From assembly GCF_030056575.1 (NCBI RefSeq), contig NZ_JASHHX010000005.1:1-64000 (forward strand): a stretch of DNA of 64,000 bases, read 5' to 3'. Below are positions 1 to 64,000 of this stretch, piece after piece. This DNA is from Rhodoblastus sp. 17X3 (GTDB taxonomy: Bacteria > Pseudomonadota > Alphaproteobacteria > Rhizobiales > Beijerinckiaceae). The notes beneath the pieces were generated by a model. That model did not search any database, was not told the origin of the DNA, and saw only the letters and a program-made list of their open reading frames with translations. The translations under genes and the position numbers were made by a program. How positions within the stretch are numbered: the first letter of the stretch is position 1; each line of letters begins with the position of its first letter.

Positions 1-241
1 TTGTTCCCTGTTTTTCTTCGCGAATACGAATGAAGTTCGCGTCTGAGGCGGGCTTGCCCGGACGCTAGGCTTCCTGGCGACTGCGCCGTATCAAGGAACA
101 TGCCAACAATACGACTTTGGTAAGCCGTTGAATCAACGTGATCTTTATGGACTTTGTGGCAAAGGTCGCGCGAAATTTCGGCGGCTGTTTAAAACTTGTG
201 CAGATAGCGCCAGATAGGCCATTCAAGCGCACAGGAATTAA
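1..241. other. left window edge, no gene recognised
   Basis: I see no convincing coding frame or RNA gene here. The stretch lies downstream of the thioesterase stop codon and upstream of whatever lies beyond the left edge. No strong hairpin followed by a T-run stands out. Confidence 0.4.
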
Positions 242-1132
242 TCAAAGCTGCGCAAAATTCACAGACGGCTCGCGCTTCAGCCGGATCAAACCCTCCTGGG
301 CGACGGAGGCGATCAGGGCGCCGCTGCGCGAATAAAGGGCGCCGCGGCCGAATCCCAGCGCGCCTGAGGCGCTGGGGCTATCCTGCACATAAAGCATCCA
401 TTCGTCGGCGCGGAACGGGCGATGCAGCCAGAGCGCATGATCGAGGCTGGCGGCCTGGATGTCTGGATGGAACACGGAACGGCCATGCGCGATCAGCGAG
501 GTGTCGAGCAGGGTCATGTCCGAGAGATAGGCCAGCGCGGCGCGGTGGATCGCCGGGTCGTCCGGCAGAGCCGCCGAGGTCCGGACCCAGATTCTCTGCA
601 CCTCGTCCGACTGCGGCCCCCGCGCGACAAAGCGGCTCGGGTCGACCGGACGCATTTCGATTGGCCGCTCGCGCTCGAAATAGCGGCGCACGGGTTCGGG
701 CATGAACTGCCCGAATCGGCCAATGAATTCGCTCTCGTCGGGCAACTCTTCCGGCGGCGGGGCGTCGGGCGGCGGGAAGGCGTGATCCAGATTGTCGGGC
801 TCGGCGTTGTGAAAGGACGCGGCGAGCGTGAAAATGATCTTGCCGTGCTGGATCGCCTGGCAGCGCCGGGTCGCGAAGCTGCGTCCGTCGCGCAGATGCT
901 CCACCTGATAAAGGATCGGCGCCGAAGGATCGCCGCCGAGCAGGAAGTAGGCGTGCAGCGAATGAGCGCTGGCGTGCTCGACCGTGCGCTGCGCCGCGAC
1001 CAGCGCCTGCGCGATCACCAGGCCGCCGAACACGCGCTGCCAACCGACCTGCGGGCTGCGGCCCCTGAAGACGTTCTCCTCGATCTTCTCGAGGTCGAGA
1101 ATATTCAGGAGGTCGGTGATCGCCTTGGACAT
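242..1132 (-). CDS. tesB: acyl-CoA thioesterase II (TesB-like)
   Basis: Encodes about 296 residues, a double-hotdog thioesterase that hydrolyses acyl-CoA to free fatty acid and CoA in the cytoplasm. The N-terminal half carries FRGRSPQVGWQRVFGG and the HSLHAYFL stretch typical of TesB. In the C-terminal half the catalytic Asp is seen in YLSDMTLLD and the catalytic Gln in ASVAQEGLIR; the third residue of the E. coli triad (Thr) appears as Ser before LDHALWLH. The ATG at 1132 (MSKAITDLL) matches the family start; the frame continues upstream without support. It lies 108 bp downstream of amtB on the same strand, giving the order glnK-amtB-tesB that is also known from E. coli. Family assignment is firm; the physiological substrate is unknown. 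Confidence 0.93.
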   Translation of the reverse strand: MSKAITDLLNILDLEKIEENVFRGRSPQVGWQRVFGGLVIAQALVAAQRTVEHASAHSLHAYFLLGGDPSAPILYQVEHLRDGRSFATRRCQAIQHGKIIFTLAASFHNAEPDNLDHAFPPPDAPPPEELPDESEFIGRFGQFMPEPVRRYFERERPIEMRPVDPSRFVARGPQSDEVQRIWVRTSAALPDDPAIHRAALAYLSDMTLLDTSLIAHGRSVFHPDIQAASLDHALWLHRPFRADEWMLYVQDSPSASGALGFGRGALYSRSGALIASVAQEGLIRLKREPSVNFAQL

Positions 1133-1240
1133 TTTTGGACCGCGCAATTCGCATAACCGGGCCGCCGCGACGGGAGTCGCGGCGAATTGGTTTAGAATGG
1201 AACGCTTTTTCACGGCTCCGTCAAGCGAGCGGGCGAAGCC

Positions 1241-2554
1241 TCACGGATGGAGCGATTCGCCATGGAGGGCGAGGTCGAGGCCGAGGCGCTCGTCGTCGGG
1301 CGAAACGCGCAGGCCGACAAGGAGATCGACGATTTTCAGGGCGATCGCCGTGCCCGCGACGCACCATAAGGTGACGATCGCGACGCCGGCGGCCTGAACG
1401 GCCAATTGATGGGCGTTGCCTTCGAGGAGACCGGAAACGCCCGCCTGGCCGGCCGTGGCGCTGACCGACGCGGTCGCGAAGACGCCCGCGAGGAGCGTGC
1501 CGAGCACGCCGCCGACGCCGTGGACGCCGAAGACGTCAAGCGTATCGTCATAGCCCAGCCTGGCCTTCAGCGCCGTCGAGGTCCAGAAGCACACCCCGCC
1601 GGCAAGCGCGCCGATGATGATCCCGTGCCACGGCAAGACAAAACCGGACGCCGGGGTGATCGTGCCCAGTCCGGCGACGGCGCCGGAAATCAGGCCGAGG
1701 ACGGACGGCCGGCCATTATGGACCCATTCCAGCCCCGACCACACCAGAGCGCCAGCGCAGGCCGAGAAATGCGTCGCAACGATCGCATAGATCGCCCGGG
1801 ATCCGATTCCGAGCGCCGAGCCGCCATTGAATCCGAACCAGCCGACCCACAGCAGTCCGAGGCCGACAAAAGCCATCGACAGATCGAAGGGCGCAAGATT
1901 TTCACGGCGATATCCCATGCGCTGGCCAAGCATCAGGGCCGCGACGAGGCCGGCCACGCCGGCGTTGATATGCACGACCGTGCCGCCCGCGAAATCGATC
2001 AGGCCCCACTCGGCAAGAAAGCCGCCGCCCCAGACCCAATGGGCGCTGGGGATGTAAACTATGAACAGCCAGAGCGCGCAGAACAGGCAGAAGGCCGAAA
2101 ATTTCATACGTTCGGCGGTCGCGCCGCCGACCAGCGCGCAAGTGATCACGGCAAAGGTCATCTGGTAGGCGCAAAACAGCATTTCGGGGATGGTCCCAGC
2201 CAGTTTGCTGACCGAATCCAGGCCGATCGGGGCAAGCATGGCGGCGGAGGCGTCGCCGATCAGCGGACCGGAGCCGCGGAAAGCAAGGCTATAGCCAAGC
2301 ACGAGCCAGAGCAGCGAGACGATCGCCGTTGCAGCGAGGCTCTGGGCCATGGTGGCCAGGACGTTCTTCTTGCGGACCATGCCCGCGTAGAAAAGCGCAA
2401 GGCCGGGAAGGGTCATCAGCAGGACCAGCGCGGTCGCCACGACCATGAAAGCCGTGTCGGCGGCGTCGATTTTTGTCTCCGCCGCCAAGGCCGGGACTGC
2501 GAAAAGGCAGGTTGCGACGGCGCCGAGGCCGACGACGGGAAGGCGATTTGTCAT
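1241..2554 (-). CDS. amtB: ammonium transporter AmtB
   Basis: About 437 residues, Amt/Rh family inner-membrane channel for ammonium/ammonia. The first 25 residues form a signal peptide ending near ALAAE, as in E. coli AmtB, and eleven hydrophobic segments follow. The twin pore histidines are visible in SAHWVWGGGF and DVFGVHGVGG, and the pore-gating phenylalanines in YQMTFAV and WFGFNGG. I chose the ATG at 2554 because it places the signal peptide at the N-terminus; a longer frame to 2629 would overlap the glnK end. It lies 58 bp after glnK, so the two are very probably one operon in which the PII protein blocks the channel when nitrogen is plentiful. Confidence 0.96.
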   Translation of the reverse strand: MTNRLPVVGLGAVATCLFAVPALAAETKIDAADTAFMVVATALVLLMTLPGLALFYAGMVRKKNVLATMAQSLAATAIVSLLWLVLGYSLAFRGSGPLIGDASAAMLAPIGLDSVSKLAGTIPEMLFCAYQMTFAVITCALVGGATAERMKFSAFCLFCALWLFIVYIPSAHWVWGGGFLAEWGLIDFAGGTVVHINAGVAGLVAALMLGQRMGYRRENLAPFDLSMAFVGLGLLWVGWFGFNGGSALGIGSRAIYAIVATHFSACAGALVWSGLEWVHNGRPSVLGLISGAVAGLGTITPASGFVLPWHGIIIGALAGGVCFWTSTALKARLGYDDTLDVFGVHGVGGVLGTLLAGVFATASVSATAGQAGVSGLLEGNAHQLAVQAAGVAIVTLWCVAGTAIALKIVDLLVGLRVSPDDERLGLDLALHGESLHP

Positions 2555-2612
2555 GGGGCGATCCGCTGGAGGTTCCGATCGGAGGCAAGAGCCGGAGGAA
2601 ATGCGCGCCGCC

Positions 2613-2972
<360 letters not shown>

Positions 2973-2987
2973 TCACGTTCATTGCGT

Positions 2988-3003
2988 GGCTTCGTCTGTG
3001 CCA
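2988..3003 (-). promoter_or_regulatory. candidate sigma-54 promoter of glnK-amtB
   Basis: Read on the minus strand this is TGGCAC, five bases, then AAGCC. The GG and GC dinucleotides have the spacing required for a -24/-12 promoter. The -24 half is a perfect match; the -12 half keeps GC but not the TT before it. A start site about 12 bases on would give a leader of roughly 25 bases before the glnK ATG at 2951. Known biology of glnK-amtB operons supports it; no NtrC site was recognised with confidence. Confidence 0.5.
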
Positions 3004-3032
3004 TTTATGGGCATATTGCACAAGAGATCGCC

Positions 3033-3053
3033 ATGACCGAAAAGCTCGGTCAT
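3033..3053. repeat. 8-bp perfect inverted repeat upstream of glnK
   Basis: The arms ATGACCGA and TCGGTCAT are separated by AAAGC, between the Trm112-like gene and glnK. It could be an operator for the glnK-amtB promoter, which starts about 30 bp further on the minus strand, or part of a terminator for the gene upstream. There is no long T-run, so the operator reading is slightly preferred. Confidence 0.35.
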
Positions 3054-3106
3054 TGGTCGAGGTCACATATGCTCATTTGCTATTCAGTTTATGCGACGCC
3101 TCTCGT

Positions 3107-3322
3107 TCACTCCTCGATCCGTCGCGCCTCTTCCGGCAGCATGATCGGGATGCCGTCGCGAATCGGATAGGCAAGATGGGCGGCGAGCGAGACCAGCTCA
3201 TTGCGCTCGCGGTCGTAGCGCAAGCTGGTCTTGGTCAGCGGACAGACGAGGATTTCCAGCAGGCGCGGATCCACGACGGCGGTTTCGGCGGCGGAGGGCG
3301 TCGCGGCGGGCGAGTCGTTCAT
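3107..3322 (-). CDS. Trm112-like zinc-ribbon-related small protein (UPF0434 type)
   Basis: 71 residues. The core [20 protein letters not shown] followed by [20 protein letters not shown] is diagnostic of the Trm112/YcaR family, small partners or activators of methyltransferases in other organisms. Only one of the usual four zinc cysteines is left, which is common in the bacterial branch. It starts 9 bases after the LON-domain gene ends and is probably co-transcribed with it. The bacterial function is not established. Confidence 0.85.
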
Positions 3323-3331
3323 CTTGATATC

Positions 3332-4018
3332 CTATTGCAGCGGCCTGGCCGCCTTGGTGGCGCGGGAAAGCGCGATTTCGCCGAGCGCGAGCAGCAGCTC
3401 GGCGCGCGTCGCGAGGTCGGGCGCCTCCAACAGGGCCTGTTTCTCGGCGTGGTCGAACGGGCCGATCATGGCGAAGATCGCGATCATGTCGGCGTCCGGC
3501 ATGGATTCGACGTCCTTGCGCGCGATTTCGAGTTGCAGCGCCTGGGCGAGGTCGAAGGCGACGGCGTTCAGATCGGTCCGCTGCTTCGCCGGGACGGTTT
3601 CTTCCGGCGCGAAATCTTCCTCGAAAACGCTGAAATCCACATTGGCCCTGCGATAGGGCTCGGCCGACTCCACTTCGGACAGGATGCGGAAGCGGGCGAT
3701 GCCGCTGAGCACGACGAAATAGCGCCCGTCGCCCGTTTCCGACAGCTGGGTGATGCGTCCCGCCGCGCCGACTGGCCGCAGTTCGGCCTTTTCGCCGGGA
3801 GGCGCGTCCACGCCGGAGAGCGGCTGGACCATGCCGATGATCCGCTCGCCGCGCATCGCCTCGTCGAACATGGCGAGATAGCGCGGCTCGAAAATATTCA
3901 GCGGCAACTGCCCGCCCGGCAGCAGGATCGCCCCCGATAAGGGAAAGATCGGGATCGATTCCGGCAGGTCCGAAGGCCCGAGATAAGTCTTGTTCATCGC
4001 CATGGACGATCCAGTCAT
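3332..4018 (-). CDS. LON substrate-binding-domain protein (no protease domain)
   Basis: 228 residues covering only the N-terminal LON domain: IPIFPLSGAILLPGGQLPLNIFEPRY, shown here as IPIFPLSGAILLPGG then LNIFEPRYL, and RIIGMVQP. There is no AAA+ ATPase or Ser/Lys protease part, so it is the stand-alone form common in Proteobacteria, presumed to bind unfolded protein. The ATG at 4018 overlaps the stop of the thioredoxin-TPR gene by four bases (ATGA), indicating translational coupling. An in-frame ATG at 4003 (MAMNK) is a possible alternative start. Confidence 0.88.
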   Translation of the reverse strand: MTGSSMAMNKTYLGPSDLPESIPIFPLSGAILLPGGQLPLNIFEPRYLAMFDEAMRGERIIGMVQPLSGVDAPPGEKAELRPVGAAGRITQLSETGDGRYFVVLSGIARFRILSEVESAEPYRRANVDFSVFEEDFAPEETVPAKQRTDLNAVAFDLAQALQLEIARKDVESMPDADMIAIFAMIGPFDHAEKQALLEAPDLATRAELLLALGEIALSRATKAARPLQ

Positions 4019-4929
4019 GAAAACAGGAGCGACGACAATTGCCGTCGGGCCGAACGCGTCGTCGGGTCGACCGGCCCCCAGCTGTCGAAAAACTGCAGCA
4101 GCAATTTCCGAGCCGAATCGTCGTTCCAGCTGCGTTCACGCTTGATGATGTTCAGCAGTTCCTGCGCGGCGCCGTCGCGACGGCCCGCCGCATTGAGCGC
4201 CACGGCGAGATCATAGCGGGCCTGATGGTCGGTGGGAACATTTTCGACGCGGGCCAGCAGATAGGCAAGATCGCCGACCGCGCCGGCCTGTTCCTGCAAC
4301 GCCAGCGCGGCGCGCGCGGCGGCGACCGCCGGGACATTGGCGTGCTGGGCGGGAATGGCGTCGAGCAATTCCCTGGCCGCGGCCAAGGCCCCCTGCGCGA
4401 TCCTGACGCGAGCGACGCCCGCAAGCGCGCCGGCGTGCTCCGGCTCGACGCCCAGGATTTGGGCGAAAACGGCTTCGGCCGCATCGGATTCTCCCGATTC
4501 GAGCAGCGCCTGCGCCTCGGCGAACAAGGCCTCGACATCGGGCCCCGCCGGTCCCAGCCAGCGGTCGATGAAAGCCCTGATCTCGCCTTCCGGCAGCGCG
4601 CCCATGAAGCCGTCGACCATCTGGCCGTTCTGGAACGCGACCACCGCGGGAATCGACTGGATGCCGAGCTTCTCGGCGATCTGGGGATATTTGTCGATGT
4701 CCATCTTGGCGAGGCGCACCCTGCCGCGCAGCGAGGCGACGACTTTTTCGAGAATCGGCGTCAATTGCTTGCACGGCCCACACCAGGGAGCCCAGAAATC
4801 GATCAGCACCAGGCGGCGCAGCGATTCCTCCATCACCTCGGCGCGGAAACCCTGCAGGGTCACGTCGATGATGTCCGCTCCCGCCGCGCCGTTCGAAGGG
4901 GAAAAGGGCTTTTGTTCCGCTGGCTGCAT
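4015..4929 (-). CDS. cnoX: thioredoxin-TPR co-chaperone (CnoX/YbbN-like)
   Basis: About 304 residues. The N-terminal thioredoxin fold (roughly residues 25-125) has the active site WAPWCGPCK with both cysteines, followed by a helical TPR region to the C-terminus (ALFAEAQALLESGESDAAEAVF and similar). This is the YbbN/CnoX architecture, a holdase that protects proteins from oxidation and passes them to GroEL and DnaK; having CGPC it may also be redox active. The ATG at 4929 is chosen; the open frame continues to 5226 only because it reads through the tRNA on the other strand. It heads a likely operon with the LON-domain and Trm112-like genes. Confidence 0.93.
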   Translation of the reverse strand: MQPAEQKPFSPSNGAAGADIIDVTLQGFRAEVMEESLRRLVLIDFWAPWCGPCKQLTPILEKVVASLRGRVRLAKMDIDKYPQIAEKLGIQSIPAVVAFQNGQMVDGFMGALPEGEIRAFIDRWLGPAGPDVEALFAEAQALLESGESDAAEAVFAQILGVEPEHAGALAGVARVRIAQGALAAARELLDAIPAQHANVPAVAAARAALALQEQAGAVGDLAYLLARVENVPTDHQARYDLAVALNAAGRRDGAAQELLNIIKRERSWNDDSARKLLLQFFDSWGPVDPTTRSARRQLSSLLFS

Positions 4930-5088
4930 TGCGCGTCCTGTTCGTCCTGGCGCGGTCCCCCGGACCGCGTTTGACGGGTAAAATGGAGGTTCAAGGACTG
5001 TTTCGCAACCGTCCGCGCGTTTTCCGCACGGCAAGAAGGGCTTTTCCGGCCCGATGACAAATTCACGAAAAAACCCGCCAAAGCCCTG

Positions 5089-5117
5089 TTGCAATGTCCC
5101 GGGCTTTGCGGCATATA
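5089..5117 (+). promoter_or_regulatory. sigma-70-type promoter of tRNA-Gly
   Basis: TTGCAA (5089-5094), a 17-bp spacer, then CATATA (5112-5117), followed by a GC-rich discriminator as expected for a stable-RNA promoter. The predicted start near 5124 lies about 27 bases before the mature tRNA 5' end. Confidence 0.55.
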
Positions 5118-5150
5118 GCCCCCACGACGCGGTTGCGTCGTCCCACGGAT

Positions 5151-5225
5151 GCGGGTGTAGCTCAGGGGTAGAGCACAACCTTGCCAAGGTTGGGGTCGAG
5201 GGTTCGAATCCCTTCGCCCGCTCCA
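5151..5225 (+). tRNA. tRNA-Gly (anticodon GCC)
   Basis: The cloverleaf can be folded by hand. The acceptor stem GCGGGTG pairs with CGCCCGC (one T-G wobble), the D-arm is GCTCAGGGGTAGAGC, the anticodon stem CAACC/GGTTG encloses loop TTGCCAA with anticodon GCC, and the T-arm contains GGTTCGAATC. The discriminator is T and CCA is encoded (5223-5225). Confidence 0.98.
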
Positions 5226-5252
5226 AAATACCAGAAATCGTTGATTTCGCAG

Positions 5253-5290
5253 AATCCCGGCCGATCAGATCGGCCGGGATTGCGCGTTTT
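5253..5290 (+). terminator. intrinsic terminator after tRNA-Gly
   Basis: A perfect 13-bp stem, AATCCCGGCCGAT / ATCGGCCGGGATT with loop CAG (5253-5281), is followed by GCGCG and TTTT. It lies 28 bases after the tRNA 3' end. Confidence 0.75.
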
Positions 5291-5463
5291 AAGCGCCTTT
5301 CCGTTCATGGTCGGAACCGTCCCATGTCCCGCCCCACCTGCATCATTGCGTGAAATCTGGAGCGTCGGCCGCCGCGTCCAGAACCTGCCAAGCCCCACAA
5401 AGCAGGCCGTGCGGCGGTTTTCGTTCAGGCCGCGCGCATTGGATTCCAACTTCCCAAAACAAC

Positions 5464-5494
5464 ACGAGCGCCGGCGGGGGGCGCCGGCGCTCGT
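5464..5494 (-). terminator. hairpin terminator after the 1804-residue phosphoesterase gene
   Basis: A 13-bp perfect stem (ACGAGCGCCGGCG and its complement around a G5 loop) begins 37 bases after the minus-strand stop codon at 5531. On that strand it is followed by GTTGTTTTGG, a short T-run. The rest of the 5226-5530 gap holds only this and the tRNA terminator. Confidence 0.65.
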
Positions 5495-5530
5495 ATCGAT
5501 GGGCCCGAGATCAATTCGGGCGCACATTCC

Positions 5531-8500
5531 TCATGCGTTCGTCGCCGCGGAAAAGTAAATGAACGGGTGTCCGTGCGGCGGGTCGACTGTCGAGGCCGCG
5601 AACTGGACGCTGCTGGCGAAGCTCCCGGCATTTTGCCCGAGCAAACCGAGATTGGCCGCGGGCGAACCGCCTTCAAGGAGCAGGGCCGCCACCGCGGCTG
5701 GGCCGCTTTGTGTCGATCCGGCGCCTCCGGCGACCGGCGGGTCGGTCATCACCAGGAACTGCGGCGCGGAACTAGCCGTTTCGCCCGTGGTCAGATTATT
5801 CGCGGTGATGATCAGATTGGCGACCGGCTGACCCGTTCCTGTATAGGTCGACGACAATGTGAGGTTGGAAATCGGCGCACCCGTCGTCCCGGTGGTCTCG
5901 GCGATGGTCCAGGTGAATGTGCCGTCCGCCTGTTTCGCGTTCGAGACGCTATAGCCGCTCGGCGCGCTGATGGTCTCGTAGGACGGCAGCCCCCTGATGA
6001 CCACCGAAAGACGGTCGTCGCCATCGACGGGCGTCGCCGTGACGCCCAACGCCACCGACCCGCCCGCCGCAACAAGCAGCGCCGAATTGGCGAGGGTCAG
6101 AACTGGCGCTTCCGGCCCCTTGTCCTCGTCCACCGTCAAGGCGCGGGTCGCCTGCGCGGCCGCGTTTCCAGCGGCGTCGGAGACATTGGCCGTGACCGTA
6201 TAGGCGCCGTCGGCGAGGGCGAGGGCCTGGGCGCCGGTGAGGGCAACCGACCATGCGTTGTTGGTGGGGACAGCGGCCGTATAGTTGCCGACCACCGCAT
6301 TCGTGCGATCGATGAGCTTGACGCTAACCACCTGGCCGGTCTCCGCGCCGGAGGTCTTGCCGCTGATCGAGAAGCCGGCGGCGGCCTCGGTCCCACTGAG
6401 GATATCGTTTCCGGCGATCGTGCTGATGGTGACGGTCGGGGCGGTGGTGTCGATTTTCAGAGTTCCGGCCGGATTCCTGGCCGCGCCGCTCACCACGGCG
6501 GCGTTTCCGGCCAGATCCTTGATGCTGCCGCCGTTGACCTGAAGCGACGAGACCGTCAGATCGGACGTATTCTGCCCTGCCGCGACGACATAGGTGAAAG
6601 CCAGCGCTTTCGTGCCGGAGCCGCCCGCATAGGTCGCGACCCCGCCGTCGTTCAGCGCCAGAGTGGGCGCGCCTGCGACGAATACGCTCTCGCTGAAATT
6701 CACTGTCAACGTCACGGATTTGCCGGCGTTCAGATTCGCGGTGGCCGGGTTGGCGATGACGGAAGACACGGTCGGCGCCGCTGTGTCCAGCGTAGCGACG
6801 AAGATCGGCGACGGCGCCGAGACATGGCTCACGGCGTCGGTGGCGGTGGCGGTGAGATTGTTGACGCCCTGCGCCAGCGTGATGTTGCTCGCCGTGGTCC
6901 AATTGCCCCCGCCGTCGGCGGCGGCGGTCGCGACCAGAATCGCGCCATCGTAGAGGTTGACGGTGGCGTTGGCCTCGGCGGTTCCGCTGACTCCGACGGA
7001 GGCGACATTGGTAGTTCCGTCGGCCGCGCTTGTTCCATTATCGGGCGAGATGCCGGAAATAGCGGGGGCCGCGGGCGCTGTCGTGTCGAGCGTGGCGACG
7101 AAAATCGCGGAGGGCGCGGAGATATTGCCGGCAGCGTCGGTCGCCGTTGCCGTGAGATTGTTGACGCCCTGCGCCAGCGTGATGTTGCTCGCCGTGGTCC
7201 AATTGCCGCTTCCGTCGGCGGCGACCGTCACCACCAGGGTCGCGCCGTCATAGAGCGCGACGGTGCTGCCGGCCTCGGCGGTTCCACTGACGGCGACGGT
7301 GGCGGCCGAGGTGATCCCATCGGTCGCGCTCGTCCCCGTGTCCGGAGAGATCCCGGAAATGACCGGGAGGCCCGGCGCCGCCGTGTCCAGGCTTGCAACA
7401 TAGGTCGCAGACGGCGCGGAGGCGTTGCCTGCGGCGTCCGTCGCCGTGGCGGTGAGGTTGTTGACGCCCTGCGCCAGCGTGATGTTGCTGGCAGTGCTCC
7501 AATTGCCCCCGCCATCGGCGGCGACGGTCGCGACCAGAATCGCGCCATCGTAGAGGTTGACGGTGGCGTTGGCCTCGGCGGTTCCGCCGACTGCGACGGA
7601 GGCGATATTGGTGAGGCCGTCGGCCGCGCTCGTCCCGCTGTCAGGCGATATGCCGGAAATGGCCGGGAGACTGGGCGCCGCCGTGTCGAGCGTGGCGACG
7701 AAAATCGCGGAGGGCGCGGAGACATTGTTCAAGGCGTCGGTCGCAGTCGCGGTGATGTTATTTACGCCCTCCGCCAGGGCGACGTTGCTCGAGGTCGCCC
7801 AAGCGCCGTTGGAGCCGGCGACCAGCGTCACCACCAGAATTCCGCCGTCATAGAGCTGGACGCTGCTGCCGGCCTCGGCGGATCCGCTGACCGCGACAGA
7901 GGCGACATTGGTGATCCCGTCGGACGCGCTCGTCCCGCTGTCGGGCGAGATCCCGGCGATGGACGGCTGAGCCGGCGGCGTCGTGTCGAGCGTCGCGACG
8001 AAGGCCCCTGAAGGCGCAGAGGCATTCCCCGCGGCGTCGGTTGCTGTGGCGGTGAGGGTATTGACGCCTTCCGCCAGAGTGATGTTGCTCGACGTCGTCC
8101 AGGCGCCGTTGGAATCGGCGACCAGCGTCGCAATCAGGGTCGCTCCGTCGTAAAGCTGGACCGTGCTGCCGGCCTCGGCGGTTCCGCTGACGGCGACAGA
8201 CGCGATATTGGTGAGGCCGTCCGTCGCGCTCGCCCCGGCGTCGGGCGAGATCCCGGCGATGGACGGGGCGTCCGGAACATTGGTGTCGATGCGCAGGATC
8301 CCGGCGGGATTGGCGGCGGCGCCGTCCAGAATGGCCAGGTTTCCCGAGGCGTCCCTGATGTCGCCGCCGTCCGGCACGAGCCCCAGCACGGTCAGATCGA
8401 ATGTATTTTGTCCTGGCGTGACGACATAGGTGAAGGCCAGCGCGTTCGTGCCGGAGCCACCCGCATAGGTCGCGATTCCGCCGTCGTTCAGCACCAGATA

Positions 8501-10945
8501 GGGCGACCCGGCGACAATGACGCTGTCGCTGAAATTCACCGTCAAGGTCACCGACTTGCCGGCGTTGAGACTGGCGTCGCCCGGATTGGCGACGACGGAC
8601 GCGACAACCGGCCCGTTGCTGACCGTGAAAACATCGGCGTTCGAGAGTTGGCTTGCGCCGGCCGCGTTGGCCTCCGTCGCGGTGACGCTATGGCTGCCCC
8701 CCACGACCGGGGTCGAGAAGGTGAAGACCCAGCCGCCGTCGCTTCCGACCGTCGTCGTCCCGGCGGAAACGCCGTCGAGGAAGACATTGATGGTGTCGCC
8801 GCGATAGCCCGTTCCGGTGACCTGAAGCCCATTGCTGGGGGCAAGGCCGCCGATGCTCGGGGACGTGATGACGGGCGACGGCGGGTTCACGAGCACCCGC
8901 GCGGTCGCAGTGCCCCACCAGGCGCTCGATCCCGCCGGAATGCTGACTTTCGAAGGATCGTTGCTGAAGAATTCGTTGGAGATCCAGAAGGCGTTCGGGT
9001 CGTTGGGATCGACGACGACGGAAGAAGAAACGCCCCAGCGCTGCACGCCGGTCGTCGGATCGGCGCCGCCCAGCGGGTTGTTGGCGACCGGGGCCGAACT
9101 CGCCTGAAACAGCACCGGCGCGCCGAAGTCCTCGTTGCGCCCGGCGACGATGTAATAATCGGCTGGATAGATCGACGCGCCGGAAGCGGTGAAATTGATC
9201 AGCACGTCGCCGGCGCCATTGACGGCGATGGACGCGTTGAAGAGCGCGACGTCCGAACTGAAGCCGAGCGACGTGGCGGAAATGTCGCCGCCCTGGACCA
9301 GGACAGGCTGGGTCACGCCATCCGTGGCGTTGGTGACGTCGAGCTGGAACCATTCGAGTTGCGGCTGCGTCGCGCCCGCGGGCATGACCAGGCTGACGCC
9401 ATAGACGTAATTATGGCCGTCGATCGAAGCATAGGCGAGACTCTTGATGGTTCCGCCGCCGGCGTTGATCGTCGCGCTCGTCCCGGCCTGGGCCACGACG
9501 AAATCATTGCCGCCGCTCCCCTGGTCGCTGTTGCCGAGCGCGAAATTCTGCATCGGGGTGAAGGCGCCGGAGTTGGCGTCATAGGTCTGGTAATTGAGAT
9601 AGGTCTGCGAACCATTGGAATAGGAGGCGATCAGAAAGGTGGCGCCATCGCCGCCCGAGATGGAACTGAAATGGCCGTTGTTGAGATTGGTGAGCGTATT
9701 GACGCCCGGCGAGGCGGTGGTGATTGTCGCGCCATTGACGACATCGGAAAGCGGAACGACGAAGGTCTTCGTGCCGCCGCTGACCTGCGCCGTGATAACG
9801 ACATTGGAGCCGTCGACCGAAAGGCCGGGCATGTCCGTGGAGCTCGATCCCGTCGCCAGCGTGGAGACGCTCCAGCCAAGGTCGGGATTGGTGGTGGTCG
9901 CGATGTCGATATCGATATTGTTGGTGGAGACGTAATAGACGAGCGCGATCCCGACATAGAGGCCCGAGGCGCTGTCATAGGTGAAACGCGTGTCCAGCAA
10001 GGATTTGACGTCGCTCGCGTTCGGGGCCGAGGCGAAGACGGAATAGAGGCTCTGCGTCTTCGTCACATTGGTCGACAGATTGGTCCATTGGAGACGCGAC
10101 GTCTCGCTCGTCACCACGAAATCCGTTCCCGCGGCCAAGGCGTTTTGCGGGGGCCAGTTGGTCGAGTCGGTAATGCCGGGAATCTGGTTGGTGACCAGGG
10201 ACGAAGCCACCATCGGCGTGGCGGAATAGAAATCCAGGATCGGCGCTGTCCCGGTTTCGCCGATCGGCGCCAGGCCATAGAGGTCCAGGATCGTCGCCAG
10301 CAGCGCATATTGATTGGCGGCCTGGTTGTTGAGAACGCCGGCCGGAACGCCCGCCCCGAGGACAATGGTCGCGATCTGGTTCGGGTAGCTGCCATCGCTG
10401 CCTTCGTCGAAAGTGATGACCAGCAAGGAATTATTCGCCTGCGCCCAAGCGGCATAGGCCATCATGTTGACGAGCCACGCATCGCCGGAGGCGACCGTAT
10501 TCGTCATGTTGTTCAGGTCGCTCGGCGTGACGAAGGAAACGGTCGGAAGCGCGTCGAAACCGGCCGCGGTGGTCGGGAAAGCCGAGAAGGGCAGCCCGAC
10601 GCCCGCGGAACTGTCGAATTCCTGCCAGGGCATGTGCCAGGGCGCCGCGCCGGACTCGGCATAGCCCGCGAAGGTCAGTCCGGCATTGGCCAGGCTGCTC
10701 GCCAGCGTCGGGACATAGCTCGGGTAAGTCGAAGGCACGGTGTCGTCGGTCACGCCCTGCGTCGAACCGGAAAAGAGCGCGAAATAATTCGGCTGGCTCG
10801 GATGGGCGACCGCGTTGAAATTGGTGAACAGCATGCCCATCGAGGCGAGCAGGTTCAGATTGGGCGCCTGTGGATTGCCGATGACCTGGGAAAAGCCCTT
10901 GTTTTCAAGGTTGAGGACGACAATGTGGCTCGGCGCGGCAGTCAT
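5531..10945 (-). CDS. giant extracellular phosphoesterase with Ig-like repeats
   Basis: 1804 residues. Residues 1-245 resemble the phosphoesterase family of acid phosphatases and phospholipase C (IVVLNLENKGFSQVIG, AHPSQPNYFALFSG, LLVITFDEGSDG). Residues about 270-700 are a beta-rich, propeller-like region that I cannot name. Then come one Ig-like domain, a SwmB-like domain (NAGKSVTLTVNFSDSV), five near-identical 100-residue Ig repeats (about 891-1390), a second SwmB-like domain, another Ig-like domain, and a C-terminal module (about 1612-1737) also found in the protein at 27569-29194. There is no N-terminal signal peptide, so export by the type I system at 29-33 kb is inferred. ATG at 10945 has AGGGAGC upstream. 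The substrate is unknown; the phosphoesterase call rests on the N-terminal motifs. Confidence 0.85.
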   Translation of the reverse strand: MTAAPSHIVVLNLENKGFSQVIGNPQAPNLNLLASMGMLFTNFNAVAHPSQPNYFALFSGSTQGVTDDTVPSTYPSYVPTLASSLANAGLTFAGYAESGAAPWHMPWQEFDSSAGVGLPFSAFPTTAAGFDALPTVSFVTPSDLNNMTNTVASGDAWLVNMMAYAAWAQANNSLLVITFDEGSDGSYPNQIATIVLGAGVPAGVLNNQAANQYALLATILDLYGLAPIGETGTAPILDFYSATPMVASSLVTNQIPGITDSTNWPPQNALAAGTDFVVTSETSRLQWTNLSTNVTKTQSLYSVFASAPNASDVKSLLDTRFTYDSASGLYVGIALVYYVSTNNIDIDIATTTNPDLGWSVSTLATGSSSTDMPGLSVDGSNVVITAQVSGGTKTFVVPLSDVVNGATITTASPGVNTLTNLNNGHFSSISGGDGATFLIASYSNGSQTYLNYQTYDANSGAFTPMQNFALGNSDQGSGGNDFVVAQAGTSATINAGGGTIKSLAYASIDGHNYVYGVSLVMPAGATQPQLEWFQLDVTNATDGVTQPVLVQGGDISATSLGFSSDVALFNASIAVNGAGDVLINFTASGASIYPADYYIVAGRNEDFGAPVLFQASSAPVANNPLGGADPTTGVQRWGVSSSVVVDPNDPNAFWISNEFFSNDPSKVSIPAGSSAWWGTATARVLVNPPSPVITSPSIGGLAPSNGLQVTGTGYRGDTINVFLDGVSAGTTTVGSDGGWVFTFSTPVVGGSHSVTATEANAAGASQLSNADVFTVSNGPVVASVVANPGDASLNAGKSVTLTVNFSDSVIVAGSPYLVLNDGGIATYAGGSGTNALAFTYVVTPGQNTFDLTVLGLVPDGGDIRDASGNLAILDGAAANPAGILRIDTNVPDAPSIAGISPDAGASATDGLTNIASVAVSGTAEAGSTVQLYDGATLIATLVADSNGAWTTSSNITLAEGVNTLTATATDAAGNASAPSGAFVATLDTTPPAQPSIAGISPDSGTSASDGITNVASVAVSGSAEAGSSVQLYDGGILVVTLVAGSNGAWATSSNVALAEGVNNITATATDALNNVSAPSAIFVATLDTAAPSLPAISGISPDSGTSAADGLTNIASVAVGGTAEANATVNLYDGAILVATVAADGGGNWSTASNITLAQGVNNLTATATDAAGNASAPSATYVASLDTAAPGLPVISGISPDTGTSATDGITSAATVAVSGTAEAGSTVALYDGATLVVTVAADGSGNWTTASNITLAQGVNNLTATATDAAGNISAPSAIFVATLDTTAPAAPAISGISPDNGTSAADGTTNVASVGVSGTAEANATVNLYDGAILVATAAADGGGNWTTASNITLAQGVNNLTATATDAVSHVSAPSPIFVATLDTAAPTVSSVIANPATANLNAGKSVTLTVNFSESVFVAGAPTLALNDGGVATYAGGSGTKALAFTYVVAAGQNTSDLTVSSLQVNGGSIKDLAGNAAVVSGAARNPAGTLKIDTTAPTVTISTIAGNDILSGTEAAAGFSISGKTSGAETGQVVSVKLIDRTNAVVGNYTAAVPTNNAWSVALTGAQALALADGAYTVTANVSDAAGNAAAQATRALTVDEDKGPEAPVLTLANSALLVAAGGSVALGVTATPVDGDDRLSVVIRGLPSYETISAPSGYSVSNAKQADGTFTWTIAETTGTTGAPISNLTLSSTYTGTGQPVANLIITANNLTTGETASSAPQFLVMTDPPVAGGAGSTQSGPAAVAALLLEGGSPAANLGLLGQNAGSFASSVQFAASTVDPPHGHPFIYFSAATNA
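6778..8277. repeat. five tandem 300-bp repeats coding Ig-like domains
   Basis: Five in-register copies with a period of exactly 300 bp (100 codons). The same 40-base segment recurs near 6856, 7156, 7456, 7756 and 8056. Copies one to three (lower coordinates) are almost identical over long stretches; the last two have drifted more. Each unit encodes a domain running from PSIAGISPD through VAVSGTAEAGSTV to FVATLDT. Such arrays can expand or contract by recombination and can confuse short-read assembly. Confidence 0.9.
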
Positions 10946-11037
10946 GATGGCGCTCCCTGTGACTTGTCACGGCGCGTTGGCGTTGCGTGGATGATTGCGC
11001 CGTTCCGAACCTGGCCTGAGCCTCTCATTCGGGCGCG

Positions 11038-11054
11038 CGAATAAGGCTTATTCG
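11038..11054. promoter_or_regulatory. 17-bp palindrome upstream of the phosphoesterase gene
   Basis: CGAATAAG-G-CTTATTCG is a perfect inverted repeat 93-109 bases before the ATG at 10945, in the 206-bp spacer between the phosphoesterase and glycosidase-like genes. Position and symmetry suggest an operator for the phosphoesterase gene. A second small repeat, GTGAC-TT-GTCAC (10959-10970), lies just upstream of the ribosome-binding site. Confidence 0.4.
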
Positions 11055-11151
11055 GCGAAAAATCCTGCGGAAGCGGTACGCCCCGCTACGCCTTTGGGCT
11101 GCGCGGATTATTCGCCATGAGGTTCGGCGCGCGTGCGCGACGGCGCCCGGC

Positions 11152-12003
11152 TCATTCGCCATTATGGCGCTTGAGCACCTCCAGCAGGGGAGCAGAGGTC
11201 GCCAGCGCCTTGTCAGATTTCTGCGTTCCCCAGGAATAGGCGTAGTCGAACACGGGATGCGCGATCCATTCGCGCCAAAGGTCCAGAATGCGGCGCAATT
11301 CTTCGGCGTTCGGCAGGCGGTAGCCGCCCCCTTCCGATCGCCATTCGCCTCCGCCGAACGTCTGGTAAATGGGCACGACCTGCGCATCGGATATTCCGAT
11401 CCGCCGGCCCGCCTCGACGAAGCGGCCGATCATGGCGAAATCGCATTCCCGCCAGTCGCGGCGGCACGGATAAGGCGCGATTCCGAACAGGTCGACATGA
11501 CTGTTGTCGGGACGCAGCGCGGCGTCAAAAGCCGGCGCGGCGGAGGTCCCGACATTCATCAGGGCGATGAAGGTCACGACTCCCGCGCGGCGCGCGTGGA
11601 TCCAGTCGGACTCCGCGCGCAGGCCCTCTGCCGGGCAAGGCCGCCGCCAGCGCCCCGACGGATCGGGATCGTCCATCAAATAGAAGCCGAACAATTTTGG
11701 ATGATCGATGACGGACTCGACCAGCCCGCGAAAGCGCGCGTCGGCGCCGTCGCAACTGCCGACCCACATCAGCCCCATCACGTCGCGGGGCAATGAGTCC
11801 AGAACCTCGGCGCTCGAGACATCCGCCAGATTAAAGCCAAAGTCGCGCGGGACAAAACGGCCTCCCGGATCGAAATTGCCGTTCACCGCGAAATGGCGCG
11901 GCGCTTTCACGGCGTCGTCCGCGGCGGCGTCCCACGAGCCCAGCGCCGTCGGGGCGATCAACAGGATTGCGCCGAGCCAGATTTTTCGCCAGCGCAACCC
12001 CAT
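11152..12003 (-). CDS. secreted glycoside-hydrolase-like protein
   Basis: About 283 residues. The ATG at 12003 has an AGGAGG site and starts a signal peptide (MGLRWRKIWLGAILLIAP then AAADD). The mature part is a paralogue of the N-terminal domain of the protein at 27569-29194. Shared blocks in order are NGNF, FNLADVSS, LFGFYLMDDPDP (LYGFYLADEPNG in the paralogue), DLFGIAPYP, VPIYQTFGGG and FDYAYSWGTQ. The layout suggests a TIM-barrel hydrolase with an acidic residue after strand 4, but I cannot name the family. It is the last gene of the polysaccharide operon, suggesting a role in trimming or releasing the polymer outside the cytoplasm. The DEP-to-DDP change may alter or abolish activity. Confidence 0.7.
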   Translation of the reverse strand: MGLRWRKIWLGAILLIAPTALGSWDAAADDAVKAPRHFAVNGNFDPGGRFVPRDFGFNLADVSSAEVLDSLPRDVMGLMWVGSCDGADARFRGLVESVIDHPKLFGFYLMDDPDPSGRWRRPCPAEGLRAESDWIHARRAGVVTFIALMNVGTSAAPAFDAALRPDNSHVDLFGIAPYPCRRDWRECDFAMIGRFVEAGRRIGISDAQVVPIYQTFGGGEWRSEGGGYRLPNAEELRRILDLWREWIAHPVFDYAYSWGTQKSDKALATSAPLLEVLKRHNGE

Positions 12004-12083
12004 GACGCCCTCCTGCCGCGGGCGAGGTTTCCCTCGCGCGAAGATTCGTTCCCTGCCGCTCGATGCGAAGAAAAAGGCGGCGG

Positions 12084-12839
12084 TCATCCCGCTCCGACGG
12101 CGACCTCGTTCAATTGCGCGACGATGGCGCGCTCCGCCTGACGGACATTGTCGTCGAGCGATTCGCCATCGGCCGAGCTGAGAGCCAGAACCGGCCGCCC
12201 GCGCCGGCCGAGCAGTCCGTCGATCCGCCGCGCCAGCGCCGCCTGTTCCGGCGCCTCGACGCGCCTTTCCTCGAACAGTCGGCCCACGCGGCCGACCAGT
12301 TCCATGCGCCGGCTGATCCGGGACTCGATATCCTTGACGGGCGCTTCGACGCGAATGGCCAGATCGGAATGCGGAACGACGTCGAGCAGGCCGCCGATCG
12401 TCGCATCGTCAATGCCCGGCTGCACCTCGGCGATCGAAGCGATAGCCTGGATATAGGCCTGATCGAAAATCCAGGTCTTTCGACTCCGGGCCGCCTGGGT
12501 CCAGGCGTTGGAAAGCCGCGCCAGATATTGCCGCATGCGAAGCGCACGGAAAATCTCGCCCTGAGGCAAGGCCTGCGTCAATTCGCTGACTACGCGCCCG
12601 GAGCCGCCGGCGCCCGGATTCTTCGCGACATGGAACATCAGTTCGCAGGCTGGCGCCACCAGCCGTCGAAAGGCGTCGGAAAAGGGCTGCGGCTGGGGCG
12701 CCCCCGCGCTGGAAGTCTCGCCGGGCCGCGCGCTGAGCCTGAGCATGACCGGATAGCCTGCCGCGCGGAGGTGATTGGCGAGGCTGATCGCAAGGGTCGT
12801 CTTGCCGGAACCCGGCGGGCCAAAAAATTCGAGGATCAA
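12084..12839 (-). CDS. P-loop nucleotide kinase-like protein of the polysaccharide locus
   Basis: About 251 residues. The Walker A motif GPPGSGKTT comes within the first 16 residues, followed by a kinase-like fold with RMRQYLARL, WIFDQAYIQ (Walker B/DxD-like) and an Arg-rich lid (ESRISRRMELVGRV). I prefer the TTG start at 12839 (ILEFFGPPGSGKTT) because GGAGG sits five bases before it; GTG codons at 12851 and 12860 are alternatives without a good ribosome-binding site. It follows the nucleotidyltransferase-kinase fusion by 28 bases and precedes the glycosidase-like gene by 80. The substrate is unknown; phosphorylation of a sugar, lipid or nucleotide precursor is possible. Confidence 0.75.
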   Translation of the reverse strand: MILEFFGPPGSGKTTLAISLANHLRAAGYPVMLRLSARPGETSSAGAPQPQPFSDAFRRLVAPACELMFHVAKNPGAGGSGRVVSELTQALPQGEIFRALRMRQYLARLSNAWTQAARSRKTWIFDQAYIQAIASIAEVQPGIDDATIGGLLDVVPHSDLAIRVEAPVKDIESRISRRMELVGRVGRLFEERRVEAPEQAALARRIDGLLGRRGRPVLALSSADGESLDDNVRQAERAIVAQLNEVAVGAG

Positions 12840-12867
12840 CGCCGCCTCCACTCGCAACACGCTCTAC

Positions 12868-14388
12868 TCACAACACGTCCCACACGGCCTGCTTGACCTT
12901 GCGGGTTACATCTTCCAGCGGCGCTCTCGCGTCGATGCAGACAATTTTCGCGCCCGGAAACTGTAGCCGCTCCAGACTGGCCAGGCGCTCCACAATCAGC
13001 GCCGGATTCATGTCCGGCTCACGCCGCTGGACGGTTTCAGGACCGACCTGGAGCTTGACGACCAGATCGGGCGGCGCGCGATGCGCCCGCATATAGATCG
13101 CCTGTTCGAACCGACGGAGCCAGTCGGGCGCTAAGGGCAGCCGGTAGAGCAGCGGGCCGTCGTTGAAATTCTCGATTTCGTTCTGCGGGTAGCGGTCGGT
13201 GACGACAATGAAGCCGCGCCGCGCAGCACGCTGGATGGTGATCAGCTTGTGCCGCTTGTCGAGCGCCACGGCCATCGCCCAGACGGCGAACAACGCCGAA
13301 TAGACAGGCCCCGGCGGTCGGTCGGAAATTTTGCCGTGCGACGCGCCTTTCGGCTTGGTCTTGATGAAGCGGGCGATCACTCCGGCAAGGGCCTTGAACG
13401 GCGCCAGGACCAGCGAAGGCGCCCCGTCGCCGGTGCCGAAATAGACCCTGACGACATCGATTTCCGGTCCGAGCCACTTGCGGATCATCGTCGCCGCCGT
13501 GCTCTTGCCCGAGCCGTCCACGCCGACGAAGGCGATCACGAGCCCGCCGCCCGGCGCGCGCCGTCCCCAGATGCGGGGCGTTTGCAGATGGCGCCGGTTG
13601 AAGGCCCCGAACAGAAAAGCCAACGTCCGCGCCGCGCCGACCAGCGCCGCCTCGACGCCGCCGCAACGGCGCTGCAACGACAACGCGCCGGCGACTTCCC
13701 GGCGCAAACCGGCGGATGCGCCCATCGGATCGTCAATGATCGCGCGGACGACCCGCCCGGCGAGATCGGCGTCGAAAATTTCCTCGGCGGCGCAGCGCAA
13801 GGCGACGCTGTCAATCAGCGGCGCAAGCTCGGCGAAATCCTTGCGGAATTTTTCGTCGATCTGCTCGCGGCGCGCAATCTGGACCGGATCGAGGCGGCTG
13901 AATTCAAGCTGGCCGCGCACGAACAACAGCAGCGCCGCATCTTCCGGGGCGAGCACGCGCGGATTGCGGCCGGGCAGGAGGCGGCTGCGCTCCAGAAAAG
14001 CCGTCTCGCTCGGCAGGCGGGCGTTCTTGAACAGGGACGGACCCAGGATCAGCCGGAAATGGACATGGGCGTGCAGCAAAACCCCGCTGGCCTGATCGAA
14101 GCCAAGGAAGCTCGTCATCGCCGGGTCGTCCCGGCCCGGCCCGTCGGGCGCCAGCTTGAAGCCGCAATCGACGAGGATTTGCAGAGCCTGCTGGCGATCG
14201 CCCCGCGCAATCAGCAAATCGAGGTCGGAGCGTCCGGCGTAGGCGTCGGGCAGACGAGTCGGGCTCTTCCAGCTGCACCAGGCGAGACCGGCGTGCTCGA
14301 AAGCCTCAAACAGGCGCGCGTAAAGCGGCGGCGGCGCGGGTCGATCGCTTTCGACCCCATGAGCCGGCATGGCCATTGAAACATTCAT
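12868..14388 (-). CDS. nucleotidyltransferase-thymidylate-kinase-like fusion
   Basis: About 506 residues with two enzyme-like parts. The N-terminal part (about 25-260) carries GRSDLDLLI, the G-S-D-x-D type motif of the nucleotidyltransferase superfamily, after WCSWKS. The C-terminal part (about 285-506) is a thymidylate-kinase-like P-loop domain with GVDGSGKST, a DRYPQNEIENFNDGP segment resembling the DR(Y/F) motif, and LKLQVGPE-like VVKLQVGPET. The ATG at 14388 overlaps the upstream stop by four bases. Proteins of this layout occur in capsule loci, but the reaction is not established. True dTMP kinase activity is unlikely given the long insertions and the context. Confidence 0.75.
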   Translation of the reverse strand: MNVSMAMPAHGVESDRPAPPPLYARLFEAFEHAGLAWCSWKSPTRLPDAYAGRSDLDLLIARGDRQQALQILVDCGFKLAPDGPGRDDPAMTSFLGFDQASGVLLHAHVHFRLILGPSLFKNARLPSETAFLERSRLLPGRNPRVLAPEDAALLLFVRGQLEFSRLDPVQIARREQIDEKFRKDFAELAPLIDSVALRCAAEEIFDADLAGRVVRAIIDDPMGASAGLRREVAGALSLQRRCGGVEAALVGAARTLAFLFGAFNRRHLQTPRIWGRRAPGGGLVIAFVGVDGSGKSTAATMIRKWLGPEIDVVRVYFGTGDGAPSLVLAPFKALAGVIARFIKTKPKGASHGKISDRPPGPVYSALFAVWAMAVALDKRHKLITIQRAARRGFIVVTDRYPQNEIENFNDGPLLYRLPLAPDWLRRFEQAIYMRAHRAPPDLVVKLQVGPETVQRREPDMNPALIVERLASLERLQFPGAKIVCIDARAPLEDVTRKVKQAVWDVL

Positions 14389-16229
14389 TCCGCCGCCCCC
14401 CCGATCACGATATGGCGCTCCGCGGGCTTGGACTGGCCTTTGTCTTCCGGCCTGGCCTCCGTCGTGTTCTCCGCCGTTGGCCTGGCCAGCGAGACAATCC
14501 ACTCCTGGCCGTCCGGCAAGCGCCGGGCCTCCCCTTTGGGCGCAGGCAGCCGAGCGCGGAGCGATCCCATGCGAAGCGCGGTAAGCTTCGAGAACTGGGC
14601 TTCCCAATTTCCGAAGCCGCTGGCGGACGGCGCTTCCGCGTCCGTCAGCGCAAAAAAAACCTTGCGGCGCGGACGGCCGGAGCGCGACGCCTCCCCCGAG
14701 GCCGAGACCTCCCGCAGCGATGTTGCGACGTCCCGATATTCCGTCGCTCCCGCCGCGACATTGAGGACGACGGAATCCGCCAGCCTGACCATCACCCGCG
14801 CCGCCGGCGACGCCGAGGTCGACGGAGCCGCCAGCACGATCCAGTCGTAGCAGCGGCGCATGTCCTGAAGCGTCCGGGCCAGCGCGCCTGAAGCCGCCTG
14901 CGCAAGCAGGTCGGCGCGATCGGCGGCCAGCAGGCAGAAATGGATCTGCGCGCCGCCGAGCCGCGCCGCATCGGCGGCCTCGGCATATTGCGCCGCCATT
15001 GAATCATCGTCGGCCACCGCGAGCAGCACGCTCTTCATGCGCGACGCCGCCAGGGCCAGATCAAAGGCGAGATCGTTCGGCCTCGATCCGCCCGCCGAGG
15101 CGACCACGACCGTCTGTTTGGCCTTGGCGCCGGGAGCAAGGAAGATATTGACGGCCATCTCCTCGATCGCCGCGTCGTAATCCGCTGCGTTCCTTTGCGA
15201 CGAATTCATTTTTCCCGCCTGATACAGCTTCGGCGGCGCCGATCCGGCGACCGGATAGGGGAATATCCGGCGCAGATCGCCTATGCTGCGGACGCGACGA
15301 TCAAGGCGTCCGAGCAGCAGCGCCAGCGCGACGCCAAACAGGGCGGAGGCGATGATCGCCGGAACGATGATGAGGATCGGGCGCGCGGAGCTGGGCTGCT
15401 CCGGCGGGCGGGCCAGGGCGTAAACCTTGATAGGCGGCGACAGCGCCAGAATCTGCCGGCGATTGGCGGCCTGACGCTGCGCAAGAGTCTGGTTCAGCCT
15501 TTCCGCGTCAAGCTCCTGCTGGATTTCGGCGACGCGGGCGTCCGCCTTGCTCACGGCGGCGGCGTCAGCGTCCGGGCTTGCATCCAGTTCCTTTCGATCG
15601 GCCAGGGCCTGCCGATATTTGCCTTCGAGCTCGTCGATCCGGCGCATTTGCCGCGCCGCCGCTTCCGCCGCCGTCGAGGCGTCGGGTGAGAGGCTTTCAT
15701 CGACATAGGCCTGCGCGATTTCATTGGCCACGCGCGCCGCCACCTCGGGCGACCGGGCGGTGAAATTGACGGAGATCAGATGGGAGCGCAATTCCTGCAT
15801 CACCTTGAGGTGACGCTCGATGTCCAATGCGCTCTTGAAGCGACCCCTCAACAGCTCGTCATTGTCCATTTCCGCCAGCGCGCGGTCGAGATTCGACCGC
15901 GAGGTCAGCATGGCGATATGCGTGTCAATGGCGCCGTCGTCGGCGCGGCGCGCGCTTTCGGCGGTCTCGCTGTCGCTGTAGATGAGCAGCGCCTTGGCGG
16001 TGTAGCGCGGCATTAGAACCAGCGCCGAGAAAATGGCGAGCGCCGCGCCGACGCCGATGCAGGTCAGCACGAGCTTCCTGCGCTCGAACAGGGTTTGAAT
16101 CATGCCGGTGAAATCCGGCCCCGCGCCATCGCCCGACGGGCCGTCGTCGCGCTCGGGCGGCTCGGCCCTGACTGGCGCAATGGCCGCAATCCGGTTTGGC
16201 CCGGACGATATCTTGAGTCGCCTTGTCAT
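14385..16229 (-). CDS. polysaccharide chain-length (Wzz/PCP) protein with degenerate tyrosine-kinase domain
   Basis: 614 residues. The first membrane segment is at about 52-73, a periplasmic Wzz-type region with coiled coils lies between, and the second segment is at about 281-305. The proline-rich turn before it (ARPPEQPSSARP) is typical of polysaccharide co-polymerases. The cytoplasmic C-terminal domain resembles a BY-kinase, but the Walker A position reads VVVASAGGSRPNDL with no GKT/S, and no C-terminal Tyr cluster is visible. It is therefore probably a pseudokinase that sets polymer length without autophosphorylation. It overlaps both neighbours by four bases (ATGA), within the polymerase operon. 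Confidence 0.85.
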   Translation of the reverse strand: MTRRLKISSGPNRIAAIAPVRAEPPERDDGPSGDGAGPDFTGMIQTLFERRKLVLTCIGVGAALAIFSALVLMPRYTAKALLIYSDSETAESARRADDGAIDTHIAMLTSRSNLDRALAEMDNDELLRGRFKSALDIERHLKVMQELRSHLISVNFTARSPEVAARVANEIAQAYVDESLSPDASTAAEAAARQMRRIDELEGKYRQALADRKELDASPDADAAAVSKADARVAEIQQELDAERLNQTLAQRQAANRRQILALSPPIKVYALARPPEQPSSARPILIIVPAIIASALFGVALALLLGRLDRRVRSIGDLRRIFPYPVAGSAPPKLYQAGKMNSSQRNAADYDAAIEEMAVNIFLAPGAKAKQTVVVASAGGSRPNDLAFDLALAASRMKSVLLAVADDDSMAAQYAEAADAARLGGAQIHFCLLAADRADLLAQAASGALARTLQDMRRCYDWIVLAAPSTSASPAARVMVRLADSVVLNVAAGATEYRDVATSLREVSASGEASRSGRPRRKVFFALTDAEAPSASGFGNWEAQFSKLTALRMGSLRARLPAPKGEARRLPDGQEWIVSLARPTAENTTEARPEDKGQSKPAERHIVIGGAAE

Positions 16230-17581
16230 GCTTCCATCCTCGCGCGCAGAGCAGACGTCAAATAAGGTCCGGCCGTCCGGCGAAGGACGTTTTCAGGTTG
16301 CGCCGACCGCGCGCCGACGAGAGCGCCGCAAACCAGAAACCAGACGAAGGGATGCCGAAAAACGACATGGAAACTGCCGAAGGCGTTGATGGCGAGCAAG
16401 GCCGCCAGCATGCCGTCGGCGCCAACGCGCCAGGCGCGCCAGAGCCCCAGGCCGACGATCAGGAGATAGTCGCAGACCGCGAGGAGGCCGCCTTGCACGA
16501 AGAGTTCGAGCAGGGTGTTATGCGCTTCGAAATTGGGGGCCAGCCCCGCCGTGGGATGCTGCATGTTCATGGGCTCGTTGCCCGAGCGTCGGCCAGCCAG
16601 AACGATATTGGGAATTTCCAGATGCGGCCCCGGACCGAGGCCGAGCAGCCATGAATCGGCGCCGCGTTGCAGAGCCTGTTTCCAGAGCTCGATGCGGACG
16701 GAGGAATCCTCCAGTTCGTTCCGGCTGTCGCGCGCGAGGCCGCTGGCGTCGGGCAGAAGATTGCCTCCCTCACTGATCACCGGCAGCGTGACCAACGCGA
16801 TATAGACAACCAGCGCGCCGGCCGCTGCGCTGAAGGAAAGCGCCGGAATTTGCTGGTGCTCGAGCCGCAGCAGCCAGCGCGACGCCTTGGCCATCAGGAA
16901 AAAACCGAGGCCCCCGACGGCGACAATGACATAGGCGTTGCTCTTGGCCTGCCAGCCCCCGACGATGGCCAGGGCGCAGCAGAAGATCGCGAGCGAGCGG
17001 CGCGAGCCGGATTCGACATCGGCGAGATGCAGCGAGAGAAAGGCGATCAGCAGGCAGAGCAGCGCAAACTGGTTGGGGTTCGAGGTCCAGCCGCGCATCC
17101 GGTCCCAGTACCATGGGTCGATTTCCGTCAGGACAAACAGGCCGGCGGCGTTGGCGAGCTGAAAGGCCAGCAGGACGCTGCCCGAAATCGTGATCGCCCA
17201 TTGCACCCGCCTCATGCGCTGCGCGGCGGCGGGGCCAAGCGTCAGCAAAAGGCAGATCACAGCCACCAGGCCGTCCGCGACGACGTCATGCAACCCGAGC
17301 GAGCCGTCGAAATGAACGCCCGACGCAATGGTGCGCATCATCCCGAGGCAGAGAGCGAAGGCGAAGATCGCCCAGAAAGCCGAAATCTCCAGGCTGGCCC
17401 GGGTCACTGCCCATTCCGACCGGATGAATTTGCGCGCCAGCGTTCCGGCGATCCAGGAGGCCAGCAGGATTTCGCCCGGCCCGGCAAAGGACGTCTCCGA
17501 CCGGAACTGCGTCGTCATCGCCAGCTGCATGCCGAGCGCGAGCGTCCAGTCCAAAATCCGATCGAAGCGTGAGACGGGCAT
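16226..17581 (-). CDS. O-antigen polymerase/ligase-like membrane protein (Wzy_C)
   Basis: 451 residues with ten or more hydrophobic segments. The Wzy_C signature is present near the C-terminus: LGLGPGPHLEIPN, then FEAHNTLLELFVQGGLLA with the conserved His-Asn and Gly-Gly. In a locus that also holds a flippase, an initiating transferase and a chain-length protein, a Wzy polymerase that joins undecaprenyl-linked repeats in the periplasm fits better than an O-antigen ligase. The ATG at 17581 is the first in frame. Confidence 0.83.
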   Translation of the reverse strand: MPVSRFDRILDWTLALGMQLAMTTQFRSETSFAGPGEILLASWIAGTLARKFIRSEWAVTRASLEISAFWAIFAFALCLGMMRTIASGVHFDGSLGLHDVVADGLVAVICLLLTLGPAAAQRMRRVQWAITISGSVLLAFQLANAAGLFVLTEIDPWYWDRMRGWTSNPNQFALLCLLIAFLSLHLADVESGSRRSLAIFCCALAIVGGWQAKSNAYVIVAVGGLGFFLMAKASRWLLRLEHQQIPALSFSAAAGALVVYIALVTLPVISEGGNLLPDASGLARDSRNELEDSSVRIELWKQALQRGADSWLLGLGPGPHLEIPNIVLAGRRSGNEPMNMQHPTAGLAPNFEAHNTLLELFVQGGLLAVCDYLLIVGLGLWRAWRVGADGMLAALLAINAFGSFHVVFRHPFVWFLVCGALVGARSAQPENVLRRTAGPYLTSALRARMEA

Positions 17582-17620
17582 GAGGTTGAACTTTCCCTGT
17601 CGTCGGCGCGGCCGCAGCTT

Positions 17621-18832
17621 CTATTCAGCGGCCTGACCCAACGTCGGCCCCGACGCTCCGGGCGGCTCCGCGAGCGCGCGCCGCAGACGCGCCCTCGTCA
17701 TCAGGCGCTCGTAAAGCGCGGCGTGGCGGTCGACGACATTGTCCAGGCTGAAGGTTCGCCGGATGAGCGCCGGTCCGCGCGCGCCCATTGCGGACGCTGC
17801 TTCACGGTCGTCGAGCATCGCGATCACGCGGTCGGCCAGGGCGCGCGGATCGCGCAATGGCGTCAGCAGGCCGCTCCATTTGTCTTCGATCACTTCCCGG
17901 CATCCGGGAATGTCGGACGCGACGATCGGCAGGCCGGCCAGCGCCGCCTCCATCACGGCGCGCGGCACGCCTTCGGCATATTCCGTCGGGAAGGCGAAGA
18001 TATCGGCCATGGCCAGAAGCGACGGCACGTCGCTGCGCGAGCCCGGCGCGACGACATAGCCGGCGTGGCGTTCGAATTCCTCGGCGCGCATGGCGAAGGG
18101 ACCTTCGCCCTCGCGCGGGCCGACGATCAGGAATTTGACGTCCGGGTGAGTGGCGTGAACCAGCTCCGCCGCCTGAAGCAGCGCGGGAATTCCCTTCTGG
18201 CGAGTCACACGGGTCGCCGTGATGACGACCGGGGAGTCGCCCAGCCCCAGCTCCTTGCGCAAGGCCTCGCGCGAGGGGCCCTCGGCGCGGGCGCGCTCGA
18301 ACCCTTCGACGTCGATTCCCGCACCGGGGATGATTTCCGGCTCGCTGTCGCCCAGCAGGTGATTGTCGGCGAAGAATTTGAAATCGCCATTATGCTCGAA
18401 CACCGTCGCGCTGGCCGCCTTCGCCGCCCGCCGCTGCAGAGGGTGATAGAGGCAGCGCAGCGCCAGGGCGCTCGCCGAGCGCGACGAATAGATCCAGCCG
18501 CGTCCATTGATGGTCCGCACGAGGATCGTACGCAGGTCGCGGGGCGCCGCCAGCGCGACCATCACGCTGAGCTTGCTGTCGAAACAATGCGCGACATCGG
18601 CGTCCACGCTGGTCAGGAGCTGCGACAATTCCCGCATGCTGCCGATATCGCGGAGCGGCGAGACGAAGCGCCCGAAATGGATTGGCCTGAACGGCACGCC
18701 CGCTTCGGCGAAGGGCCTGGGATCGCCGCTGGCCGCCGCCGTCACGCGATAGCCTTTCGCCTTCAGAGCGAGCATGAAGGGAAGCCGCATGAAATGATCT
18801 TCGCCGCCGATGAAAAGCAGATGTGCGGACAC
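17621..18832 (-). CDS. glycosyltransferase family 4
   Basis: About 403 residues, GT-B fold. The N-terminal half begins HLLFIGGEDHFMRLP. The C-terminal half has VVITATRVTRQKGIPALL (donor-site loop) and EGVPRAVMEAALAGLPIVAS with the E-x7-E motif. I use the GTG at 18832 because it places the Rossmann strand at the N-terminus and has GGAAGGGAAG upstream; the frame is open to 18937. It is the only glycosyltransferase inside the main polysaccharide operon, so the other sugars must be added by enzymes encoded elsewhere, perhaps at 43-57 kb. Confidence 0.88.
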   Translation of the reverse strand: MSAHLLFIGGEDHFMRLPFMLALKAKGYRVTAAASGDPRPFAEAGVPFRPIHFGRFVSPLRDIGSMRELSQLLTSVDADVAHCFDSKLSVMVALAAPRDLRTILVRTINGRGWIYSSRSASALALRCLYHPLQRRAAKAASATVFEHNGDFKFFADNHLLGDSEPEIIPGAGIDVEGFERARAEGPSREALRKELGLGDSPVVITATRVTRQKGIPALLQAAELVHATHPDVKFLIVGPREGEGPFAMRAEEFERHAGYVVAPGSRSDVPSLLAMADIFAFPTEYAEGVPRAVMEAALAGLPIVASDIPGCREVIEDKWSGLLTPLRDPRALADRVIAMLDDREAASAMGARGPALIRRTFSLDNVVDRHAALYERLMTRARLRRALAEPPGASGPTLGQAAE

Positions 18833-18990
18833 GGGGCTTCCCTTCCATTTTCCTTGGCGCAATGCGCCCTTCCTCGAAAAAATGCTCGGCCCGAAGCGGC
18901 GCGGGGTCAATCTTCCCCTTGGCTTGCGCGGCGCCAAATGGACGGAGACGAAACAGCCCAGCTATCGCCAAAGGAGGATGCCGCTACGCC

Positions 18991-20346
18991 TTAAGAAGTA
19001 GCCGCCGGGGCCGCGCCTTCGAGGGCTTCGGCCTCGCGCTTCGCCAGCCGCGACTTGAATCCCGCCCAGACCAAAGCCAGTCCGGCCAGCGTGCCGCTCG
19101 CGCCCGCCGCCGACATCAGCCAGATCGTCGCGAGCGCGCCCATGTCCATTCGGGCGCCGAAGAAAATCGCGCCGAAGACCAGCGCGCAGGTGCTCAGTTC
19201 GGCCGTGAAGCGCATGATCTGGAAGCGATAGATCGAAGTGATCTCGACGAAGGGCGCGGCAAGCGCCTGCGCAGCGGCGAAGATGGAAAAGGCGAAGCAG
19301 ATCTGCCCGGTCGCCGCCCATTTGGCGCCGAGCAGCGGGCCGGCGAAGGATGGAGCCAGCGCGCCGAACGCGAGGATAGGCAGGCAGACGAAAATCACGC
19401 TGACCAGGAGGATCTTGCCCGCGAGCGCCTTGACGGCCCGCGTCCCCGCGCCGCCGCAGACCTCGGAGGTGAATATATGGCCGAGCGACAGCGAGATGAC
19501 CGCGACGGGCGCCAGCACCAGCCGGTAGGCCATGCCGACCAGTCCGGCGATCTCCGCGCCAAACAGAGAACCGAGCAGGATCGGCGGCGCGTTGGCGACC
19601 ATTTGCGAGGCCACATGGGCCGGCATGACGTAAAGCGGAAAGCGCCGGTTCTCGCCGGCGTTGCGCGTGAGTTGCGACAGCGGCGGGCAGAAGACTTCCC
19701 TGACCTCGGAAGCGCGCAAGGTGCGCAGGAGGATGAAGCTGGAATAGAGAACATGACTGATCAGATGGGCGGCAATGAGCGAAACGGCGGAACCGCCGGC
19801 AAGGCCCGCCGCGAGTTGCAGCGCCGTCATCGTCGCGGGCTGCACGAAACGCGCGAGCGCCAAAGTCTTCATGGCGTTGCACCGCACCGCCCAGGCGGAC
19901 GTCGCGGCCCAAAGCCCCGCCAGCAGCACGCCGAGCGGCGTCAGCAGGCCAAGCGTGGCCGAAGCCGGCGCCAGGGCGCCCGGCAATCGCGCGCCGAACA
20001 GGCTCAGGGCGGCGGCGGCGCAGAGCGACAGGACAAGGATCGTGGCCATCGCAAGGGCCAGGATCGGCCGCGCATGTTCCCGGGACGCAGCGCCGTAAAG
20101 CGCCGAGTCGAACTTCAGCCCGGCGATGGGGCCGCAAATATTGGCGATGGAGAGATAGATCGTGAACAGGCCGAAATCTGCGGGCGTGAATTGGCGCGAC
20201 AGCAGCGGCAGCGCCAGGACGAAGGTCAGCTGGCCCATAGCGGTCATGCCCGACAGGCCTGCCGCCTTGCGCGCCAGCGGACCGAAGCGCGCGAAAAGGT
20301 CTCGACGGGCGATCAGCCGCATCGGATGAAATTCGCTTGCTCTCAT
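18991..20346 (-). CDS. polysaccharide repeat-unit flippase (Wzx/MATE-like)
   Basis: 451 residues, about 12-14 hydrophobic segments, starting with a basic stretch and GLSGMTAMGQLTFVLALP then LLSRQFTPADFGLFTIYLS, the signature of the oligosaccharide flippase family. It would flip undecaprenyl-diphosphate-linked repeat units across the inner membrane. It overlaps the sugar-phosphate transferase gene by four bases (ATGA at 20343-20346). Confidence 0.9.
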   Translation of the reverse strand: MRASEFHPMRLIARRDLFARFGPLARKAAGLSGMTAMGQLTFVLALPLLSRQFTPADFGLFTIYLSIANICGPIAGLKFDSALYGAASREHARPILALAMATILVLSLCAAAALSLFGARLPGALAPASATLGLLTPLGVLLAGLWAATSAWAVRCNAMKTLALARFVQPATMTALQLAAGLAGGSAVSLIAAHLISHVLYSSFILLRTLRASEVREVFCPPLSQLTRNAGENRRFPLYVMPAHVASQMVANAPPILLGSLFGAEIAGLVGMAYRLVLAPVAVISLSLGHIFTSEVCGGAGTRAVKALAGKILLVSVIFVCLPILAFGALAPSFAGPLLGAKWAATGQICFAFSIFAAAQALAAPFVEITSIYRFQIMRFTAELSTCALVFGAIFFGARMDMGALATIWLMSAAGASGTLAGLALVWAGFKSRLAKREAEALEGAAPAATS

Positions 20347-21092
20347 TTGATGAGAAGCCCCAATCGATCGCCCGATTGCGCGGGCGCCTTCGCATCGGCC
20401 GGCGCCGGCGGCGGCGCGTGGCGCGCCGTCAGGGCGCCCAGCGTCATGAAGATGATCTTCAGGTCGGCGCGCAGCCCGATCTCGTCCAGATAGTCGCGGC
20501 AGAGTTTGAATTTCATCGGCATCAGCGTTTCGCGGTAGAAGCGCGCGGGATCGCTCGCGCCATCCAGAAGCGCGCCCTCGTCGCGCAGGACGATCGAGGC
20601 GTAATCGGTGACGCCGGGGCGGACCGAAAGCAGGATCTCGCGCTGCTCCGGCGTGTAATGCGTCATGAGGTCCGGCGTTTCCGGCCTCGGCCCGACCAGC
20701 GACATGTCGCCGACCAGCACGTTGAGCAATTGCGGAAGCTCATCGAATTTGGCGGCGCGCAGCCAGGAGCCGACCCGTGTGATGCGGGCGTCGCCATTGG
20801 CGGTGAAATTGGGGCCTGCGCCTTCTGCGTCCGCGCGCATGGTGCGGAATTTCATGATGCGGAATGGAACGCCATGGCGTCCAACGCGGGTCTGCCGGAA
20901 GAACACCGGGCCGGAACTGTCGCATTTGATCGCCGCCGCGATCGCCGCGAACAGCGGGAGGCACAGGGCGAGACCACACGAGGCGGCGCAGATGTCGAAC
21001 AGGCGCTTCAGCGCCATGGCGCGCCGGGGCGGCGGCGCAAGCGCCGGCGAGGGTGGGCGTTCGCCCACTTCCGAATCGAGAGCTGCGTCCAT
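20343..21092 (-). CDS. initiating sugar-phosphate transferase (PglC-like monotopic)
   Basis: 249 residues, the short form without the N-terminal multi-pass membrane part of WcaJ/WbaP. The re-entrant helix is in KRLFDICAASCGLALCLPLF, followed by GPVFFRQTRVGRHG, FRIMKFRTM, the catalytic Asp-Glu in AKFDELPQLLNV and GDMSLVGPRPE. It transfers a sugar-1-phosphate to undecaprenyl phosphate, the first step of repeat-unit assembly. With the dehydratase and aminotransferase next door, the sugar is probably an amino-dideoxy-hexosamine, as in the PglC pathway. Confidence 0.92.
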   Translation of the reverse strand: MDAALDSEVGERPPSPALAPPPRRAMALKRLFDICAASCGLALCLPLFAAIAAAIKCDSSGPVFFRQTRVGRHGVPFRIMKFRTMRADAEGAGPNFTANGDARITRVGSWLRAAKFDELPQLLNVLVGDMSLVGPRPETPDLMTHYTPEQREILLSVRPGVTDYASIVLRDEGALLDGASDPARFYRETLMPMKFKLCRDYLDEIGLRADLKIIFMTLGALTARHAPPPAPADAKAPAQSGDRLGLLIK

Positions 21093-21098
21093 GGCGTG

Positions 21099-22241
21099 TC
21101 ACCCAAGTTCGTCGTGCAAGAGCGAAATGACCTGATCGGCTTCGTCCCGGGTCATTGCGGGAAACAGCGGCAAGGTCATGGCGCCCTCAAAATAGCGATC
21201 GGCGTTGGGAAATTCACCGGCTGCGCCCGGCCGCGCGCGCCAGAAACTCATCTGGTGCAGCGGGCGGTAATGAACGGAGACGCCGATGCCGGCGTCGCCG
21301 AAACGGCCGATCAGTTCGTCTCGGCTGCGGCGCGCGTCGGCGTGGACGCGGATCGGAAACAGATGCCAGGAATGCAATCCGTTGCCCGGAGCGAGTGGCG
21401 GCAGGTCAATCGGCAAGCCCGCCAGCGACTGCAGATAATATTCGGCGACGGCCTGCCGGCCCTGCTGAAATTCATGGGCGCGGCGAAGCTGCTCGACGCC
21501 GATGGCGGCGGCCAGATCGGTGAGGTTATATTTAAAGCCGGGCGCGACGATGTCATAGGACCAGCTGGCGCCGACGCGGCTGAAACGGTCGAATGCGTCA
21601 CGGTCCAGCCCATGGGTGCGCATGATGCGCGCCCGCCGCGCAATCTCGGGATTGCGGGTCACCAGCATGCCGCCTTCGCCGGTGGTGATCGTCTTGTTGG
21701 CGTAGAAGCTGAACACGCAGGCGTCGGTGTCCCAGGCGCCGATCAGCCGCCCATGCCGGTGCGCGGGCAGGGCGTGCGCGGCGTCCTCGATGACTTTCAG
21801 TCCATGTTCGCGCGCGAAAGCGCCGATGGCGTCGAGATCGCAGGGCCAGCCGCCGAAATGAACCGGCACGATCGCCTTGCAGCGCGGCGTCAGCCTGCGC
21901 GCCGCATCGGCGAGATCGATGGTCAGGGTGACCGGATCGACGTCGACCAGCACCGGCTCCGCGCCGAGATGCTGGAACACCGCCGCGGAAGCGGTGAAGG
22001 TGAGCGTCGGGACGAGGACTTCGTCGCCCGGCCCGATTCCGCAGGCCTCCGCCGCCAGATGCAGGCCCGCGGTCGCCGAATTGACTGCGATGGCCTCGAC
22101 GCCGCCGCCGAGGAATTCCGCGAAGTTCCGCTCGAACTCCTGGCATTTCCGGCCCGTGGTCAGCCAGCCGGAACGCAGGACTTCGATGGCGGCCTGGACC
22201 TCGTTTTCACCGATCGACGGACGGAAGAAAGGTACGGACAT
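21099..22241 (-). CDS. DegT/DnrJ/EryC1/StrS sugar aminotransferase
   Basis: 380 residues, full length. PLP-binding features include the Schiff-base Lys in FYANKTITTGEGGML, IEDAAHALPA and VNSATAGLHLAAEA. It would transfer an amino group to a keto-sugar nucleotide, most likely the 4-keto product of the dehydratase encoded divergently at 22588. It is the first gene of the minus-strand operon; the transferase gene starts 6 bases after its stop. Confidence 0.92.
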   Translation of the reverse strand: MSVPFFRPSIGENEVQAAIEVLRSGWLTTGRKCQEFERNFAEFLGGGVEAIAVNSATAGLHLAAEACGIGPGDEVLVPTLTFTASAAVFQHLGAEPVLVDVDPVTLTIDLADAARRLTPRCKAIVPVHFGGWPCDLDAIGAFAREHGLKVIEDAAHALPAHRHGRLIGAWDTDACVFSFYANKTITTGEGGMLVTRNPEIARRARIMRTHGLDRDAFDRFSRVGASWSYDIVAPGFKYNLTDLAAAIGVEQLRRAHEFQQGRQAVAEYYLQSLAGLPIDLPPLAPGNGLHSWHLFPIRVHADARRSRDELIGRFGDAGIGVSVHYRPLHQMSFWRARPGAAGEFPNADRYFEGAMTLPLFPAMTRDEADQVISLLHDELG

Positions 22242-22587
22242 GCGGGCGCCTCGAAATTGCTTTACCTGATGCAGATTGCGAGTTTCCCGGCGCGGGCGTT
22301 AGTTCGCTTTCAGGCGGCGGCGACCGCCTTTTGTTGCGCAACTACGCCTTTGGGGCGCCCGGGCATCCGCAAAGTGGGCGGAACGACAACCCTTTGCGAC
22401 TATATTTTTTCAAGCGCTGCGGCTCCTATCATTGATTTCGCTGTTCGAGCTCGAACGCATGCTTTTTTCGCCGGGCTTCGCCCGTCCGACCTGAGGATGC
22501 GTCTTCACCCCGAACAGATCAAGGGCCCCAAGGCCAGATCGTTAGCCAGATCCTGGGGCGGCCCAGATTGCATCCGGAGATTACGCA
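22242..22587. promoter_or_regulatory. divergent regulatory region of the polysaccharide locus
   Basis: 346 bp between degT and the dehydratase gene. It holds a perfect 14-bp palindrome, GTTCGAGCTCGAAC (22443-22456), roughly midway between the two starts, and a short AT-rich block ending TATATTTTTTC at about 22401-22411. No promoter could be fixed with confidence. A shared operator controlling both directions is the simplest reading. Confidence 0.45.
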
Positions 22588-23865
22588 ATGTCTTCACGTC
22601 GTCTTTCCGATCTTCGTCTGGCGGATGGGTCCCGCGTGATCAGAACGCCCGGCCAGAACGCGGTGACGCCGTTCTCCGGCGAAAAAGATGTTTCGAATTA
22701 CAGGTCCAGCATTTCCGGAAGGCGGGTGCTGGTGACAGGGGCCGGCGGCTCGATCGGCTCGGAGCTTGTCGCGCAGATCGCCATGCTCGGTCCCGCCCAT
22801 CTTGTTCTCGTCGAAGCCTGCGAATATAATCTTTATCAGATCGGGCAGACGATCGAACGGCTCAAGCCCACATTTGGCTGGACCGCCAACATTTGCGACA
22901 TCCGCGACGAAGACGCCGTGCGCAGCCTGTTCGTGCGGGAGAAGCCCGAGATCGTCTTCCACGCCGCCGCGCTGAAGCACGTGCCGCTGCTGGAAGACCA
23001 GAACGTCATCGAGGCGGCGCGCACCAATGTGCTTGGGACCAAGATCGTTCTCGATCTCTGCTGCGCCTTCGGCGCCGATTTCGTCATGATCTCGACCGAC
23101 AAGGCGGTCAATCCCTCATCCTGCATGGGCCTGACCAAGCGGGTCGCGGAAGTCTATGTCCATGACCGCGCAAAACGCTTCACCGGCATCCGCGCCAGCC
23201 TCGTGCGCTTCGGCAATGTGCTCGGCTCGTCGGGTTCCGTGGCGCCCTTGTTCCAGAAGCAGATCGAGGCGGGCGGCCCGGTCACGGTCACCCATCCGAA
23301 GATGACCCGCTACCTGATGACCATCGATCAGGCCGTCCGGCTCACGCTGGCGGCGTCAAGTCTGCCGCAGCAGGGCTTTTCGCTCTATGTGCTCGATATG
23401 GGACGCCCCGTCCGCATCGTCGACATGGCGATCGAAATGATCAAGCGAGCAGGCCTGCGCCCGTTCCTGGACATCGACATCCAGTTCGTCGGCGTTCGTC
23501 CGGGGGAAAAGCTGCACGAGGAATTGAGCTATGGCTGGGAGGAGCTGCTTCCTACGGCGATCAAGGGCGTCCGCTCCGCCAAGCCCCGTTTCGATCCCGA
23601 GCCGAAACTACATCTGATCGACACCCTGCTCGCGGCGGCGAACGCGCGGGACGCCAAAAGCGTCAAGCAGGCCCTGGTCGAAATCGTGCCGGAATATGTC
23701 GGCGCCAAACGGCGGGTCGAACGGCAAAGGAAGACCAAGATGTGGGCGGCCGCCGAGCAGCCCTTCGCGGTCGCTCCCGCGCCAGCGCAACTCGAGACTC
23801 CAGCTGCTACGCTGCCTGAGCCGCCGCTCCGGAAAATCCGCCTCGCTGGCGTCGACCGCCGCTAG
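22588..23865 (+). CDS. nucleotide-sugar 4,6-dehydratase, soluble CapD/PglF-like
   Basis: 425 residues. NAD(P)-binding motif VLVTGAGGSIGSE, then FHAAALKHVPLLE and STDKAVNPSSCMGLTKR, where Met replaces the usual Tyr of the SDR active site as in CapD/FlaA1/PglF. The C-terminal GVRPGEKLHEEL is diagnostic. It lacks the N-terminal membrane helices of PglF and has about 45 extra N-terminal residues. The likely reaction is UDP-GlcNAc to a UDP-4-keto-6-deoxy sugar, feeding the aminotransferase at 21099. ATG at 22588 with GGAG upstream. Confidence 0.92.
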   Translation: MSSRRLSDLRLADGSRVIRTPGQNAVTPFSGEKDVSNYRSSISGRRVLVTGAGGSIGSELVAQIAMLGPAHLVLVEACEYNLYQIGQTIERLKPTFGWTANICDIRDEDAVRSLFVREKPEIVFHAAALKHVPLLEDQNVIEAARTNVLGTKIVLDLCCAFGADFVMISTDKAVNPSSCMGLTKRVAEVYVHDRAKRFTGIRASLVRFGNVLGSSGSVAPLFQKQIEAGGPVTVTHPKMTRYLMTIDQAVRLTLAASSLPQQGFSLYVLDMGRPVRIVDMAIEMIKRAGLRPFLDIDIQFVGVRPGEKLHEELSYGWEELLPTAIKGVRSAKPRFDPEPKLHLIDTLLAAANARDAKSVKQALVEIVPEYVGAKRRVERQRKTKMWAAAEQPFAVAPAPAQLETPAATLPEPPLRKIRLAGVDRR

Positions 23866-23876
23866 AGGAGGCCGTC

Positions 23877-25169
23877 ATGTCCCGGATCACGTCCCGGCCC
23901 TCCGTCCGGAACCTCGCGCGCAAGACCTTCATGCGCGCGATCTGCCTGCCCGCCGGCCTCGCCTGCTGCGTTCTCGCAACTGGCCTCGCGCAAGCGGGAT
24001 CGGGTCCGTCGCCACAATATCGCGTGCACGCCGGCGACGTCATCGAGGTTTCAGTCGCCGGTCTGCCGGAGTTGCGCATGCGCGGCGCCGTCCAGACCGA
24101 CGGCGCCATCTCGCTGCCGCTGCTCGGCGCGCTCAATGTCGCCGGCATGACTCCGGCGGACATGCGCAAGAACATCCAGCGCGCGCTGGCGCAGAAGATC
24201 TATCGCCAGCACGCTCTGGACGGCCGCGAAGTGCTCATCGTCATCCAGGCGGATGAAGTCGGCGCGGCGATCGTGGAATATCGGCCGATCTATGTGAATG
24301 GCGATGTGGCCAAGCCCGGAGAACTGACCTACCGTCCGGAAATGACGGCGCGCCAGGCGATCGCGCTCGCGGGCGGCGTCGACATCGCGGCCCTGCGTTC
24401 GCAAAATCCCGCCATGGAGGCGGCGGCGGTCAGGGGCGAAGTCGATTCGCTCTCCATCGAACTCGCCAAGGCGGAAGCCCGCCTCGCGCGCGTCTCCGCC
24501 GAGCTGGAAGGCAAGGAAGCGCTCGCCGCCCCGAAAATCCAGGGCCCCGCCCTGCCCTTGGCCGAACTCACGCGAATCCGGCAGGGAGAGGACAATATCT
24601 TGCAGGCGCGTCTGGCCGATTACCACCGCGAACGCGACTTCCTCCGCAGCTCGATCACCCAGCTCGGCGAACGCACGACGATTCTGGAACGGCAGCAGCG
24701 CGAAGAAGAGGAAGGCGCCCGCGCCGACACTGAAGACCTCAGGCGAATGATCGACTTGCTCGCAAAAGGCAATGTCGCTAGCCCCCGCGTCCTGGAAGCG
24801 CGTCGGGCGCTGCTGCTATCGCAGACCCGCGCGCTGCAGGTTACTGACGGACTGCTGCTGATCAAGAAACAATCGACCGATCTGGCGCGGCAGCTCCAGC
24901 ATTTCGAGGACGACCGCAAAACCGAATTGCTGAAGGAGCAGCAGGAGGCCGCCGCCACGGTGAGCATCTTGAAGATCAAGCGGGACGCCGCCCTCGACAA
25001 GCTGAACCTGCTGTCGCTCGCGCGCTCGAGGCTCTCGGTGGACGACCCGTCGCAAATTGAAATTCAATTGGTGCGAAGGGAAAACGACGCCTCGACCCGT
25101 CTCACTGTGGATGGCGATTATCCGCTGGATCCGGGCGACGTCGTCGAAATCGCGGTCAAGGCGCATTGA
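23877..25169 (+). CDS. polysaccharide export protein (Poly_export/SLBB, ExoF-like)
   Basis: 430 residues with a signal peptide (RAICLPAGLACCVLATGLAQ). Poly_export domain: YRVHAGDVIEVSVAGLPEL then DGAISLPLLGALNVAG. An SLBB domain follows: YVNGDVAKPGELTYRPEMT and QAIALAGG. Residues about 185-385 form a long Gln/Glu/Arg-rich coiled coil, and the end returns to PLDPGDVVEIAVKAH. This matches the rhizobial ExoF layout more than E. coli Wza and lacks an obvious lipobox. It should form the periplasmic or outer-membrane conduit for the polymer. Starts 11 bases after the dehydratase stop with AGAGGAGG. Confidence 0.88.
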   Translation: MSRITSRPSVRNLARKTFMRAICLPAGLACCVLATGLAQAGSGPSPQYRVHAGDVIEVSVAGLPELRMRGAVQTDGAISLPLLGALNVAGMTPADMRKNIQRALAQKIYRQHALDGREVLIVIQADEVGAAIVEYRPIYVNGDVAKPGELTYRPEMTARQAIALAGGVDIAALRSQNPAMEAAAVRGEVDSLSIELAKAEARLARVSAELEGKEALAAPKIQGPALPLAELTRIRQGEDNILQARLADYHRERDFLRSSITQLGERTTILERQQREEEEGARADTEDLRRMIDLLAKGNVASPRVLEARRALLLSQTRALQVTDGLLLIKKQSTDLARQLQHFEDDRKTELLKEQQEAAATVSILKIKRDAALDKLNLLSLARSRLSVDDPSQIEIQLVRRENDASTRLTVDGDYPLDPGDVVEIAVKAH

Positions 25170-25222
25170 AGTTTGAAATACCCGCCGGAAGCAGCCTGAG
25201 CCGCTTCCGGGCGGAGGACAGT

Positions 25223-26041
25223 TCAATGTTCGGCGGCGCTTCCCGCTGAGCTTCTTCTTCCCGGGAGAGAGGCCGGCTGGGCGCCGCCCAATGCTCCAGC
25301 CTTGGCGAGATCGGCGCCCTTGATAGCGACGTCGGTTCGATTCCGGGCCTGAAGCTTCCGCATGATGTGCCGCACGTGAACCTTCACCGTGCTCTCGCAC
25401 ATGTTCAGCTCATAGGCGATCACCTTGTTGGGCTTGCCCTGGCGGATCGCTTGTATGACGGCGAGTTCGCGGCTGGTGATGCCGCTGGCCGCGATCGCCT
25501 CAGGGGCGGCTGTCGGCGTCTGCCGCGCGGCGAGCAGGCACTGCACCGGAACATAAGTTCCGCCGGCGCCGACAAAGCGCAAGGCTTCGACGAAGATATC
25601 GAAACCCGAGCTCATCGAGATATAACCGTTGGCGCCCTGGCTCAGGACAGTCAGCGCCTTGTCGAGATTGTCCGACTCGGCCAGAACCATGCAGCGCAAG
25701 GGCGGATCGAGATCAATCAAAGCCGCGAACTCGGAATCGGCCTCTTCGTCGGACATCGAAACGATGGACAGCACCACAACCGTGGAGCGGTCATAGGAAT
25801 GAGGCTGCGTCAGTTCGGACAGGCTGCCGCAGGAGAAGATATTGCCTTCCCAGTAATCGGCGACGCTGCGATGAAGACAGCTGCGGAAAAAGGCGTTGCG
25901 CTCGACGACAATGATCGTGTTCGACGCAGTCGACCGACCCTCGTCGGAATCCGTTTCGCCAATGCCGTCCTTCGCGCTTTCGGCCGGAGGCAATTGATTG
26001 TTCCAGCCTTTGCCAGCTGCTCCTTGATTGGTTCTGAACAT
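25223..26041 (-). CDS. LuxR-family regulator with degenerate receiver domain
   Basis: 272 residues. The C-terminal LuxR/GerE helix-turn-helix is clear: ITSRELAVIQAIRQGKPNK, then IAYELNMCESTVKVHVRHIM. The N-terminal part (about 40-165) folds like a receiver, but the phospho-acceptor position reads VVVLSIVSM (no Asp), the acidic pocket reads VVERN, and the switch Lys is replaced (GYISMSSG). It probably acts without phosphorylation. It is encoded convergently to the export gene, and its promoter lies in the AT-rich spacer on the right, so control of the polysaccharide or secretion genes is plausible. ATG at 26041 has GGGAGGG upstream. Confidence 0.87.
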   Translation of the reverse strand: MFRTNQGAAGKGWNNQLPPAESAKDGIGETDSDEGRSTASNTIIVVERNAFFRSCLHRSVADYWEGNIFSCGSLSELTQPHSYDRSTVVVLSIVSMSDEEADSEFAALIDLDPPLRCMVLAESDNLDKALTVLSQGANGYISMSSGFDIFVEALRFVGAGGTYVPVQCLLAARQTPTAAPEAIAASGITSRELAVIQAIRQGKPNKVIAYELNMCESTVKVHVRHIMRKLQARNRTDVAIKGADLAKAGALGGAQPASLPGRRSSAGSAAEH

Positions 26042-27568
26042 GCGTCCCTCCCATACGCAATTACTTCCGGGGACAACTTCCCCAATACACGCACTCGATC
26101 CGCACTAAACCCTGCGACGGCCAGCGCCCGAGATTTCCGGGCGCATTGGTCCCAACATCGCGCTTCGCGTCGCGACGCCTGTTCAACAACGGGATTTGCA
26201 GGCAAGGCAGGCGCGCAATCAAAAATTGCGCGTTCGTCTCGCGTTACACGGCGTCCGGAATTGCGCTACGCTGACGTTCCGAAGGCGTTGAATGCGCCTC
26301 CGCGGAGCCCGGCCCGGCCGGCGCATCCACATCAATGTCGGCTTTTCCGTTCCTTCGCTCGCATAAGACGCCGAATTACAGGGATCCGTGCGATTTCACG
26401 CGCTCCGGATCATTGTGCCCCCTCACGCACCTGTAGCTGGAACAAACGGTTCGGCTTTTTTGTGAACCATTCCATCCGTTCTTCTTTCCATTATTCGCCA
26501 ACCTTCGCCTGTGTTAAAAAAAAGACCCTCAATATCGCCAGGTCGCTTTGTTAAGTATGCAAAATTAACGAGTTGTTAATCTATTTTGTAAAGGATGAAT
26601 GTCAGAAATTCCGGTAGCAACGACCCCATTTGACGCCCCGACCGTATCGGCTCGGACCTCGGCAACGACATCCGGATCAGACATTGACTACTTAAGTGTT
26701 ACCAACGGCCTGCCATTTCGTCATCGCATCGTCATAATTCGGTAAGGCACATTAGCACGAAAAAAATTTTGTTAAATGCCCTTCTTTTTCGGCGCTTCTG
26801 GCTGTTTTTCGCCTTAATTTGAGTCATGGCGGCAATGCGAGTACAACCGATTCGTTGCAACAATTTGAATAAATTACCAATTTCATGCGTGTAGCGTGCG
26901 CGTCCGCGATGCAGCGAAACCATTTGGCCAAGCCGACGTAACGGGTGGATACCCAAAAGACGTACCCAAAATTACGTAAGGTAAATCGGTGTCATATAAC
27001 CATTCCGACTTACTCAAAACGGCGCTTGAGCAGGCGAGCGGCCAAGGCGGAGCTTATTCAAAGACAACCTCAAGCTACGAGCGTTGCTTTTCGCTTCTCA
27101 GGTCAACGCGTTAACGAATATTTCCGATGGATCGCACGCTCGACTGGCGTCCGCCGGACCGAATCGCGGCAAAGCTCGCGTCGTGTTCGTTGAACCGCGC
27201 GAATCCGTTTCTCGGGCCGCCTGGACAGCCCGCGCCCTATCGCCCGCGCCGCGGCGAGGCCGCTTCATTGCGCCGCAACATATCGCTTGATCGTCACAGC
27301 AAAATTCTGTCCCTGGAAGCAAATTTTGAAAAGCTAGCCTGAACTGCAATCCGAAAATAATAAATAGCATCAAAAAGATAAATATGACGGCTACTTAAAC
27401 TTTGCCGTTAACCATGCTATTGCGACGCACAATTTCAGCTGCCACAAAAATGGCTGTTTATTACACAGGTTGAGGTTAACATTGTCACAATTTGGCCGGA
27501 GTTGAGCATGAGTTTCGGTGCGTCGGGGGGCACGTGCGTCAAAAGGCGTACTGATTCGAGGAGCTGAA
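26042..27568. promoter_or_regulatory. 1.5-kb AT-rich intergenic region
   Basis: The longest non-coding stretch of the window, between the divergent LuxR regulator and the secreted glycosidase-like gene, and visibly richer in A/T than its surroundings, especially 26500-27020 and 27300-27500. It contains the 9-bp direct repeat TACCCAAAA (26950-26958 and 26963-26971, 13-bp period), the palindrome TTACGTAA (26972-26979) and several A- and T-tracts. No frame in it has convincing coding character. It could be an extended regulatory region, a small-RNA locus or a remnant of an insertion; I cannot decide from sequence alone. Confidence 0.45.
27508..27567 (+). CDS. possible 19-residue leader peptide
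   Basis: A short frame starting ATG at 27508 (MSFGASGGTC...) with GGAG 8-11 bases upstream ends in TGA one base before the ATG of the glycosidase-like gene at 27569. Its position would allow translational coupling or attenuation. It may equally be chance; the composition is not informative at this length. Confidence 0.25.
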   Translation: MSFGASGGTCVKRRTDSRS

Positions 27569-29194
27569 ATGACAATAACTGGTCCCGATACGACTCTGCA
27601 TTATGCAGCGAACGGAAACTTCGTGAATGGCGTCTATGCGCCTGCCGTCGATGGCTTCAATCTCGCCGATGTCAGTTCCGCCGCTGAGCTCGACGCCCTG
27701 CCGGCGGGGGTCAAGGGCCTCGTGTATCTCGGCATGACCGATGGGGTGACGGACGCGTTCAAGGCGGTCGTCGATGCTTGCAAGGGAAATCCCAATCTCT
27801 ATGGCTTCTATCTCGCCGACGAACCGAATGGCGACCCCACGATAGCCGCCAACCTGAAGGCGGAGTCGGACTACATCCATGCGAATCTGCCCGGCGCGAA
27901 GACGTATATGACCGAGCAGAACTTGAGCAGCAATACGAGTCCGACCTTCTATTACACGCCAGCCAATACGGGCATCGATCTTTTTGGACTCGACCCTTAT
28001 CCGGTGCAGACAAATGTGCCGAACAATCTCGACTATAATATTATTCCGCTGGCGGTCACTGCCGCTGAAAACGCCGGCATTCCTCTCTCCAGCATCGTTC
28101 CGGTCTATCAGGCCTTCGGCGGCGGAGGTTATACGACCTATATCCTGCCGACGGCTGACCAGGCGCAGCAAATTCTGGCGACCTGGGCGTCGGTCGTGCC
28201 CAATCCGGCTTTCGACTACGCCTATAGCTGGGGCACGCAGCTGAACGATACGGCGCTGAGCAACGATCCGACGCTGGCGGCGGTCTTCGCCGCTCATAAC
28301 GCCTCATCCAGCGCGACGACGACCACGACCACGACCACGACGCCAAACACCCCGACGACGCCGACCACGCCCGTGGCCGCGCCGACGGTGACGATCACCA
28401 GCGTCGGCGCCACCACCACGCAGGCGAGCCAGACCATTACCGGAACGGTCGATCTCGCCGACGCCGGCTCGACGGTCAATGTATTGGACGGGACGACAAA
28501 AATCGGCTCCGCCACGGTCGCCGCCGACGGAACCTGGTCGGCGGGCGTCACGCTGGCCAATCTGGGCTCCAATGTGCTGACGGCCACTGACACCAATTCT
28601 GGTGGAACGGGCGTGTCCAACGCGGTGACCTTCTCGCTGACGACGCCGGCTCCGGCGCCCGCTCCGACGCCGACGCCAACGCCCTCCTCGGCCACGGCGC
28701 CGACGGTCACGATCGCGGATACGTCGCTCGACGTTACTGGGCGCGGCGGCACGGTCGATCTCGGCATCAGCGTCACGGCGCCGGATTCCGCTTCCGACGT
28801 CACGGTCACGATCAAGGGGCTTCCGCGCTATGAATCGATCACCGACGGTCTCGGCGATCGATTCCACGGGAGCTCGATCACGCTGACCAAGGCGCAAGTC
28901 GACAGCGGACTGACGCTCACGTCTTTTTACCGTGGCACGGGGCATCCCGTCGCGACGCTCAGCATTACGGCGAGCGACACGGTCGGCGGCGTCGCGTCGT
29001 CCTCGGCAAGCCAGTCCATCGTTGTGACCGACCCGCCGCCCGCCACTTCCCCGGCGACGACCAACAAGTTGGCGCTGTTGAACCAATATATCGCCAGCGG
29101 ATTCTCCAGCGATGCGCAGACCGCCGCGATGCATTTTGACGCCGCGGCGCGGTTCGGCGGGAACGAGTCGTTCCTGGCGAGGCCTCAGCACTAA
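27569..29194 (+). CDS. glycoside-hydrolase-like protein fused to Ig modules, probable type I secretion substrate
   Basis: 541 residues. Residues 5-245 are the glycosidase-like domain shared with the protein at 11152-12003 (NGNF, FNLADVSS, LYGFYLADEPNG, DLFGLDPYP, VPVYQAFGGGG, FDYAYSWGTQ). A Thr-rich linker (about 248-270), an Ig-like domain (about 276-370), a Pro/Ala linker and the C-terminal module (about 377-490) shared with the 1804-residue phosphoesterase follow (VTIKGLPRYESI, GTGHPVATLSITA, VVTDPPP). The last 45 residues (LALLNQYIASGFSSDAQTA) resemble that protein's tail. There is no signal peptide, and a type I transporter is encoded 183 bp downstream. ATG at 27569 has GAGGAG upstream. 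The family of the hydrolase domain is not recognised. Confidence 0.75.
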   Translation: MTITGPDTTLHYAANGNFVNGVYAPAVDGFNLADVSSAAELDALPAGVKGLVYLGMTDGVTDAFKAVVDACKGNPNLYGFYLADEPNGDPTIAANLKAESDYIHANLPGAKTYMTEQNLSSNTSPTFYYTPANTGIDLFGLDPYPVQTNVPNNLDYNIIPLAVTAAENAGIPLSSIVPVYQAFGGGGYTTYILPTADQAQQILATWASVVPNPAFDYAYSWGTQLNDTALSNDPTLAAVFAAHNASSSATTTTTTTTTPNTPTTPTTPVAAPTVTITSVGATTTQASQTITGTVDLADAGSTVNVLDGTTKIGSATVAADGTWSAGVTLANLGSNVLTATDTNSGGTGVSNAVTFSLTTPAPAPAPTPTPTPSSATAPTVTIADTSLDVTGRGGTVDLGISVTAPDSASDVTVTIKGLPRYESITDGLGDRFHGSSITLTKAQVDSGLTLTSFYRGTGHPVATLSITASDTVGGVASSSASQSIVVTDPPPATSPATTNKLALLNQYIASGFSSDAQTAAMHFDAAARFGGNESFLARPQH

Positions 29195-29207
29195 AGTCCC
29201 GGTCCTG

Positions 29208-29246
29208 CTGGATCCCGTGGGCGGCGCCGCCGTCCACGGGATCCAG
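29208..29246. terminator. 13-bp hairpin between the secreted-protein gene and the transporter
   Basis: CTGGATCCCGTGG and its exact complement enclose a 13-base GC-rich loop, starting 13 bases after the stop codon at 29194. There is no T-run, so it may be a weak terminator or an mRNA-stabilising structure that lowers expression of the transporter relative to its substrate. Confidence 0.5.
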
Positions 29247-29377
29247 GGCAATCAGCGTTCCTTGTTTCGCGTCCCCAGCCATCGTTCGGCCCGCTCGGGC
29301 CTTAGCGATCCTGACGCCGCGCATCTTCCTTCGGCGAAGGCGCAGTCCGAAACACAAGCAAGAAGATTCGACAACGG

Positions 29378-32032
29378 ATGGATTCACGACAGGATAATGC
29401 GCAAGCGCTGGATTCCGGCGCCTTTGCATTGGCGATCTTTCTTCGCCTTCATGGCGTCGCCGCCGCTCGTCCCGATGAAATCAAACGCCAGGCCGGAGAC
29501 CATCCGCTGGGCGTCAATGACATCCTGAGACATTCCCGCGCCTTCGGCGTCAGGGCGCGCGCGCGCATGATGGACTGGGCGCGGCTGACGCAGGCGCAAT
29601 TTCCAGCGATCGCGGCCTTGCGCGACGGCGGCTTTCTCGTGCTGGGCAAGATCAGCGACGAGAATGTCGTGGTCGTGCGCCCCGCCGCGGAATCGCCGAA
29701 GCCGGAACTCCTGACGCGCGCCCAGTTTGAAGAAGAATGGAGCGGACGCGTCCTGCTGGCCGGCCGGCGCAGCCTCGACTGGAAGCCGATCGCGGACCAA
29801 TCCGTCGCGGGACTGAAACGCTTCTTCGCCAGTGCGGCCGAACGTCTCGGCGCGGCCGCCGTGAGCCTCGGCAAAGGACCGAAGGTTTCCGAACCGGCGG
29901 TCGCCCCAGCCGGCGAGGGTTCGGAAGGGGATTCCGAATCCGGCCTCGGCGCGCTGGTGCTCCTGCTTGGATGTCACGGCATTGGCGCCGATCCCGCGCA
30001 AATCAAGCACCGGCTTGGCGTCGCGCGGGTTGGCGTCGTCGAAATGTTGCGCTGCGCCAAGGACCTCGGCCTGAAGGCCAGCGCGCGCGCGACCAATTGG
30101 GATCGCCTGGCGCGGACGCCGCTGCCCGGCATCGCCGTGTTGAAAGACGGCGGTTTCCTGATTATCGGCAAGGTCGGCGACGACAAGGCGCTGGTGCAAT
30201 ATCCCGCCTCTCCGCGCCCCGAAACGCTTTCGCGCGAAGAATTCGAGGCGATCTGGGACGGCCGCCTCGTGCTGATGGCCCGCCGGTCGCCGCTCGCCGA
30301 ACTCAACCGGCGCTTCGACATCACCTGGTTCCTCGGCGCGGTTCACAAATATCGCCGCCTGCTCGGCGAAGTCCTGATCGCTTCCTTCTTTCTCCAGCTG
30401 TTCGCTCTGGTTTCGCCGCTGTTCTTCCAGGTCGTGATCGACAAGGTGCTGGCGCATCGCAGCATGAGCACGCTGGACGTGCTAATCGCCGGCCTCGTCG
30501 CCGTGACCCTCGCCGAGGGCGTTTTGGGCGCCTTGCGAACCTATCTGTTCACGCATACGACCAATCGCATCGACGTCGAACTCGGCGCGCGGCTGTTCAA
30601 ACATCTGCTGGCCCTGCCGATCGCCTATTTCCAGGCGCGGCGCGTCGGCGATTCCCTGGCCCGGGTGCGCGAGCTCGAAAACATCCGCCAATTCCTGACC
30701 AGCTCGGCCCTGACTTTGGTGGTCGACCTCGTCTTCACCTTCGCCTTCCTTGCGGTGATGTTCTATTATTCGCCGGTCCTGAGCTGGCTCGTGCTGGCGT
30801 CCTTCCCGCTCTATATCGGCCTTTCGGCCGGCGTTGCGCCCTTGTTCCGCCGCCGCCTCGACGAGAAGTTCAAGCGCGGCGCCGAGAACAACGCCTTTCT
30901 GGTCGAATGCGTCTCGGGCGTCGAAACCCTGAAGGCGATGGCGGTCGAGCCGCAGATGCAGCGCCGCTGGGAAGAGCAGCTTGCGGGCTATGTCGCCTCG
31001 AGCTTCCGCGTGCTCAACCTGAACAACAACGCCAGCCAGGCGGTGCAGACGATCAACAAGCTGGTGACGGCGGCGACGCTCTATTTCGGCGCCAAGCTGG
31101 TGATCGGCGGCGATCTGAGCGTCGGCGAACTGGTCGCCTTCAACATGCTGGCCGGCCGCGTCAGCGCGCCCGTGCTGCGACTCGCGCAAATGTGGCAGGA
31201 ATTCCATCAGGCCCGTCTCTCGGTCGACCGTATGGGCGATATTCTCAACTCCGTGCCTGAACCGAGCTTCAGCCCCGGGCGCGTCGCGTTGCCGACGATC
31301 CGGGGCGAGGTCACCTTCGAACATGTCAGCTTCCGTTATCGGGTCGATGGCGCGACGACGCTGGACGACGTGAATTTTTCGGTCAGGCCCGGCGAAGTGA
31401 TTGGCATTGTCGGCTCCTCGGGATCGGGCAAGAGCACCCTGGCCAAGCTGGTCCAGCGCCTTTACGTTCCCGAAAAGGGCCGCGTGCTGGTGGACGGCGT
31501 CGATCTCGCCATGGTCGACATCGCCTGGCTGCGGCGCCAGATCGGCGTCGTCCTGCAGGACAGCACTTTGTTCAACTGCTCGATCCGCGACAATATCGCT
31601 TTGGCCGATCCGGCCATGCCGATGGAGAAGGTCATCGCCGCCGCCAGTTTCGCCGGCGCGCATGATTTCATCCTCGAACTGCCCGACGGCTATGACACGA
31701 TCGTCGGCGAGCGCGGCGGGACCCTCTCCGGCGGCCAGCGGCAGCGCGTGGCCATCGCGCGCGCCCTCGTCACCGACCCGCGCATCCTGATCTTCGACGA
31801 AGCGACCAGCGCGCTGGATTATGAAAGCGAACGCGCCATTCAACAGAACATGAAACGCATCGCCGCGGGCCGGACCGTGTTCGTCATCGCGCATCGGCTC
31901 TCGACCGTGCGCCAAGCCGACCGCATCCTGACCATCGAGCATGGGCGCATTGTCGAGGATGGCACCCATGATCAGCTGATCCGCCAGAACGGCCGCTATT
32001 CCAAGCTCCACCAGATGCAGGGAGGAGCCTGA
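29378..32032 (+). CDS. type I secretion ABC transporter with two tandem C39-like domains
   Basis: 884 residues. Two peptidase-C39-like domains precede the membrane part: about 12-125 (DSGAFALAIFLRLHG) and about 188-300 (ESGLGALVLLLGCHG). Neither has the catalytic Cys before the G-x-x-A/AL helix, so both are substrate-docking CLDs of the HlyB type rather than proteases. Six membrane helices lie at about 320-600. The nucleotide-binding domain has Walker A GSSGSGKST (about 678), LSGGQRQR, Walker B ILIFDEATSALD and the switch His in IAHRLST. It would power export of unfolded substrates with the HlyD-like adaptor that follows. An outer-membrane TolC partner is not in the window. Confidence 0.93.
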   Translation: MDSRQDNAQALDSGAFALAIFLRLHGVAAARPDEIKRQAGDHPLGVNDILRHSRAFGVRARARMMDWARLTQAQFPAIAALRDGGFLVLGKISDENVVVVRPAAESPKPELLTRAQFEEEWSGRVLLAGRRSLDWKPIADQSVAGLKRFFASAAERLGAAAVSLGKGPKVSEPAVAPAGEGSEGDSESGLGALVLLLGCHGIGADPAQIKHRLGVARVGVVEMLRCAKDLGLKASARATNWDRLARTPLPGIAVLKDGGFLIIGKVGDDKALVQYPASPRPETLSREEFEAIWDGRLVLMARRSPLAELNRRFDITWFLGAVHKYRRLLGEVLIASFFLQLFALVSPLFFQVVIDKVLAHRSMSTLDVLIAGLVAVTLAEGVLGALRTYLFTHTTNRIDVELGARLFKHLLALPIAYFQARRVGDSLARVRELENIRQFLTSSALTLVVDLVFTFAFLAVMFYYSPVLSWLVLASFPLYIGLSAGVAPLFRRRLDEKFKRGAENNAFLVECVSGVETLKAMAVEPQMQRRWEEQLAGYVASSFRVLNLNNNASQAVQTINKLVTAATLYFGAKLVIGGDLSVGELVAFNMLAGRVSAPVLRLAQMWQEFHQARLSVDRMGDILNSVPEPSFSPGRVALPTIRGEVTFEHVSFRYRVDGATTLDDVNFSVRPGEVIGIVGSSGSGKSTLAKLVQRLYVPEKGRVLVDGVDLAMVDIAWLRRQIGVVLQDSTLFNCSIRDNIALADPAMPMEKVIAAASFAGAHDFILELPDGYDTIVGERGGTLSGGQRQRVAIARALVTDPRILIFDEATSALDYESERAIQQNMKRIAAGRTVFVIAHRLSTVRQADRILTIEHGRIVEDGTHDQLIRQNGRYSKLHQMQGGA

Positions 32033-33477
32033 TGACTTCGACCAATCTGAAGGTCGTCCCCTTCCCCCGGAAGGCGCCGACGCGCAGCGCGCATGAGATC
32101 GCCTTCCTGCCGGCGGCGCTCGAAATCACGGAAACGCCGCCCTCTCCGATCGGCCGCGCGATCGGCGCGACCATTGTCGGGATTTTCTGCTTTGCTCTGG
32201 GCTGGGCGTCGCTCGGCCATGTCGACATCATCGCCAGCGCGAGCGGCAAGATCGTGCCGAGCGGGCGGACCAAACTGGTCCAGCCGTTCGAGACCGGCGT
32301 CGTCAGCGCGATTCACGTCCGCGACGGCCAGAAAGTCAAGGCCGGGGAAGTCCTGATCGAACTCGATCCGACCATGAATGGCGCCGAGCACGAACGTATC
32401 AAGGGCGATCTGATCGCCGCCGAACTCGAAGTCGCGCGGCTGCGGGCGGCGCTCGCCTGGAAGACCGGCTCCGTCGCCGATCCGCTCGACGGCTTTCATC
32501 CGCCGCAAGGCGCGAGCGCGGAGCAAATCGAGACGCAGCGGCAATATCTGATCAGCGAAACCTCGGAGCAAAACGCCAAGCTCGCCGAAATCGACCGGCA
32601 GCAGGCGCAGAGGGAGGCCGAGCGCGCCACCGTCGCCGCCGGAATCGCCAAGCTGGAGGGCACGGTCCCCGTGCTGCAGGAGCGCGTCGACGTGCGCAAG
32701 GGCCTGTTCGACAAGGCGCTGGGCAGCAAGCTGGTCTATCTGACGGAATATCAGGATCTCGTCGGCATGAAACTCGACATCGGCGTCCAGCAGAGTCGAC
32801 TGCGTGAATCCGAGGCGGCCATCGCCTCGCTGCGCGAGGCCCGGCAGCGCACGGAAGCCGAATATCGCCGCACGATCTACACCGACCTCACCAAGGCGGA
32901 GATGCGCGCCGCCGGAGTGGCGCAGGACGCCGTCAAGGCGGAGCAGAGGACGAAGCTGCAGCGCCTGACCGCGCCAGTCGATGGCGTGGTGCAGCAACTC
33001 GCCATTCATACGGTCGGCGGGGTGGTGACGCCCGCCCAGCCGCTCGCCGTTATCGTTCCGGAAGACAGCGCGCTCGAAATCGAAGCCATGCTGCCCAATC
33101 AGGACGTCGGCTTCGTGCATCCGGGCCAGGAAGCGGGCATCAAGGTCGACACCTTCAACTTCACCCGCTACGGCCTCATTCGCGGCAAGGTGCTGAGCGT
33201 GTCGCAGGACGCCGTGGCGCAGGCCGCGCCGCAGGGCAAGTCCGGCGAGGCGGCCGAAGGCGCGCCGAGCAACGCCAGCGAGCGCAAGGCCCAGGCGCTC
33301 GAATATGTCGCCCGCGTCTCGCTCGACAAGACGCAGATGAACATCGACGACGAGGCGGTCAAGCTCAGCCCCGGCATGGCGGTGACCGTCGAAATCAAGA
33401 CCGGCTCGCGGCGCATCATCAGCTATCTGCTGTCGCCGCTGGAAAAGCACCATCAGGAATCCCTGCGCGAGCGGTAA
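32032..33477 (+). CDS. type I secretion membrane-fusion protein (HlyD family)
   Basis: 481 residues. One membrane helix (about 42-62), then the lipoyl-like half-motif SASGKIVPSGRTKLVQPFE, VVSAIHVRDGQKVKAGEVLIELDP, a long alpha-hairpin (about 125-290), and the second half with LTAPVDGVVQQLAIHTVGGVV split around the hairpin. The C-terminus has LSPGMAVTVEIKTG then RRIISYLLSPL, the family signature. Its ATG overlaps the transporter stop by one base (TGATG). It bridges the inner-membrane transporter to an outer-membrane channel. Confidence 0.94.
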   Translation: MTSTNLKVVPFPRKAPTRSAHEIAFLPAALEITETPPSPIGRAIGATIVGIFCFALGWASLGHVDIIASASGKIVPSGRTKLVQPFETGVVSAIHVRDGQKVKAGEVLIELDPTMNGAEHERIKGDLIAAELEVARLRAALAWKTGSVADPLDGFHPPQGASAEQIETQRQYLISETSEQNAKLAEIDRQQAQREAERATVAAGIAKLEGTVPVLQERVDVRKGLFDKALGSKLVYLTEYQDLVGMKLDIGVQQSRLRESEAAIASLREARQRTEAEYRRTIYTDLTKAEMRAAGVAQDAVKAEQRTKLQRLTAPVDGVVQQLAIHTVGGVVTPAQPLAVIVPEDSALEIEAMLPNQDVGFVHPGQEAGIKVDTFNFTRYGLIRGKVLSVSQDAVAQAAPQGKSGEAAEGAPSNASERKAQALEYVARVSLDKTQMNIDDEAVKLSPGMAVTVEIKTGSRRIISYLLSPLEKHHQESLRER

Positions 33478-33555
33478 GCTGGCGCAGCTGGCTGGTCCGG
33501 GGCATAATGGTCCCGGCCCGCCTATGGCGGCCGGGCCAGAATTTCGGGCGCCTCG

Positions 33556-34392
33556 ATGTCTCACGCGTTGCAGAAACGGCAAGCGGCGGAAGGCGATGGC
33601 CTCCGCCGCTTCGTCGAGCGGCACGGCCGCCTCTTCGTCCTGACCGGAGCCGGGTGCAGCACCGGCTCGGGCATTCCCGATTATCGCGATTCCGACGGCG
33701 CCTGGAAGCGTAAGCAGCCCGTGACCTTTCAGGCCTTCATGGGCTCGGAGCTGACGCGGCGGCGCTATTGGGCGCGCAGCCTGCTCGGCTGGCGGCGCTT
33801 CCGGCGCGCCGCGCCAAACGATGCGCATCGGGCGCTGGCCCGGCTTGAATGGATGGGCAAAAGCGCCCTGCTCGTGACCCAGAATGTCGACCGCCTGCAT
33901 CAGGCCGCCGGCAGCCGCAACGTGATCGATCTCCACGGGCGGCTCGACCAAATCCGCTGCATGTCCTGCGAGCGGCGAACCCCGCGCGAGGATTTGCAGC
34001 ATGCGCTCGAAAGCCTGAATCCGGACTGGGCCGCGCTCGAAGCCGCCGACGCGCCCGACGGCGATTCCGAGCTCGACGGCGTCGATTTCTCGTCCTTTTC
34101 CATCCCCTGCTGCGCGGCTTGCGGCGGCGTGCTCAAGCCGGACGTCGTGTTCTTCGGCGAGAACGTCCCGCGCGACCGGGTCGAGACGGCGGTTCAGGAG
34201 CTGGAGCAGGCCGACGCCATGCTGGTCGTCGGCACCTCGCTGATGGTCTATTCCGGCTTCCGTTTCGCGGAAACAGCAGCCCGCCAGGGCAAGCCGACCG
34301 CTGCGATCGTGCTCGGCCGGACCCGCGCCGACCATTTGCTCGCCCTGAAAGTGGAGCAATCCTGCGAAGCCGCGCTGGCTTTTTTATTGTGA
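33556..34392 (+). CDS. NAD-dependent protein deacetylase, sirtuin
   Basis: 278 residues. NAD-binding GAGCSTGSGIPDYR, TQNVDRLH, catalytic His in DLHGRLDQIRC, a zinc site from CMSC and CAAC pairs, VVFFGENVP and VVGTSLMVY are all present. It removes acyl groups from protein lysines using NAD. The QNVDRLH and SR-N-V-IDLHG pattern is closest to class II (SIRT4-like) enzymes. It lies 78 bp after the HlyD gene and converges on the lactate dehydrogenase gene, with only 19 bases between the stop codons; no functional link to either neighbour is evident. Confidence 0.94.
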   Translation: MSHALQKRQAAEGDGLRRFVERHGRLFVLTGAGCSTGSGIPDYRDSDGAWKRKQPVTFQAFMGSELTRRRYWARSLLGWRRFRRAAPNDAHRALARLEWMGKSALLVTQNVDRLHQAAGSRNVIDLHGRLDQIRCMSCERRTPREDLQHALESLNPDWAALEAADAPDGDSELDGVDFSSFSIPCCAACGGVLKPDVVFFGENVPRDRVETAVQELEQADAMLVVGTSLMVYSGFRFAETAARQGKPTAAIVLGRTRADHLLALKVEQSCEAALAFLL

Positions 34393-34411
34393 CTTCCGCC
34401 CCGCCAGCCCC

Positions 34412-37225
34412 TCAGCGCGGCGACGAGGCCGCGTCGACCAGATGCAGGATGGAGCGGTAGCGCCGTCCGGAATGGGCGGCGAGGCCGATCTCGCAGGTCC
34501 GGCTGGAGGAATAGCCCTCGCGGCAGTCGTCCGGCAGGCTTTCGTTCAGGTGGCGCAGGGCGTGGTCGTTCAGCTCCGGCTGCGAAAAGCCCTTGTCTCC
34601 GGCGAAGCCGCAGCAGGTCACGCCGGGCGGCGCGATCACCTTGTCCGCGCAGGCGCTGGCGACGTCGATCAGGGCCGAAGCCAGCCCCGCCTTGCGCAGC
34701 GAGCAGGTGACATGGACGGCGATGGTTTCCGGCAGCGGCTTCAGCGCAAGTTTCGGCGCGATCTCGTCGCGCAGGAACTGGACGAGATCGACCGGGCGGA
34801 AGCGCGGCCCGGCGAAGGCCTGCATCCGCGTCGCGCAGGGCGAGGTGTCGAACACCAGCGGAATGGCCGCGCCTTCGGAGGACAGGCTGTTCGCCAGCTC
34901 TTCCGCCTTGGCCTTGGCGATGTCGGGAAAGCCCTTGGAGGCAAAGGGCTGGCCGCAGCACAGCTCATCGAGGCCGTCGGGCAACACGAGACGATAGCCC
35001 GCACGGGCGAAGACCTGCGCCGCAACCTGCTGCAATGGCGGGCTGTCGTCGCCCGGCGCTGGCCCCATCGCGCGGCTGGCGCAGGACGGGAAGAACAGCA
35101 CCGGCGCCAAGCCCGCAGTGTCAGGAGCGGGCGCCGAACCCGGCCATTCGGCGCGAGGCATGGCGGGCGACAGGCGGGGCAGGCCCAAGGCGCGATGCGC
35201 GGCGGCGGAAGCCTTCTGCACGGCTGCGCCGCCCAGAACGCGCGTGGCCAAATCCCCGGCGGCGAGACCGGCGCGGGTGGCCTTGAGCGTCAGGGCGAAA
35301 TGCCCGGCGAGCGCGCCCGCGACGGAATGGGCCACGCCGCCGCGCCGTCCGGCGCGCAAGGTGCGGATAAAAGTGCCGGTGTCGATCTCCAGCGGGCAGA
35401 CCGTCGAGCACAGGGAACAGCCGGCGCAGGTGGCGTCGCCGGCATAATCATAGGCCTTCTGCATCTCGGCCAGCTGCGGCGCATCGGGATCGTCGCAGCG
35501 CAGGCGGCGCATCTCGCGCGCGGCTGTGATGCGCTGGCGCGGCGACAAGGTCAGCCCTTTCGACGGGCATTGCGGCTCGCAGAAGCCGCATTCGATGCAG
35601 GAATCGACCAGCGGCGAGGTCGCCGGCATGGGTTTCAGATTCTTCAGGTGAATTTTGGAATCATCATTGAGCAGCACGCCCGGATTGAGCAGGTTTTCCG
35701 GGTCGAGCAGCGCCTTGATGCGCCGCATCGCCGCCGTCGCCACCGCGCCCCATTCGCGCTCGACGAAGGGCGCCATGTTGCGCCCCGTGCCGTGCTCCGC
35801 TTTGAGCGAGCCGTCATATTTGCCGACGACAAGCTCCGCCACCGCCTCCATGAAGGCCGCGTAGCGCGCGATTTCGGTTTCGGATTCGAAGCCCTGCGCG
35901 AAGACGAAATGCAGATTGCCCTCCAGCGCATGGCCAAAAATGATCGCCTCGCGATAGCCATGGGCGTGGAGCAGCGCCTGCAAGTCGGCGGTGGCGTCGG
36001 CCAGCCGCGCCACCGGAAAAGCGACATCCTCAATGATCACCGTGGTCCCCGGCGGCCTCTTGCCGCCGACTGCCGGGAAAGTCCCCTTGCGGATATCCCA
36101 GAGACGGCCGGATTCGACCGGATCGGACGTGAAATTCACGCCATTGAGCGTGGTCGACAGGTCGATGGTCGCGGCAATCGTCGCCAGCTGAGCACGCAAG
36201 GTGTCGGCGTCGGCGGCGCGCGACTCGATCAGCAGGGCCGCCGCCTGCGGCCCGAGCGAATCGACGTCGACCGGCATGCCTTTCTTGTGCTTTACGCTTT
36301 CGAGCGAGGCGCGGTCGAGCAGCTCCACCGCCTCGACCGGCGCGCTTTTCAGCGCGCTCACGGCGCGGCAGGCCGAGGCGAGATCGGCGAAGACCACCAG
36401 CGCGGAGGCCTTGTCCTTGTATTCCGGCACGGTGCGGTAATCTACCCGCGACAGGAAGCCAAGCGTGCCTTCCGAGCCGATCATCAGATGGGCGAGAATG
36501 TCGATCGGATCGTCGAAATCAACCAGCGCGTTGATGGCGTAGCCGGTCGTGTTCTTGAGCCGGAATTTTTCTTTTATCCGCGCGGCCGTCACGTCGTCGG
36601 CCTTTACCTCGGCGGACAATGCGGCGAGGCCTTCGAGCAGACCGGCGTGCGACCTGCGGAAGGCCGCGACGCTGACGGGATCGCCGGTGTCCAGCGCAAC
36701 GCCGTCGGCGAGCACGAGCCTCAGACCCGCGAGCGTGTGATAGGAATTCTGCCCGACGCCGCAGCACATCCCGGAGGAATTATTGGCCGCGATGCCGCCG
36801 ATCTTGGCGGTGGCGATGGAGGCGGGATCCGGACCGATCTTGCGGCCAAGCGGCGCAAGGCGGCGGTTGGCCTCGCCGCCAACCAGCGATGGGCCGAGCC
36901 GCGCCACTTGCGTGGCCGCATCATAAGCGAAAGTGGCGAAGCCCTCGCCGAGCACGGCGAGGACGGAGTCCGTCACCGCCTGGCCGGAGAGCGAGGTGCC
37001 GGCGGCGCGGAACGTGACCGGCGCCTTGAGCCTGCGGCAGGTCGCCAGAATGGCGAGAATATCCGCCTCTTCTTCCGCGACCACCACGACTTGCGGCGTC
37101 AGGCGATAGAAACTGGCGTCCGTTCCGTAGGCGAGGCGGCGCAGCGGATCGGCGAACACGCGATCCCGAGGCAGGATTTTTTCAAATTCCAGCGCAAGAC
37201 CGCCGACCGAGGATTGATGCAGCAC
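34412..37225 (-). CDS. D-lactate dehydrogenase-type FAD/iron-sulfur oxidoreductase
   Basis: 937 residues. FAD_binding_4 domain (VTFRAAGTSLSGQAV, IGPDPASIATAKIGGIAANN, GSEGTLGFLSRV), FAD-oxidase C-terminal domain (ending near GTGRNMAPFVE), two [4Fe-4S] clusters (CIECGFCEPQCP and CAGCSLCSTVCP), and two CCG domains (LDELCCGQPFASKG and GVTCCGFAGDKG). This GlpC-like fusion is the layout of membrane-associated respiratory D-lactate dehydrogenases (Dld-II). The lactate permease gene directly upstream in the same direction supports lactate oxidation to pyruvate with electrons to the quinone pool. It starts with GTG at 37225, GGAG nine bases before it. D-2-hydroxyglutarate is an alternative substrate. 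Confidence 0.9.
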   Translation of the reverse strand: MLHQSSVGGLALEFEKILPRDRVFADPLRRLAYGTDASFYRLTPQVVVVAEEEADILAILATCRRLKAPVTFRAAGTSLSGQAVTDSVLAVLGEGFATFAYDAATQVARLGPSLVGGEANRRLAPLGRKIGPDPASIATAKIGGIAANNSSGMCCGVGQNSYHTLAGLRLVLADGVALDTGDPVSVAAFRRSHAGLLEGLAALSAEVKADDVTAARIKEKFRLKNTTGYAINALVDFDDPIDILAHLMIGSEGTLGFLSRVDYRTVPEYKDKASALVVFADLASACRAVSALKSAPVEAVELLDRASLESVKHKKGMPVDVDSLGPQAAALLIESRAADADTLRAQLATIAATIDLSTTLNGVNFTSDPVESGRLWDIRKGTFPAVGGKRPPGTTVIIEDVAFPVARLADATADLQALLHAHGYREAIIFGHALEGNLHFVFAQGFESETEIARYAAFMEAVAELVVGKYDGSLKAEHGTGRNMAPFVEREWGAVATAAMRRIKALLDPENLLNPGVLLNDDSKIHLKNLKPMPATSPLVDSCIECGFCEPQCPSKGLTLSPRQRITAAREMRRLRCDDPDAPQLAEMQKAYDYAGDATCAGCSLCSTVCPLEIDTGTFIRTLRAGRRGGVAHSVAGALAGHFALTLKATRAGLAAGDLATRVLGGAAVQKASAAAHRALGLPRLSPAMPRAEWPGSAPAPDTAGLAPVLFFPSCASRAMGPAPGDDSPPLQQVAAQVFARAGYRLVLPDGLDELCCGQPFASKGFPDIAKAKAEELANSLSSEGAAIPLVFDTSPCATRMQAFAGPRFRPVDLVQFLRDEIAPKLALKPLPETIAVHVTCSLRKAGLASALIDVASACADKVIAPPGVTCCGFAGDKGFSQPELNDHALRHLNESLPDDCREGYSSSRTCEIGLAAHSGRRYRSILHLVDAASSPR

Positions 37226-37269
37226 CAGGCGTCTCCAGGGATCACGAGAACCAGACTAAACGTGACGGA

Positions 37270-37296
37270 CAGGCGCCGGATTCGACCCGGCGCCTG
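37270..37296 (-). terminator. hairpin between lldP and the dehydrogenase gene
   Basis: CAGGCGCCGG pairs with CCGGCGCCTG around a 7-base loop, 7 bases past the lldP stop on the minus strand. Only GTTT follows, so it may be a partial terminator or processing stem within the lactate operon rather than an operon end. Confidence 0.4.
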
Positions 37297-37302
37297 CTTT
37301 GC

Positions 37303-38919
37303 TCAGGGATTGGCGACGACCGGAATAATCCAGGGGAACACGAATTGCTGTAAGGCGACCAGCACGGCGAGCGCGACCGTCAGGATAATGCTGTGCGGGA
37401 AGGTTCGCGCGAAGACCTCGCCCTCCTTGTTCTTGAGGTTGGTGACAGAGACTCCGGTCGCGATATTTTGCGGCGAGACCATCTTGCCCATCACGCCGCC
37501 CGACGAATTGGTCGCCGCGAACAGAATCGGGTTCAGGTCGAGCTGACGGGCGGCCACCACCTGCAGATTTCCGAACAAGGCGTTGCCCGATGTGTCGCTG
37601 CCCGAGAGCATCACCGCGATCCAGCCCAGGAAAGGCGACAGGAAGACGAACAACAGGCCGGTCGAAGCCACCGCGTGGCCGAGCGTATAGGCCATGCCGG
37701 AATAGTTCATAAGATAGGCGAGACCGACGATCAGCATGACGGTGAGGACGGCGATCCGGATCTGGCGGACGGTATTCCCGATGCAGCCGACGAAATCGCG
37801 CGCCGAAATGCCCACCGCGAAAGCCGTGATCAGGGTAGCGACAAGGATCGCCGTGCCGCTGCCGAGCGGCTGGAAGGCCCAGATCGCGGCATAGGGCTTG
37901 TTGTTGTAAAGCGTGATGGAAATGGCGTTGTGCAGGCCCGGCCATTGCACCTTGGATTGGGCGATCGACGCCCAGCCGAAATGGGTCCAGGCGATGACCA
38001 CCCCGGAAACGATCAGCCAGGGCAGCCAGCCCTGCCAGGGCGCCACATCCGACTTGCTCTCTTCGGCGAGGGCGGTCGCCGAAACCGCGAATTCCGGATC
38101 CGGCGCCGGACGCCAGACTTGCAGGAAGCCGATGGTGCCGATCAGCGAGCCGAGCGAGGCGAGCACGTCGGTGAGCGCGTAGTCGAGGAAGTTGGAAGCG
38201 AAAAATTGCGAGAACGCGAAGCTTCCGCCCGAGACGAGCAGAACCGGCCAGAGCGCCCGCACCGAACGCCAGCCGCCATAAACGAACATGACATAGAACG
38301 GCAGCAAGAGAGCCAGGAACGGCAATTGCCGCCCGATCATCGCGCCAAGAGCCGGCGCCGGCAGGCCCGTCACCGCGCCGAGCACCGTCACCGGCACGCC
38401 GAGCGCGCCGAAAGCCACCGGGGCGGTGTTGAAGATCAGGACGAACACCAGGGCTTCGATCGGCGGAAAGCCGCAGAGAATGAGCAGCGAGGAGGTGATC
38501 GCGACCGGCGTGCCGAAGCCCGAGACGCCTTCAAGCAGCGCGCCGAAACAGAAGCCGATGACCACCAGAATGATGCGACGGTCATTGGGCAGATGTTCGA
38601 TGACCCAGGCGCGGAAGGCGTCGAAACGTCCGGACTTGACCGCTACGTTATAAAGGAGCAGCGCGTTGACCACGATCCACATGACCGGCCAGAGCGCGAA
38701 GACCGCGCCGTTGAAGACCGAATTCAGCGCCAGATTGACCGGCATTTTCCAGCCCAATATCGCGACAGCGAGACCGACGGCGAGGCCGGCAAGGGAAGCC
38801 TGCCACGCGGGGCGGCGCAATACGCCGAGCAGGACGAGGACCGTCACCACCGGCAAAATTGCCGCAATGAAGGACAGGCCGAGACTGTCGCCGATCGGCG
38901 TCAAAAGCTGTGCGAACAT
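37303..38919 (-). CDS. lldP: L-lactate permease family transporter
   Basis: About 538 residues with 12-14 hydrophobic segments. Family motifs: WPVMWIVVNALLLYN, GFCFGALLEGVSGFGTPVAI and FNTAPVAFGALGVP. A lactate:H+ symporter that probably also takes D-lactate and glycolate, as known for LldP/GlcA. I chose the ATG at 38919 (MFAQLLTPIG) with GGGGAGGAA upstream; the open frame to 39015 has no such site. It is divergent from a FadR-type regulator and followed by the D-lactate dehydrogenase gene. Confidence 0.93.
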   Translation of the reverse strand: MFAQLLTPIGDSLGLSFIAAILPVVTVLVLLGVLRRPAWQASLAGLAVGLAVAILGWKMPVNLALNSVFNGAVFALWPVMWIVVNALLLYNVAVKSGRFDAFRAWVIEHLPNDRRIILVVIGFCFGALLEGVSGFGTPVAITSSLLILCGFPPIEALVFVLIFNTAPVAFGALGVPVTVLGAVTGLPAPALGAMIGRQLPFLALLLPFYVMFVYGGWRSVRALWPVLLVSGGSFAFSQFFASNFLDYALTDVLASLGSLIGTIGFLQVWRPAPDPEFAVSATALAEESKSDVAPWQGWLPWLIVSGVVIAWTHFGWASIAQSKVQWPGLHNAISITLYNNKPYAAIWAFQPLGSGTAILVATLITAFAVGISARDFVGCIGNTVRQIRIAVLTVMLIVGLAYLMNYSGMAYTLGHAVASTGLLFVFLSPFLGWIAVMLSGSDTSGNALFGNLQVVAARQLDLNPILFAATNSSGGVMGKMVSPQNIATGVSVTNLKNKEGEVFARTFPHSIILTVALAVLVALQQFVFPWIIPVVANP

Positions 38920-38995
38920 GTTTCCTCCCCAGAGCCTATGCCCGAGCGCGCGACGGAGACCGTTATGGTCTTGCTGCCTTATCGCCATCGCTATC

Positions 38996-39014
38996 TGGTC
39001 ATAAAACTTTACCA
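38996..39014. promoter_or_regulatory. candidate operator of the lactate regulator
   Basis: TGGT-N11-ACCA sits in the 188-bp spacer between lldP and its regulator, within an AT-rich block. TGGT/ACCA half-sites are typical of FadR-subfamily GntR regulators, including LldR. The spacing is wider than the classical short-gap site, so this is tentative. Confidence 0.4.
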
Positions 39015-39068
39015 AAAATTATTACTGGAATTTTTTTCAGCCATCAAGAGGGCGTGGACAAATTAATT

Positions 39069-39084
39069 CCAGATGCTAGTCTGG
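39069..39084. promoter_or_regulatory. second inverted repeat before the lactate regulator gene
   Basis: CCAGA-TGCTAG-TCTGG, five-base arms, 24 bases before the regulator ATG. It is well placed for autoregulation, but short enough to arise by chance. Confidence 0.3.
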
Positions 39085-39107
39085 CGGTGCAGTGCAGGAA
39101 CCAAAAA

Positions 39108-39878
39108 ATGGAACCCGTCCGTAATCCGAAGCTCGCAGACTCCATCGCCGAACATCTTGAACAATTGATTCTGGAAGGCGCCTTGCGGCCTGGCGAGAGG
39201 CTCGCCTCCGAGCGGGAAATGGCAGAGAAATTCGAAATTTCGCGCCCCTGCCTGCGCGAGGCGCTGGAAATCCTGCAATCGCGCGGCCTGATCGAAACGA
39301 CGAAATCCGGCACCCATGTCGCGCGGTTCATGGCGCCGCTCACCGAGCCGCTCGCCGCCTTGCTGCAATCGAGCGAGCAGGCGTTGATCGATTATCTGGA
39401 ATATCGGAACTTGATCGAGGGCGAGGCCGCGCGGCTCGCCGCCTTGCGCGCGACTGAATTCGAGATCGAGGCGATCCAGAAATGCATGAATCGGATGAGG
39501 GCGGCGCATGAGATCGACGACCCGACCGCCGAGGCGGAAGCGGACGCCGATCTGCACATGCTGATCTACGAGGCCTCACATAATATTGTGCTGCTGCACA
39601 TCATGCGGGCCTTTTCCGACATGCTTCGGCGGGGCGTCTTCTACAACCGCCACCATCTCTATTCCCATCAGGGCTTCCGCGATCAATTGCTGACGCAGCA
39701 CCTGGCCATTGGCGAGGCGATCGTGGCCCGCGAGCCGGATCGCGCGGCGGAAGCCGCAACGCGCCACATGCGCGCCACGGCGGAGAATCTCAAGCAGATG
39801 CGCGAGGAAGACGTTCGCGTCGCGCGGGTCTTGCGCCGCATGGGCCGCGGCGAATTGCTCGCGCGCCGCGGCAGTTGA
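39108..39878 (+). CDS. FadR/GntR-family regulator (LldR-like)
   Basis: About 256 residues. The N-terminal winged helix has PGERLASEREMAEKFEISRP then LREALEILQSRGLIE. The C-terminal FCD domain carries the metal-binding acidic and His residues in DADLHMLIYEASHN and HLAIGEAIVAREPDRA. ATG at 39108 has AGGAA upstream. Divergent orientation to lldP suggests that it represses the lactate genes and is released by lactate, as known for LldR and PdhR relatives. The inducer is inferred only from context. Confidence 0.9.
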   Translation: MEPVRNPKLADSIAEHLEQLILEGALRPGERLASEREMAEKFEISRPCLREALEILQSRGLIETTKSGTHVARFMAPLTEPLAALLQSSEQALIDYLEYRNLIEGEAARLAALRATEFEIEAIQKCMNRMRAAHEIDDPTAEAEADADLHMLIYEASHNIVLLHIMRAFSDMLRRGVFYNRHHLYSHQGFRDQLLTQHLAIGEAIVAREPDRAAEAATRHMRATAENLKQMREEDVRVARVLRRMGRGELLARRGS

Positions 39879-39914
39879 GTTTCGCTGCGGCGCGGCTGCA
39901 ACAATTGCGAGAAA

Positions 39915-40538
39915 TCAGGCGGCGAACTGCGCAATTTCCGAGCGGGCCGCCTCGATCGCCCTGGCGCGCTGCTCCCCGCCGAGCGCCACGCCTTCGGCGC
40001 GGATGAAGCTGACGTCGGTAATGCCGAAAAAGCCGAACACGCCGCGCAGGTAATTCTCCTGATGGTCCAGGAATTCAATCTGCGTTCCCGGCCCATAGAA
40101 GCCGCCGCGCGAGGAGGCGACGATCACCTTCTTGCCGCCGGCGAGGCCGACCGGGCCGTTTTCCGTATAGCGGAAGGTCTTGCCCGCGACGGCGAGGCGG
40201 TCGATCCAGGCCTTGAGTTGGCTCGGCACAGAGAAATTATACATCGGCGCGCCGACGACGACGATGTCGGCGGCGAGGAATTCCTCAAGCGCGGACTGTC
40301 CGGCGGCGAGGTCCTGCGCAAGCGCCGGCGATTCCGGGGCGGCGCCCTGGAAGGCGGCGAGATGCGCGCCGGACAGGTGGCCGACCGGAGTGACAGCCAG
40401 GTCGCGATAGGTCACCGACAGCCCCGGATGGCGGCGCTGCTCTTCGGCGACGATTGCCGCGGACAGCTCGCGGCTGACCGAACCGGCGCCGAGAATGCTG
40501 GAATCCACATGCAGGAGTTTCTTGACGGGGTGAGTCAT
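39915..40538 (-). CDS. azoR: FMN-dependent NADH:azo/quinone oxidoreductase
   Basis: 207 residues, flavodoxin-like fold. Phosphate-binding start [23 protein letters not shown]-site block [17 protein letters not shown], and the AzoR C-terminal signature [15 protein letters not shown]. It reduces quinones and azo compounds by two electrons. It follows the LysR-type gene on the same strand after 176 bp. ATG at 40538 with AAGGACG upstream. Confidence 0.94.
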
Positions 40539-40714
40539 GGCGGGCGTCCTTTTGCTGCGATTTGCTCATCGAGTTCGAGCCTGCGGGGCCTGACGCCCGC
40601 CGTCATGAGACGGCCTCGATTTCGATCTGGCGCAAGACTGCCAGCAGCTGGACGACCAAAACAGCCGAATAATTTATATCATTACGTTCGATAAATCAGA
40701 AAAGACTTCCGGCG

Positions 40715-41644
40715 TCACAACTCGGCCATCCGCAGGGTCTCCTTGTCCTGCGCGCCGCAGGCGCTGAATTGCTGCAGCAGCCATGTTCCCGCCGGCCCCG
40801 GCGGCGCATCGCGGCGGTAGATCGCAGACAGCGGGATAATGCCGCCCGGATGCTCGGGCATATCGAGCCGCACGAGCCGTCCCGACGCGAGATCCGGCTC
40901 GACCATTTCGAGCGGCATGTTGCCCCAGCCGATCCCCTCGCGCAGCAAGGAATGTTTCGCGCCAAGATCCCCGAGACGCCAGGTTCGCCCGCTGACCACG
41001 CCGAAATCGCGCCCCTCGGAAAGCGTCGAACGATCGGTCAGCACCAGCTGGACATGGTCGCGCCCGGCGCCCGGCGCCAGCGTTTCCGTCCGGGCCAGAG
41101 GATGGCCCGGCGCCGCGACCGGGACCAATTCGACCGCGCCCACGCTGATCCGCTCCAGTTCGGCGCGTTCCGCCGCGAGGGGGCCGCTGATCCCCAGCGC
41201 GGCGTGGCGATCAAGCACGAGGCCGGCCACTGCGCCCAGAGTTTCGACGGACAGCCGCAGCGCGACCGTGGGAAATTTCTCGCTGAATGCGCGCAGCAGC
41301 TCGGCCAGCCGGCGCGAGGGAACCATGACGTCGACGGCGAGGCGAACTTCCGGCTCCAGCCCGGCCAGCATGCCCTTCACCTTCGCGCGCAATCCGTCCA
41401 TGCCCTGCGCGATATGGCCCGCCTCCGCCAGAACCGCGCGCCCCGCTTCGGTCAGGCGCGGACGGCGCGTCGATTCGCGATCGAACAATTCGACCCCCAG
41501 TTGCGCCTCCAGATTGGCGACGCCATAGGAGATGACGGACGTCGCGCGATTGAGTTTGCGCCCGGCCGCGGCGAAGCTGCCGGTTTCAACGACCGTCAGG
41601 AAGATCCGCAATTGATCGAAGGTTGGGATTCCAGGCTCTGACAT
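40715..41644 (-). CDS. LysR-family transcriptional regulator
   Basis: About 309 residues. N-terminal helix-turn-helix: FDQLRIFLTVVETGSFAAAG, then LNRATSVISYGVANLEAQLG and LFDRE. The effector-binding domain follows from about residue 90. The ATG at 41644 (MSEPGIPTF) is used. It is divergent from the pirin gene (126-bp spacer) and upstream of azoR; control of one or both, perhaps in response to quinones or phenolics, is the usual arrangement. The effector is unknown. Confidence 0.93.
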   Translation of the reverse strand: MSEPGIPTFDQLRIFLTVVETGSFAAAGRKLNRATSVISYGVANLEAQLGVELFDRESTRRPRLTEAGRAVLAEAGHIAQGMDGLRAKVKGMLAGLEPEVRLAVDVMVPSRRLAELLRAFSEKFPTVALRLSVETLGAVAGLVLDRHAALGISGPLAAERAELERISVGAVELVPVAAPGHPLARTETLAPGAGRDHVQLVLTDRSTLSEGRDFGVVSGRTWRLGDLGAKHSLLREGIGWGNMPLEMVEPDLASGRLVRLDMPEHPGGIIPLSAIYRRDAPPGPAGTWLLQQFSACGAQDKETLRMAEL

Positions 41645-41770
41645 TTCTATTTTCTGGAATTGATCGTCACATTTTATCCCACTGAACGGAAAAGAGCACA
41701 ATAACTACATTGCCGTCATGACAGGCCCTCGCCGGATCGCCGGCGCCATGGGGCCAACAAGGAGGCAGAC

Positions 41771-42466
41771 ATGATCGAACTTCGTCCGTTCAGCGGCCTT
41801 GGCGGCGACAACCACGGCTGGCTCGACGCCAAGCATCATTTCTCATTCGCCAATTATCACGACGCGTCCCGCATGGGATGGGGCGCCTTGCGTGTGTGGA
41901 ACGATGACGCGATCCAGCCCAAAACCGGCTTCCCGCCGCATCCCCATCGCAATATGGAGATTGTGACCTTCGTGCGGAAGGGCGCGATCACCCATGAAGA
42001 CAATCTCGGCAACAAGGGCCGGACCGAGGCCGGCGACGTGCAGGTGATGTCGGCGGGCCATGGCATCGTCCACTCCGAATATAATCTGGAGGATAAAGTG
42101 ACGGAGATCTTCCAGATCTGGATCGTGCCCACCCGGACAGGCGAGGCGCCCAGCTGGGGAAGCCGGCCCTTTCCGAAAGACGACCGCGCCGGCGCGTTCG
42201 TGACGCTCGCCTCGGGCGTCGCGGGCGATGACGCCCTGCCGATTCGCGCCGATGCGCGAGTGGCGGCCGCAACCCTCAAGGCCGGGCAAAGCGCGGAATA
42301 TGCGCTCGGCAAGGACCGCCGCGCCTATCTTGTCCCGGCGACGGGCGCCGTCGAAATCGACGGCCTTCGCGTCGGAACGCGCGATGGCGCCGCGATCAAG
42401 GACCTTGAGACCGTACGGGTGACCGCGCTCGAGGATAGCGAGATCGTCCTGGTCGACGCCGCCTGA
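41771..42466 (+). CDS. pirin-family bicupin (YhhW-like)
   Basis: 231 residues, the same length as E. coli YhhW. The N-terminal cupin has the metal ligands His-x-His in PPHPHRNMEIVT, a further His in GHGIVHSEYN and Glu nearby. The C-terminal cupin is degenerate. Members show quercetin dioxygenase activity or act as redox-sensitive regulators. AGGAGG lies just before ATG 41771. The divergent LysR gene and nearby azoreductase fit a response to quinones or flavonoids. Confidence 0.92.
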   Translation: MIELRPFSGLGGDNHGWLDAKHHFSFANYHDASRMGWGALRVWNDDAIQPKTGFPPHPHRNMEIVTFVRKGAITHEDNLGNKGRTEAGDVQVMSAGHGIVHSEYNLEDKVTEIFQIWIVPTRTGEAPSWGSRPFPKDDRAGAFVTLASGVAGDDALPIRADARVAAATLKAGQSAEYALGKDRRAYLVPATGAVEIDGLRVGTRDGAAIKDLETVRVTALEDSEIVLVDAA

Positions 42467-42511
42467 CGCTCCCCGAGCGTTTTCAGGCGACGCAAATAAC
42501 TTCCAGACACG

Positions 42512-42551
42512 GCGGGGGCGCCCTGATTCGATCGGATCAGGGCGCCCCCGC
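42512..42551. terminator. 16-bp perfect hairpin after the pirin gene
   Basis: GCGGGGGCGCCCTGAT and its exact complement around an 8-base loop, starting 46 bases after the stop at 42466. It is very stable but has no T-run on either side. It probably ends or stabilises the pirin transcript. Confidence 0.55.
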
Positions 42552-42791
42552 GAATTTCGGACTCCCCCTCGGCCGCCGATGGCGCCGGGCGAAGACTTGG
42601 AAACCAGATCAACATATTGAATCAGCCGCCAATTTTTCTTCATTCACAACACTTGCCGGGCCTATTGGGAACAGTTTAACCTTGACGCAGCGGGAGGCCA
42701 ATTATTGGAATAGAGCAATTTATATAGCCTCATGTCGCATAGAAAATCTCTTTGAAAGACATGCAAATTTACCAGGATAGCCGAGGAAACG
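42552..42791 (+). promoter_or_regulatory. AT-rich upstream region of the second glycan island
   Basis: Low-GC leader before the gene at 42792. It includes the 11-bp palindrome CCAAT-T-ATTGG (42698-42708) and TTTATATAGC about 70 bases upstream of the ATG. A promoter for the island is likely here, but no -35/-10 pair with correct spacing is convincing. Confidence 0.35.
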
Positions 42792-43256
42792 ATGTACACC
42801 CCTTCCTATGCCACCATTGCTCACGCAATTGGCGCCCCAGAAGCGGCCGCAGAATTGCTGAATGAAGGCAATATAACCATTAGCAAGAAGTCGCTCAGGC
42901 TCCTTCTTCGATACGTTGCTTTGTCATCAGACTATGATGAAAATTTTTATCTCCGAGAGAACAATGACATAGCGGAGGCCTATGAAGCGGGGCAGGTCAC
43001 GGATCTGCGCAAGCATTACAGGGAAAACGGATTCTTCGAGGGCCGAAAAGCTGCGAATGTCGATTTCGACGAAGTCTGGTACCTGGAAACCTATACCGAC
43101 GTCGCCGACTCGGTCGCCGAAGGCGCCTTTAGCTCGGGCCTCGCGCATTTTCTTGAGCGCGGCGAGATTGAAATGCGCTCGCCCAATGAAGACGCCAAAC
43201 GGTGGGTCCAGGCCTGGGCGGAATCGCTCTCGCATCAGAACCCGGAAACCGTCTGA
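42792..43256 (+). CDS. small protein with two glycan-locus FDxxYYL-type repeats
   Basis: 154 residues, no signal peptide or membrane helix. Two copies of a roughly 45-residue motif are visible: DENFYLRENNDIAEAYEAGQ ending HYRENGFFEGR, and DEVWYLETYTDVADSVAEGA ending HFLERGEIEMR. This motif (Y-L-x-x-N-x-D-V/I, then H-Y/F-x-x-x-G-x-x-E-x-R) is widespread in proteins of polysaccharide and glycosylation loci and also appears in the N-terminal part of the glycosyltransferase at 49150-51933. Function unknown; a protein- or glycan-binding adaptor is possible. GAGGAAAC precedes the ATG. Confidence 0.7.
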   Translation: MYTPSYATIAHAIGAPEAAAELLNEGNITISKKSLRLLLRYVALSSDYDENFYLRENNDIAEAYEAGQVTDLRKHYRENGFFEGRKAANVDFDEVWYLETYTDVADSVAEGAFSSGLAHFLERGEIEMRSPNEDAKRWVQAWAESLSHQNPETV

Positions 43257-43464
43257 TCCGAACCCGGCTCGGCGCAAGATAGGACAAGATATAAAAAGAA
43301 CGCCCGAGCCGCGCCGTCGAGAAATCGGCAACTTCGCCTCCACACGGCGACATGCCCCGCTGACGGGGGCATTTCGCGCCTTCTTCGGCTTCGCAAATGT
43401 GAAGACAAGCGATAGTGCTGCATTTCTGATATCGAACATGTTCTGAGTCCACGCTCCGGCAGTC

Positions 43465-46400
43465 ATGCAGTTGAACGAAGAGCAAATTGAAGCGCCGCGT
43501 CCGGCGCGCGCGGAAACGCCCTCTCCCGGGCGGGACGAAGCGTTGGAACATCTCCGCGAGGCGGCGGCGCGCGACCCCGAAAACACGCTGGCGCTTTACG
43601 GCCTGGCGACGGCTCTGCGCGAAGGGGGACGCCTCGACGAAGCGACCGAGGCCTATCGCGCGATCCTGGCGAAAGACTCCGGCCATGTTTTCAGCTGGCG
43701 CGGCCTTGGCTTGCTGGCGCGCGATCGCGGCGACCGCGACCAGGCGCTGGCGCATTTCCGCAAGGCGGCGGAACTCGCCCCCGAGAACACGCTGATGCTG
43801 CATGACCTCGCGATGGGTCTGCATGAAAGCGGCCGCCTCGCCGAGGCGGCGGAGACCTATCGCGCCGTCGTGGCCAGGGACCCCGGCCATATTTACAGCT
43901 GGCGCGGTCTAGGCATGGTCGCGCGGGACCGCGGCGACCACGAAGAAGCCCTGCTCCATTTCCGCAAGGCGGCGGAGCTCGATCCCGAAAACACCCTGAC
44001 GCTGCACGACCTGGCAATGGGCCTGCTCGAACTTGGCCGCTTCGACGAGGCCACAGAGGCCTATCGCGCCGTCGTGGCCAAGGACGCCGGCCATGTGTTC
44101 AGCTGGCGCGGCCTCGGCATGGCCGCTCGCGAACGCGGCGATCGCGCCGCAGCGCTGGAGCATTTCCGCAAGGCGGCGGCGCTCGATCCCGAAAACACCC
44201 TGATGCTGCATGACCTCGCTATGGGCCTGCTCGAACTTGGCCGCTTCGACGAGGCCACAGAGGCCTATCGCGCCGTCGTGGCCAAGGACGCCGGCCATGT
44301 GTTCAGCTGGCGCGGCCTCGGCATGGCCGCTCGCGAACGCGGCGATCGCGCCGCGGCGCTGGAGCATTTCCGCAAGGCGGCGGCGCTCGATCCCGAAAAC
44401 ACCCTGATGCTGCACGACCTTGCGATGGGCTTGCTTGAACTTGGCCGTGTCGACGAAGCAACCGAAGCCTATCGCGCCGTCGTCGCGAGGGACCCCGGCC
44501 ATGTATTCGGCTGGCGCGGTCTCGGCATGTCGGCCCGCGAGCGCGGCGATCACGCGGGCGCGCTCGAGCATTTCCGCAAGGCGGCGGCGCTCGACCCCGA
44601 GAACACGCTGATGCTGCACGACCTCGCGGCGGGATTGCGCGAACTCGGCCGGCTCGACGAGGCGGCGGAGTTCTTCCGCGCCGTCGTGACGAAAGATCCC
44701 GGCCATGTTCACGGCTGGCGCGGCCTCGGCATGGTGGCCCGCGAGCGCGGCGATCATGCCGAGGCGCTGTCCTGTTTCCGCAAGGCGGCGGCGCTCGACC
44801 CCTCCCAGATCTGGACAATTCAGGACGTGGCGACCGAGCTCCAGAAGCTCGGTCGTCCCGACGAAGCCGAGCCTTTGCTCGGATCGCTTGTCGAGAGCCA
44901 TCCGAATTCAGCCGACGCCCTGCTCGCTTACGCGCTCGGCATCCGGCACAGGGCCACTGCCAGCGACCATGTCCGGACGCTGGAGAAAGCCGTCGAACTG
45001 GAGCCGCGCCATCTTCAGGCGAAACTGGCGCTTGCGAATGAATATCTGGGCGCGTGGCGATTGGGCGACGCGGAAGCGCTCTATGATGCGATGCTCGCCC
45101 AGGACGCGACCAATTTCTGGGCCCTGATGGGCAAGGGACAGATCGCCCGCCGGCGGGGAGACGGCGACGTCGCGCAAAAAGCCTTCGAGAACGCCGCAGC
45201 GGTTCCGGGCGCCCTGATCTGGGCGACCATCTCGTTGTGCAACGAATTGATCGAAGTCGGACGCTTCGACGAGGCGCGCAATCGTCTCGGCGCCGCAATT
45301 TCGCGCCATCCGACAGAACCGGCCCTGCTGCTTCAACTTGGATATACGGAGCGCGCCGCAGGCGAATATGCCGCGGCAAGCGCGGCCTTTGCGAGCGCGG
45401 CGGCGCTGAACCCCCTCCAGCCGCAGCCCGAAATCGAGCTGGCGGCCGAGGACATCCGACTTGGCCAGGCTGGTCCGGCCGTCACCCGCCTGACGAATCT
45501 TGTCAGCCGCGATCCGAGGAGCGGCCAGGCGTGGGAAGCGCTCGCCAACGCCCTTCGACAGATCGACGACGAGCGGGGCGCGGTCGCTTGCCGACGGAAA
45601 GCTGTCGCATTGGATCCCTCGAACCTGGGAGCGCATCTGCAACTCGCCCTCGGCCTTGAACGTCTTGGCCAGCCCCGCGAGGCGCAACATGTGCTCGAGA
45701 TCTGCGATCTCCGTTTCGGGCCTTTGCCCGAAACGCAAGTTCTCAGAGCCGAAATCCTCCAGAGCCGGGGCGATTATCCTGCGGCGCACGCCCTGTTGAA
45801 ACAGGCCGCTGCGAGATTTCCGACCCATTTCGATCTGTGGTTTCATCATGTTTCGCTGCTGATCCACTTCGGCGCGTTCGACGAAGCGCGGCGCGCGGCC
45901 GATGCGCCGCCGCATTGCAGCCGGCGCGAACAGGTCAGGATCTCGATGCTGAAGGGCCAGATCGCCGCCGCGCGCTGGGACCTCGACGAGGCCTATTCCT
46001 GCTTCAACCATGCCGCCGAATTTTACGCGACGGACTCAGGCATCCATCACACCGCGTCTCTGACGGCCCTGCTCCGGCTCGACCTCGACGCGACGCAAGC
46101 CCATCTGGAAACCTCGGTCCGCAACGACCCGACCCATCGCTTCCTCCACGCGGGAAACTGGAAGCCGTCGCAAACCCATATCGGGCAACTGCTGGATGAA
46201 TATCGGATCGACGAAACGGCGCTTTCGCTGCTGCGCGATTGCCTGACGAAGGACGATCCCGTCGAAGCCCTGGAGGCCCTCGTCCTCGAAGTCCCCGACT
46301 ACACCCCGGCGGCCATCAACTTCCTGATCGCCCTGCGGCGGAGGGAACTGCTCGACCGGCCCGGGCAACCGTCTCCGGGCGACAGGCTCATCCCGACGCG

Positions 46401-47079
46401 GATCACGCAATATTGGGACGACAACATTCCGCCTGACGTCGAGGCGCTTTGCGACGGCTGGCGCGACATGCATCCCGGCTATCGCTATATCCGCTTCTCC
46501 AAGGCCGACGCGCGTCGCTATCTTCTGGAGATGGGGCCGACAGGCGTGCTCGCCGCGTTCGACCGCGCCAGTGAGGCGGCGATGAAGGCCGATCTTTTTC
46601 GTCTGGCGGCGCTGTATCACGAAGGCGGCTATTACATTGACGCCGACGACCGCTGCCTCGCTCCGATCCCGACCATCGACCCCGGCGACCGCAGCCTGTT
46701 CGTCTATCAGGAAGATCTCGGCACAGTCGCCAATAATTTCATCGGCGTCGTCCCCCGGCATCCCGTGATCGGCCATGCGCTCGTCGCCGCCCGCGAAGCC
46801 ATCGAGCGCGGCGACACCGACATGCTCTGGCTGGCCACCGGCCCGGGCTTGATGACGCGATGCCTCGCCGCCCATCTGGCCGGGCATCGCCAGGATCGCT
46901 TGAAAACCATGTATGTTCTGGAGCGCCATGACCTGTTCAAGGCCGTCGCCATCCATTGCGCCGCCGCCTATAAGCATACGCCAAAACATTGGAGCCGCAC
47001 GGCGTTCAAGCAGCCGCGCATGCAGTCGCTGGCGTTGATCGGCGCCCTGCTGGACGCAAAATCCGGCGCAGAGACTTGA
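43465..47079 (+). CDS. large TPR protein with C-terminal GT32-type glycosyltransferase
   Basis: 1204 residues. Residues about 20-900 are tetratricopeptide repeats in pairs of about 68 residues (for example ALDPENTLMLHDLAMGLLEL then GRFDEATEAYRAVVAKDAGH). Residues about 970-1180 are a Gly_transf_sug/GT32-like domain with RITQYWDDNIPPDV, KADLFRLAALYHEGGYYID and the DxD motif in YIDADDRC. Such TPR-GT fusions often glycosylate proteins, with the TPR part choosing the target. No signal peptide, so cytoplasmic. Two TPR units are almost identical at DNA level (44017-44424). Confidence 0.88.
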   Translation: MQLNEEQIEAPRPARAETPSPGRDEALEHLREAAARDPENTLALYGLATALREGGRLDEATEAYRAILAKDSGHVFSWRGLGLLARDRGDRDQALAHFRKAAELAPENTLMLHDLAMGLHESGRLAEAAETYRAVVARDPGHIYSWRGLGMVARDRGDHEEALLHFRKAAELDPENTLTLHDLAMGLLELGRFDEATEAYRAVVAKDAGHVFSWRGLGMAARERGDRAAALEHFRKAAALDPENTLMLHDLAMGLLELGRFDEATEAYRAVVAKDAGHVFSWRGLGMAARERGDRAAALEHFRKAAALDPENTLMLHDLAMGLLELGRVDEATEAYRAVVARDPGHVFGWRGLGMSARERGDHAGALEHFRKAAALDPENTLMLHDLAAGLRELGRLDEAAEFFRAVVTKDPGHVHGWRGLGMVARERGDHAEALSCFRKAAALDPSQIWTIQDVATELQKLGRPDEAEPLLGSLVESHPNSADALLAYALGIRHRATASDHVRTLEKAVELEPRHLQAKLALANEYLGAWRLGDAEALYDAMLAQDATNFWALMGKGQIARRRGDGDVAQKAFENAAAVPGALIWATISLCNELIEVGRFDEARNRLGAAISRHPTEPALLLQLGYTERAAGEYAAASAAFASAAALNPLQPQPEIELAAEDIRLGQAGPAVTRLTNLVSRDPRSGQAWEALANALRQIDDERGAVACRRKAVALDPSNLGAHLQLALGLERLGQPREAQHVLEICDLRFGPLPETQVLRAEILQSRGDYPAAHALLKQAAARFPTHFDLWFHHVSLLIHFGAFDEARRAADAPPHCSRREQVRISMLKGQIAAARWDLDEAYSCFNHAAEFYATDSGIHHTASLTALLRLDLDATQAHLETSVRNDPTHRFLHAGNWKPSQTHIGQLLDEYRIDETALSLLRDCLTKDDPVEALEALVLEVPDYTPAAINFLIALRRRELLDRPGQPSPGDRLIPTRITQYWDDNIPPDVEALCDGWRDMHPGYRYIRFSKADARRYLLEMGPTGVLAAFDRASEAAMKADLFRLAALYHEGGYYIDADDRCLAPIPTIDPGDRSLFVYQEDLGTVANNFIGVVPRHPVIGHALVAAREAIERGDTDMLWLATGPGLMTRCLAAHLAGHRQDRLKTMYVLERHDLFKAVAIHCAAAYKHTPKHWSRTAFKQPRMQSLALIGALLDAKSGAET
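44017..44424 (+). repeat. recent 204-bp tandem duplication inside the TPR gene
   Basis: 44017-44220 and 44221-44424 are direct copies with only a handful of differences, all near the 3' part of the unit (for example GCAGCG versus GCGGCG). Each copy encodes 68 residues (two TPRs) and the protein copies are identical. Flanking TPR units are clearly more diverged, so this pair is a late duplication or was homogenised by gene conversion. Confidence 0.92.
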
Positions 47080-47134
47080 CGGCGAAGGCAGCCGCGCCCG
47101 CCGCTCGGGATGCGGCGGAATTCAAAGGACGATC

Positions 47135-47935
47135 ATGTCAGATCTGACGATATGCGCGATATTCAGGAATGAAGGCCAATATCTTCGCGAATGGCTCAGC
47201 TTTCATGCTTTCATCGGCGTGAAGCATTTCTACCTTTACGACAACAACAGCACTGACGACAGCCGGAGAGTCATAGCCTCCTGGCCCGGCCAGGCGATGG
47301 TGACTGTAATCGACTGGCCCCAGGTCGGAGGCCAGAACGCGGCCTATCGTCATATGCTCGAGACCCACGCCAATTCCGACGATTGGTGCGCCTTCATCGA
47401 TTGCGATGAATTTCTGACGCCGCAAGGCGACGTGTCGCTGCGGCAGGCGCTGGACTGGTTTGAACCCCGTTGCAACGGATTTTTCGTACATTGGCTGATG
47501 TTCGGGTCGTCCGGGGAGGTCGAGGCGAAGCCGGGCCTCGTCACGGAACGCTTCCTGCGCCGCGGCTATGAAAGTTTCCCGCCAAATCAGGTCGGCAAGA
47601 GCGTCGTGAAGCTGAACAAGGCGAAAGACGTTCGACTCTGCCATCTCATTCAATGTGACGGGCCGATGCTGAACGACGCCGGCGAAGAAATCGACCAGAA
47701 CGGCAATGGCATTCACACCGGGATCAGCCATAATCTTCTGGCCCTGAATCATTATTACACCAAATCCCTGTCCGAATGGCGCAGCCGCCGCGCGATCGGC
47801 AAGGCCGACAAGAAACCGGGCGACGCCGATTATCAGCGAACGGAAGAAGACTTTCACCGTCATGACCAGAACGTCGTCGAAGACCTGACCGCCGCCCACA
47901 TCATTCGGCGCATGCGTGAGACGGGAACGCTCTGA
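47135..47935 (+). CDS. GT92/GT2-like glycosyltransferase
   Basis: 266 residues. Begins LTICAIFRNEGQYLREWLSF and HFYLYDNNSTDDSRRV, the hallmark of the GT92-like Glyco_tranf_2_4 family, with the metal-binding DxD as FIDCDEFLTP and a C-terminal HNLLALNHYYTKS. A cytoplasmic GT-A enzyme; donor and acceptor are unknown. It starts 55 bases after the TPR-GT gene with AAAGGACG upstream. Confidence 0.88.
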   Translation: MSDLTICAIFRNEGQYLREWLSFHAFIGVKHFYLYDNNSTDDSRRVIASWPGQAMVTVIDWPQVGGQNAAYRHMLETHANSDDWCAFIDCDEFLTPQGDVSLRQALDWFEPRCNGFFVHWLMFGSSGEVEAKPGLVTERFLRRGYESFPPNQVGKSVVKLNKAKDVRLCHLIQCDGPMLNDAGEEIDQNGNGIHTGISHNLLALNHYYTKSLSEWRSRRAIGKADKKPGDADYQRTEEDFHRHDQNVVEDLTAAHIIRRMRETGTL

Positions 47936-47989
47936 CCACGCCGCCGATATTTTCATTTTTCATTGGCTCGTCTGAGCCGGGGACAGCGC

Positions 47990-48682
47990 ATGCGCCGCAC
48001 GATCGAGGGAACCATAAGCCGCTTCTCCTACGAGGGGCTTCCCTACACGTTTTTTGTCGCCAACAAGGGCGACGACATTCAGGCGCGCCATTTCGAAGGG
48101 CGCCTTTATGAACCCGAGGAACTGGCGATCATCGCCCGCCACGTCGGTCCGGGCGCCAGTATCGTCGATATCGGCTCGAACGTGGGCAATCACGCCATCT
48201 ATTTCGACAAGGCGCTCAAGGCGAGGCGCGTCTATGTCGTCGAGCCGAATCCGACCGCCATTGAACTGCTGGACATCAACTTGCGGCTCAACGAGGTTAC
48301 GTCGGTCGATCGCCGTTTCATCGGCCGGGGCTTTGGCGCAAAGGCCGCGCTGGCCGAAGTTCGCGAGCTCTATCCCAACAACCTGGGGGCGGCCGAACTG
48401 GAGCAGATCCCCAATGGTTCGGTGCAGATCGAGTCGGCGAGCGTGGCTCTGGCCGGTCTACAGGTCGACTTCGTCAAGGCCGACGTCGAAGGGATGGAAA
48501 TCGACGTGCTGGAAGGACTGATCCCCTTGCTGCTGGAACAGCGGCCAAAATTGTTCATCGAAGTTCGCGACGTCAACAGGCCGGCGTTCGATCACATGAT
48601 GGCGGGGCTGCCCTATCAACTGGCGGCGACTTATCGGCGCTATGAGGCTCTCGAAAATCTGATGTTCGTGCCGAATTCGTAG
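47990..48682 (+). CDS. FkbM-family methyltransferase
   Basis: About 230 residues. SAM motif I in SIVDIGSNVGNHAIYF, then VYVVEPNPTAIELLDIN and the family signature VDFVKADVEGMEIDVLEGL. FkbM-type enzymes commonly O-methylate sugars in polysaccharide loci. ATG at 47990 is preferred; an in-frame TTG at 47963 is also possible. It lies between glycosyltransferase genes on the same strand, so the likely substrate is one of their sugar products. Confidence 0.88.
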   Translation: MRRTIEGTISRFSYEGLPYTFFVANKGDDIQARHFEGRLYEPEELAIIARHVGPGASIVDIGSNVGNHAIYFDKALKARRVYVVEPNPTAIELLDINLRLNEVTSVDRRFIGRGFGAKAALAEVRELYPNNLGAAELEQIPNGSVQIESASVALAGLQVDFVKADVEGMEIDVLEGLIPLLLEQRPKLFIEVRDVNRPAFDHMMAGLPYQLAATYRRYEALENLMFVPNS

Positions 48683-48734
48683 AATTGCGAAGGATCATGG
48701 CGTTCGCCTATAAATTGCAATTGCGTGAGACAGC

Positions 48735-49103
48735 ATGAACAAAATTGTTCCGACCCTCGTTTTCGGCGATTATCGTCCGGGCGACTGGATCAGTCGCTAC
48801 TGCCGTTTTCGCGTCGAACTGCCGGCCGGGTCGCATCGCCTGGTCGGCAAGACCTATAATCCGCCGGGCGAGGATCTGGAGGGCAGCAACCTTGTCGTGG
48901 TCATCGACAAAAGGCCGATCGGCGAAATCCGCCCTCACAATCCGCCGGAATGGAGCGCCTTCGGGCTCGATCTTCCGAAGCTCACGGCGCCATCGCGCGT
49001 GAATATCCTGTTGCACACCACGCGCTTCCGCTTACCGCCGCCGCCCGATCAGCGCATTCTCGGGCTGATCCTCGATGATTTTTGCGTCCAGCTCCAGGGC
49101 TGA
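48735..49103 (+). CDS. hypothetical protein of the glycan island
   Basis: 122 residues, no signal peptide, membrane helix or Cys cluster. It is rich in alternating hydrophobic residues (WISRYCRFRVELPAGSHRL, NLVVVIDKRPIGEI), suggesting a beta-sandwich. I recognise no family. It is codirectional with the methyltransferase and the WbsX-type glycosyltransferase and may belong to the same transcript. Its codon use resembles its neighbours, which argues for a real gene. Confidence 0.6.
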   Translation: MNKIVPTLVFGDYRPGDWISRYCRFRVELPAGSHRLVGKTYNPPGEDLEGSNLVVVIDKRPIGEIRPHNPPEWSAFGLDLPKLTAPSRVNILLHTTRFRLPPPPDQRILGLILDDFCVQLQG

Positions 49104-49149
49104 TCTATTCAAAGCGTTTTCGTGAACATCTTGCCGCGTGAATTTTAGA

Positions 49150-51933
49150 ATGGGTCCGGTGGAGCGCATGACGCAGTCCTTGCTGCCAAATATTGTCCGG
49201 AGGCTTATCCAGGGCGGTCTCATCGACCCATCCATCGCCTGTCCTTACCTGCCGGCGGACAAGCTCTATTATGAGGAAATATTCGATTCGTTCATGATCC
49301 TGACAGTCGAAGAACGGAATAAAGCTTTTCCGTTCTTCGACGCCGAATATTACCTTTCCCAGCTCAATTCGAATTTCGACGCCGACATCAATCCCCTGGC
49401 CCATTTTTTCAAATTCGGCTTCGCCTGGAACCTCGCGCCGCATCCCCTGATCAATCCGTCATTCATGGCGCGCGCCCGGCCCGATCTGTTCGGCGCGCAG
49501 ATGCGGCTCGATCAATTCGCAAGCGCCCTGATCTTCGACTGGTGCGATCCCGGCCCCTTTCTCTGGCTCTCCTGGTATCGCGGTCAGGCCCGGCTGTCTC
49601 CGAGGGAAGGCGCCCTGCTGCATTATCTCAAGCGCGGCGCCGTCCTGAACCTTCCGCCCAATCCCTATTTCCATCCCGAGGCCTATGCCGCCGGCGTGCG
49701 GGAAGCGCCGCGCAACGGCCTCGAATTGGTGCGCCATTTCATGACGCATGGCGACGTCGCCTCGGCCGTCGTAGGCGACCGCTTCGATCCCGAGTTTTAC
49801 GTCCGGCAACATCCGGAAAGCGCGGCGGGGACCGGCGGGCCGCTCCAGCATTTCCTCGCCATTGGTCGGCATCTTGGCCACAGCCCCTGTGAAACGGCCA
49901 GGACGCCCGGCGAACAGGTCAAGCTGTCCGCCGCGACCAATGACGTCCCCATCGTCGAGACGCCAGCGGCCATTCTCGATCGCTGGGCCAATTTCAACGA
50001 TCGCGTCGCCAACGCCCGGCGCGTCCGGCTCGAAAACTTTCGCGAGCGGAATATCTGTCCGGTGGCGATCGAGGACCATCTCGCCGCGCTCAAGGAACTG
50101 GCCTTCGCGCAGGAGGACTCGCCGGACGTCGACGTCCTCATTCCTTGCTATGACGAATTTGAAATCACGGTGGAGTGCCTCGTCGCCCTGAGCCGCGCGC
50201 GCCGCCGCCGCAAGCTGCGGATCATCATTGCGGACGATGCTTCGCCCGACGAAAGTGTGAGCCTGCTTGAGCAGGTCCCCGGCCTGACCTTCATTCGCCA
50301 TCCCGAAAACCTGAACTTCCTGCGCAGCTGCAATCGCGCCTTCGTTGCGACCAGCGCGCCTTTGCTGCTTCTTCTCAACAATGACACGCAGGTTTTCGAT
50401 GACGCGATCGACCTGCTCGCGGACGCCATCGAGGCGGACGACGCGATCGGCGCGGCGGCGCCCATGTTTCTCTATCCCAATGGGCGGCTGCAGGAAGCGG
50501 GCTGCGCTTTGCGTTTCGACGGCGAGAGCGAAATGACCGGCGTCGGCGACGATCCCGAGCGCCCCTGCTACACCTATGCCCGCGAGATCGATTATGGCTC
50601 GGGCGCCGGGCTGATGCTGCGGCGCGACGCGCTGGAAGGCGCATTATTCGACGAGCGTTTCGCCCCCGCCTATTGCGAGGACGCCGATCTGTGCCTGCGC
50701 ATCCGCGAGAGGGGCTGGCGCGTCGTCTATGAGCCCGCTGCCCGCATCGTCCATCACCTCAGCGTCTCGACGTCCCGCCAGTCGCGTCGCCGCCGCGTGC
50801 AGCTCGCGCAGACGAACCAGCAGAAGCTGATGGAGAAATGGGGACCGCAGCTGCGCGAGCAGAACCGCGCCCGCGTGCTGGCCTTCTATCTGCCGCAGTT
50901 CCATCCGATCGACCGCAACAATGTCTGGTGGGGCCGCGGCTTCACGGAATGGACCAGTGTCACCCGCGCAACGCCCTCCTTCGTGGGCCATTATCAGCCG
51001 CATCTGCCGACGGATCTGGGCTTCTATGATCTGCGCCGCGTCGAAACCATGGGAGAACAGCAGGCCCTCGCGCGGCAATATGGGATCGAGGGCTTCGCCG
51101 TCTACTATTACAATTTCGGCGCAAACCGCGTGCTCGAACAGCCGATGGAAGCGCTGCTGAAACATCCAGAGGTCGATTTCCGCTTCGCCTTGTGCTGGGC
51201 CAATGAGAACTGGACGCGCCACTGGGACGGCGGCGAGCGATCCATGCTGCTGGAGCAGCATTACGATGACGCCACGCTGGATTCCGTCGCGACGGACATG
51301 GCGCGTTTTGCGTCCGACCCGCGCGCGATCCGGGTCGACGGCAAGCCGCTGGTCATGGTCTATCGTCCGCTGCAAATTCCCGACGTTCTGAAGGCGACGC
51401 AGCATTTTCGCGCGCGTTTCGCCGAGGCGGGCCACAAGGAAATCCATCTTGTCTATGTCGAGAGCATGGAGGCGATCGAACGCCGCGTCCGCCCCGCCGA
51501 GATCGGGTTCGACGCCTGTATCGAATTTCCGCCGCAGGGCATCGCGGAGCCATATAAAAGCCCTGTCAAACCCCTGAAGGCCGGCTGGGATGGACATCTT
51601 TACGATTACGCCGGGACAGCCCGCAACGCCGTCCTGCGCCAGACCACCGACTATCCGCGCTATCCGGCCGTGGCGCCGAGCTGGGACAATACCGCCCGCC
51701 AGCCGCTGAACGGCACGACGCTGGTCGGCGCCGAGCCGGAATTGTTTCAGGCCTATGTCGAGCACAAGCTGGATGAAACGCTGGATTTTCAGGTCGGCGA
51801 CAGACGCCTGCTCTTCGTCAACGCCTGGAATGAATGGGGGGAGGGCGCGCATCTTGAACCGGATCGCGGCTATGGCCATCGGTGGCTCGCCGCGCTCAGG
51901 CTGGCGCTGCTCTCGAAGGGGGTGATTGCGTGA
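49150..51933 (+). CDS. two-enzyme glycosyltransferase: GT2 plus WbsX-like domain
   Basis: About 927 residues. The N-terminal ~270 residues hold degenerate FDxEYYL/FDPEFYV repeats like those at 42792. A GT2 domain follows (about 315-560: VDVLIPCYDEFEITVECL, IIADDASPDES, LLLLNNDTQVF, AYCEDADLCLRIRERGW). The last part (about 570-920) is WbsX-like: VLAFYLPQFHPIDRNN, WWGRGFTEWTSVTRA, WANENWTRHWDGGE, VNAWNEWGEGAHLEPD. Two sugars may therefore be added by one polypeptide. Start uncertain: GTG 49138, ATG 49150 or ATG 49168 (GTGGAG close before the last). Confidence 0.87.
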   Translation: MGPVERMTQSLLPNIVRRLIQGGLIDPSIACPYLPADKLYYEEIFDSFMILTVEERNKAFPFFDAEYYLSQLNSNFDADINPLAHFFKFGFAWNLAPHPLINPSFMARARPDLFGAQMRLDQFASALIFDWCDPGPFLWLSWYRGQARLSPREGALLHYLKRGAVLNLPPNPYFHPEAYAAGVREAPRNGLELVRHFMTHGDVASAVVGDRFDPEFYVRQHPESAAGTGGPLQHFLAIGRHLGHSPCETARTPGEQVKLSAATNDVPIVETPAAILDRWANFNDRVANARRVRLENFRERNICPVAIEDHLAALKELAFAQEDSPDVDVLIPCYDEFEITVECLVALSRARRRRKLRIIIADDASPDESVSLLEQVPGLTFIRHPENLNFLRSCNRAFVATSAPLLLLLNNDTQVFDDAIDLLADAIEADDAIGAAAPMFLYPNGRLQEAGCALRFDGESEMTGVGDDPERPCYTYAREIDYGSGAGLMLRRDALEGALFDERFAPAYCEDADLCLRIRERGWRVVYEPAARIVHHLSVSTSRQSRRRRVQLAQTNQQKLMEKWGPQLREQNRARVLAFYLPQFHPIDRNNVWWGRGFTEWTSVTRATPSFVGHYQPHLPTDLGFYDLRRVETMGEQQALARQYGIEGFAVYYYNFGANRVLEQPMEALLKHPEVDFRFALCWANENWTRHWDGGERSMLLEQHYDDATLDSVATDMARFASDPRAIRVDGKPLVMVYRPLQIPDVLKATQHFRARFAEAGHKEIHLVYVESMEAIERRVRPAEIGFDACIEFPPQGIAEPYKSPVKPLKAGWDGHLYDYAGTARNAVLRQTTDYPRYPAVAPSWDNTARQPLNGTTLVGAEPELFQAYVEHKLDETLDFQVGDRRLLFVNAWNEWGEGAHLEPDRGYGHRWLAALRLALLSKGVIA

Positions 51934-53051
51934 GCTCCGATGAGACCTCGTCGACTGTCTTTGTTGGTCATCCTTATGCGGCGATCGGCAAGGGCGAGGA
52001 ATTGCGCGCCAATCTGCGCGCGCTCGCCAGTCTCGACGAACCGGTCGAAACGCTCGATATTTATCGCTGCGAGCCAAGGACAGACCCCGACCACCTTGCC
52101 CTGATCAAGCCGATCGAGACGCGGCGGCTCGGGCGGGGCAAACGCATTTTCCATATCAATGGCGATGAGATCGATCCCGTCCTGCGGACGCTGGAAGCGA
52201 TGGGCGAGCCCTTCACCGCAGGACGCAATGTCGTCGTCCCGGCCTGGGAGCTTCCGCAATTCCCGCAAATCTGGGTCGAGCAACTCAAGCGTTTCGACGA
52301 GGTCTGGGCGATCTCCCATTTCGTCAAACACGCGCTGGCCGCGAGCGGCGTCGAATCGCATTTCATCGGCCAGTCGGTCGATCTCGCGATTCGGCCCTTC
52401 CTGTCCCGTCGGCATTTTGGCTTGCGGGAATCCGCTTTCGTCTTTCTCGTTTTCCTTGATTTCTCGTCCTATGCGTCGCGAAAAAACCCTTTCGCGGCGA
52501 TCGAGATGTTTCGTCGATTGCTCGCGGAGCGGCCCTTTGACGACATCCAGCTGGTGCTGAAAATGAAGGGCGACAGGCAGGCGTCCGACAACCTTGCCGC
52601 GCAGATCGACCTGCCCCCGGATTCCTTTGTCGTCGTCAACCGGTTGCTGAGCGCCTACCAGCAACATAGCCTGATCGCCGCCTGCGACTGCCTCGTTTCA
52701 CTGCATCGCGCGGAGGGGTTCGGGCGCGGGCCGGGCGAAGCCATGCGCCTCGGGCGCGCCGCCCTGGCGACCGGATGGTCCGGCAATGTTGATTTCATGG
52801 AAAAGTCGAACGCGCTGCTGGTCGATTACAAGCTCATTCCGGTAGCGCAGGGCGACTATCCGGAAAGCGAAGGGCAGGTGTGGGCCGAGCCCGATGTCGA
52901 ACACGCCGCCTCGCTGGCGCGATGGGCGCTGGACAACCCCGCCGACCTGCGCGAACTGACGCGGCGAGGCCGCCACGACATCGTGATGAAAATGGGCGAT
53001 CGCGCCGTCGGATTGCGCATGCTGCAACGCCTGAGCGCGCTCGACGGGTAA
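51930..53051 (+). CDS. GT-B glycosyltransferase (GT4-like)
   Basis: About 373 residues. The C-terminal half shows FVFLVFLDFSSYASRKNP, VVNRLLSAYQQHSLIAACDC and SLHRAEGFGRGPGEAMRLGR then ALATGWSGNVDFM, the donor-binding region of GT4 enzymes. The GTG start at 51930 overlaps the stop of the preceding gene by four bases (GTGA) and has AAGGGGGTG upstream. It is translationally coupled to the GT2-WbsX gene, so the two probably act on the same glycan. Confidence 0.87.
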   Translation: MSSDETSSTVFVGHPYAAIGKGEELRANLRALASLDEPVETLDIYRCEPRTDPDHLALIKPIETRRLGRGKRIFHINGDEIDPVLRTLEAMGEPFTAGRNVVVPAWELPQFPQIWVEQLKRFDEVWAISHFVKHALAASGVESHFIGQSVDLAIRPFLSRRHFGLRESAFVFLVFLDFSSYASRKNPFAAIEMFRRLLAERPFDDIQLVLKMKGDRQASDNLAAQIDLPPDSFVVVNRLLSAYQQHSLIAACDCLVSLHRAEGFGRGPGEAMRLGRAALATGWSGNVDFMEKSNALLVDYKLIPVAQGDYPESEGQVWAEPDVEHAASLARWALDNPADLRELTRRGRHDIVMKMGDRAVGLRMLQRLSALDG

Positions 53052-53063
53052 AGGTTTCGGGAC

Positions 53064-54290
53064 TCAGACAATCAGCTGGAACCGGTCCACGATCGGGCCG
53101 CCTTCGACCCAGATCTGAACCTGCAGATTGGTCCGCAGGGTCGACGGCGGCTCTGCCGCCAGCGATTTCAGATTCAGGGTGAGGCGGTTTTCGTGAAACG
53201 CGAATTCGACCGGCTCGGACACGCAGCGCAACTCGCTCATCGACAAGCGATTGACCTTCGCCAGAGCGGACAGGATTTTCGCGCCCGCCTCAAGGACGAC
53301 CGCGCCGTCCCGAACGATCGCGGCGCGCGCCTGCGGCGTGCTGAGATCGAAGGTCATGACATTGCCGCCAAGATAGCTTGTTCTTGCGTCCGTGAATCGA
53401 CGGTTCAGCGCCGCCAGTTCCTGGACATAGGCGTCATAACAGGGATTGAAGATCGCCTGTTGCGCGGCGCTCAACGGAACCTGCCGAAGCGCGAGTCCAT
53501 TGGGAATTTCAAGGCTGCCGGTCACGATCGAATTGGTGAGCAGGCTTTCCGCGAAACTCGCCGGCGCGACGATGTCGAACAGGCGCCGCAAATCGGTCAG
53601 CGGCTCCTTGGCGAGGTCCGCAATGAAGGGAACGCCGTGTCCGCGCATGTAATTCAGATGATAGAAGGCCGCCCGGTTGACCGCCGTTTTCCAGCTTCGC
53701 CATTCCGTCAGATGCATGTTGTAGCCGATGGGCGTCGAAAAGACCGGCGCGCATTGCTGGCCCTCCGCCGGCCGCTGGTCCGACGTCAGAACGAGCCACA
53801 GATAGTTCAGATGGACCTTGGCTTCGATCTGCTCGCGGTCGAAAAGAAAGCCCAGGCGTCCGATCGGGTCGCCGGAAAACATCCAGCCCGGCGCCACCAG
53901 CTGCGGCGTTTCGATATCGGCGACCGCCTTGCCCTCCCTGAAGAACTGGTCGAGCAGCTCGTCGTTGAAGAACATGATTTCGTCCGAGTCGACGCGGCAG
54001 ACATAGCGCCCCTGGCACGATGCGAATCCGGCGACGCGCTTCTCGATCTCATTCTTCCAGCGCTGACGAATAACGCGATAGGGAATGCCGCTGGAGGCGA
54101 GAATGTCATAGACGCGATCGTCCGACTTCTCGGGATTGCGTCCGGTCGCCACATAGAAGGGCGCCATCCATTCATAGGCGCCGTCCACCACCACCAGTTC
54201 ATCGACCTTGTCGGCGATAGAAGACAAGGCGCCCGCCAGCATGTCCCAGTCATTATAAATGGACAAATAGGCGCTGAATTTCCTGACCAT
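53064..54290 (-). CDS. GT-A-type glycosyltransferase (GT2-like)
   Basis: 408 residues. Starts KFSAYLSIYNDWDMLAGALS, with DELVVVDGAYEW and a DxD-type motif in YVCRVDSDEIMFFN, all GT2-like. The C-terminal ~150 residues are beta-rich and of unknown role. It converges on the GT4-like gene, only 12 bases between the stop codons, and is transcribed with the 989-residue glycosyltransferase upstream of it. Donor and acceptor unknown. Confidence 0.8.
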   Translation of the reverse strand: MVRKFSAYLSIYNDWDMLAGALSSIADKVDELVVVDGAYEWMAPFYVATGRNPEKSDDRVYDILASSGIPYRVIRQRWKNEIEKRVAGFASCQGRYVCRVDSDEIMFFNDELLDQFFREGKAVADIETPQLVAPGWMFSGDPIGRLGFLFDREQIEAKVHLNYLWLVLTSDQRPAEGQQCAPVFSTPIGYNMHLTEWRSWKTAVNRAAFYHLNYMRGHGVPFIADLAKEPLTDLRRLFDIVAPASFAESLLTNSIVTGSLEIPNGLALRQVPLSAAQQAIFNPCYDAYVQELAALNRRFTDARTSYLGGNVMTFDLSTPQARAAIVRDGAVVLEAGAKILSALAKVNRLSMSELRCVSEPVEFAFHENRLTLNLKSLAAEPPSTLRTNLQVQIWVEGGPIVDRFQLIV

Positions 54291-54458
54291 GCTTATGCCT
54301 TCCCGCGCTGGATGCGAGGCGGACAGGGCGTGGGCAGGCCCCGCCGCCTAACTTGCTCCAGTGCGCTGCCGGGATTTGAAACGGTAAAGGACGGCGGCCT
54401 GCGAATGGCGTCGCGAGCCGCGATCCCAGTCAACCGCCCCTGTTAAATGATCGCGCCG

Positions 54459-57428
54459 TCAATCGACATAGACGCCCGCCAGCGCCAGCGCTTCCCGCAT
54501 CCTGGTCAGGCCATTCTCGAAGGAAAACTGTCGGCCCGCAAAGCGCTTTGCCGCCTCGGACATCGCGGTCCAGCGCTTTTCATCCGTATAAAGCGCCTTG
54601 ACCGCCGCGACCCATTCGGCCGCCGTTTGCGCGACAATGGCCTCCAGTCCATTGCTGACGCCGATCCCTTCTGCGGCGATCGGGGACATGATCGTTGGCG
54701 TCCCGGACGCAAGCGCGCCGACGACCTTCCCCTTGATGCCGGCGCCCGACAGAAGCGGCGCAACGAACACCCGGCAGGTGTGATAGACGTCGGCTACATC
54801 GGCGACATAGCCCTCGAACAGGATGTCTTCGGCGGCGAGTTCGCCCAGTTCGGCCGGCATATTCGAGCCAAACACCCTGAGCGTGATCCCGGGCAATTCC
54901 TGCCGCAATTCCGGCATGATGTCGCGAATGAAGAAGCGGATGGCTTCCTCATTCGGCGGATGGCTGAAATTGCCCACGAAGGCGAGCCCCGATCTCGAAG
55001 CAAAAGGCGGAATCGCCTCGTCGACATCGATCACCCACGGGCAGCGCGCGACTTTCGTGGCGTCGAGATTATGCGACAGAATGACCGCCGCCTCGACGTC
55101 GGTATAGGACAGCGTCACGTCCGAACGCCGCATTACCGACAATTCGATATCGCGCGTCTCGAGTGCGCCGCGAAGGGCGCCCTGATTTTTCGCCGCCAGC
55201 GCCGCGCGGATTTCGCGCAGGAAATGCAGGTCGGCGTCGTTGAAGATGATCTTTGCGCGCGGCGCCGCCTTCCGGATGAGATCGACATAGAGATTCGCGA
55301 TCGAATAGCGGGTGATGTAGACGATGTCGAATTCCTGGCCTCGCCGCTCGATAACCTCCTGGATCGAACCGGCGAAGGGCGCGTAAAGGCACTCGATCCC
55401 GTCGCGCTGCAGGTCCTCGGTGTAATTGCCGATAAAGGCCAGATCGTTGGGAACGAATGTGACCTTGAAGCCCAGCGCCTGCAGCAACCGCATTTCCTGC
55501 CGGGCGGCATAGCTCCCGGCGTCCTTGTCAGGCTGCGGCACATCGTGATCGATGACCAGCGCGCGCAAGTCCACGCCCCGGTCCTTGGCGAGATCGGGAT
55601 CGAGGGTCAGCGGCAGATTGCGAATGGCGCTGGCCCAGCGCGCCCGGAACTTCGGCTCGTTGACGACCTGATAGCGCTTGGCGCCGGAGGTCAGGGACGT
55701 GCCGCTCGACACGCCTTCGAAGTGCACGACCTTGGCAAAGGGCGTGTAATAGGTCTTGAGGCCCTTGGCCCTGACCCGGAATGCGAGATCATTGTCTTCG
55801 TAATAGGCGGGCGAATAGAGTTCGTCGAAGCCGCCGAGTTCGTTCCAGATTTCCCGGCGCAGCATGATGCAGGCGCCGGAGATGTAATCGACCTGCCGCG
55901 TGTAATTGTAGCGCGTATCGAATTGGTTGCCGCCGCGGCCGTAATTCGAAACGTCGAAATTCGGAAAGACGATGCCGCCGGCCTCCTGAAGCTTGCCGTC
56001 GGGATAGACCAGCTTCGCCCCTGCAAGCCCGACCTTGTCGAACGACCGGAAGACATGGACCAGTTCGTCGATCCAGCCCGAACAGGGTTCGGTATCATTG
56101 TTGAGCATGACGACGAATTCGCCGCGCGCCGCTTCGGCGCCGCGGTTCGAGCTCTTGACGAAGCCGACGCCCGCCTCATTGCGTACGACCGTGATCCCCG
56201 AGACGAAATCCTCAAGCCTCGTGGTCAAATCCCTGGAGCCGTCGTCCACGACGATCACTTCGAAGGCGCTCTTGTTGGGGGCCAGCAAAAGCGCCGCGAG
56301 GCAGTTATAGGTCACCCAGAATTTATCGTGAGCTGGTACGACAACGCTGACGAGCGGGTTTTCATGGACCGGAAAATGAAGCTTTTCCGGAAGCCCGGAC
56401 TGTTCGGCGATGCCGCGCTTGACCTGATTATAGGCGATCTTGAGCTGGTTGAAATATTCGGCGACGGGCGCCTGCGGCCCCTCGTTGAGCATGCGCGAAA
56501 CGACGTCAAGCTGGCCTTCGAAGGACGCGACCCGGTTCGCCGCGCTGGGCGAGAGGAATCCCGGAAAATCCTTGGCGTAGCGTTGCAGGTCCTCTTCCGA
56601 AATGGCCACAACCGCCGTGACGGCCACCATTTCCGCGACAACCTGTCCGACTTCGCGCGCCTTGATCTGGAACCAGTGGACCCGGCCATCGGCCAGCGAA
56701 ACAGGAATTGAGGCCTTGACCGGATTGCTCTGGCCCGGAACCGGTTTCGCAATGGACAAGACCGCGACGCTGGCGCCATCGACCACGATCTGAAGCGTCA
56801 CGTCGTCGCTCGAAGTCGAGGCGACCCAACCCTCGAGCGTCAGCCCCTCGATCCGGTCGATACCGCCGCGAACGACGGTCTCGGAAACCACATGCTTGAA
56901 AACATTCTCAAGCGTGTCGCCGTAACCGGCCACTTTGGCGCGCAGGACATGCGTTCCCACCGGCAGCCGCGGCAAATCGATCGCGAAGGCGTGATAGCCG
57001 TCGCCAACGCCCGACTTGAAAATATCGCCTCTGTATTGGGACGCTTCGCCTGCGGCGATGAAGGTCTCGTCGGCCCAGATTTCGATCGTCAGCTTCCGGT
57101 CTGGCGCTTTGCGATCGATCGCCCAGCCTTTGGCGGCCCCATTGGCGACGCCGTCAAAACATCCCTGGATCCCCGCCAGGACGGCGGACGCGGCCGGAGC
57201 GATTTCACCTGCCGGGCCGTCTGCGACGACAGGAGCGGCGGAAAAAATGGGATCGACGACGACCGCCGGCGCGGCTGGCGCGGGAACCGCCGCAAGCTCA
57301 ACTTCCGTCGCGCCAGGCAGATCGGCAATGGATCGCGGCAGGCCGGCGGCCGGCAAAACCTCCTCCACCTGAACCTTCTCGAACTGCTCCCCTTGAGTAT
57401 CGCCGTTCGCCTTTTCGACCGTGGACAT
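54459..57428 (-). CDS. multidomain glycosyltransferase: beta domain, GT2 and GT4
   Basis: 989 residues. A low-complexity Ala/Pro/Val N-terminus (1-85) leads to two beta-sandwich-like units (about 90-190 and 195-280; GWAIDRKAPDRKLTIEIWAD, LEGWVASTSSDDVTLQIVVD). A GT2 domain follows at about 355-600 (LVSVVVPAHDKFWVTYNCLA, VIVVDDGSRDLT, VMLNNDTEPCSGW, AYYEDNDLAFRVRAKG), and a GT4 domain at about 640-985 (LAFVGNFSHPPNEEA, VFGSNMPAEL, VAPLLSGAGIKGKVVGALAS). Probably adds two sugars. The beta units resemble carbohydrate-associated domains seen in large surface-glycan transferases, which is inference. Confidence 0.88.
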   Translation of the reverse strand: MSTVEKANGDTQGEQFEKVQVEEVLPAAGLPRSIADLPGATEVELAAVPAPAAPAVVVDPIFSAAPVVADGPAGEIAPAASAVLAGIQGCFDGVANGAAKGWAIDRKAPDRKLTIEIWADETFIAAGEASQYRGDIFKSGVGDGYHAFAIDLPRLPVGTHVLRAKVAGYGDTLENVFKHVVSETVVRGGIDRIEGLTLEGWVASTSSDDVTLQIVVDGASVAVLSIAKPVPGQSNPVKASIPVSLADGRVHWFQIKAREVGQVVAEMVAVTAVVAISEEDLQRYAKDFPGFLSPSAANRVASFEGQLDVVSRMLNEGPQAPVAEYFNQLKIAYNQVKRGIAEQSGLPEKLHFPVHENPLVSVVVPAHDKFWVTYNCLAALLLAPNKSAFEVIVVDDGSRDLTTRLEDFVSGITVVRNEAGVGFVKSSNRGAEAARGEFVVMLNNDTEPCSGWIDELVHVFRSFDKVGLAGAKLVYPDGKLQEAGGIVFPNFDVSNYGRGGNQFDTRYNYTRQVDYISGACIMLRREIWNELGGFDELYSPAYYEDNDLAFRVRAKGLKTYYTPFAKVVHFEGVSSGTSLTSGAKRYQVVNEPKFRARWASAIRNLPLTLDPDLAKDRGVDLRALVIDHDVPQPDKDAGSYAARQEMRLLQALGFKVTFVPNDLAFIGNYTEDLQRDGIECLYAPFAGSIQEVIERRGQEFDIVYITRYSIANLYVDLIRKAAPRAKIIFNDADLHFLREIRAALAAKNQGALRGALETRDIELSVMRRSDVTLSYTDVEAAVILSHNLDATKVARCPWVIDVDEAIPPFASRSGLAFVGNFSHPPNEEAIRFFIRDIMPELRQELPGITLRVFGSNMPAELGELAAEDILFEGYVADVADVYHTCRVFVAPLLSGAGIKGKVVGALASGTPTIMSPIAAEGIGVSNGLEAIVAQTAAEWVAAVKALYTDEKRWTAMSEAAKRFAGRQFSFENGLTRMREALALAGVYVD

Positions 57429-57714
57429 CGCATCTTCCCACTGATTATTCTTGAGCGTCTTGCCAAGGGTTCCGTAACGCAGAAGCGCTGAAGGATCGCG
57501 AGCCGCCCATACGCGCTTTAGGGCCGCAAAGTCACGGCCTTAGTGCAGAAACGCGCGGAACGCCAACGACCAGCGGCAATTTCGACTGCTGACGGGATGC
57601 GCCTTCCTCACAAAGCGCGCCGATCGACAATAGAGCCGCAGGATAGGCGATGCCCGGACGCAACGGCAAGGCCGATGCCCGGAAAAGACGCGCAACCCGC
57701 CAAGCTTCCGCATT
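57429..57714. other. intergenic region upstream of the 989-residue glycosyltransferase
   Basis: No coding frame or RNA gene recognised. It should contain the minus-strand promoter for the gene starting at 57428. A short imperfect inverted repeat (AGGGCCG ... CGGCCTT, around 57520-57541) is the only structure seen. Confidence 0.4.
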
Positions 57715-57715
57715 C

Positions 57716-57762
57716 AAAAAAGCGGGCGGCTCTCGCGAGCCACCCGGATAAAAAGCCGCCCG
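57716..57762 (-). terminator. intrinsic terminator of the arylsulfatase gene
   Basis: On the minus strand CGGGCGGCT pairs with AGCCGCCCG and is followed directly by CTTTTTTG, a good Rho-independent terminator beginning 18 bases after the stop codon at 57780. The 22-base loop itself contains a smaller stem. Confidence 0.75.
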
Positions 57763-57779
57763 ATGGGCTGCGCGCCCTT

Positions 57780-59420
57780 TTATTGGCTCGGCCCCTTGGC
57801 TGCGGCGGAGGCCTGCTCCATCCTCTTGGCCATTTCCGCTTTGACAGCGTCGAGATTGAAGCTCGCGCCGCGCTGCATCGGCGGGAACTCGATGAAGGTC
57901 TGCAGTTCCTTGCCCATCAGCTGCTGAACGAAGACGAAGCGCCAGAACTGGTACTTGAACCAATCGAAATACTGCTGCCCGCCCTCCTTGGTTCCGTTGT
58001 TGGGCCAGCCTGTGCGCTCGAACGGATCCAGGCGCAGGTTGGTGATATAGGGAACGTCCGGATGGGTCTTCTGGCCAACCCAGCCATCGGGCTGGTCGAT
58101 GAAGCGAAATTTATAGTCGTCGATGCGCACCGCGCCGACCGTGCTTTCGCCGAGATAGAAGATCTCGTGACGATTGGACGGCCCCTTGCCGGTAATGGCG
58201 GCGGTCTGGTCGTATCCGTCCAGATGGTTCTTGTAGGTGCGGTCGCCGATCGTCTTGCCCTTCAGCAATTCATCGGTGATGTTCGGGTTGCCAGCGATAG
58301 CCGTGAAGGTCGGCAGCCAGTCGAGGCCCGAGACGATGCCGTTCTGAACGGAATCCGCCGGAACATGGCCGGGCCAGCGCAGAATTGCCGGCACACGGAA
58401 GCCGCCTTCGAGCACGGTTCCCTTCGATTGCGCGAAGGGGGTCTGGCCGCCGTCGGGCCAGGTGAAGACTTCCGTGCCATTGTCGGTGGTGAACAGGACG
58501 ATGGTGTTCTCGTCCACGCCCATGTCCTTGAGCTTCTTCATGACCAGTCCGACGTCGTCGTCGAGCTGCGCCATGCCGGCTTCCTCTTCGGACCAGCCAT
58601 TGTCCGAATTGCGCATCGCCTCATATTTCGGCGAAAGATGCGTCACGATATGCATGCGGGTCGGGTTGAGCCAGACGAAGAACGGCTTGTTGGCCTTTTT
58701 CGCGCGGTCCATGAAGTCGATGGCGAGATCGCGGATCTCGTCGTCAACCGTTTCCATGCGCTTGGGATAAAGCGTGCCGGCGTCCTCGATCTTCTGCTTG
58801 CCGATCTTGCCCCAGCGCGGCTGCTCCGTCGGATCGTCGACGTCGGTCGCCCAACTGTGGATCATGTTGCGCGGGCCGACGACGTCCAGCAGGTTCTGCG
58901 GATAATTGGGGTGCGCCGGATCTTCCATCGCGTCGAGGTGATAGAGGTAGCCGAAGAACTCGTCGAAGCCGTGCACGGTCGGCAGGAACTCGTTCCTGTC
59001 GCCCAGATGGTTCTTGCCGAATTGCCCTGTGGCGTAGCCCATCGACTTCAGCACCGTGGCGAGGGTCACCGCCTCGGCGGGAATGCCGATCTTGGCGCCA
59101 GCCTGGCCGACCGTGGTCATGCCGGTGCGGATCGGCAATTCGCCGGTGATGAAATTCGCGCGGCCCGCTGTGCAGCTCGCCTCGGCGTAGTAATCCGTGA
59201 ACAGCATGCCTTCCTTGGCGATCTTGTCCAGATTGGGCGTCCGGCCCGCCATCAGGCCGCGATGATAGGCGCCGATGTTCCACATGCCGATGTCGTCGCC
59301 CATGATGACCACGATGTTCGGCTGCTTGTCATCCGCGCGCGCGCTCGAAGGCGCGGCCGCAAGACCGAGAGCTATCGCCCCCGTCGTCGCCAGAACATTG
59401 AATATTTTCGTCTTTCTCAT
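57780..59420 (-). CDS. secreted arylsulfatase
   Basis: About 546 residues. Signal peptide MRKTKIFNVLATTGAIALGL then AAAPSSARA. The sulfatase core has NIVVIMGDDIGMWN (metal Asp pair), the formylglycine site CTAGR with Cys83 (C-x-A-x-R), GYATGQFGKNHLGD and VLFTTDNGTEV. It hydrolyses sulfate esters in the periplasm and needs a formylglycine-generating enzyme, not seen in the window. ATG at 59420 has GGGGGAG upstream. It may scavenge sulfate or act on a sulfated glycan; its position next to glycosyltransferase genes allows the latter but does not prove it. Confidence 0.94.
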   Translation of the reverse strand: MRKTKIFNVLATTGAIALGLAAAPSSARADDKQPNIVVIMGDDIGMWNIGAYHRGLMAGRTPNLDKIAKEGMLFTDYYAEASCTAGRANFITGELPIRTGMTTVGQAGAKIGIPAEAVTLATVLKSMGYATGQFGKNHLGDRNEFLPTVHGFDEFFGYLYHLDAMEDPAHPNYPQNLLDVVGPRNMIHSWATDVDDPTEQPRWGKIGKQKIEDAGTLYPKRMETVDDEIRDLAIDFMDRAKKANKPFFVWLNPTRMHIVTHLSPKYEAMRNSDNGWSEEEAGMAQLDDDVGLVMKKLKDMGVDENTIVLFTTDNGTEVFTWPDGGQTPFAQSKGTVLEGGFRVPAILRWPGHVPADSVQNGIVSGLDWLPTFTAIAGNPNITDELLKGKTIGDRTYKNHLDGYDQTAAITGKGPSNRHEIFYLGESTVGAVRIDDYKFRFIDQPDGWVGQKTHPDVPYITNLRLDPFERTGWPNNGTKEGGQQYFDWFKYQFWRFVFVQQLMGKELQTFIEFPPMQRGASFNLDAVKAEMAKRMEQASAAAKGPSQ

Positions 59421-59896
59421 CGTTTTCTCCCCCTTGAAGGTCTTGAACGAACCTTTTGGCCTCGAAACGCATGACAATATTGACGCACTGGACCGCGAAA
59501 GGCGCCGCCTTCGCGCGGCCGGTGGCTCAGGACGATATGATGTGCATCGACCTTCCCGATCGGACGCCGCCCTCGGCCCCCCGTCCGGCAGAAATTGAAG
59601 GTCGCCTGCGTGCACAACTGCCGCCGGCGCCCAGGTCCGGCCTGACGGCCTTGTAGCGGGCGCCGCCTATCCCTCTTTGAGGGGGATTTACGGCAGCAAC
59701 CATACTACCGACGCCGTCAGGAAAAAAGCGGCCCGCGCCGATTGTCGCTGGCGAGGACCTCGCCTCCCGCCATCCGCAGCCCTTTGCATTTTTGAAAAAG
59801 GCCATTGGCGGAACTGCGCCCACATCTTGCCGGTCTGGTTCCTATATCTCTACGAGCGCGCCGAATTTGGGCGGCGCGAAAGATTGAGGGCGCAGC
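59421..59896. promoter_or_regulatory. divergent spacer between arylsulfatase and molybdenum enzyme genes
   Basis: 476 bp without a convincing gene. It holds a perfect inverted repeat GGCGAGG-A-CCTCGCC (59750-59764), about 130 bp before the iorA-like ATG, and a small CCCTC/GAGGG hairpin near 59675. No -35/-10 pair could be assigned. Confidence 0.4.
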
Positions 59897-60355
59897 ATGA
59901 TCCGTTTCACGCTCAACGGCCGACCGCAGGAAATCGACGCCGACCCCGACAAGCCTCTGCTTTGGGTCCTGCGCGACGATCTCGGCCTCGTCGGAACCAA
60001 ATATGGCTGCGGCCAGGCGCTGTGCGGCGCCTGCACCGTGCATCTGGAGGGCCAGCCGACCCGCTCCTGCCAGACCCGCATCGGCGATGTCGCCAGCAAG
60101 TCGGTCGTCACCATCGAGAGCGTCAATGGCGCGGTCGCCGAGGCCGTGCAGAAGAGCTGGATCAAGCTCGACGTGCCGCAATGCGGCTATTGCCAGTCCG
60201 GCCAGGTCATGGCCGCGATCGGCCTGCTTTCAGGCAACAAGAAGCCGAGCGACGCGGAGATCGACGACGCGATGAGCGGCAATATCTGCCGCTGCGCCAC
60301 CTATCAGCGCATCCGCGCCGCCATCCATGAAGCTTCTCGCCTTTTGGGAGCGTGA
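59897..60355 (+). CDS. iorA: (2Fe-2S) small subunit of isoquinoline 1-oxidoreductase-type enzyme
   Basis: 152 residues. Plant-type [2Fe-2S] motif CGQALCGACTVHL with the fourth Cys in TRSC, and the second cluster CGYCQSGQVM with CRCATYQRI. This is the two-cluster small subunit of xanthine-oxidase-family hydroxylases lacking a separate FAD subunit. GAGGG precedes ATG 59897. The large subunit starts 3 bases after its stop. It transfers electrons from the molybdenum centre to a periplasmic or membrane acceptor; export would be as a folded complex with its Tat-bearing partner. Confidence 0.92.
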   Translation: MIRFTLNGRPQEIDADPDKPLLWVLRDDLGLVGTKYGCGQALCGACTVHLEGQPTRSCQTRIGDVASKSVVTIESVNGAVAEAVQKSWIKLDVPQCGYCQSGQVMAAIGLLSGNKKPSDAEIDDAMSGNICRCATYQRIRAAIHEASRLLGA

Positions 60356-60358
60356 CCG

Positions 60359-62551
60359 ATGCTGAATCTCTCCGCCACTGGTTTCATCCGCGAGACGCCC
60401 GTTTCGCGCCGTCATTTCATGCTCGGCGCCACGGCCGTCGGCGCCAGCCTGGTGGTCGGCTTTTCCGCCTCCGCCGCGCCGGGCGCGTCAAGCGAGACGA
60501 CCAATCCCTTCGCCGGCTATGTCAGGATCGACCCTGACAACAAGGTGACCATCTATTCCGCCCATATGGACATGGGCCAGGGCATCTATCAGGGCGTCGC
60601 CACGCTCGCGCAGGAGGAACTCGACGCCGACTGGTCGAAGATCGAGGTCGTCGGCGCCTCCGGAGACCCGGCGCTCTATGGCAATCTGGCGATGGGCGGC
60701 AAATTCCAACTCACCGGCGGCTCGACAGGGACCGCGTCGTCGTGGCGGCGCTATCGCGTGGCGGGCGCCGCGGCGCGGGCCATGCTGATCGCGGCGGCGG
60801 CGCGCAAATGGGGCGTCCCCGCCGAAGACATTGTCGCCGAAAACGGCATGTTGCGCGCAAAAAGCTCGGACGCCCGAGCGACCTATGGCGAAATGGCGGC
60901 GCTCGCCGCGCAGGAGGCCGCGCCGGCCAATATCGCGCTCAAAGACCCCAGGGACTGGAAATATATCGGCGCGGAGAACCTCCCGCGTCTCGATTCCGCG
61001 CCCAAATCCACCGGGCGGCAGCAATTCACCATCGACATCAACCTGCCCGACATGCTGACGGCGGTGATGATCCACCCGCCGCTGTTCGGCGCCAGGCTCA
61101 AGAGCTTCAACGCCGCCAAGGCCAAGGCGATGAAGGGCGTGGTTGATGTCGTCGCGACTCCGCGCGGCGTCGCGGTCGTCGCGAAGGGCATGTGGGAAGC
61201 GATGCAGGCGCGCGATGCGGTCAGCGTCGAATGGGATGAGTCCGGCGCCGAGAAGCGCGGCACGTCCGAGTTGTTCGCCGCCTATCGCGCGATGGCCGAC
61301 AAGGGCGGCGAAAACATTGCTGTCGACAAGGGCGACGCGCTGGGGGCGCTCGGCAAGGCCGCGAAAGTGGTCGAGGCGCGCTATGAATTTCCCTATCTCG
61401 CCCATGCCGCGCTGGAGCCGCTGAACGCGGTCGCGCGGATGAATGCGGACGGAACGCTCGAAGTCTGGGGCGGCCACCAGATGCCCGACCTCTATCAGGC
61501 CGTCGCCGCGCAGATTGCAGGCGTCCCGCCTGAAAAGGTGAAGCTGCATGTGATGAAGACCGGCGGCGGCTTCGGCCGGCGGGCCTGTCCCGACGCCGAC
61601 ATTATCGTCGAGGCGGTGGCGACGGCCAAGGCGCTCGGCTGGAAGGCGCCGGTCAAGGTGCAATGGACCCGCGAGGACGACATGCGCGGCGGCCGCTACC
61701 GTCCGGCCTATGTGCACAAGCTGACCGCCGGTCTCGACGCCGACGGCAAAATCCTCGCCCTGCGCGATACGCTGATTGGACAATCGATCGCCAAGGGCTC
61801 GCCCTTCGAGGCGATGATGGTCAAGAATGGCGTGGACGGAACCTCGGTCGAGGGTATGGCCAACCAGCCCTATGCGATTCCGAACTTCCGGCTCGACGTG
61901 ACGACCACCGACATGAATGTGCCGGTGCTGTGGTGGCGCTCGGTGGGCTCGACCCATACGGCTTACGCGCTCGAAGCCTTCATCGACGAACTGGCGCAGG
62001 CCGCCGGCAAGGACCCGGTCGCTTTCCGGCTCGACATGCTGGCCGACAAGCCGCGCCACGCCGCCGTACTCAGGCTCGCCGCCGAAAAGGCGGACTGGAC
62101 CGCGCCGCCCGCCCACGGCAAGTTCCGGGGCGTGGCCGTGGCGGAATCCTTCGGCTCTTATGTCGCGCAGGCGGTCGAGATCTCGGTCGACAAGTCCGGC
62201 GCGCCGAAGGTCGAGCGGGTGGTGTGCGCGGTCGATTGCGGCGTCGCGGTCAATCCGGACATGGTGCGCGCCCAGATGGAAGGCGGCATCGGCTATGGCC
62301 TGGGCGCGATCCTGAAATCGCGGATCACGCTCGACGGCGGCAAGGTCGTCGAAGGGAACTTCGACGGCTATGAAGTGTTGCGCCTGAACGAAATGCCGCG
62401 CATTGAGGTCCATATCGTCAAATCGGCGGAAGATCCCAAAGGCGTCGGCGAGCCGGGCGTGCCGCCGATCGGCCCCGCTTTGGCCAACGCCTTCTTCAGG
62501 GCGACCGGCAAGAGGATGCGGATCCTGCCGTTCGACCGTGGGGAAAGCTGA
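60359..62551 (+). CDS. iorB: Tat-exported molybdopterin large subunit (IorB type)
   Basis: 730 residues. A twin-arginine signal near the N-terminus ([20 protein letters not shown]) is typical of IorB-like enzymes. Molybdopterin-binding motifs include [14 protein letters not shown] and the catalytic Glu near the C-terminus in [18 protein letters not shown]. Hydroxylates N-heterocycles or oxidises aldehydes in the periplasm; the true substrate cannot be told. XdhC and a molybdopterin-binding fusion gene follow, supporting an MCD-type or sulfurated molybdenum cofactor. Confidence 0.93.
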
Positions 62552-62575
62552 CGTTCGCGGATCGCCGGAGGGGGC

Positions 62576-63604
62576 ATGACGGATCGGGAGATCATCGCGA
62601 CGGCCCTGGATTGGGCGCGAAGCGGCAAGCGCGTGGCGCTTGCGACCGTGATCGCCACATGGGGCTCGTCGCCGCGCGCAACGGGCTCGCGTCTCGCCGT
62701 CGATCAGGACGGGCGTTTCATCGGCTCGGTTTCGGGCGGCTGCGTCGAAGGCGAAATTCTGGCGACGGCCGAAGAGGTCATCGCCAGCGGCCGGCCCGCC
62801 TTGCGGGAATTTGGCGTCAGCAATGAAAAGGCGTGGTCGGTTGGCCTCGCCTGCGGCGGCGCGATCAGGATATTCGTCGAGCGGATCGAAGAGTGCGATT
62901 TCCTGCAAAGCCTGATCGAGGACGCCGGCGCCGGCCGCGACGCGGCGACGACCCTCGCCCTCGACAGCGGCGAACGGATAAGGTTCGACAGGGATTCCGC
63001 GCCTGAGGCGTGGGACGATCTGACCCGTCATGCGATTTCGACGGCGGCGGAAAAGGGGGATGACGCGCTGGTCGAGACCCCGCGCGGCCTGTTCTTCGTC
63101 GAGCTCTGGCGCGCGCCGCTGCGGCTTGCGATCGTCGGGGCCGTGCATATCGCGCAGGCCCTCGCGCCCATCGCGATTTTGGCGGGTTATCAGGTGACCG
63201 TGATCGATCCGCGCCGCGCTTTCGCCGACGCGGCGCGCTTTCCGGGCGCAAGAATTCTCGCCGCGTGGCCCGACGAGGCGCTTCCCGATTTCCGACTCGA
63301 TAGCCGAACCGCATTGGTCGCGCTGAGCCACGAGCCGCGCATCGACGATCCGGCGCTCATCGCCGCCTTGCGCAGTCCGGCCTTTTACATCGGCTCGCTC
63401 GGCTCGCGCGGCTCTGCGGAAAGGCGACGGGCGCGTCTGCGCGCACAAGGCGTGGACGACGAGGCTCTGGCCCGGATTCACGGCCCGATCGGCCTCGCCA
63501 TCGGCGCCGCGACTCCGGCCGAAATCGCCATCGCCATCGCCGCCGAATTGACCGGGGCCTTGCGGCTCGCCCCGAAAGCCGCGCTCAGGAGCGCGGCGGA
63601 ATGA
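62576..63604 (+). CDS. XdhC-family molybdenum enzyme maturation protein
   Basis: 342 residues. N-terminal XdhC/CoxI part ([32 protein letters not shown]) and C-terminal Rossmann part ([38 protein letters not shown]). It binds molybdenum cofactor, aids its sulfuration and inserts it into xanthine-oxidase-family enzymes, here most likely IorB. GGAGGGG precedes ATG 62576, 24 bases after iorB. Its stop overlaps the next gene by four bases. Confidence 0.93.
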
Positions 63605-64000
63605 AATTCGTCACGCTCCCCGCCCGCGCCGCCGAGGGCGGGCTGCTCGCCCATTCCTTGACCCGGCCCGGCCTGAACCTGCCGAAAGGCGTTCGCCTTG
63701 GCTCCGAGGAGGTCGCGCGCCTGCGCGCGGCGGGCGTCGAAAGCGTCACGGTGGCGATGATCGATGCGACGGACGTGCTGGAAGATCGCGCGGCGGAGCG
63801 CATCGCGCGCAGGCTGGCGGGCGCCGGATTGCGCGCGGGACCGGCGAAAAACGGGCGCTGCGACATTGTCGCGGATCATCGCGGCCTGGCGCTGTTCGCG
63901 CCTGAAACGATTCACGCGCTGAACAGAATCGACGAGTCGATCACTCTCGCGACCCTGCCGCCTTACGAGGCTGTTTCGCCCGGACAGCCGGTTGCGACAA
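63601..64000 (+). CDS. molybdopterin-binding protein, probable fusion with MobA-type nucleotidyltransferase (partial)
   Basis: The first 133 codons are in the window; the gene runs off the right edge. It begins [20 protein letters not shown] and continues with LPKGVRLGSEEVARLRAAGV and DESITLATLPPYEAVSPGQP, which is the MoeA-like/MoCF N-terminal part of the roughly 530-residue molybdopterin-binding plus NTP-transferase proteins found beside xdhC in Alphaproteobacteria. The C-terminal CTP-transferase part is expected but not seen. The ATG at 63601 overlaps the XdhC stop (ATGA). Confidence 0.8.
   Translation, partial: MKFVTLPARAAEGGLLAHSLTRPGLNLPKGVRLGSEEVARLRAAGVESVTVAMIDATDVLEDRAAERIARRLAGAGLRAGPAKNGRCDIVADHRGLALFAPETIHALNRIDESITLATLPPYEAVSPGQPVAT

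What the first reader, a model, noticed from the sequence alone, without database searches (positions are those of the whole stretch)
5531..33477. Polysaccharide-coupled type I secretion of surface hydrolases sharing one C-terminal module
Two large proteins without signal peptides, the 1804-residue phosphoesterase and the 541-residue glycosidase-like protein, share a roughly 120-residue C-terminal module (V-I-K/R-G-L-P-x-Y-E-T/S-I, G-T-G-Q/H-P-V-A, ending V/M-T-D-P-P) and similar tails (L-x-L-L-x-Q ... F-x-S-x-x-Q-x-A). The second gene sits directly before a type I transporter and adaptor, and both bracket a complete Wzx/Wzy polysaccharide locus. No RTX nonapeptides are visible in either. This looks like a dedicated export route for glycan- or phosphate-active proteins made with the polymer, with the module or tail as a possible non-RTX secretion signal.
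Basis: partly seen in the sequence, partly recalled or inferred. Interest (0 to 1): 0.75.

Follow-up and report, generated by a model that had tools for sequence, protein, structure and literature searches.

The report
Non-RTX cargo tail, tandem-CLD exporter
In this bacterium and in many relatives, glycan-cutting enzymes seem to be exported straight out of the cell by a dedicated one-step exporter that reads a distinctive tail at the enzymes' end, rather than the calcium-binding repeats usually linked to such exporters.

Summary
Both proteins share a C-terminal all-beta module (36% identity, E 2e-16) and lack RTX-family matches and signal peptides; the smaller gene lies 183 nt before a type I ABC/HlyD pair. 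The module was found in 77 genomes; neighbourhoods were fetched for 74, and in 64 the module gene lies upstream of such a pair on the same strand. The module is not the best candidate for the signal. A ~48-residue tail (ALLNQYxAxGF…FLTRPHH) ends within 5 residues of the C-terminus in 95 of 98 distinct proteins matching its profile, 19 of them without the module: haem peroxidases, polysaccharide lyases, GH16 enzymes. The adjacent transporters are HlyB-class, and 58 of 64 carry two tandem dead C39-like domains. A Sec-type paralogue of the glycosidase, without module or tail, sits in the same locus. The 1804-residue protein is a weaker case: its tail fails the profile. A complete Wzx/Wzy locus beside the operon was seen only in the window genome and Rhodoblastus sp. 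BP08. Best reading: a new variant of type I secretion of glycan-active enzymes, related in kind to Rhizobium PrsDE/Ply. Export itself is untested.

The parts
5531..10945 (-). 1804-aa phosphoesterase / Ig-repeat protein with the C-terminal module, no signal peptide
10271..10870 (-). PF04185 phosphoesterase match (residues 26-225; profile 106-355 only)
6161..8245 (-). Big_13 / Ca_tandemer Ig-like repeats (about residues 901-1595)
5738..6109 (-). shared C-terminal module (residues 1613-1736)
5534..5734 (-). degenerate tail of the 1804-aa protein (LGLLGQ...FIYFSAATNA); no match to the tail profile
11152..12087 (-). paralogue of the glycosidase domain (43% identity) with an N-terminal hydrophobic stretch and no module or tail
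12084..25169 (.). Wzx/Wzy-type polysaccharide locus: Wzz, Wzy_C, GT4, Wzx, Bac_transf, DegT, PF02719, Wza
27569..29194 (+). 541-aa glycosidase-like cargo protein
27578..28303 (+). predicted (beta/alpha)-barrel glycosidase-like domain
28697..29035 (+). C-terminal all-beta module
29048..29191 (+). C-terminal tail (ALLNQYIASGF...FLARPQH), proposed export signal
29378..32032 (+). T1SS ABC transporter, HlyB class
29378..29782 (+). first C39-like domain, Ser at the expected catalytic Cys position (DSG; position judged by eye)
29918..30307 (+). second C39-like domain, Ser at the expected catalytic Cys position (ESG; position judged by eye)
32032..33477 (+). HlyD-family periplasmic adaptor

Best explanation
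The 541-residue glycosidase is the cargo of the type I secretion system encoded directly behind it. Inferred steps: the unfolded protein is recognised at its ~48-residue C-terminal tail (a predicted helix with ALLNQYxAxGF, a variable linker, and a terminal FL(T/S/A)(R/K)P(Q/H)H) by the HlyB-class ABC protein, whose two tandem C39-like domains without catalytic Cys would hold or chaperone the chain; it then passes through ABC, HlyD and an outer-membrane channel in one step without Sec. The all-beta module next to the tail is an accessory domain, perhaps for folding outside the cell or for binding glycan. The cargo class is mainly glycan-active enzymes, here possibly trimming or modifying the polymer made by the adjacent Wzx/Wzy locus. 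Shown by sequence: operon linkage, tail and module conservation, tandem C39-like domains, no hydrophobic N-terminus, no RTX-family match in the two window proteins. Inferred: export, the tail as signal, substrate and role.
Against: No experiment. The genome has four HlyD adaptors over the cut-off, so cargo-to-transporter assignment rests on adjacency and conservation. Genomes are related, so counts are not independent events. The 1804-aa protein's tail fails the profile. Ten of 88 module proteins, including all six of G095, G180 and G154, lack the tail. In G095, G154, G180 and G043 no ABC was found beside the module gene; several of these lie at contig ends. RTX-bearing tail carriers exist, so the transporter may serve RTX cargo too, and single loose RTX-like nonamers occur in three adjacent cargo proteins (L077, L086, L180). 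Model confidence is low in the tail (pLDDT under 45).
Confidence: 0.8

Rival explanations
1. The all-beta module, not the tail, is the export determinant; the tail is only its natural end.
For: Module and tail occur together in 78 of 88 module proteins; the module is the better-conserved block; in the window's 1804-aa protein only the module is recognisable.
Against: 19 distinct tail carriers lack the module; even with filters off, the module profile matches them not at all or only from position 95 on, which includes the profile's own tail columns. They include haem peroxidases and polysaccharide lyases. The G857 protein before a tandem-C39-like ABC has neither by profile.
Confidence: 0.12
2. 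The adjacent gene is cargo but uses an ordinary T1SS signal; the tail is a lineage quirk, and the system is simply PrsDE-like secretion of non-RTX glycanases.
For: [quoted passage not shown] R. leguminosarum pRlBT01b places a T1SS beside a heparin-lyase-family gene and a polysaccharide tyrosine autokinase. 25 of 99 validated T1SS substrates in one survey have no RTX motif (PMC8861453, passages), so RTX-free cargo as such is not new.
Against: RapA2 and that heparin lyase end in LV and FV and match neither tail nor module profile at E<0.01; 0 of 96 C-terminal tails here (one a duplicate) end in the [FLI][VAI] pattern reported for RTX proteins; no C39-like domain was detected in the pRlBT01b transporter with these queries.
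Confidence: 0.2
3. The 1804-residue protein is exported by another of the genome's T1SSs, or not exported by T1SS at all, and merely shares a beta-sandwich-like domain.
For: Its tail fails the profile; it lies about 18 kb from the transporter on the other strand; three other ABC/HlyD pairs exist.
Against: In G709 a phosphoesterase/Ig-repeat/module protein, with a tail-profile match ending 9 residues before its C-terminus, lies directly before ABC-HlyD; the window gene keeps its place in Rhodoblastus sp. BP08.
Confidence: 0.4

Closest known systems
Rhizobium leguminosarum PrsDE with PlyA, PlyB and Rap proteins
   Same: T1SS export of signal-peptide-less, partly non-RTX glycan-active proteins carrying a shared domain (Ra/CHDL); plyA lies beside prsDE (PMC2275737, PMC5061743, PMC3034196: passages).
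   Different: RapA2 matches neither the module nor the tail profile at E<0.01 and ends in LV. PrsD, PlyA and PlyB themselves were not examined here.
HlyB/HlyD RTX T1SS with C39-like domain
   Same: HlyB-class ABC with an inactive C39-like domain plus HlyD.
   Different: Usually two tandem C39-like domains; no PF00353 match at E<=0.001 in any of the 58 adjacent cargo proteins scanned; tail mostly ends PQH/PHH. A review states that RTX cargo and C39-like domains go together (PMC8277102, passages).
R. johnstonii 3841 bltDE with pRL90159/pRL90161
   Same: Two large non-RTX proteins upstream of a peptidase-domain ABC/HlyD pair, beside Wza/Wzx-type genes (PMC2275737 passages).
   Different: DUF4082 proteins with no significant tail or module match; one C39-like domain.
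R. leguminosarum pRlBT01b heparin-lyase T1SS locus
   Same: Polysaccharide-lyase-type cargo beside T1SS and polysaccharide genes.
   Different: Classical FV end; no C39-like domain detected.

Membership tests
Type I secretion system (HlyB class) | ABC exporter with HlyB-class profile above cut-off | tested here: met
   TIGR01846 1061 bits, cut-off 726
Type I secretion system (HlyB class) | HlyD-family adaptor in the same operon | tested here: met
   TIGR01843 396 bits, cut-off 209; ORFs overlap by one base
Type I secretion system (HlyB class) | C39-like domain without catalytic Cys | tested here: met
   Two such domains, DSG and ESG at the expected Cys position, judged by eye
Type I secretion system (HlyB class) | TolC-like outer-membrane partner | not tested
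   genome not searched for it
Type I secretion system (HlyB class) | cargo without N-terminal signal peptide | tested here: met
   0 of 88 module proteins with hydropathy >=1.8, 14 of the 88 with an unsure start; a simple hydropathy test, no signal-peptide predictor
Type I secretion system (HlyB class) | cargo absent outside the cell when the transporter is lost | not testable with these tools
   needs a mutant
RTX proteins | GGxGxDxUx nonapeptide repeats (PF00353) | tested here: not met
   no PF00353 match in the two window proteins nor in 58 of 63 adjacent cargo proteins that were scanned together; the third family member in this genome does have them
RTX proteins | C-terminal [FLI][VAI] end | tested here: not met
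   0 of 96 C-terminal tails, one of them a duplicate
PrsDE-secreted Ply/Rap family | Ra/CHDL (cadherin-like) domain | tested here: inconclusive
   module profile against RapA2: E 0.04 in a four-sequence search, 1.9 bits; no fold comparison of the module alone
Wzx/Wzy-dependent polysaccharide locus | Wzx flippase, Wzy polymerase, Wzz/Wzc, Wza and initiating transferase together | tested here: met
   (Wzz 28.7 bits, cut-off 25.5; Wzy_C 36.2, cut-off 31.7)

The most novel reading that the evidence does not exclude
A separate subclass of type I secretion, spread in Bradyrhizobium and patchily in the window's family, in which a transporter with two tandem dead C39-like domains exports mainly RTX-free glycan-active enzymes through a transferable ~48-residue tail ending in FLTRPQH/PHH, placed on unrelated catalytic domains with or without an Ig-like module or RTX repeats. 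It would be an exception to the stated pairing of C39-like domains with RTX cargo.
Probability: 0.6. Interest if true: 0.72.

Novelty: new variant of a known kind. Interest (0 to 1): 0.62.

Why it matters
Recognition of cargo by T1SS transporters is poorly defined outside RTX proteins. Here one conserved tail recurs at the ends of unrelated enzymes in genomes with one transporter type, and the same locus holds a Sec-type and a T1SS-type version of one glycosidase. That gives a ready system for testing what the signal is and what a second C39-like domain does. It also suggests a function for proteins such as the cargo annotated 'hypothetical protein' on the B. barranii plasmid, and points to how soil and symbiotic bacteria may remodel polysaccharides.

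Tried and rejected
Module as a known domain: no Pfam match at E<=1 and no NCBIfam match at E<=0.1 in the 541-aa protein, and no PDB sequence match at E<=1. Catalytic domain by sequence: no PDB match better than E 0.05; only the fold comparison helped. bltDE cargo as relatives: rejected. A single origin of the first C39-like domain: not resolved; the second forms a clade in 10 of 11 rows (support 97/95), the first falls in three places, and the tree has two long branches. Within-genome likeness of tails on module-free and module proteins: mean rank fraction 0.215 over 19 cases, 10 in the top tenth, but not corrected for relatedness and many cases are one clade; no more than a hint. Fisher test of tandem C39-like domain against module (56 both, 1 only tandem, 8 only module, 130 neither of 195, P 6e-39) also ignores relatedness; its lists were copied by hand, G689 was counted as tandem, and the listing was capped, so tandem cases are a lower bound. 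A fold search of the module alone was not obtained.

Rows left out and corrections: three module genomes of 77 (G701, G726, G758) had no neighbourhood fetched. My default-filter module call missed one module protein (L080:291-7694) that the genome search had found; it was first counted as module-free. Together with one duplicate (the same G818 protein in L146 and L261) this lowers the module-free tail carriers from 21 to 19 and the matches from 99 to 98. The gene caller also missed the module genes of G689 and G754. Of 63 adjacent cargo proteins, the 58 under 1000 aa went into the Pfam scan; of the five larger, those of G709 and G079 were scanned whole and that of G507 in its first 1600 residues, those of G750 and G799 not at all. 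Of the 20 stretches fetched, 19 gave a tail carrier; L260 gave none. Ten of these 19 were scanned with Pfam.

Literature: no paper whose title or abstract start points to a tandem C39-like T1SS or to this tail appeared in the listings; these are word searches of open-access PMC papers only. Read as passages only: PMC2275737, PMC5061743, PMC8277102, PMC8861453, PMC3034196. None was read in full.
Full report
OBSERVATION. The two proteins are as described: a 1804-aa phosphoesterase/Ig-repeat protein at 5531-10945 (-) and a glycosidase-like protein at 27518-29194 (+), whose conserved start at 27569 gives 541 aa. Their modules are homologous (36% identity, E 2e-16; score 204 against a shuffled maximum of 76 in 1000). 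The tails of these two proteins alone are barely above chance (32 of 1000 shuffles as high). The gene order is cargo, ABC (29378-32032), HlyD (32032-33477), and the genes between the two cargo genes form a Wzx/Wzy-type polysaccharide locus.

MORE IN THE SAME GENOME. A third module protein (contig C1) is a GH16 enzyme with Ig domains, RTX repeats, the module and the tail, near a GT4/Wza-like gene. So module plus tail also sits behind RTX repeats, in the place of a T1SS signal. A paralogue of the 541-aa protein's catalytic domain (43% identity, E 2.6e-53) at 11152-12087 has an N-terminal hydrophobic stretch and no module or tail. The same catalytic fold is thus offered once for Sec and once, it seems, for T1SS, within one locus. 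By contrast, five other RTX proteins of this genome whose ends I looked at have different C-termini.

DISTRIBUTION. With a three-row profile the module was found in 12 of 298 genomes of the window's family, 3 of 397 of the order, window genome included, and 64 of 195 of one genus: 77 different genomes in all. That genus is taken to be Bradyrhizobium because a B. barranii plasmid carries the same operon; the window genus is taken to be Rhodoblastus from records of Rhodoblastus sp. BP08.

SYNTENY. Neighbourhoods were fetched for 74 of the 77 genomes. In 62 the module gene lies upstream of an ABC transporter on the same strand within three called genes, in 60 as the immediate neighbour (median gap 111 nt), with HlyD next in all 62. 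My gene caller missed the module gene in two more (G689, G754); stop-to-stop reading shows it 84 and 4 nt before the ABC, giving 64 of 74. The other ten: G696, G837, G842, G800, G783, G676, G043, G154, G180, G095; some lie at contig ends, and in G696 and G676 another module place lies beside a tandem-type ABC. Each of the four genera with the module contains at least one adjacent case.

TAIL. Of 88 module proteins, 78 match the 14-row tail profile and 76 of these end within 5 residues of the C-terminus. With a 19-row profile, 99 of 1305 called proteins match, 96 at the C-terminus; after removal of one duplicate and correction of one missed module call this is 98 distinct proteins, 95 at the C-terminus, 19 without the module. 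With filters off, the module profile matches these 19 not at all or only from position 95 on, where its own tail columns lie. Examples without the module: haem peroxidase with RTX (L250) and without a PF00353 match (L254), polysaccharide lyases (L261, L267), GH16 enzymes (L266, L268) and a gluconolactonase-like protein directly before ABC-HlyD (L269); 3 of the 10 scanned have no Pfam family. In the Bradyrhizobium group, all 60 tail genomes are among the 64 module genomes. None of the 96 ends in the [FLI][VAI] pattern reported for RTX proteins (PMC8861453, passages). The tail is therefore the shared, separable element, and the module an accessory.

TRANSPORTER. The window ABC has two C39-like domains (44% identical to each other), both with Ser at the expected catalytic Cys position (judged by eye). 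Of the adjacent ABCs, 56 of 62 have two, and the two extra cases do as well. In the order search only the window genome and G656 of 397 showed matches over both domains in one frame (E<=1e-20; a lower bound). In 195 Bradyrhizobium-group genomes 57 have a tandem ABC, 56 of them with the module (the listing was capped). The exception, G857, has a 1582-aa upstream protein without a profile tail whose end region reads LFGQFAAAGF. Of the single-domain relatives looked at in the group, three stand behind RTX-rich proteins with a loosely related ending (L282, L283, L288); for many others no clear upstream cargo was seen. A review states that RTX cargo and C39-like domains go together (PMC8277102, passages); here none of the 58 adjacent cargo proteins scanned has a PF00353 match at E<=0.001, although three have a single loose nonamer and RTX-bearing tail carriers are encoded elsewhere in some of the same genomes.

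POLYSACCHARIDE LINK. It is conserved in Rhodoblastus sp. BP08, where the whole arrangement is kept, and a second module locus in both genomes lies near a Wza-like gene. In G095 (Roseiarcus) two GH16 module genes lie near a Wza-like gene but without an ABC. In the Bradyrhizobium group the link is the exception: 12 of 62 genomes show any of five markers above threshold in the fetched stretch, five of them Wza. The link is therefore mainly through what the cargo may act on, not through gene clustering.

CONCLUSION. Type I export of the 541-aa protein through the adjacent transporter, guided by its C-terminal tail, is the best reading (0.8). Sharing of that route by the 1804-aa protein is about even. 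The nearest known systems are the PrsDE/Ply/Rap system and HlyB-type RTX secretion; it works like both but does not fully show the features of either cargo family. I rate it a new variant of a known kind.

Noticed in passing
window 29378-30307: Two tandem C39-like domains without catalytic Cys at the N-terminus of the T1SS ABC protein; the product name of the B. barranii homologue does not mention it.
   Followed up: yes
window 11152-12087: Sec-type paralogue of the glycosidase domain; it has Asp-Asp-Pro where the T1SS-type version has Asp-Glu-Pro, so the two may differ in activity.
   Followed up: partly
L290 (NZ_CP088278.1 150000-172000): The operon is carried by a plasmid of Bradyrhizobium barranii typed as conjugative, between glycosyltransferase/asnB-type genes and insertion sequences.
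   Followed up: partly
L250, L252, L253, L254, L255: Haem-peroxidase-type proteins (Pfam run on L250 and L254; the others by likeness of their ends), with and without RTX repeats, ending in the same tail.
   Followed up: partly
L293 (NZ_CP125639.1): R. leguminosarum plasmid locus with T1SS, heparin-lyase-family protein and a polysaccharide tyrosine autokinase: a parallel arrangement with the classical C-terminal end.
   Followed up: partly
L086:14306-19534: 1742-aa protein with a classical RTX-type C-terminus, convergent to the cargo-ABC-HlyD operon in G071.
   Followed up: no
window 25223-26041 and 26042-27568: LuxR-type regulator gene (name by reading, no search) and a ~1.5 kb gap before the cargo gene, both also in Rhodoblastus sp. 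BP08; possible control region.
   Followed up: no
window 33556-34392: Sir2-type gene directly after HlyD, kept in Rhodoblastus sp. BP08 (family name from reading the sequence, no search).
   Followed up: no
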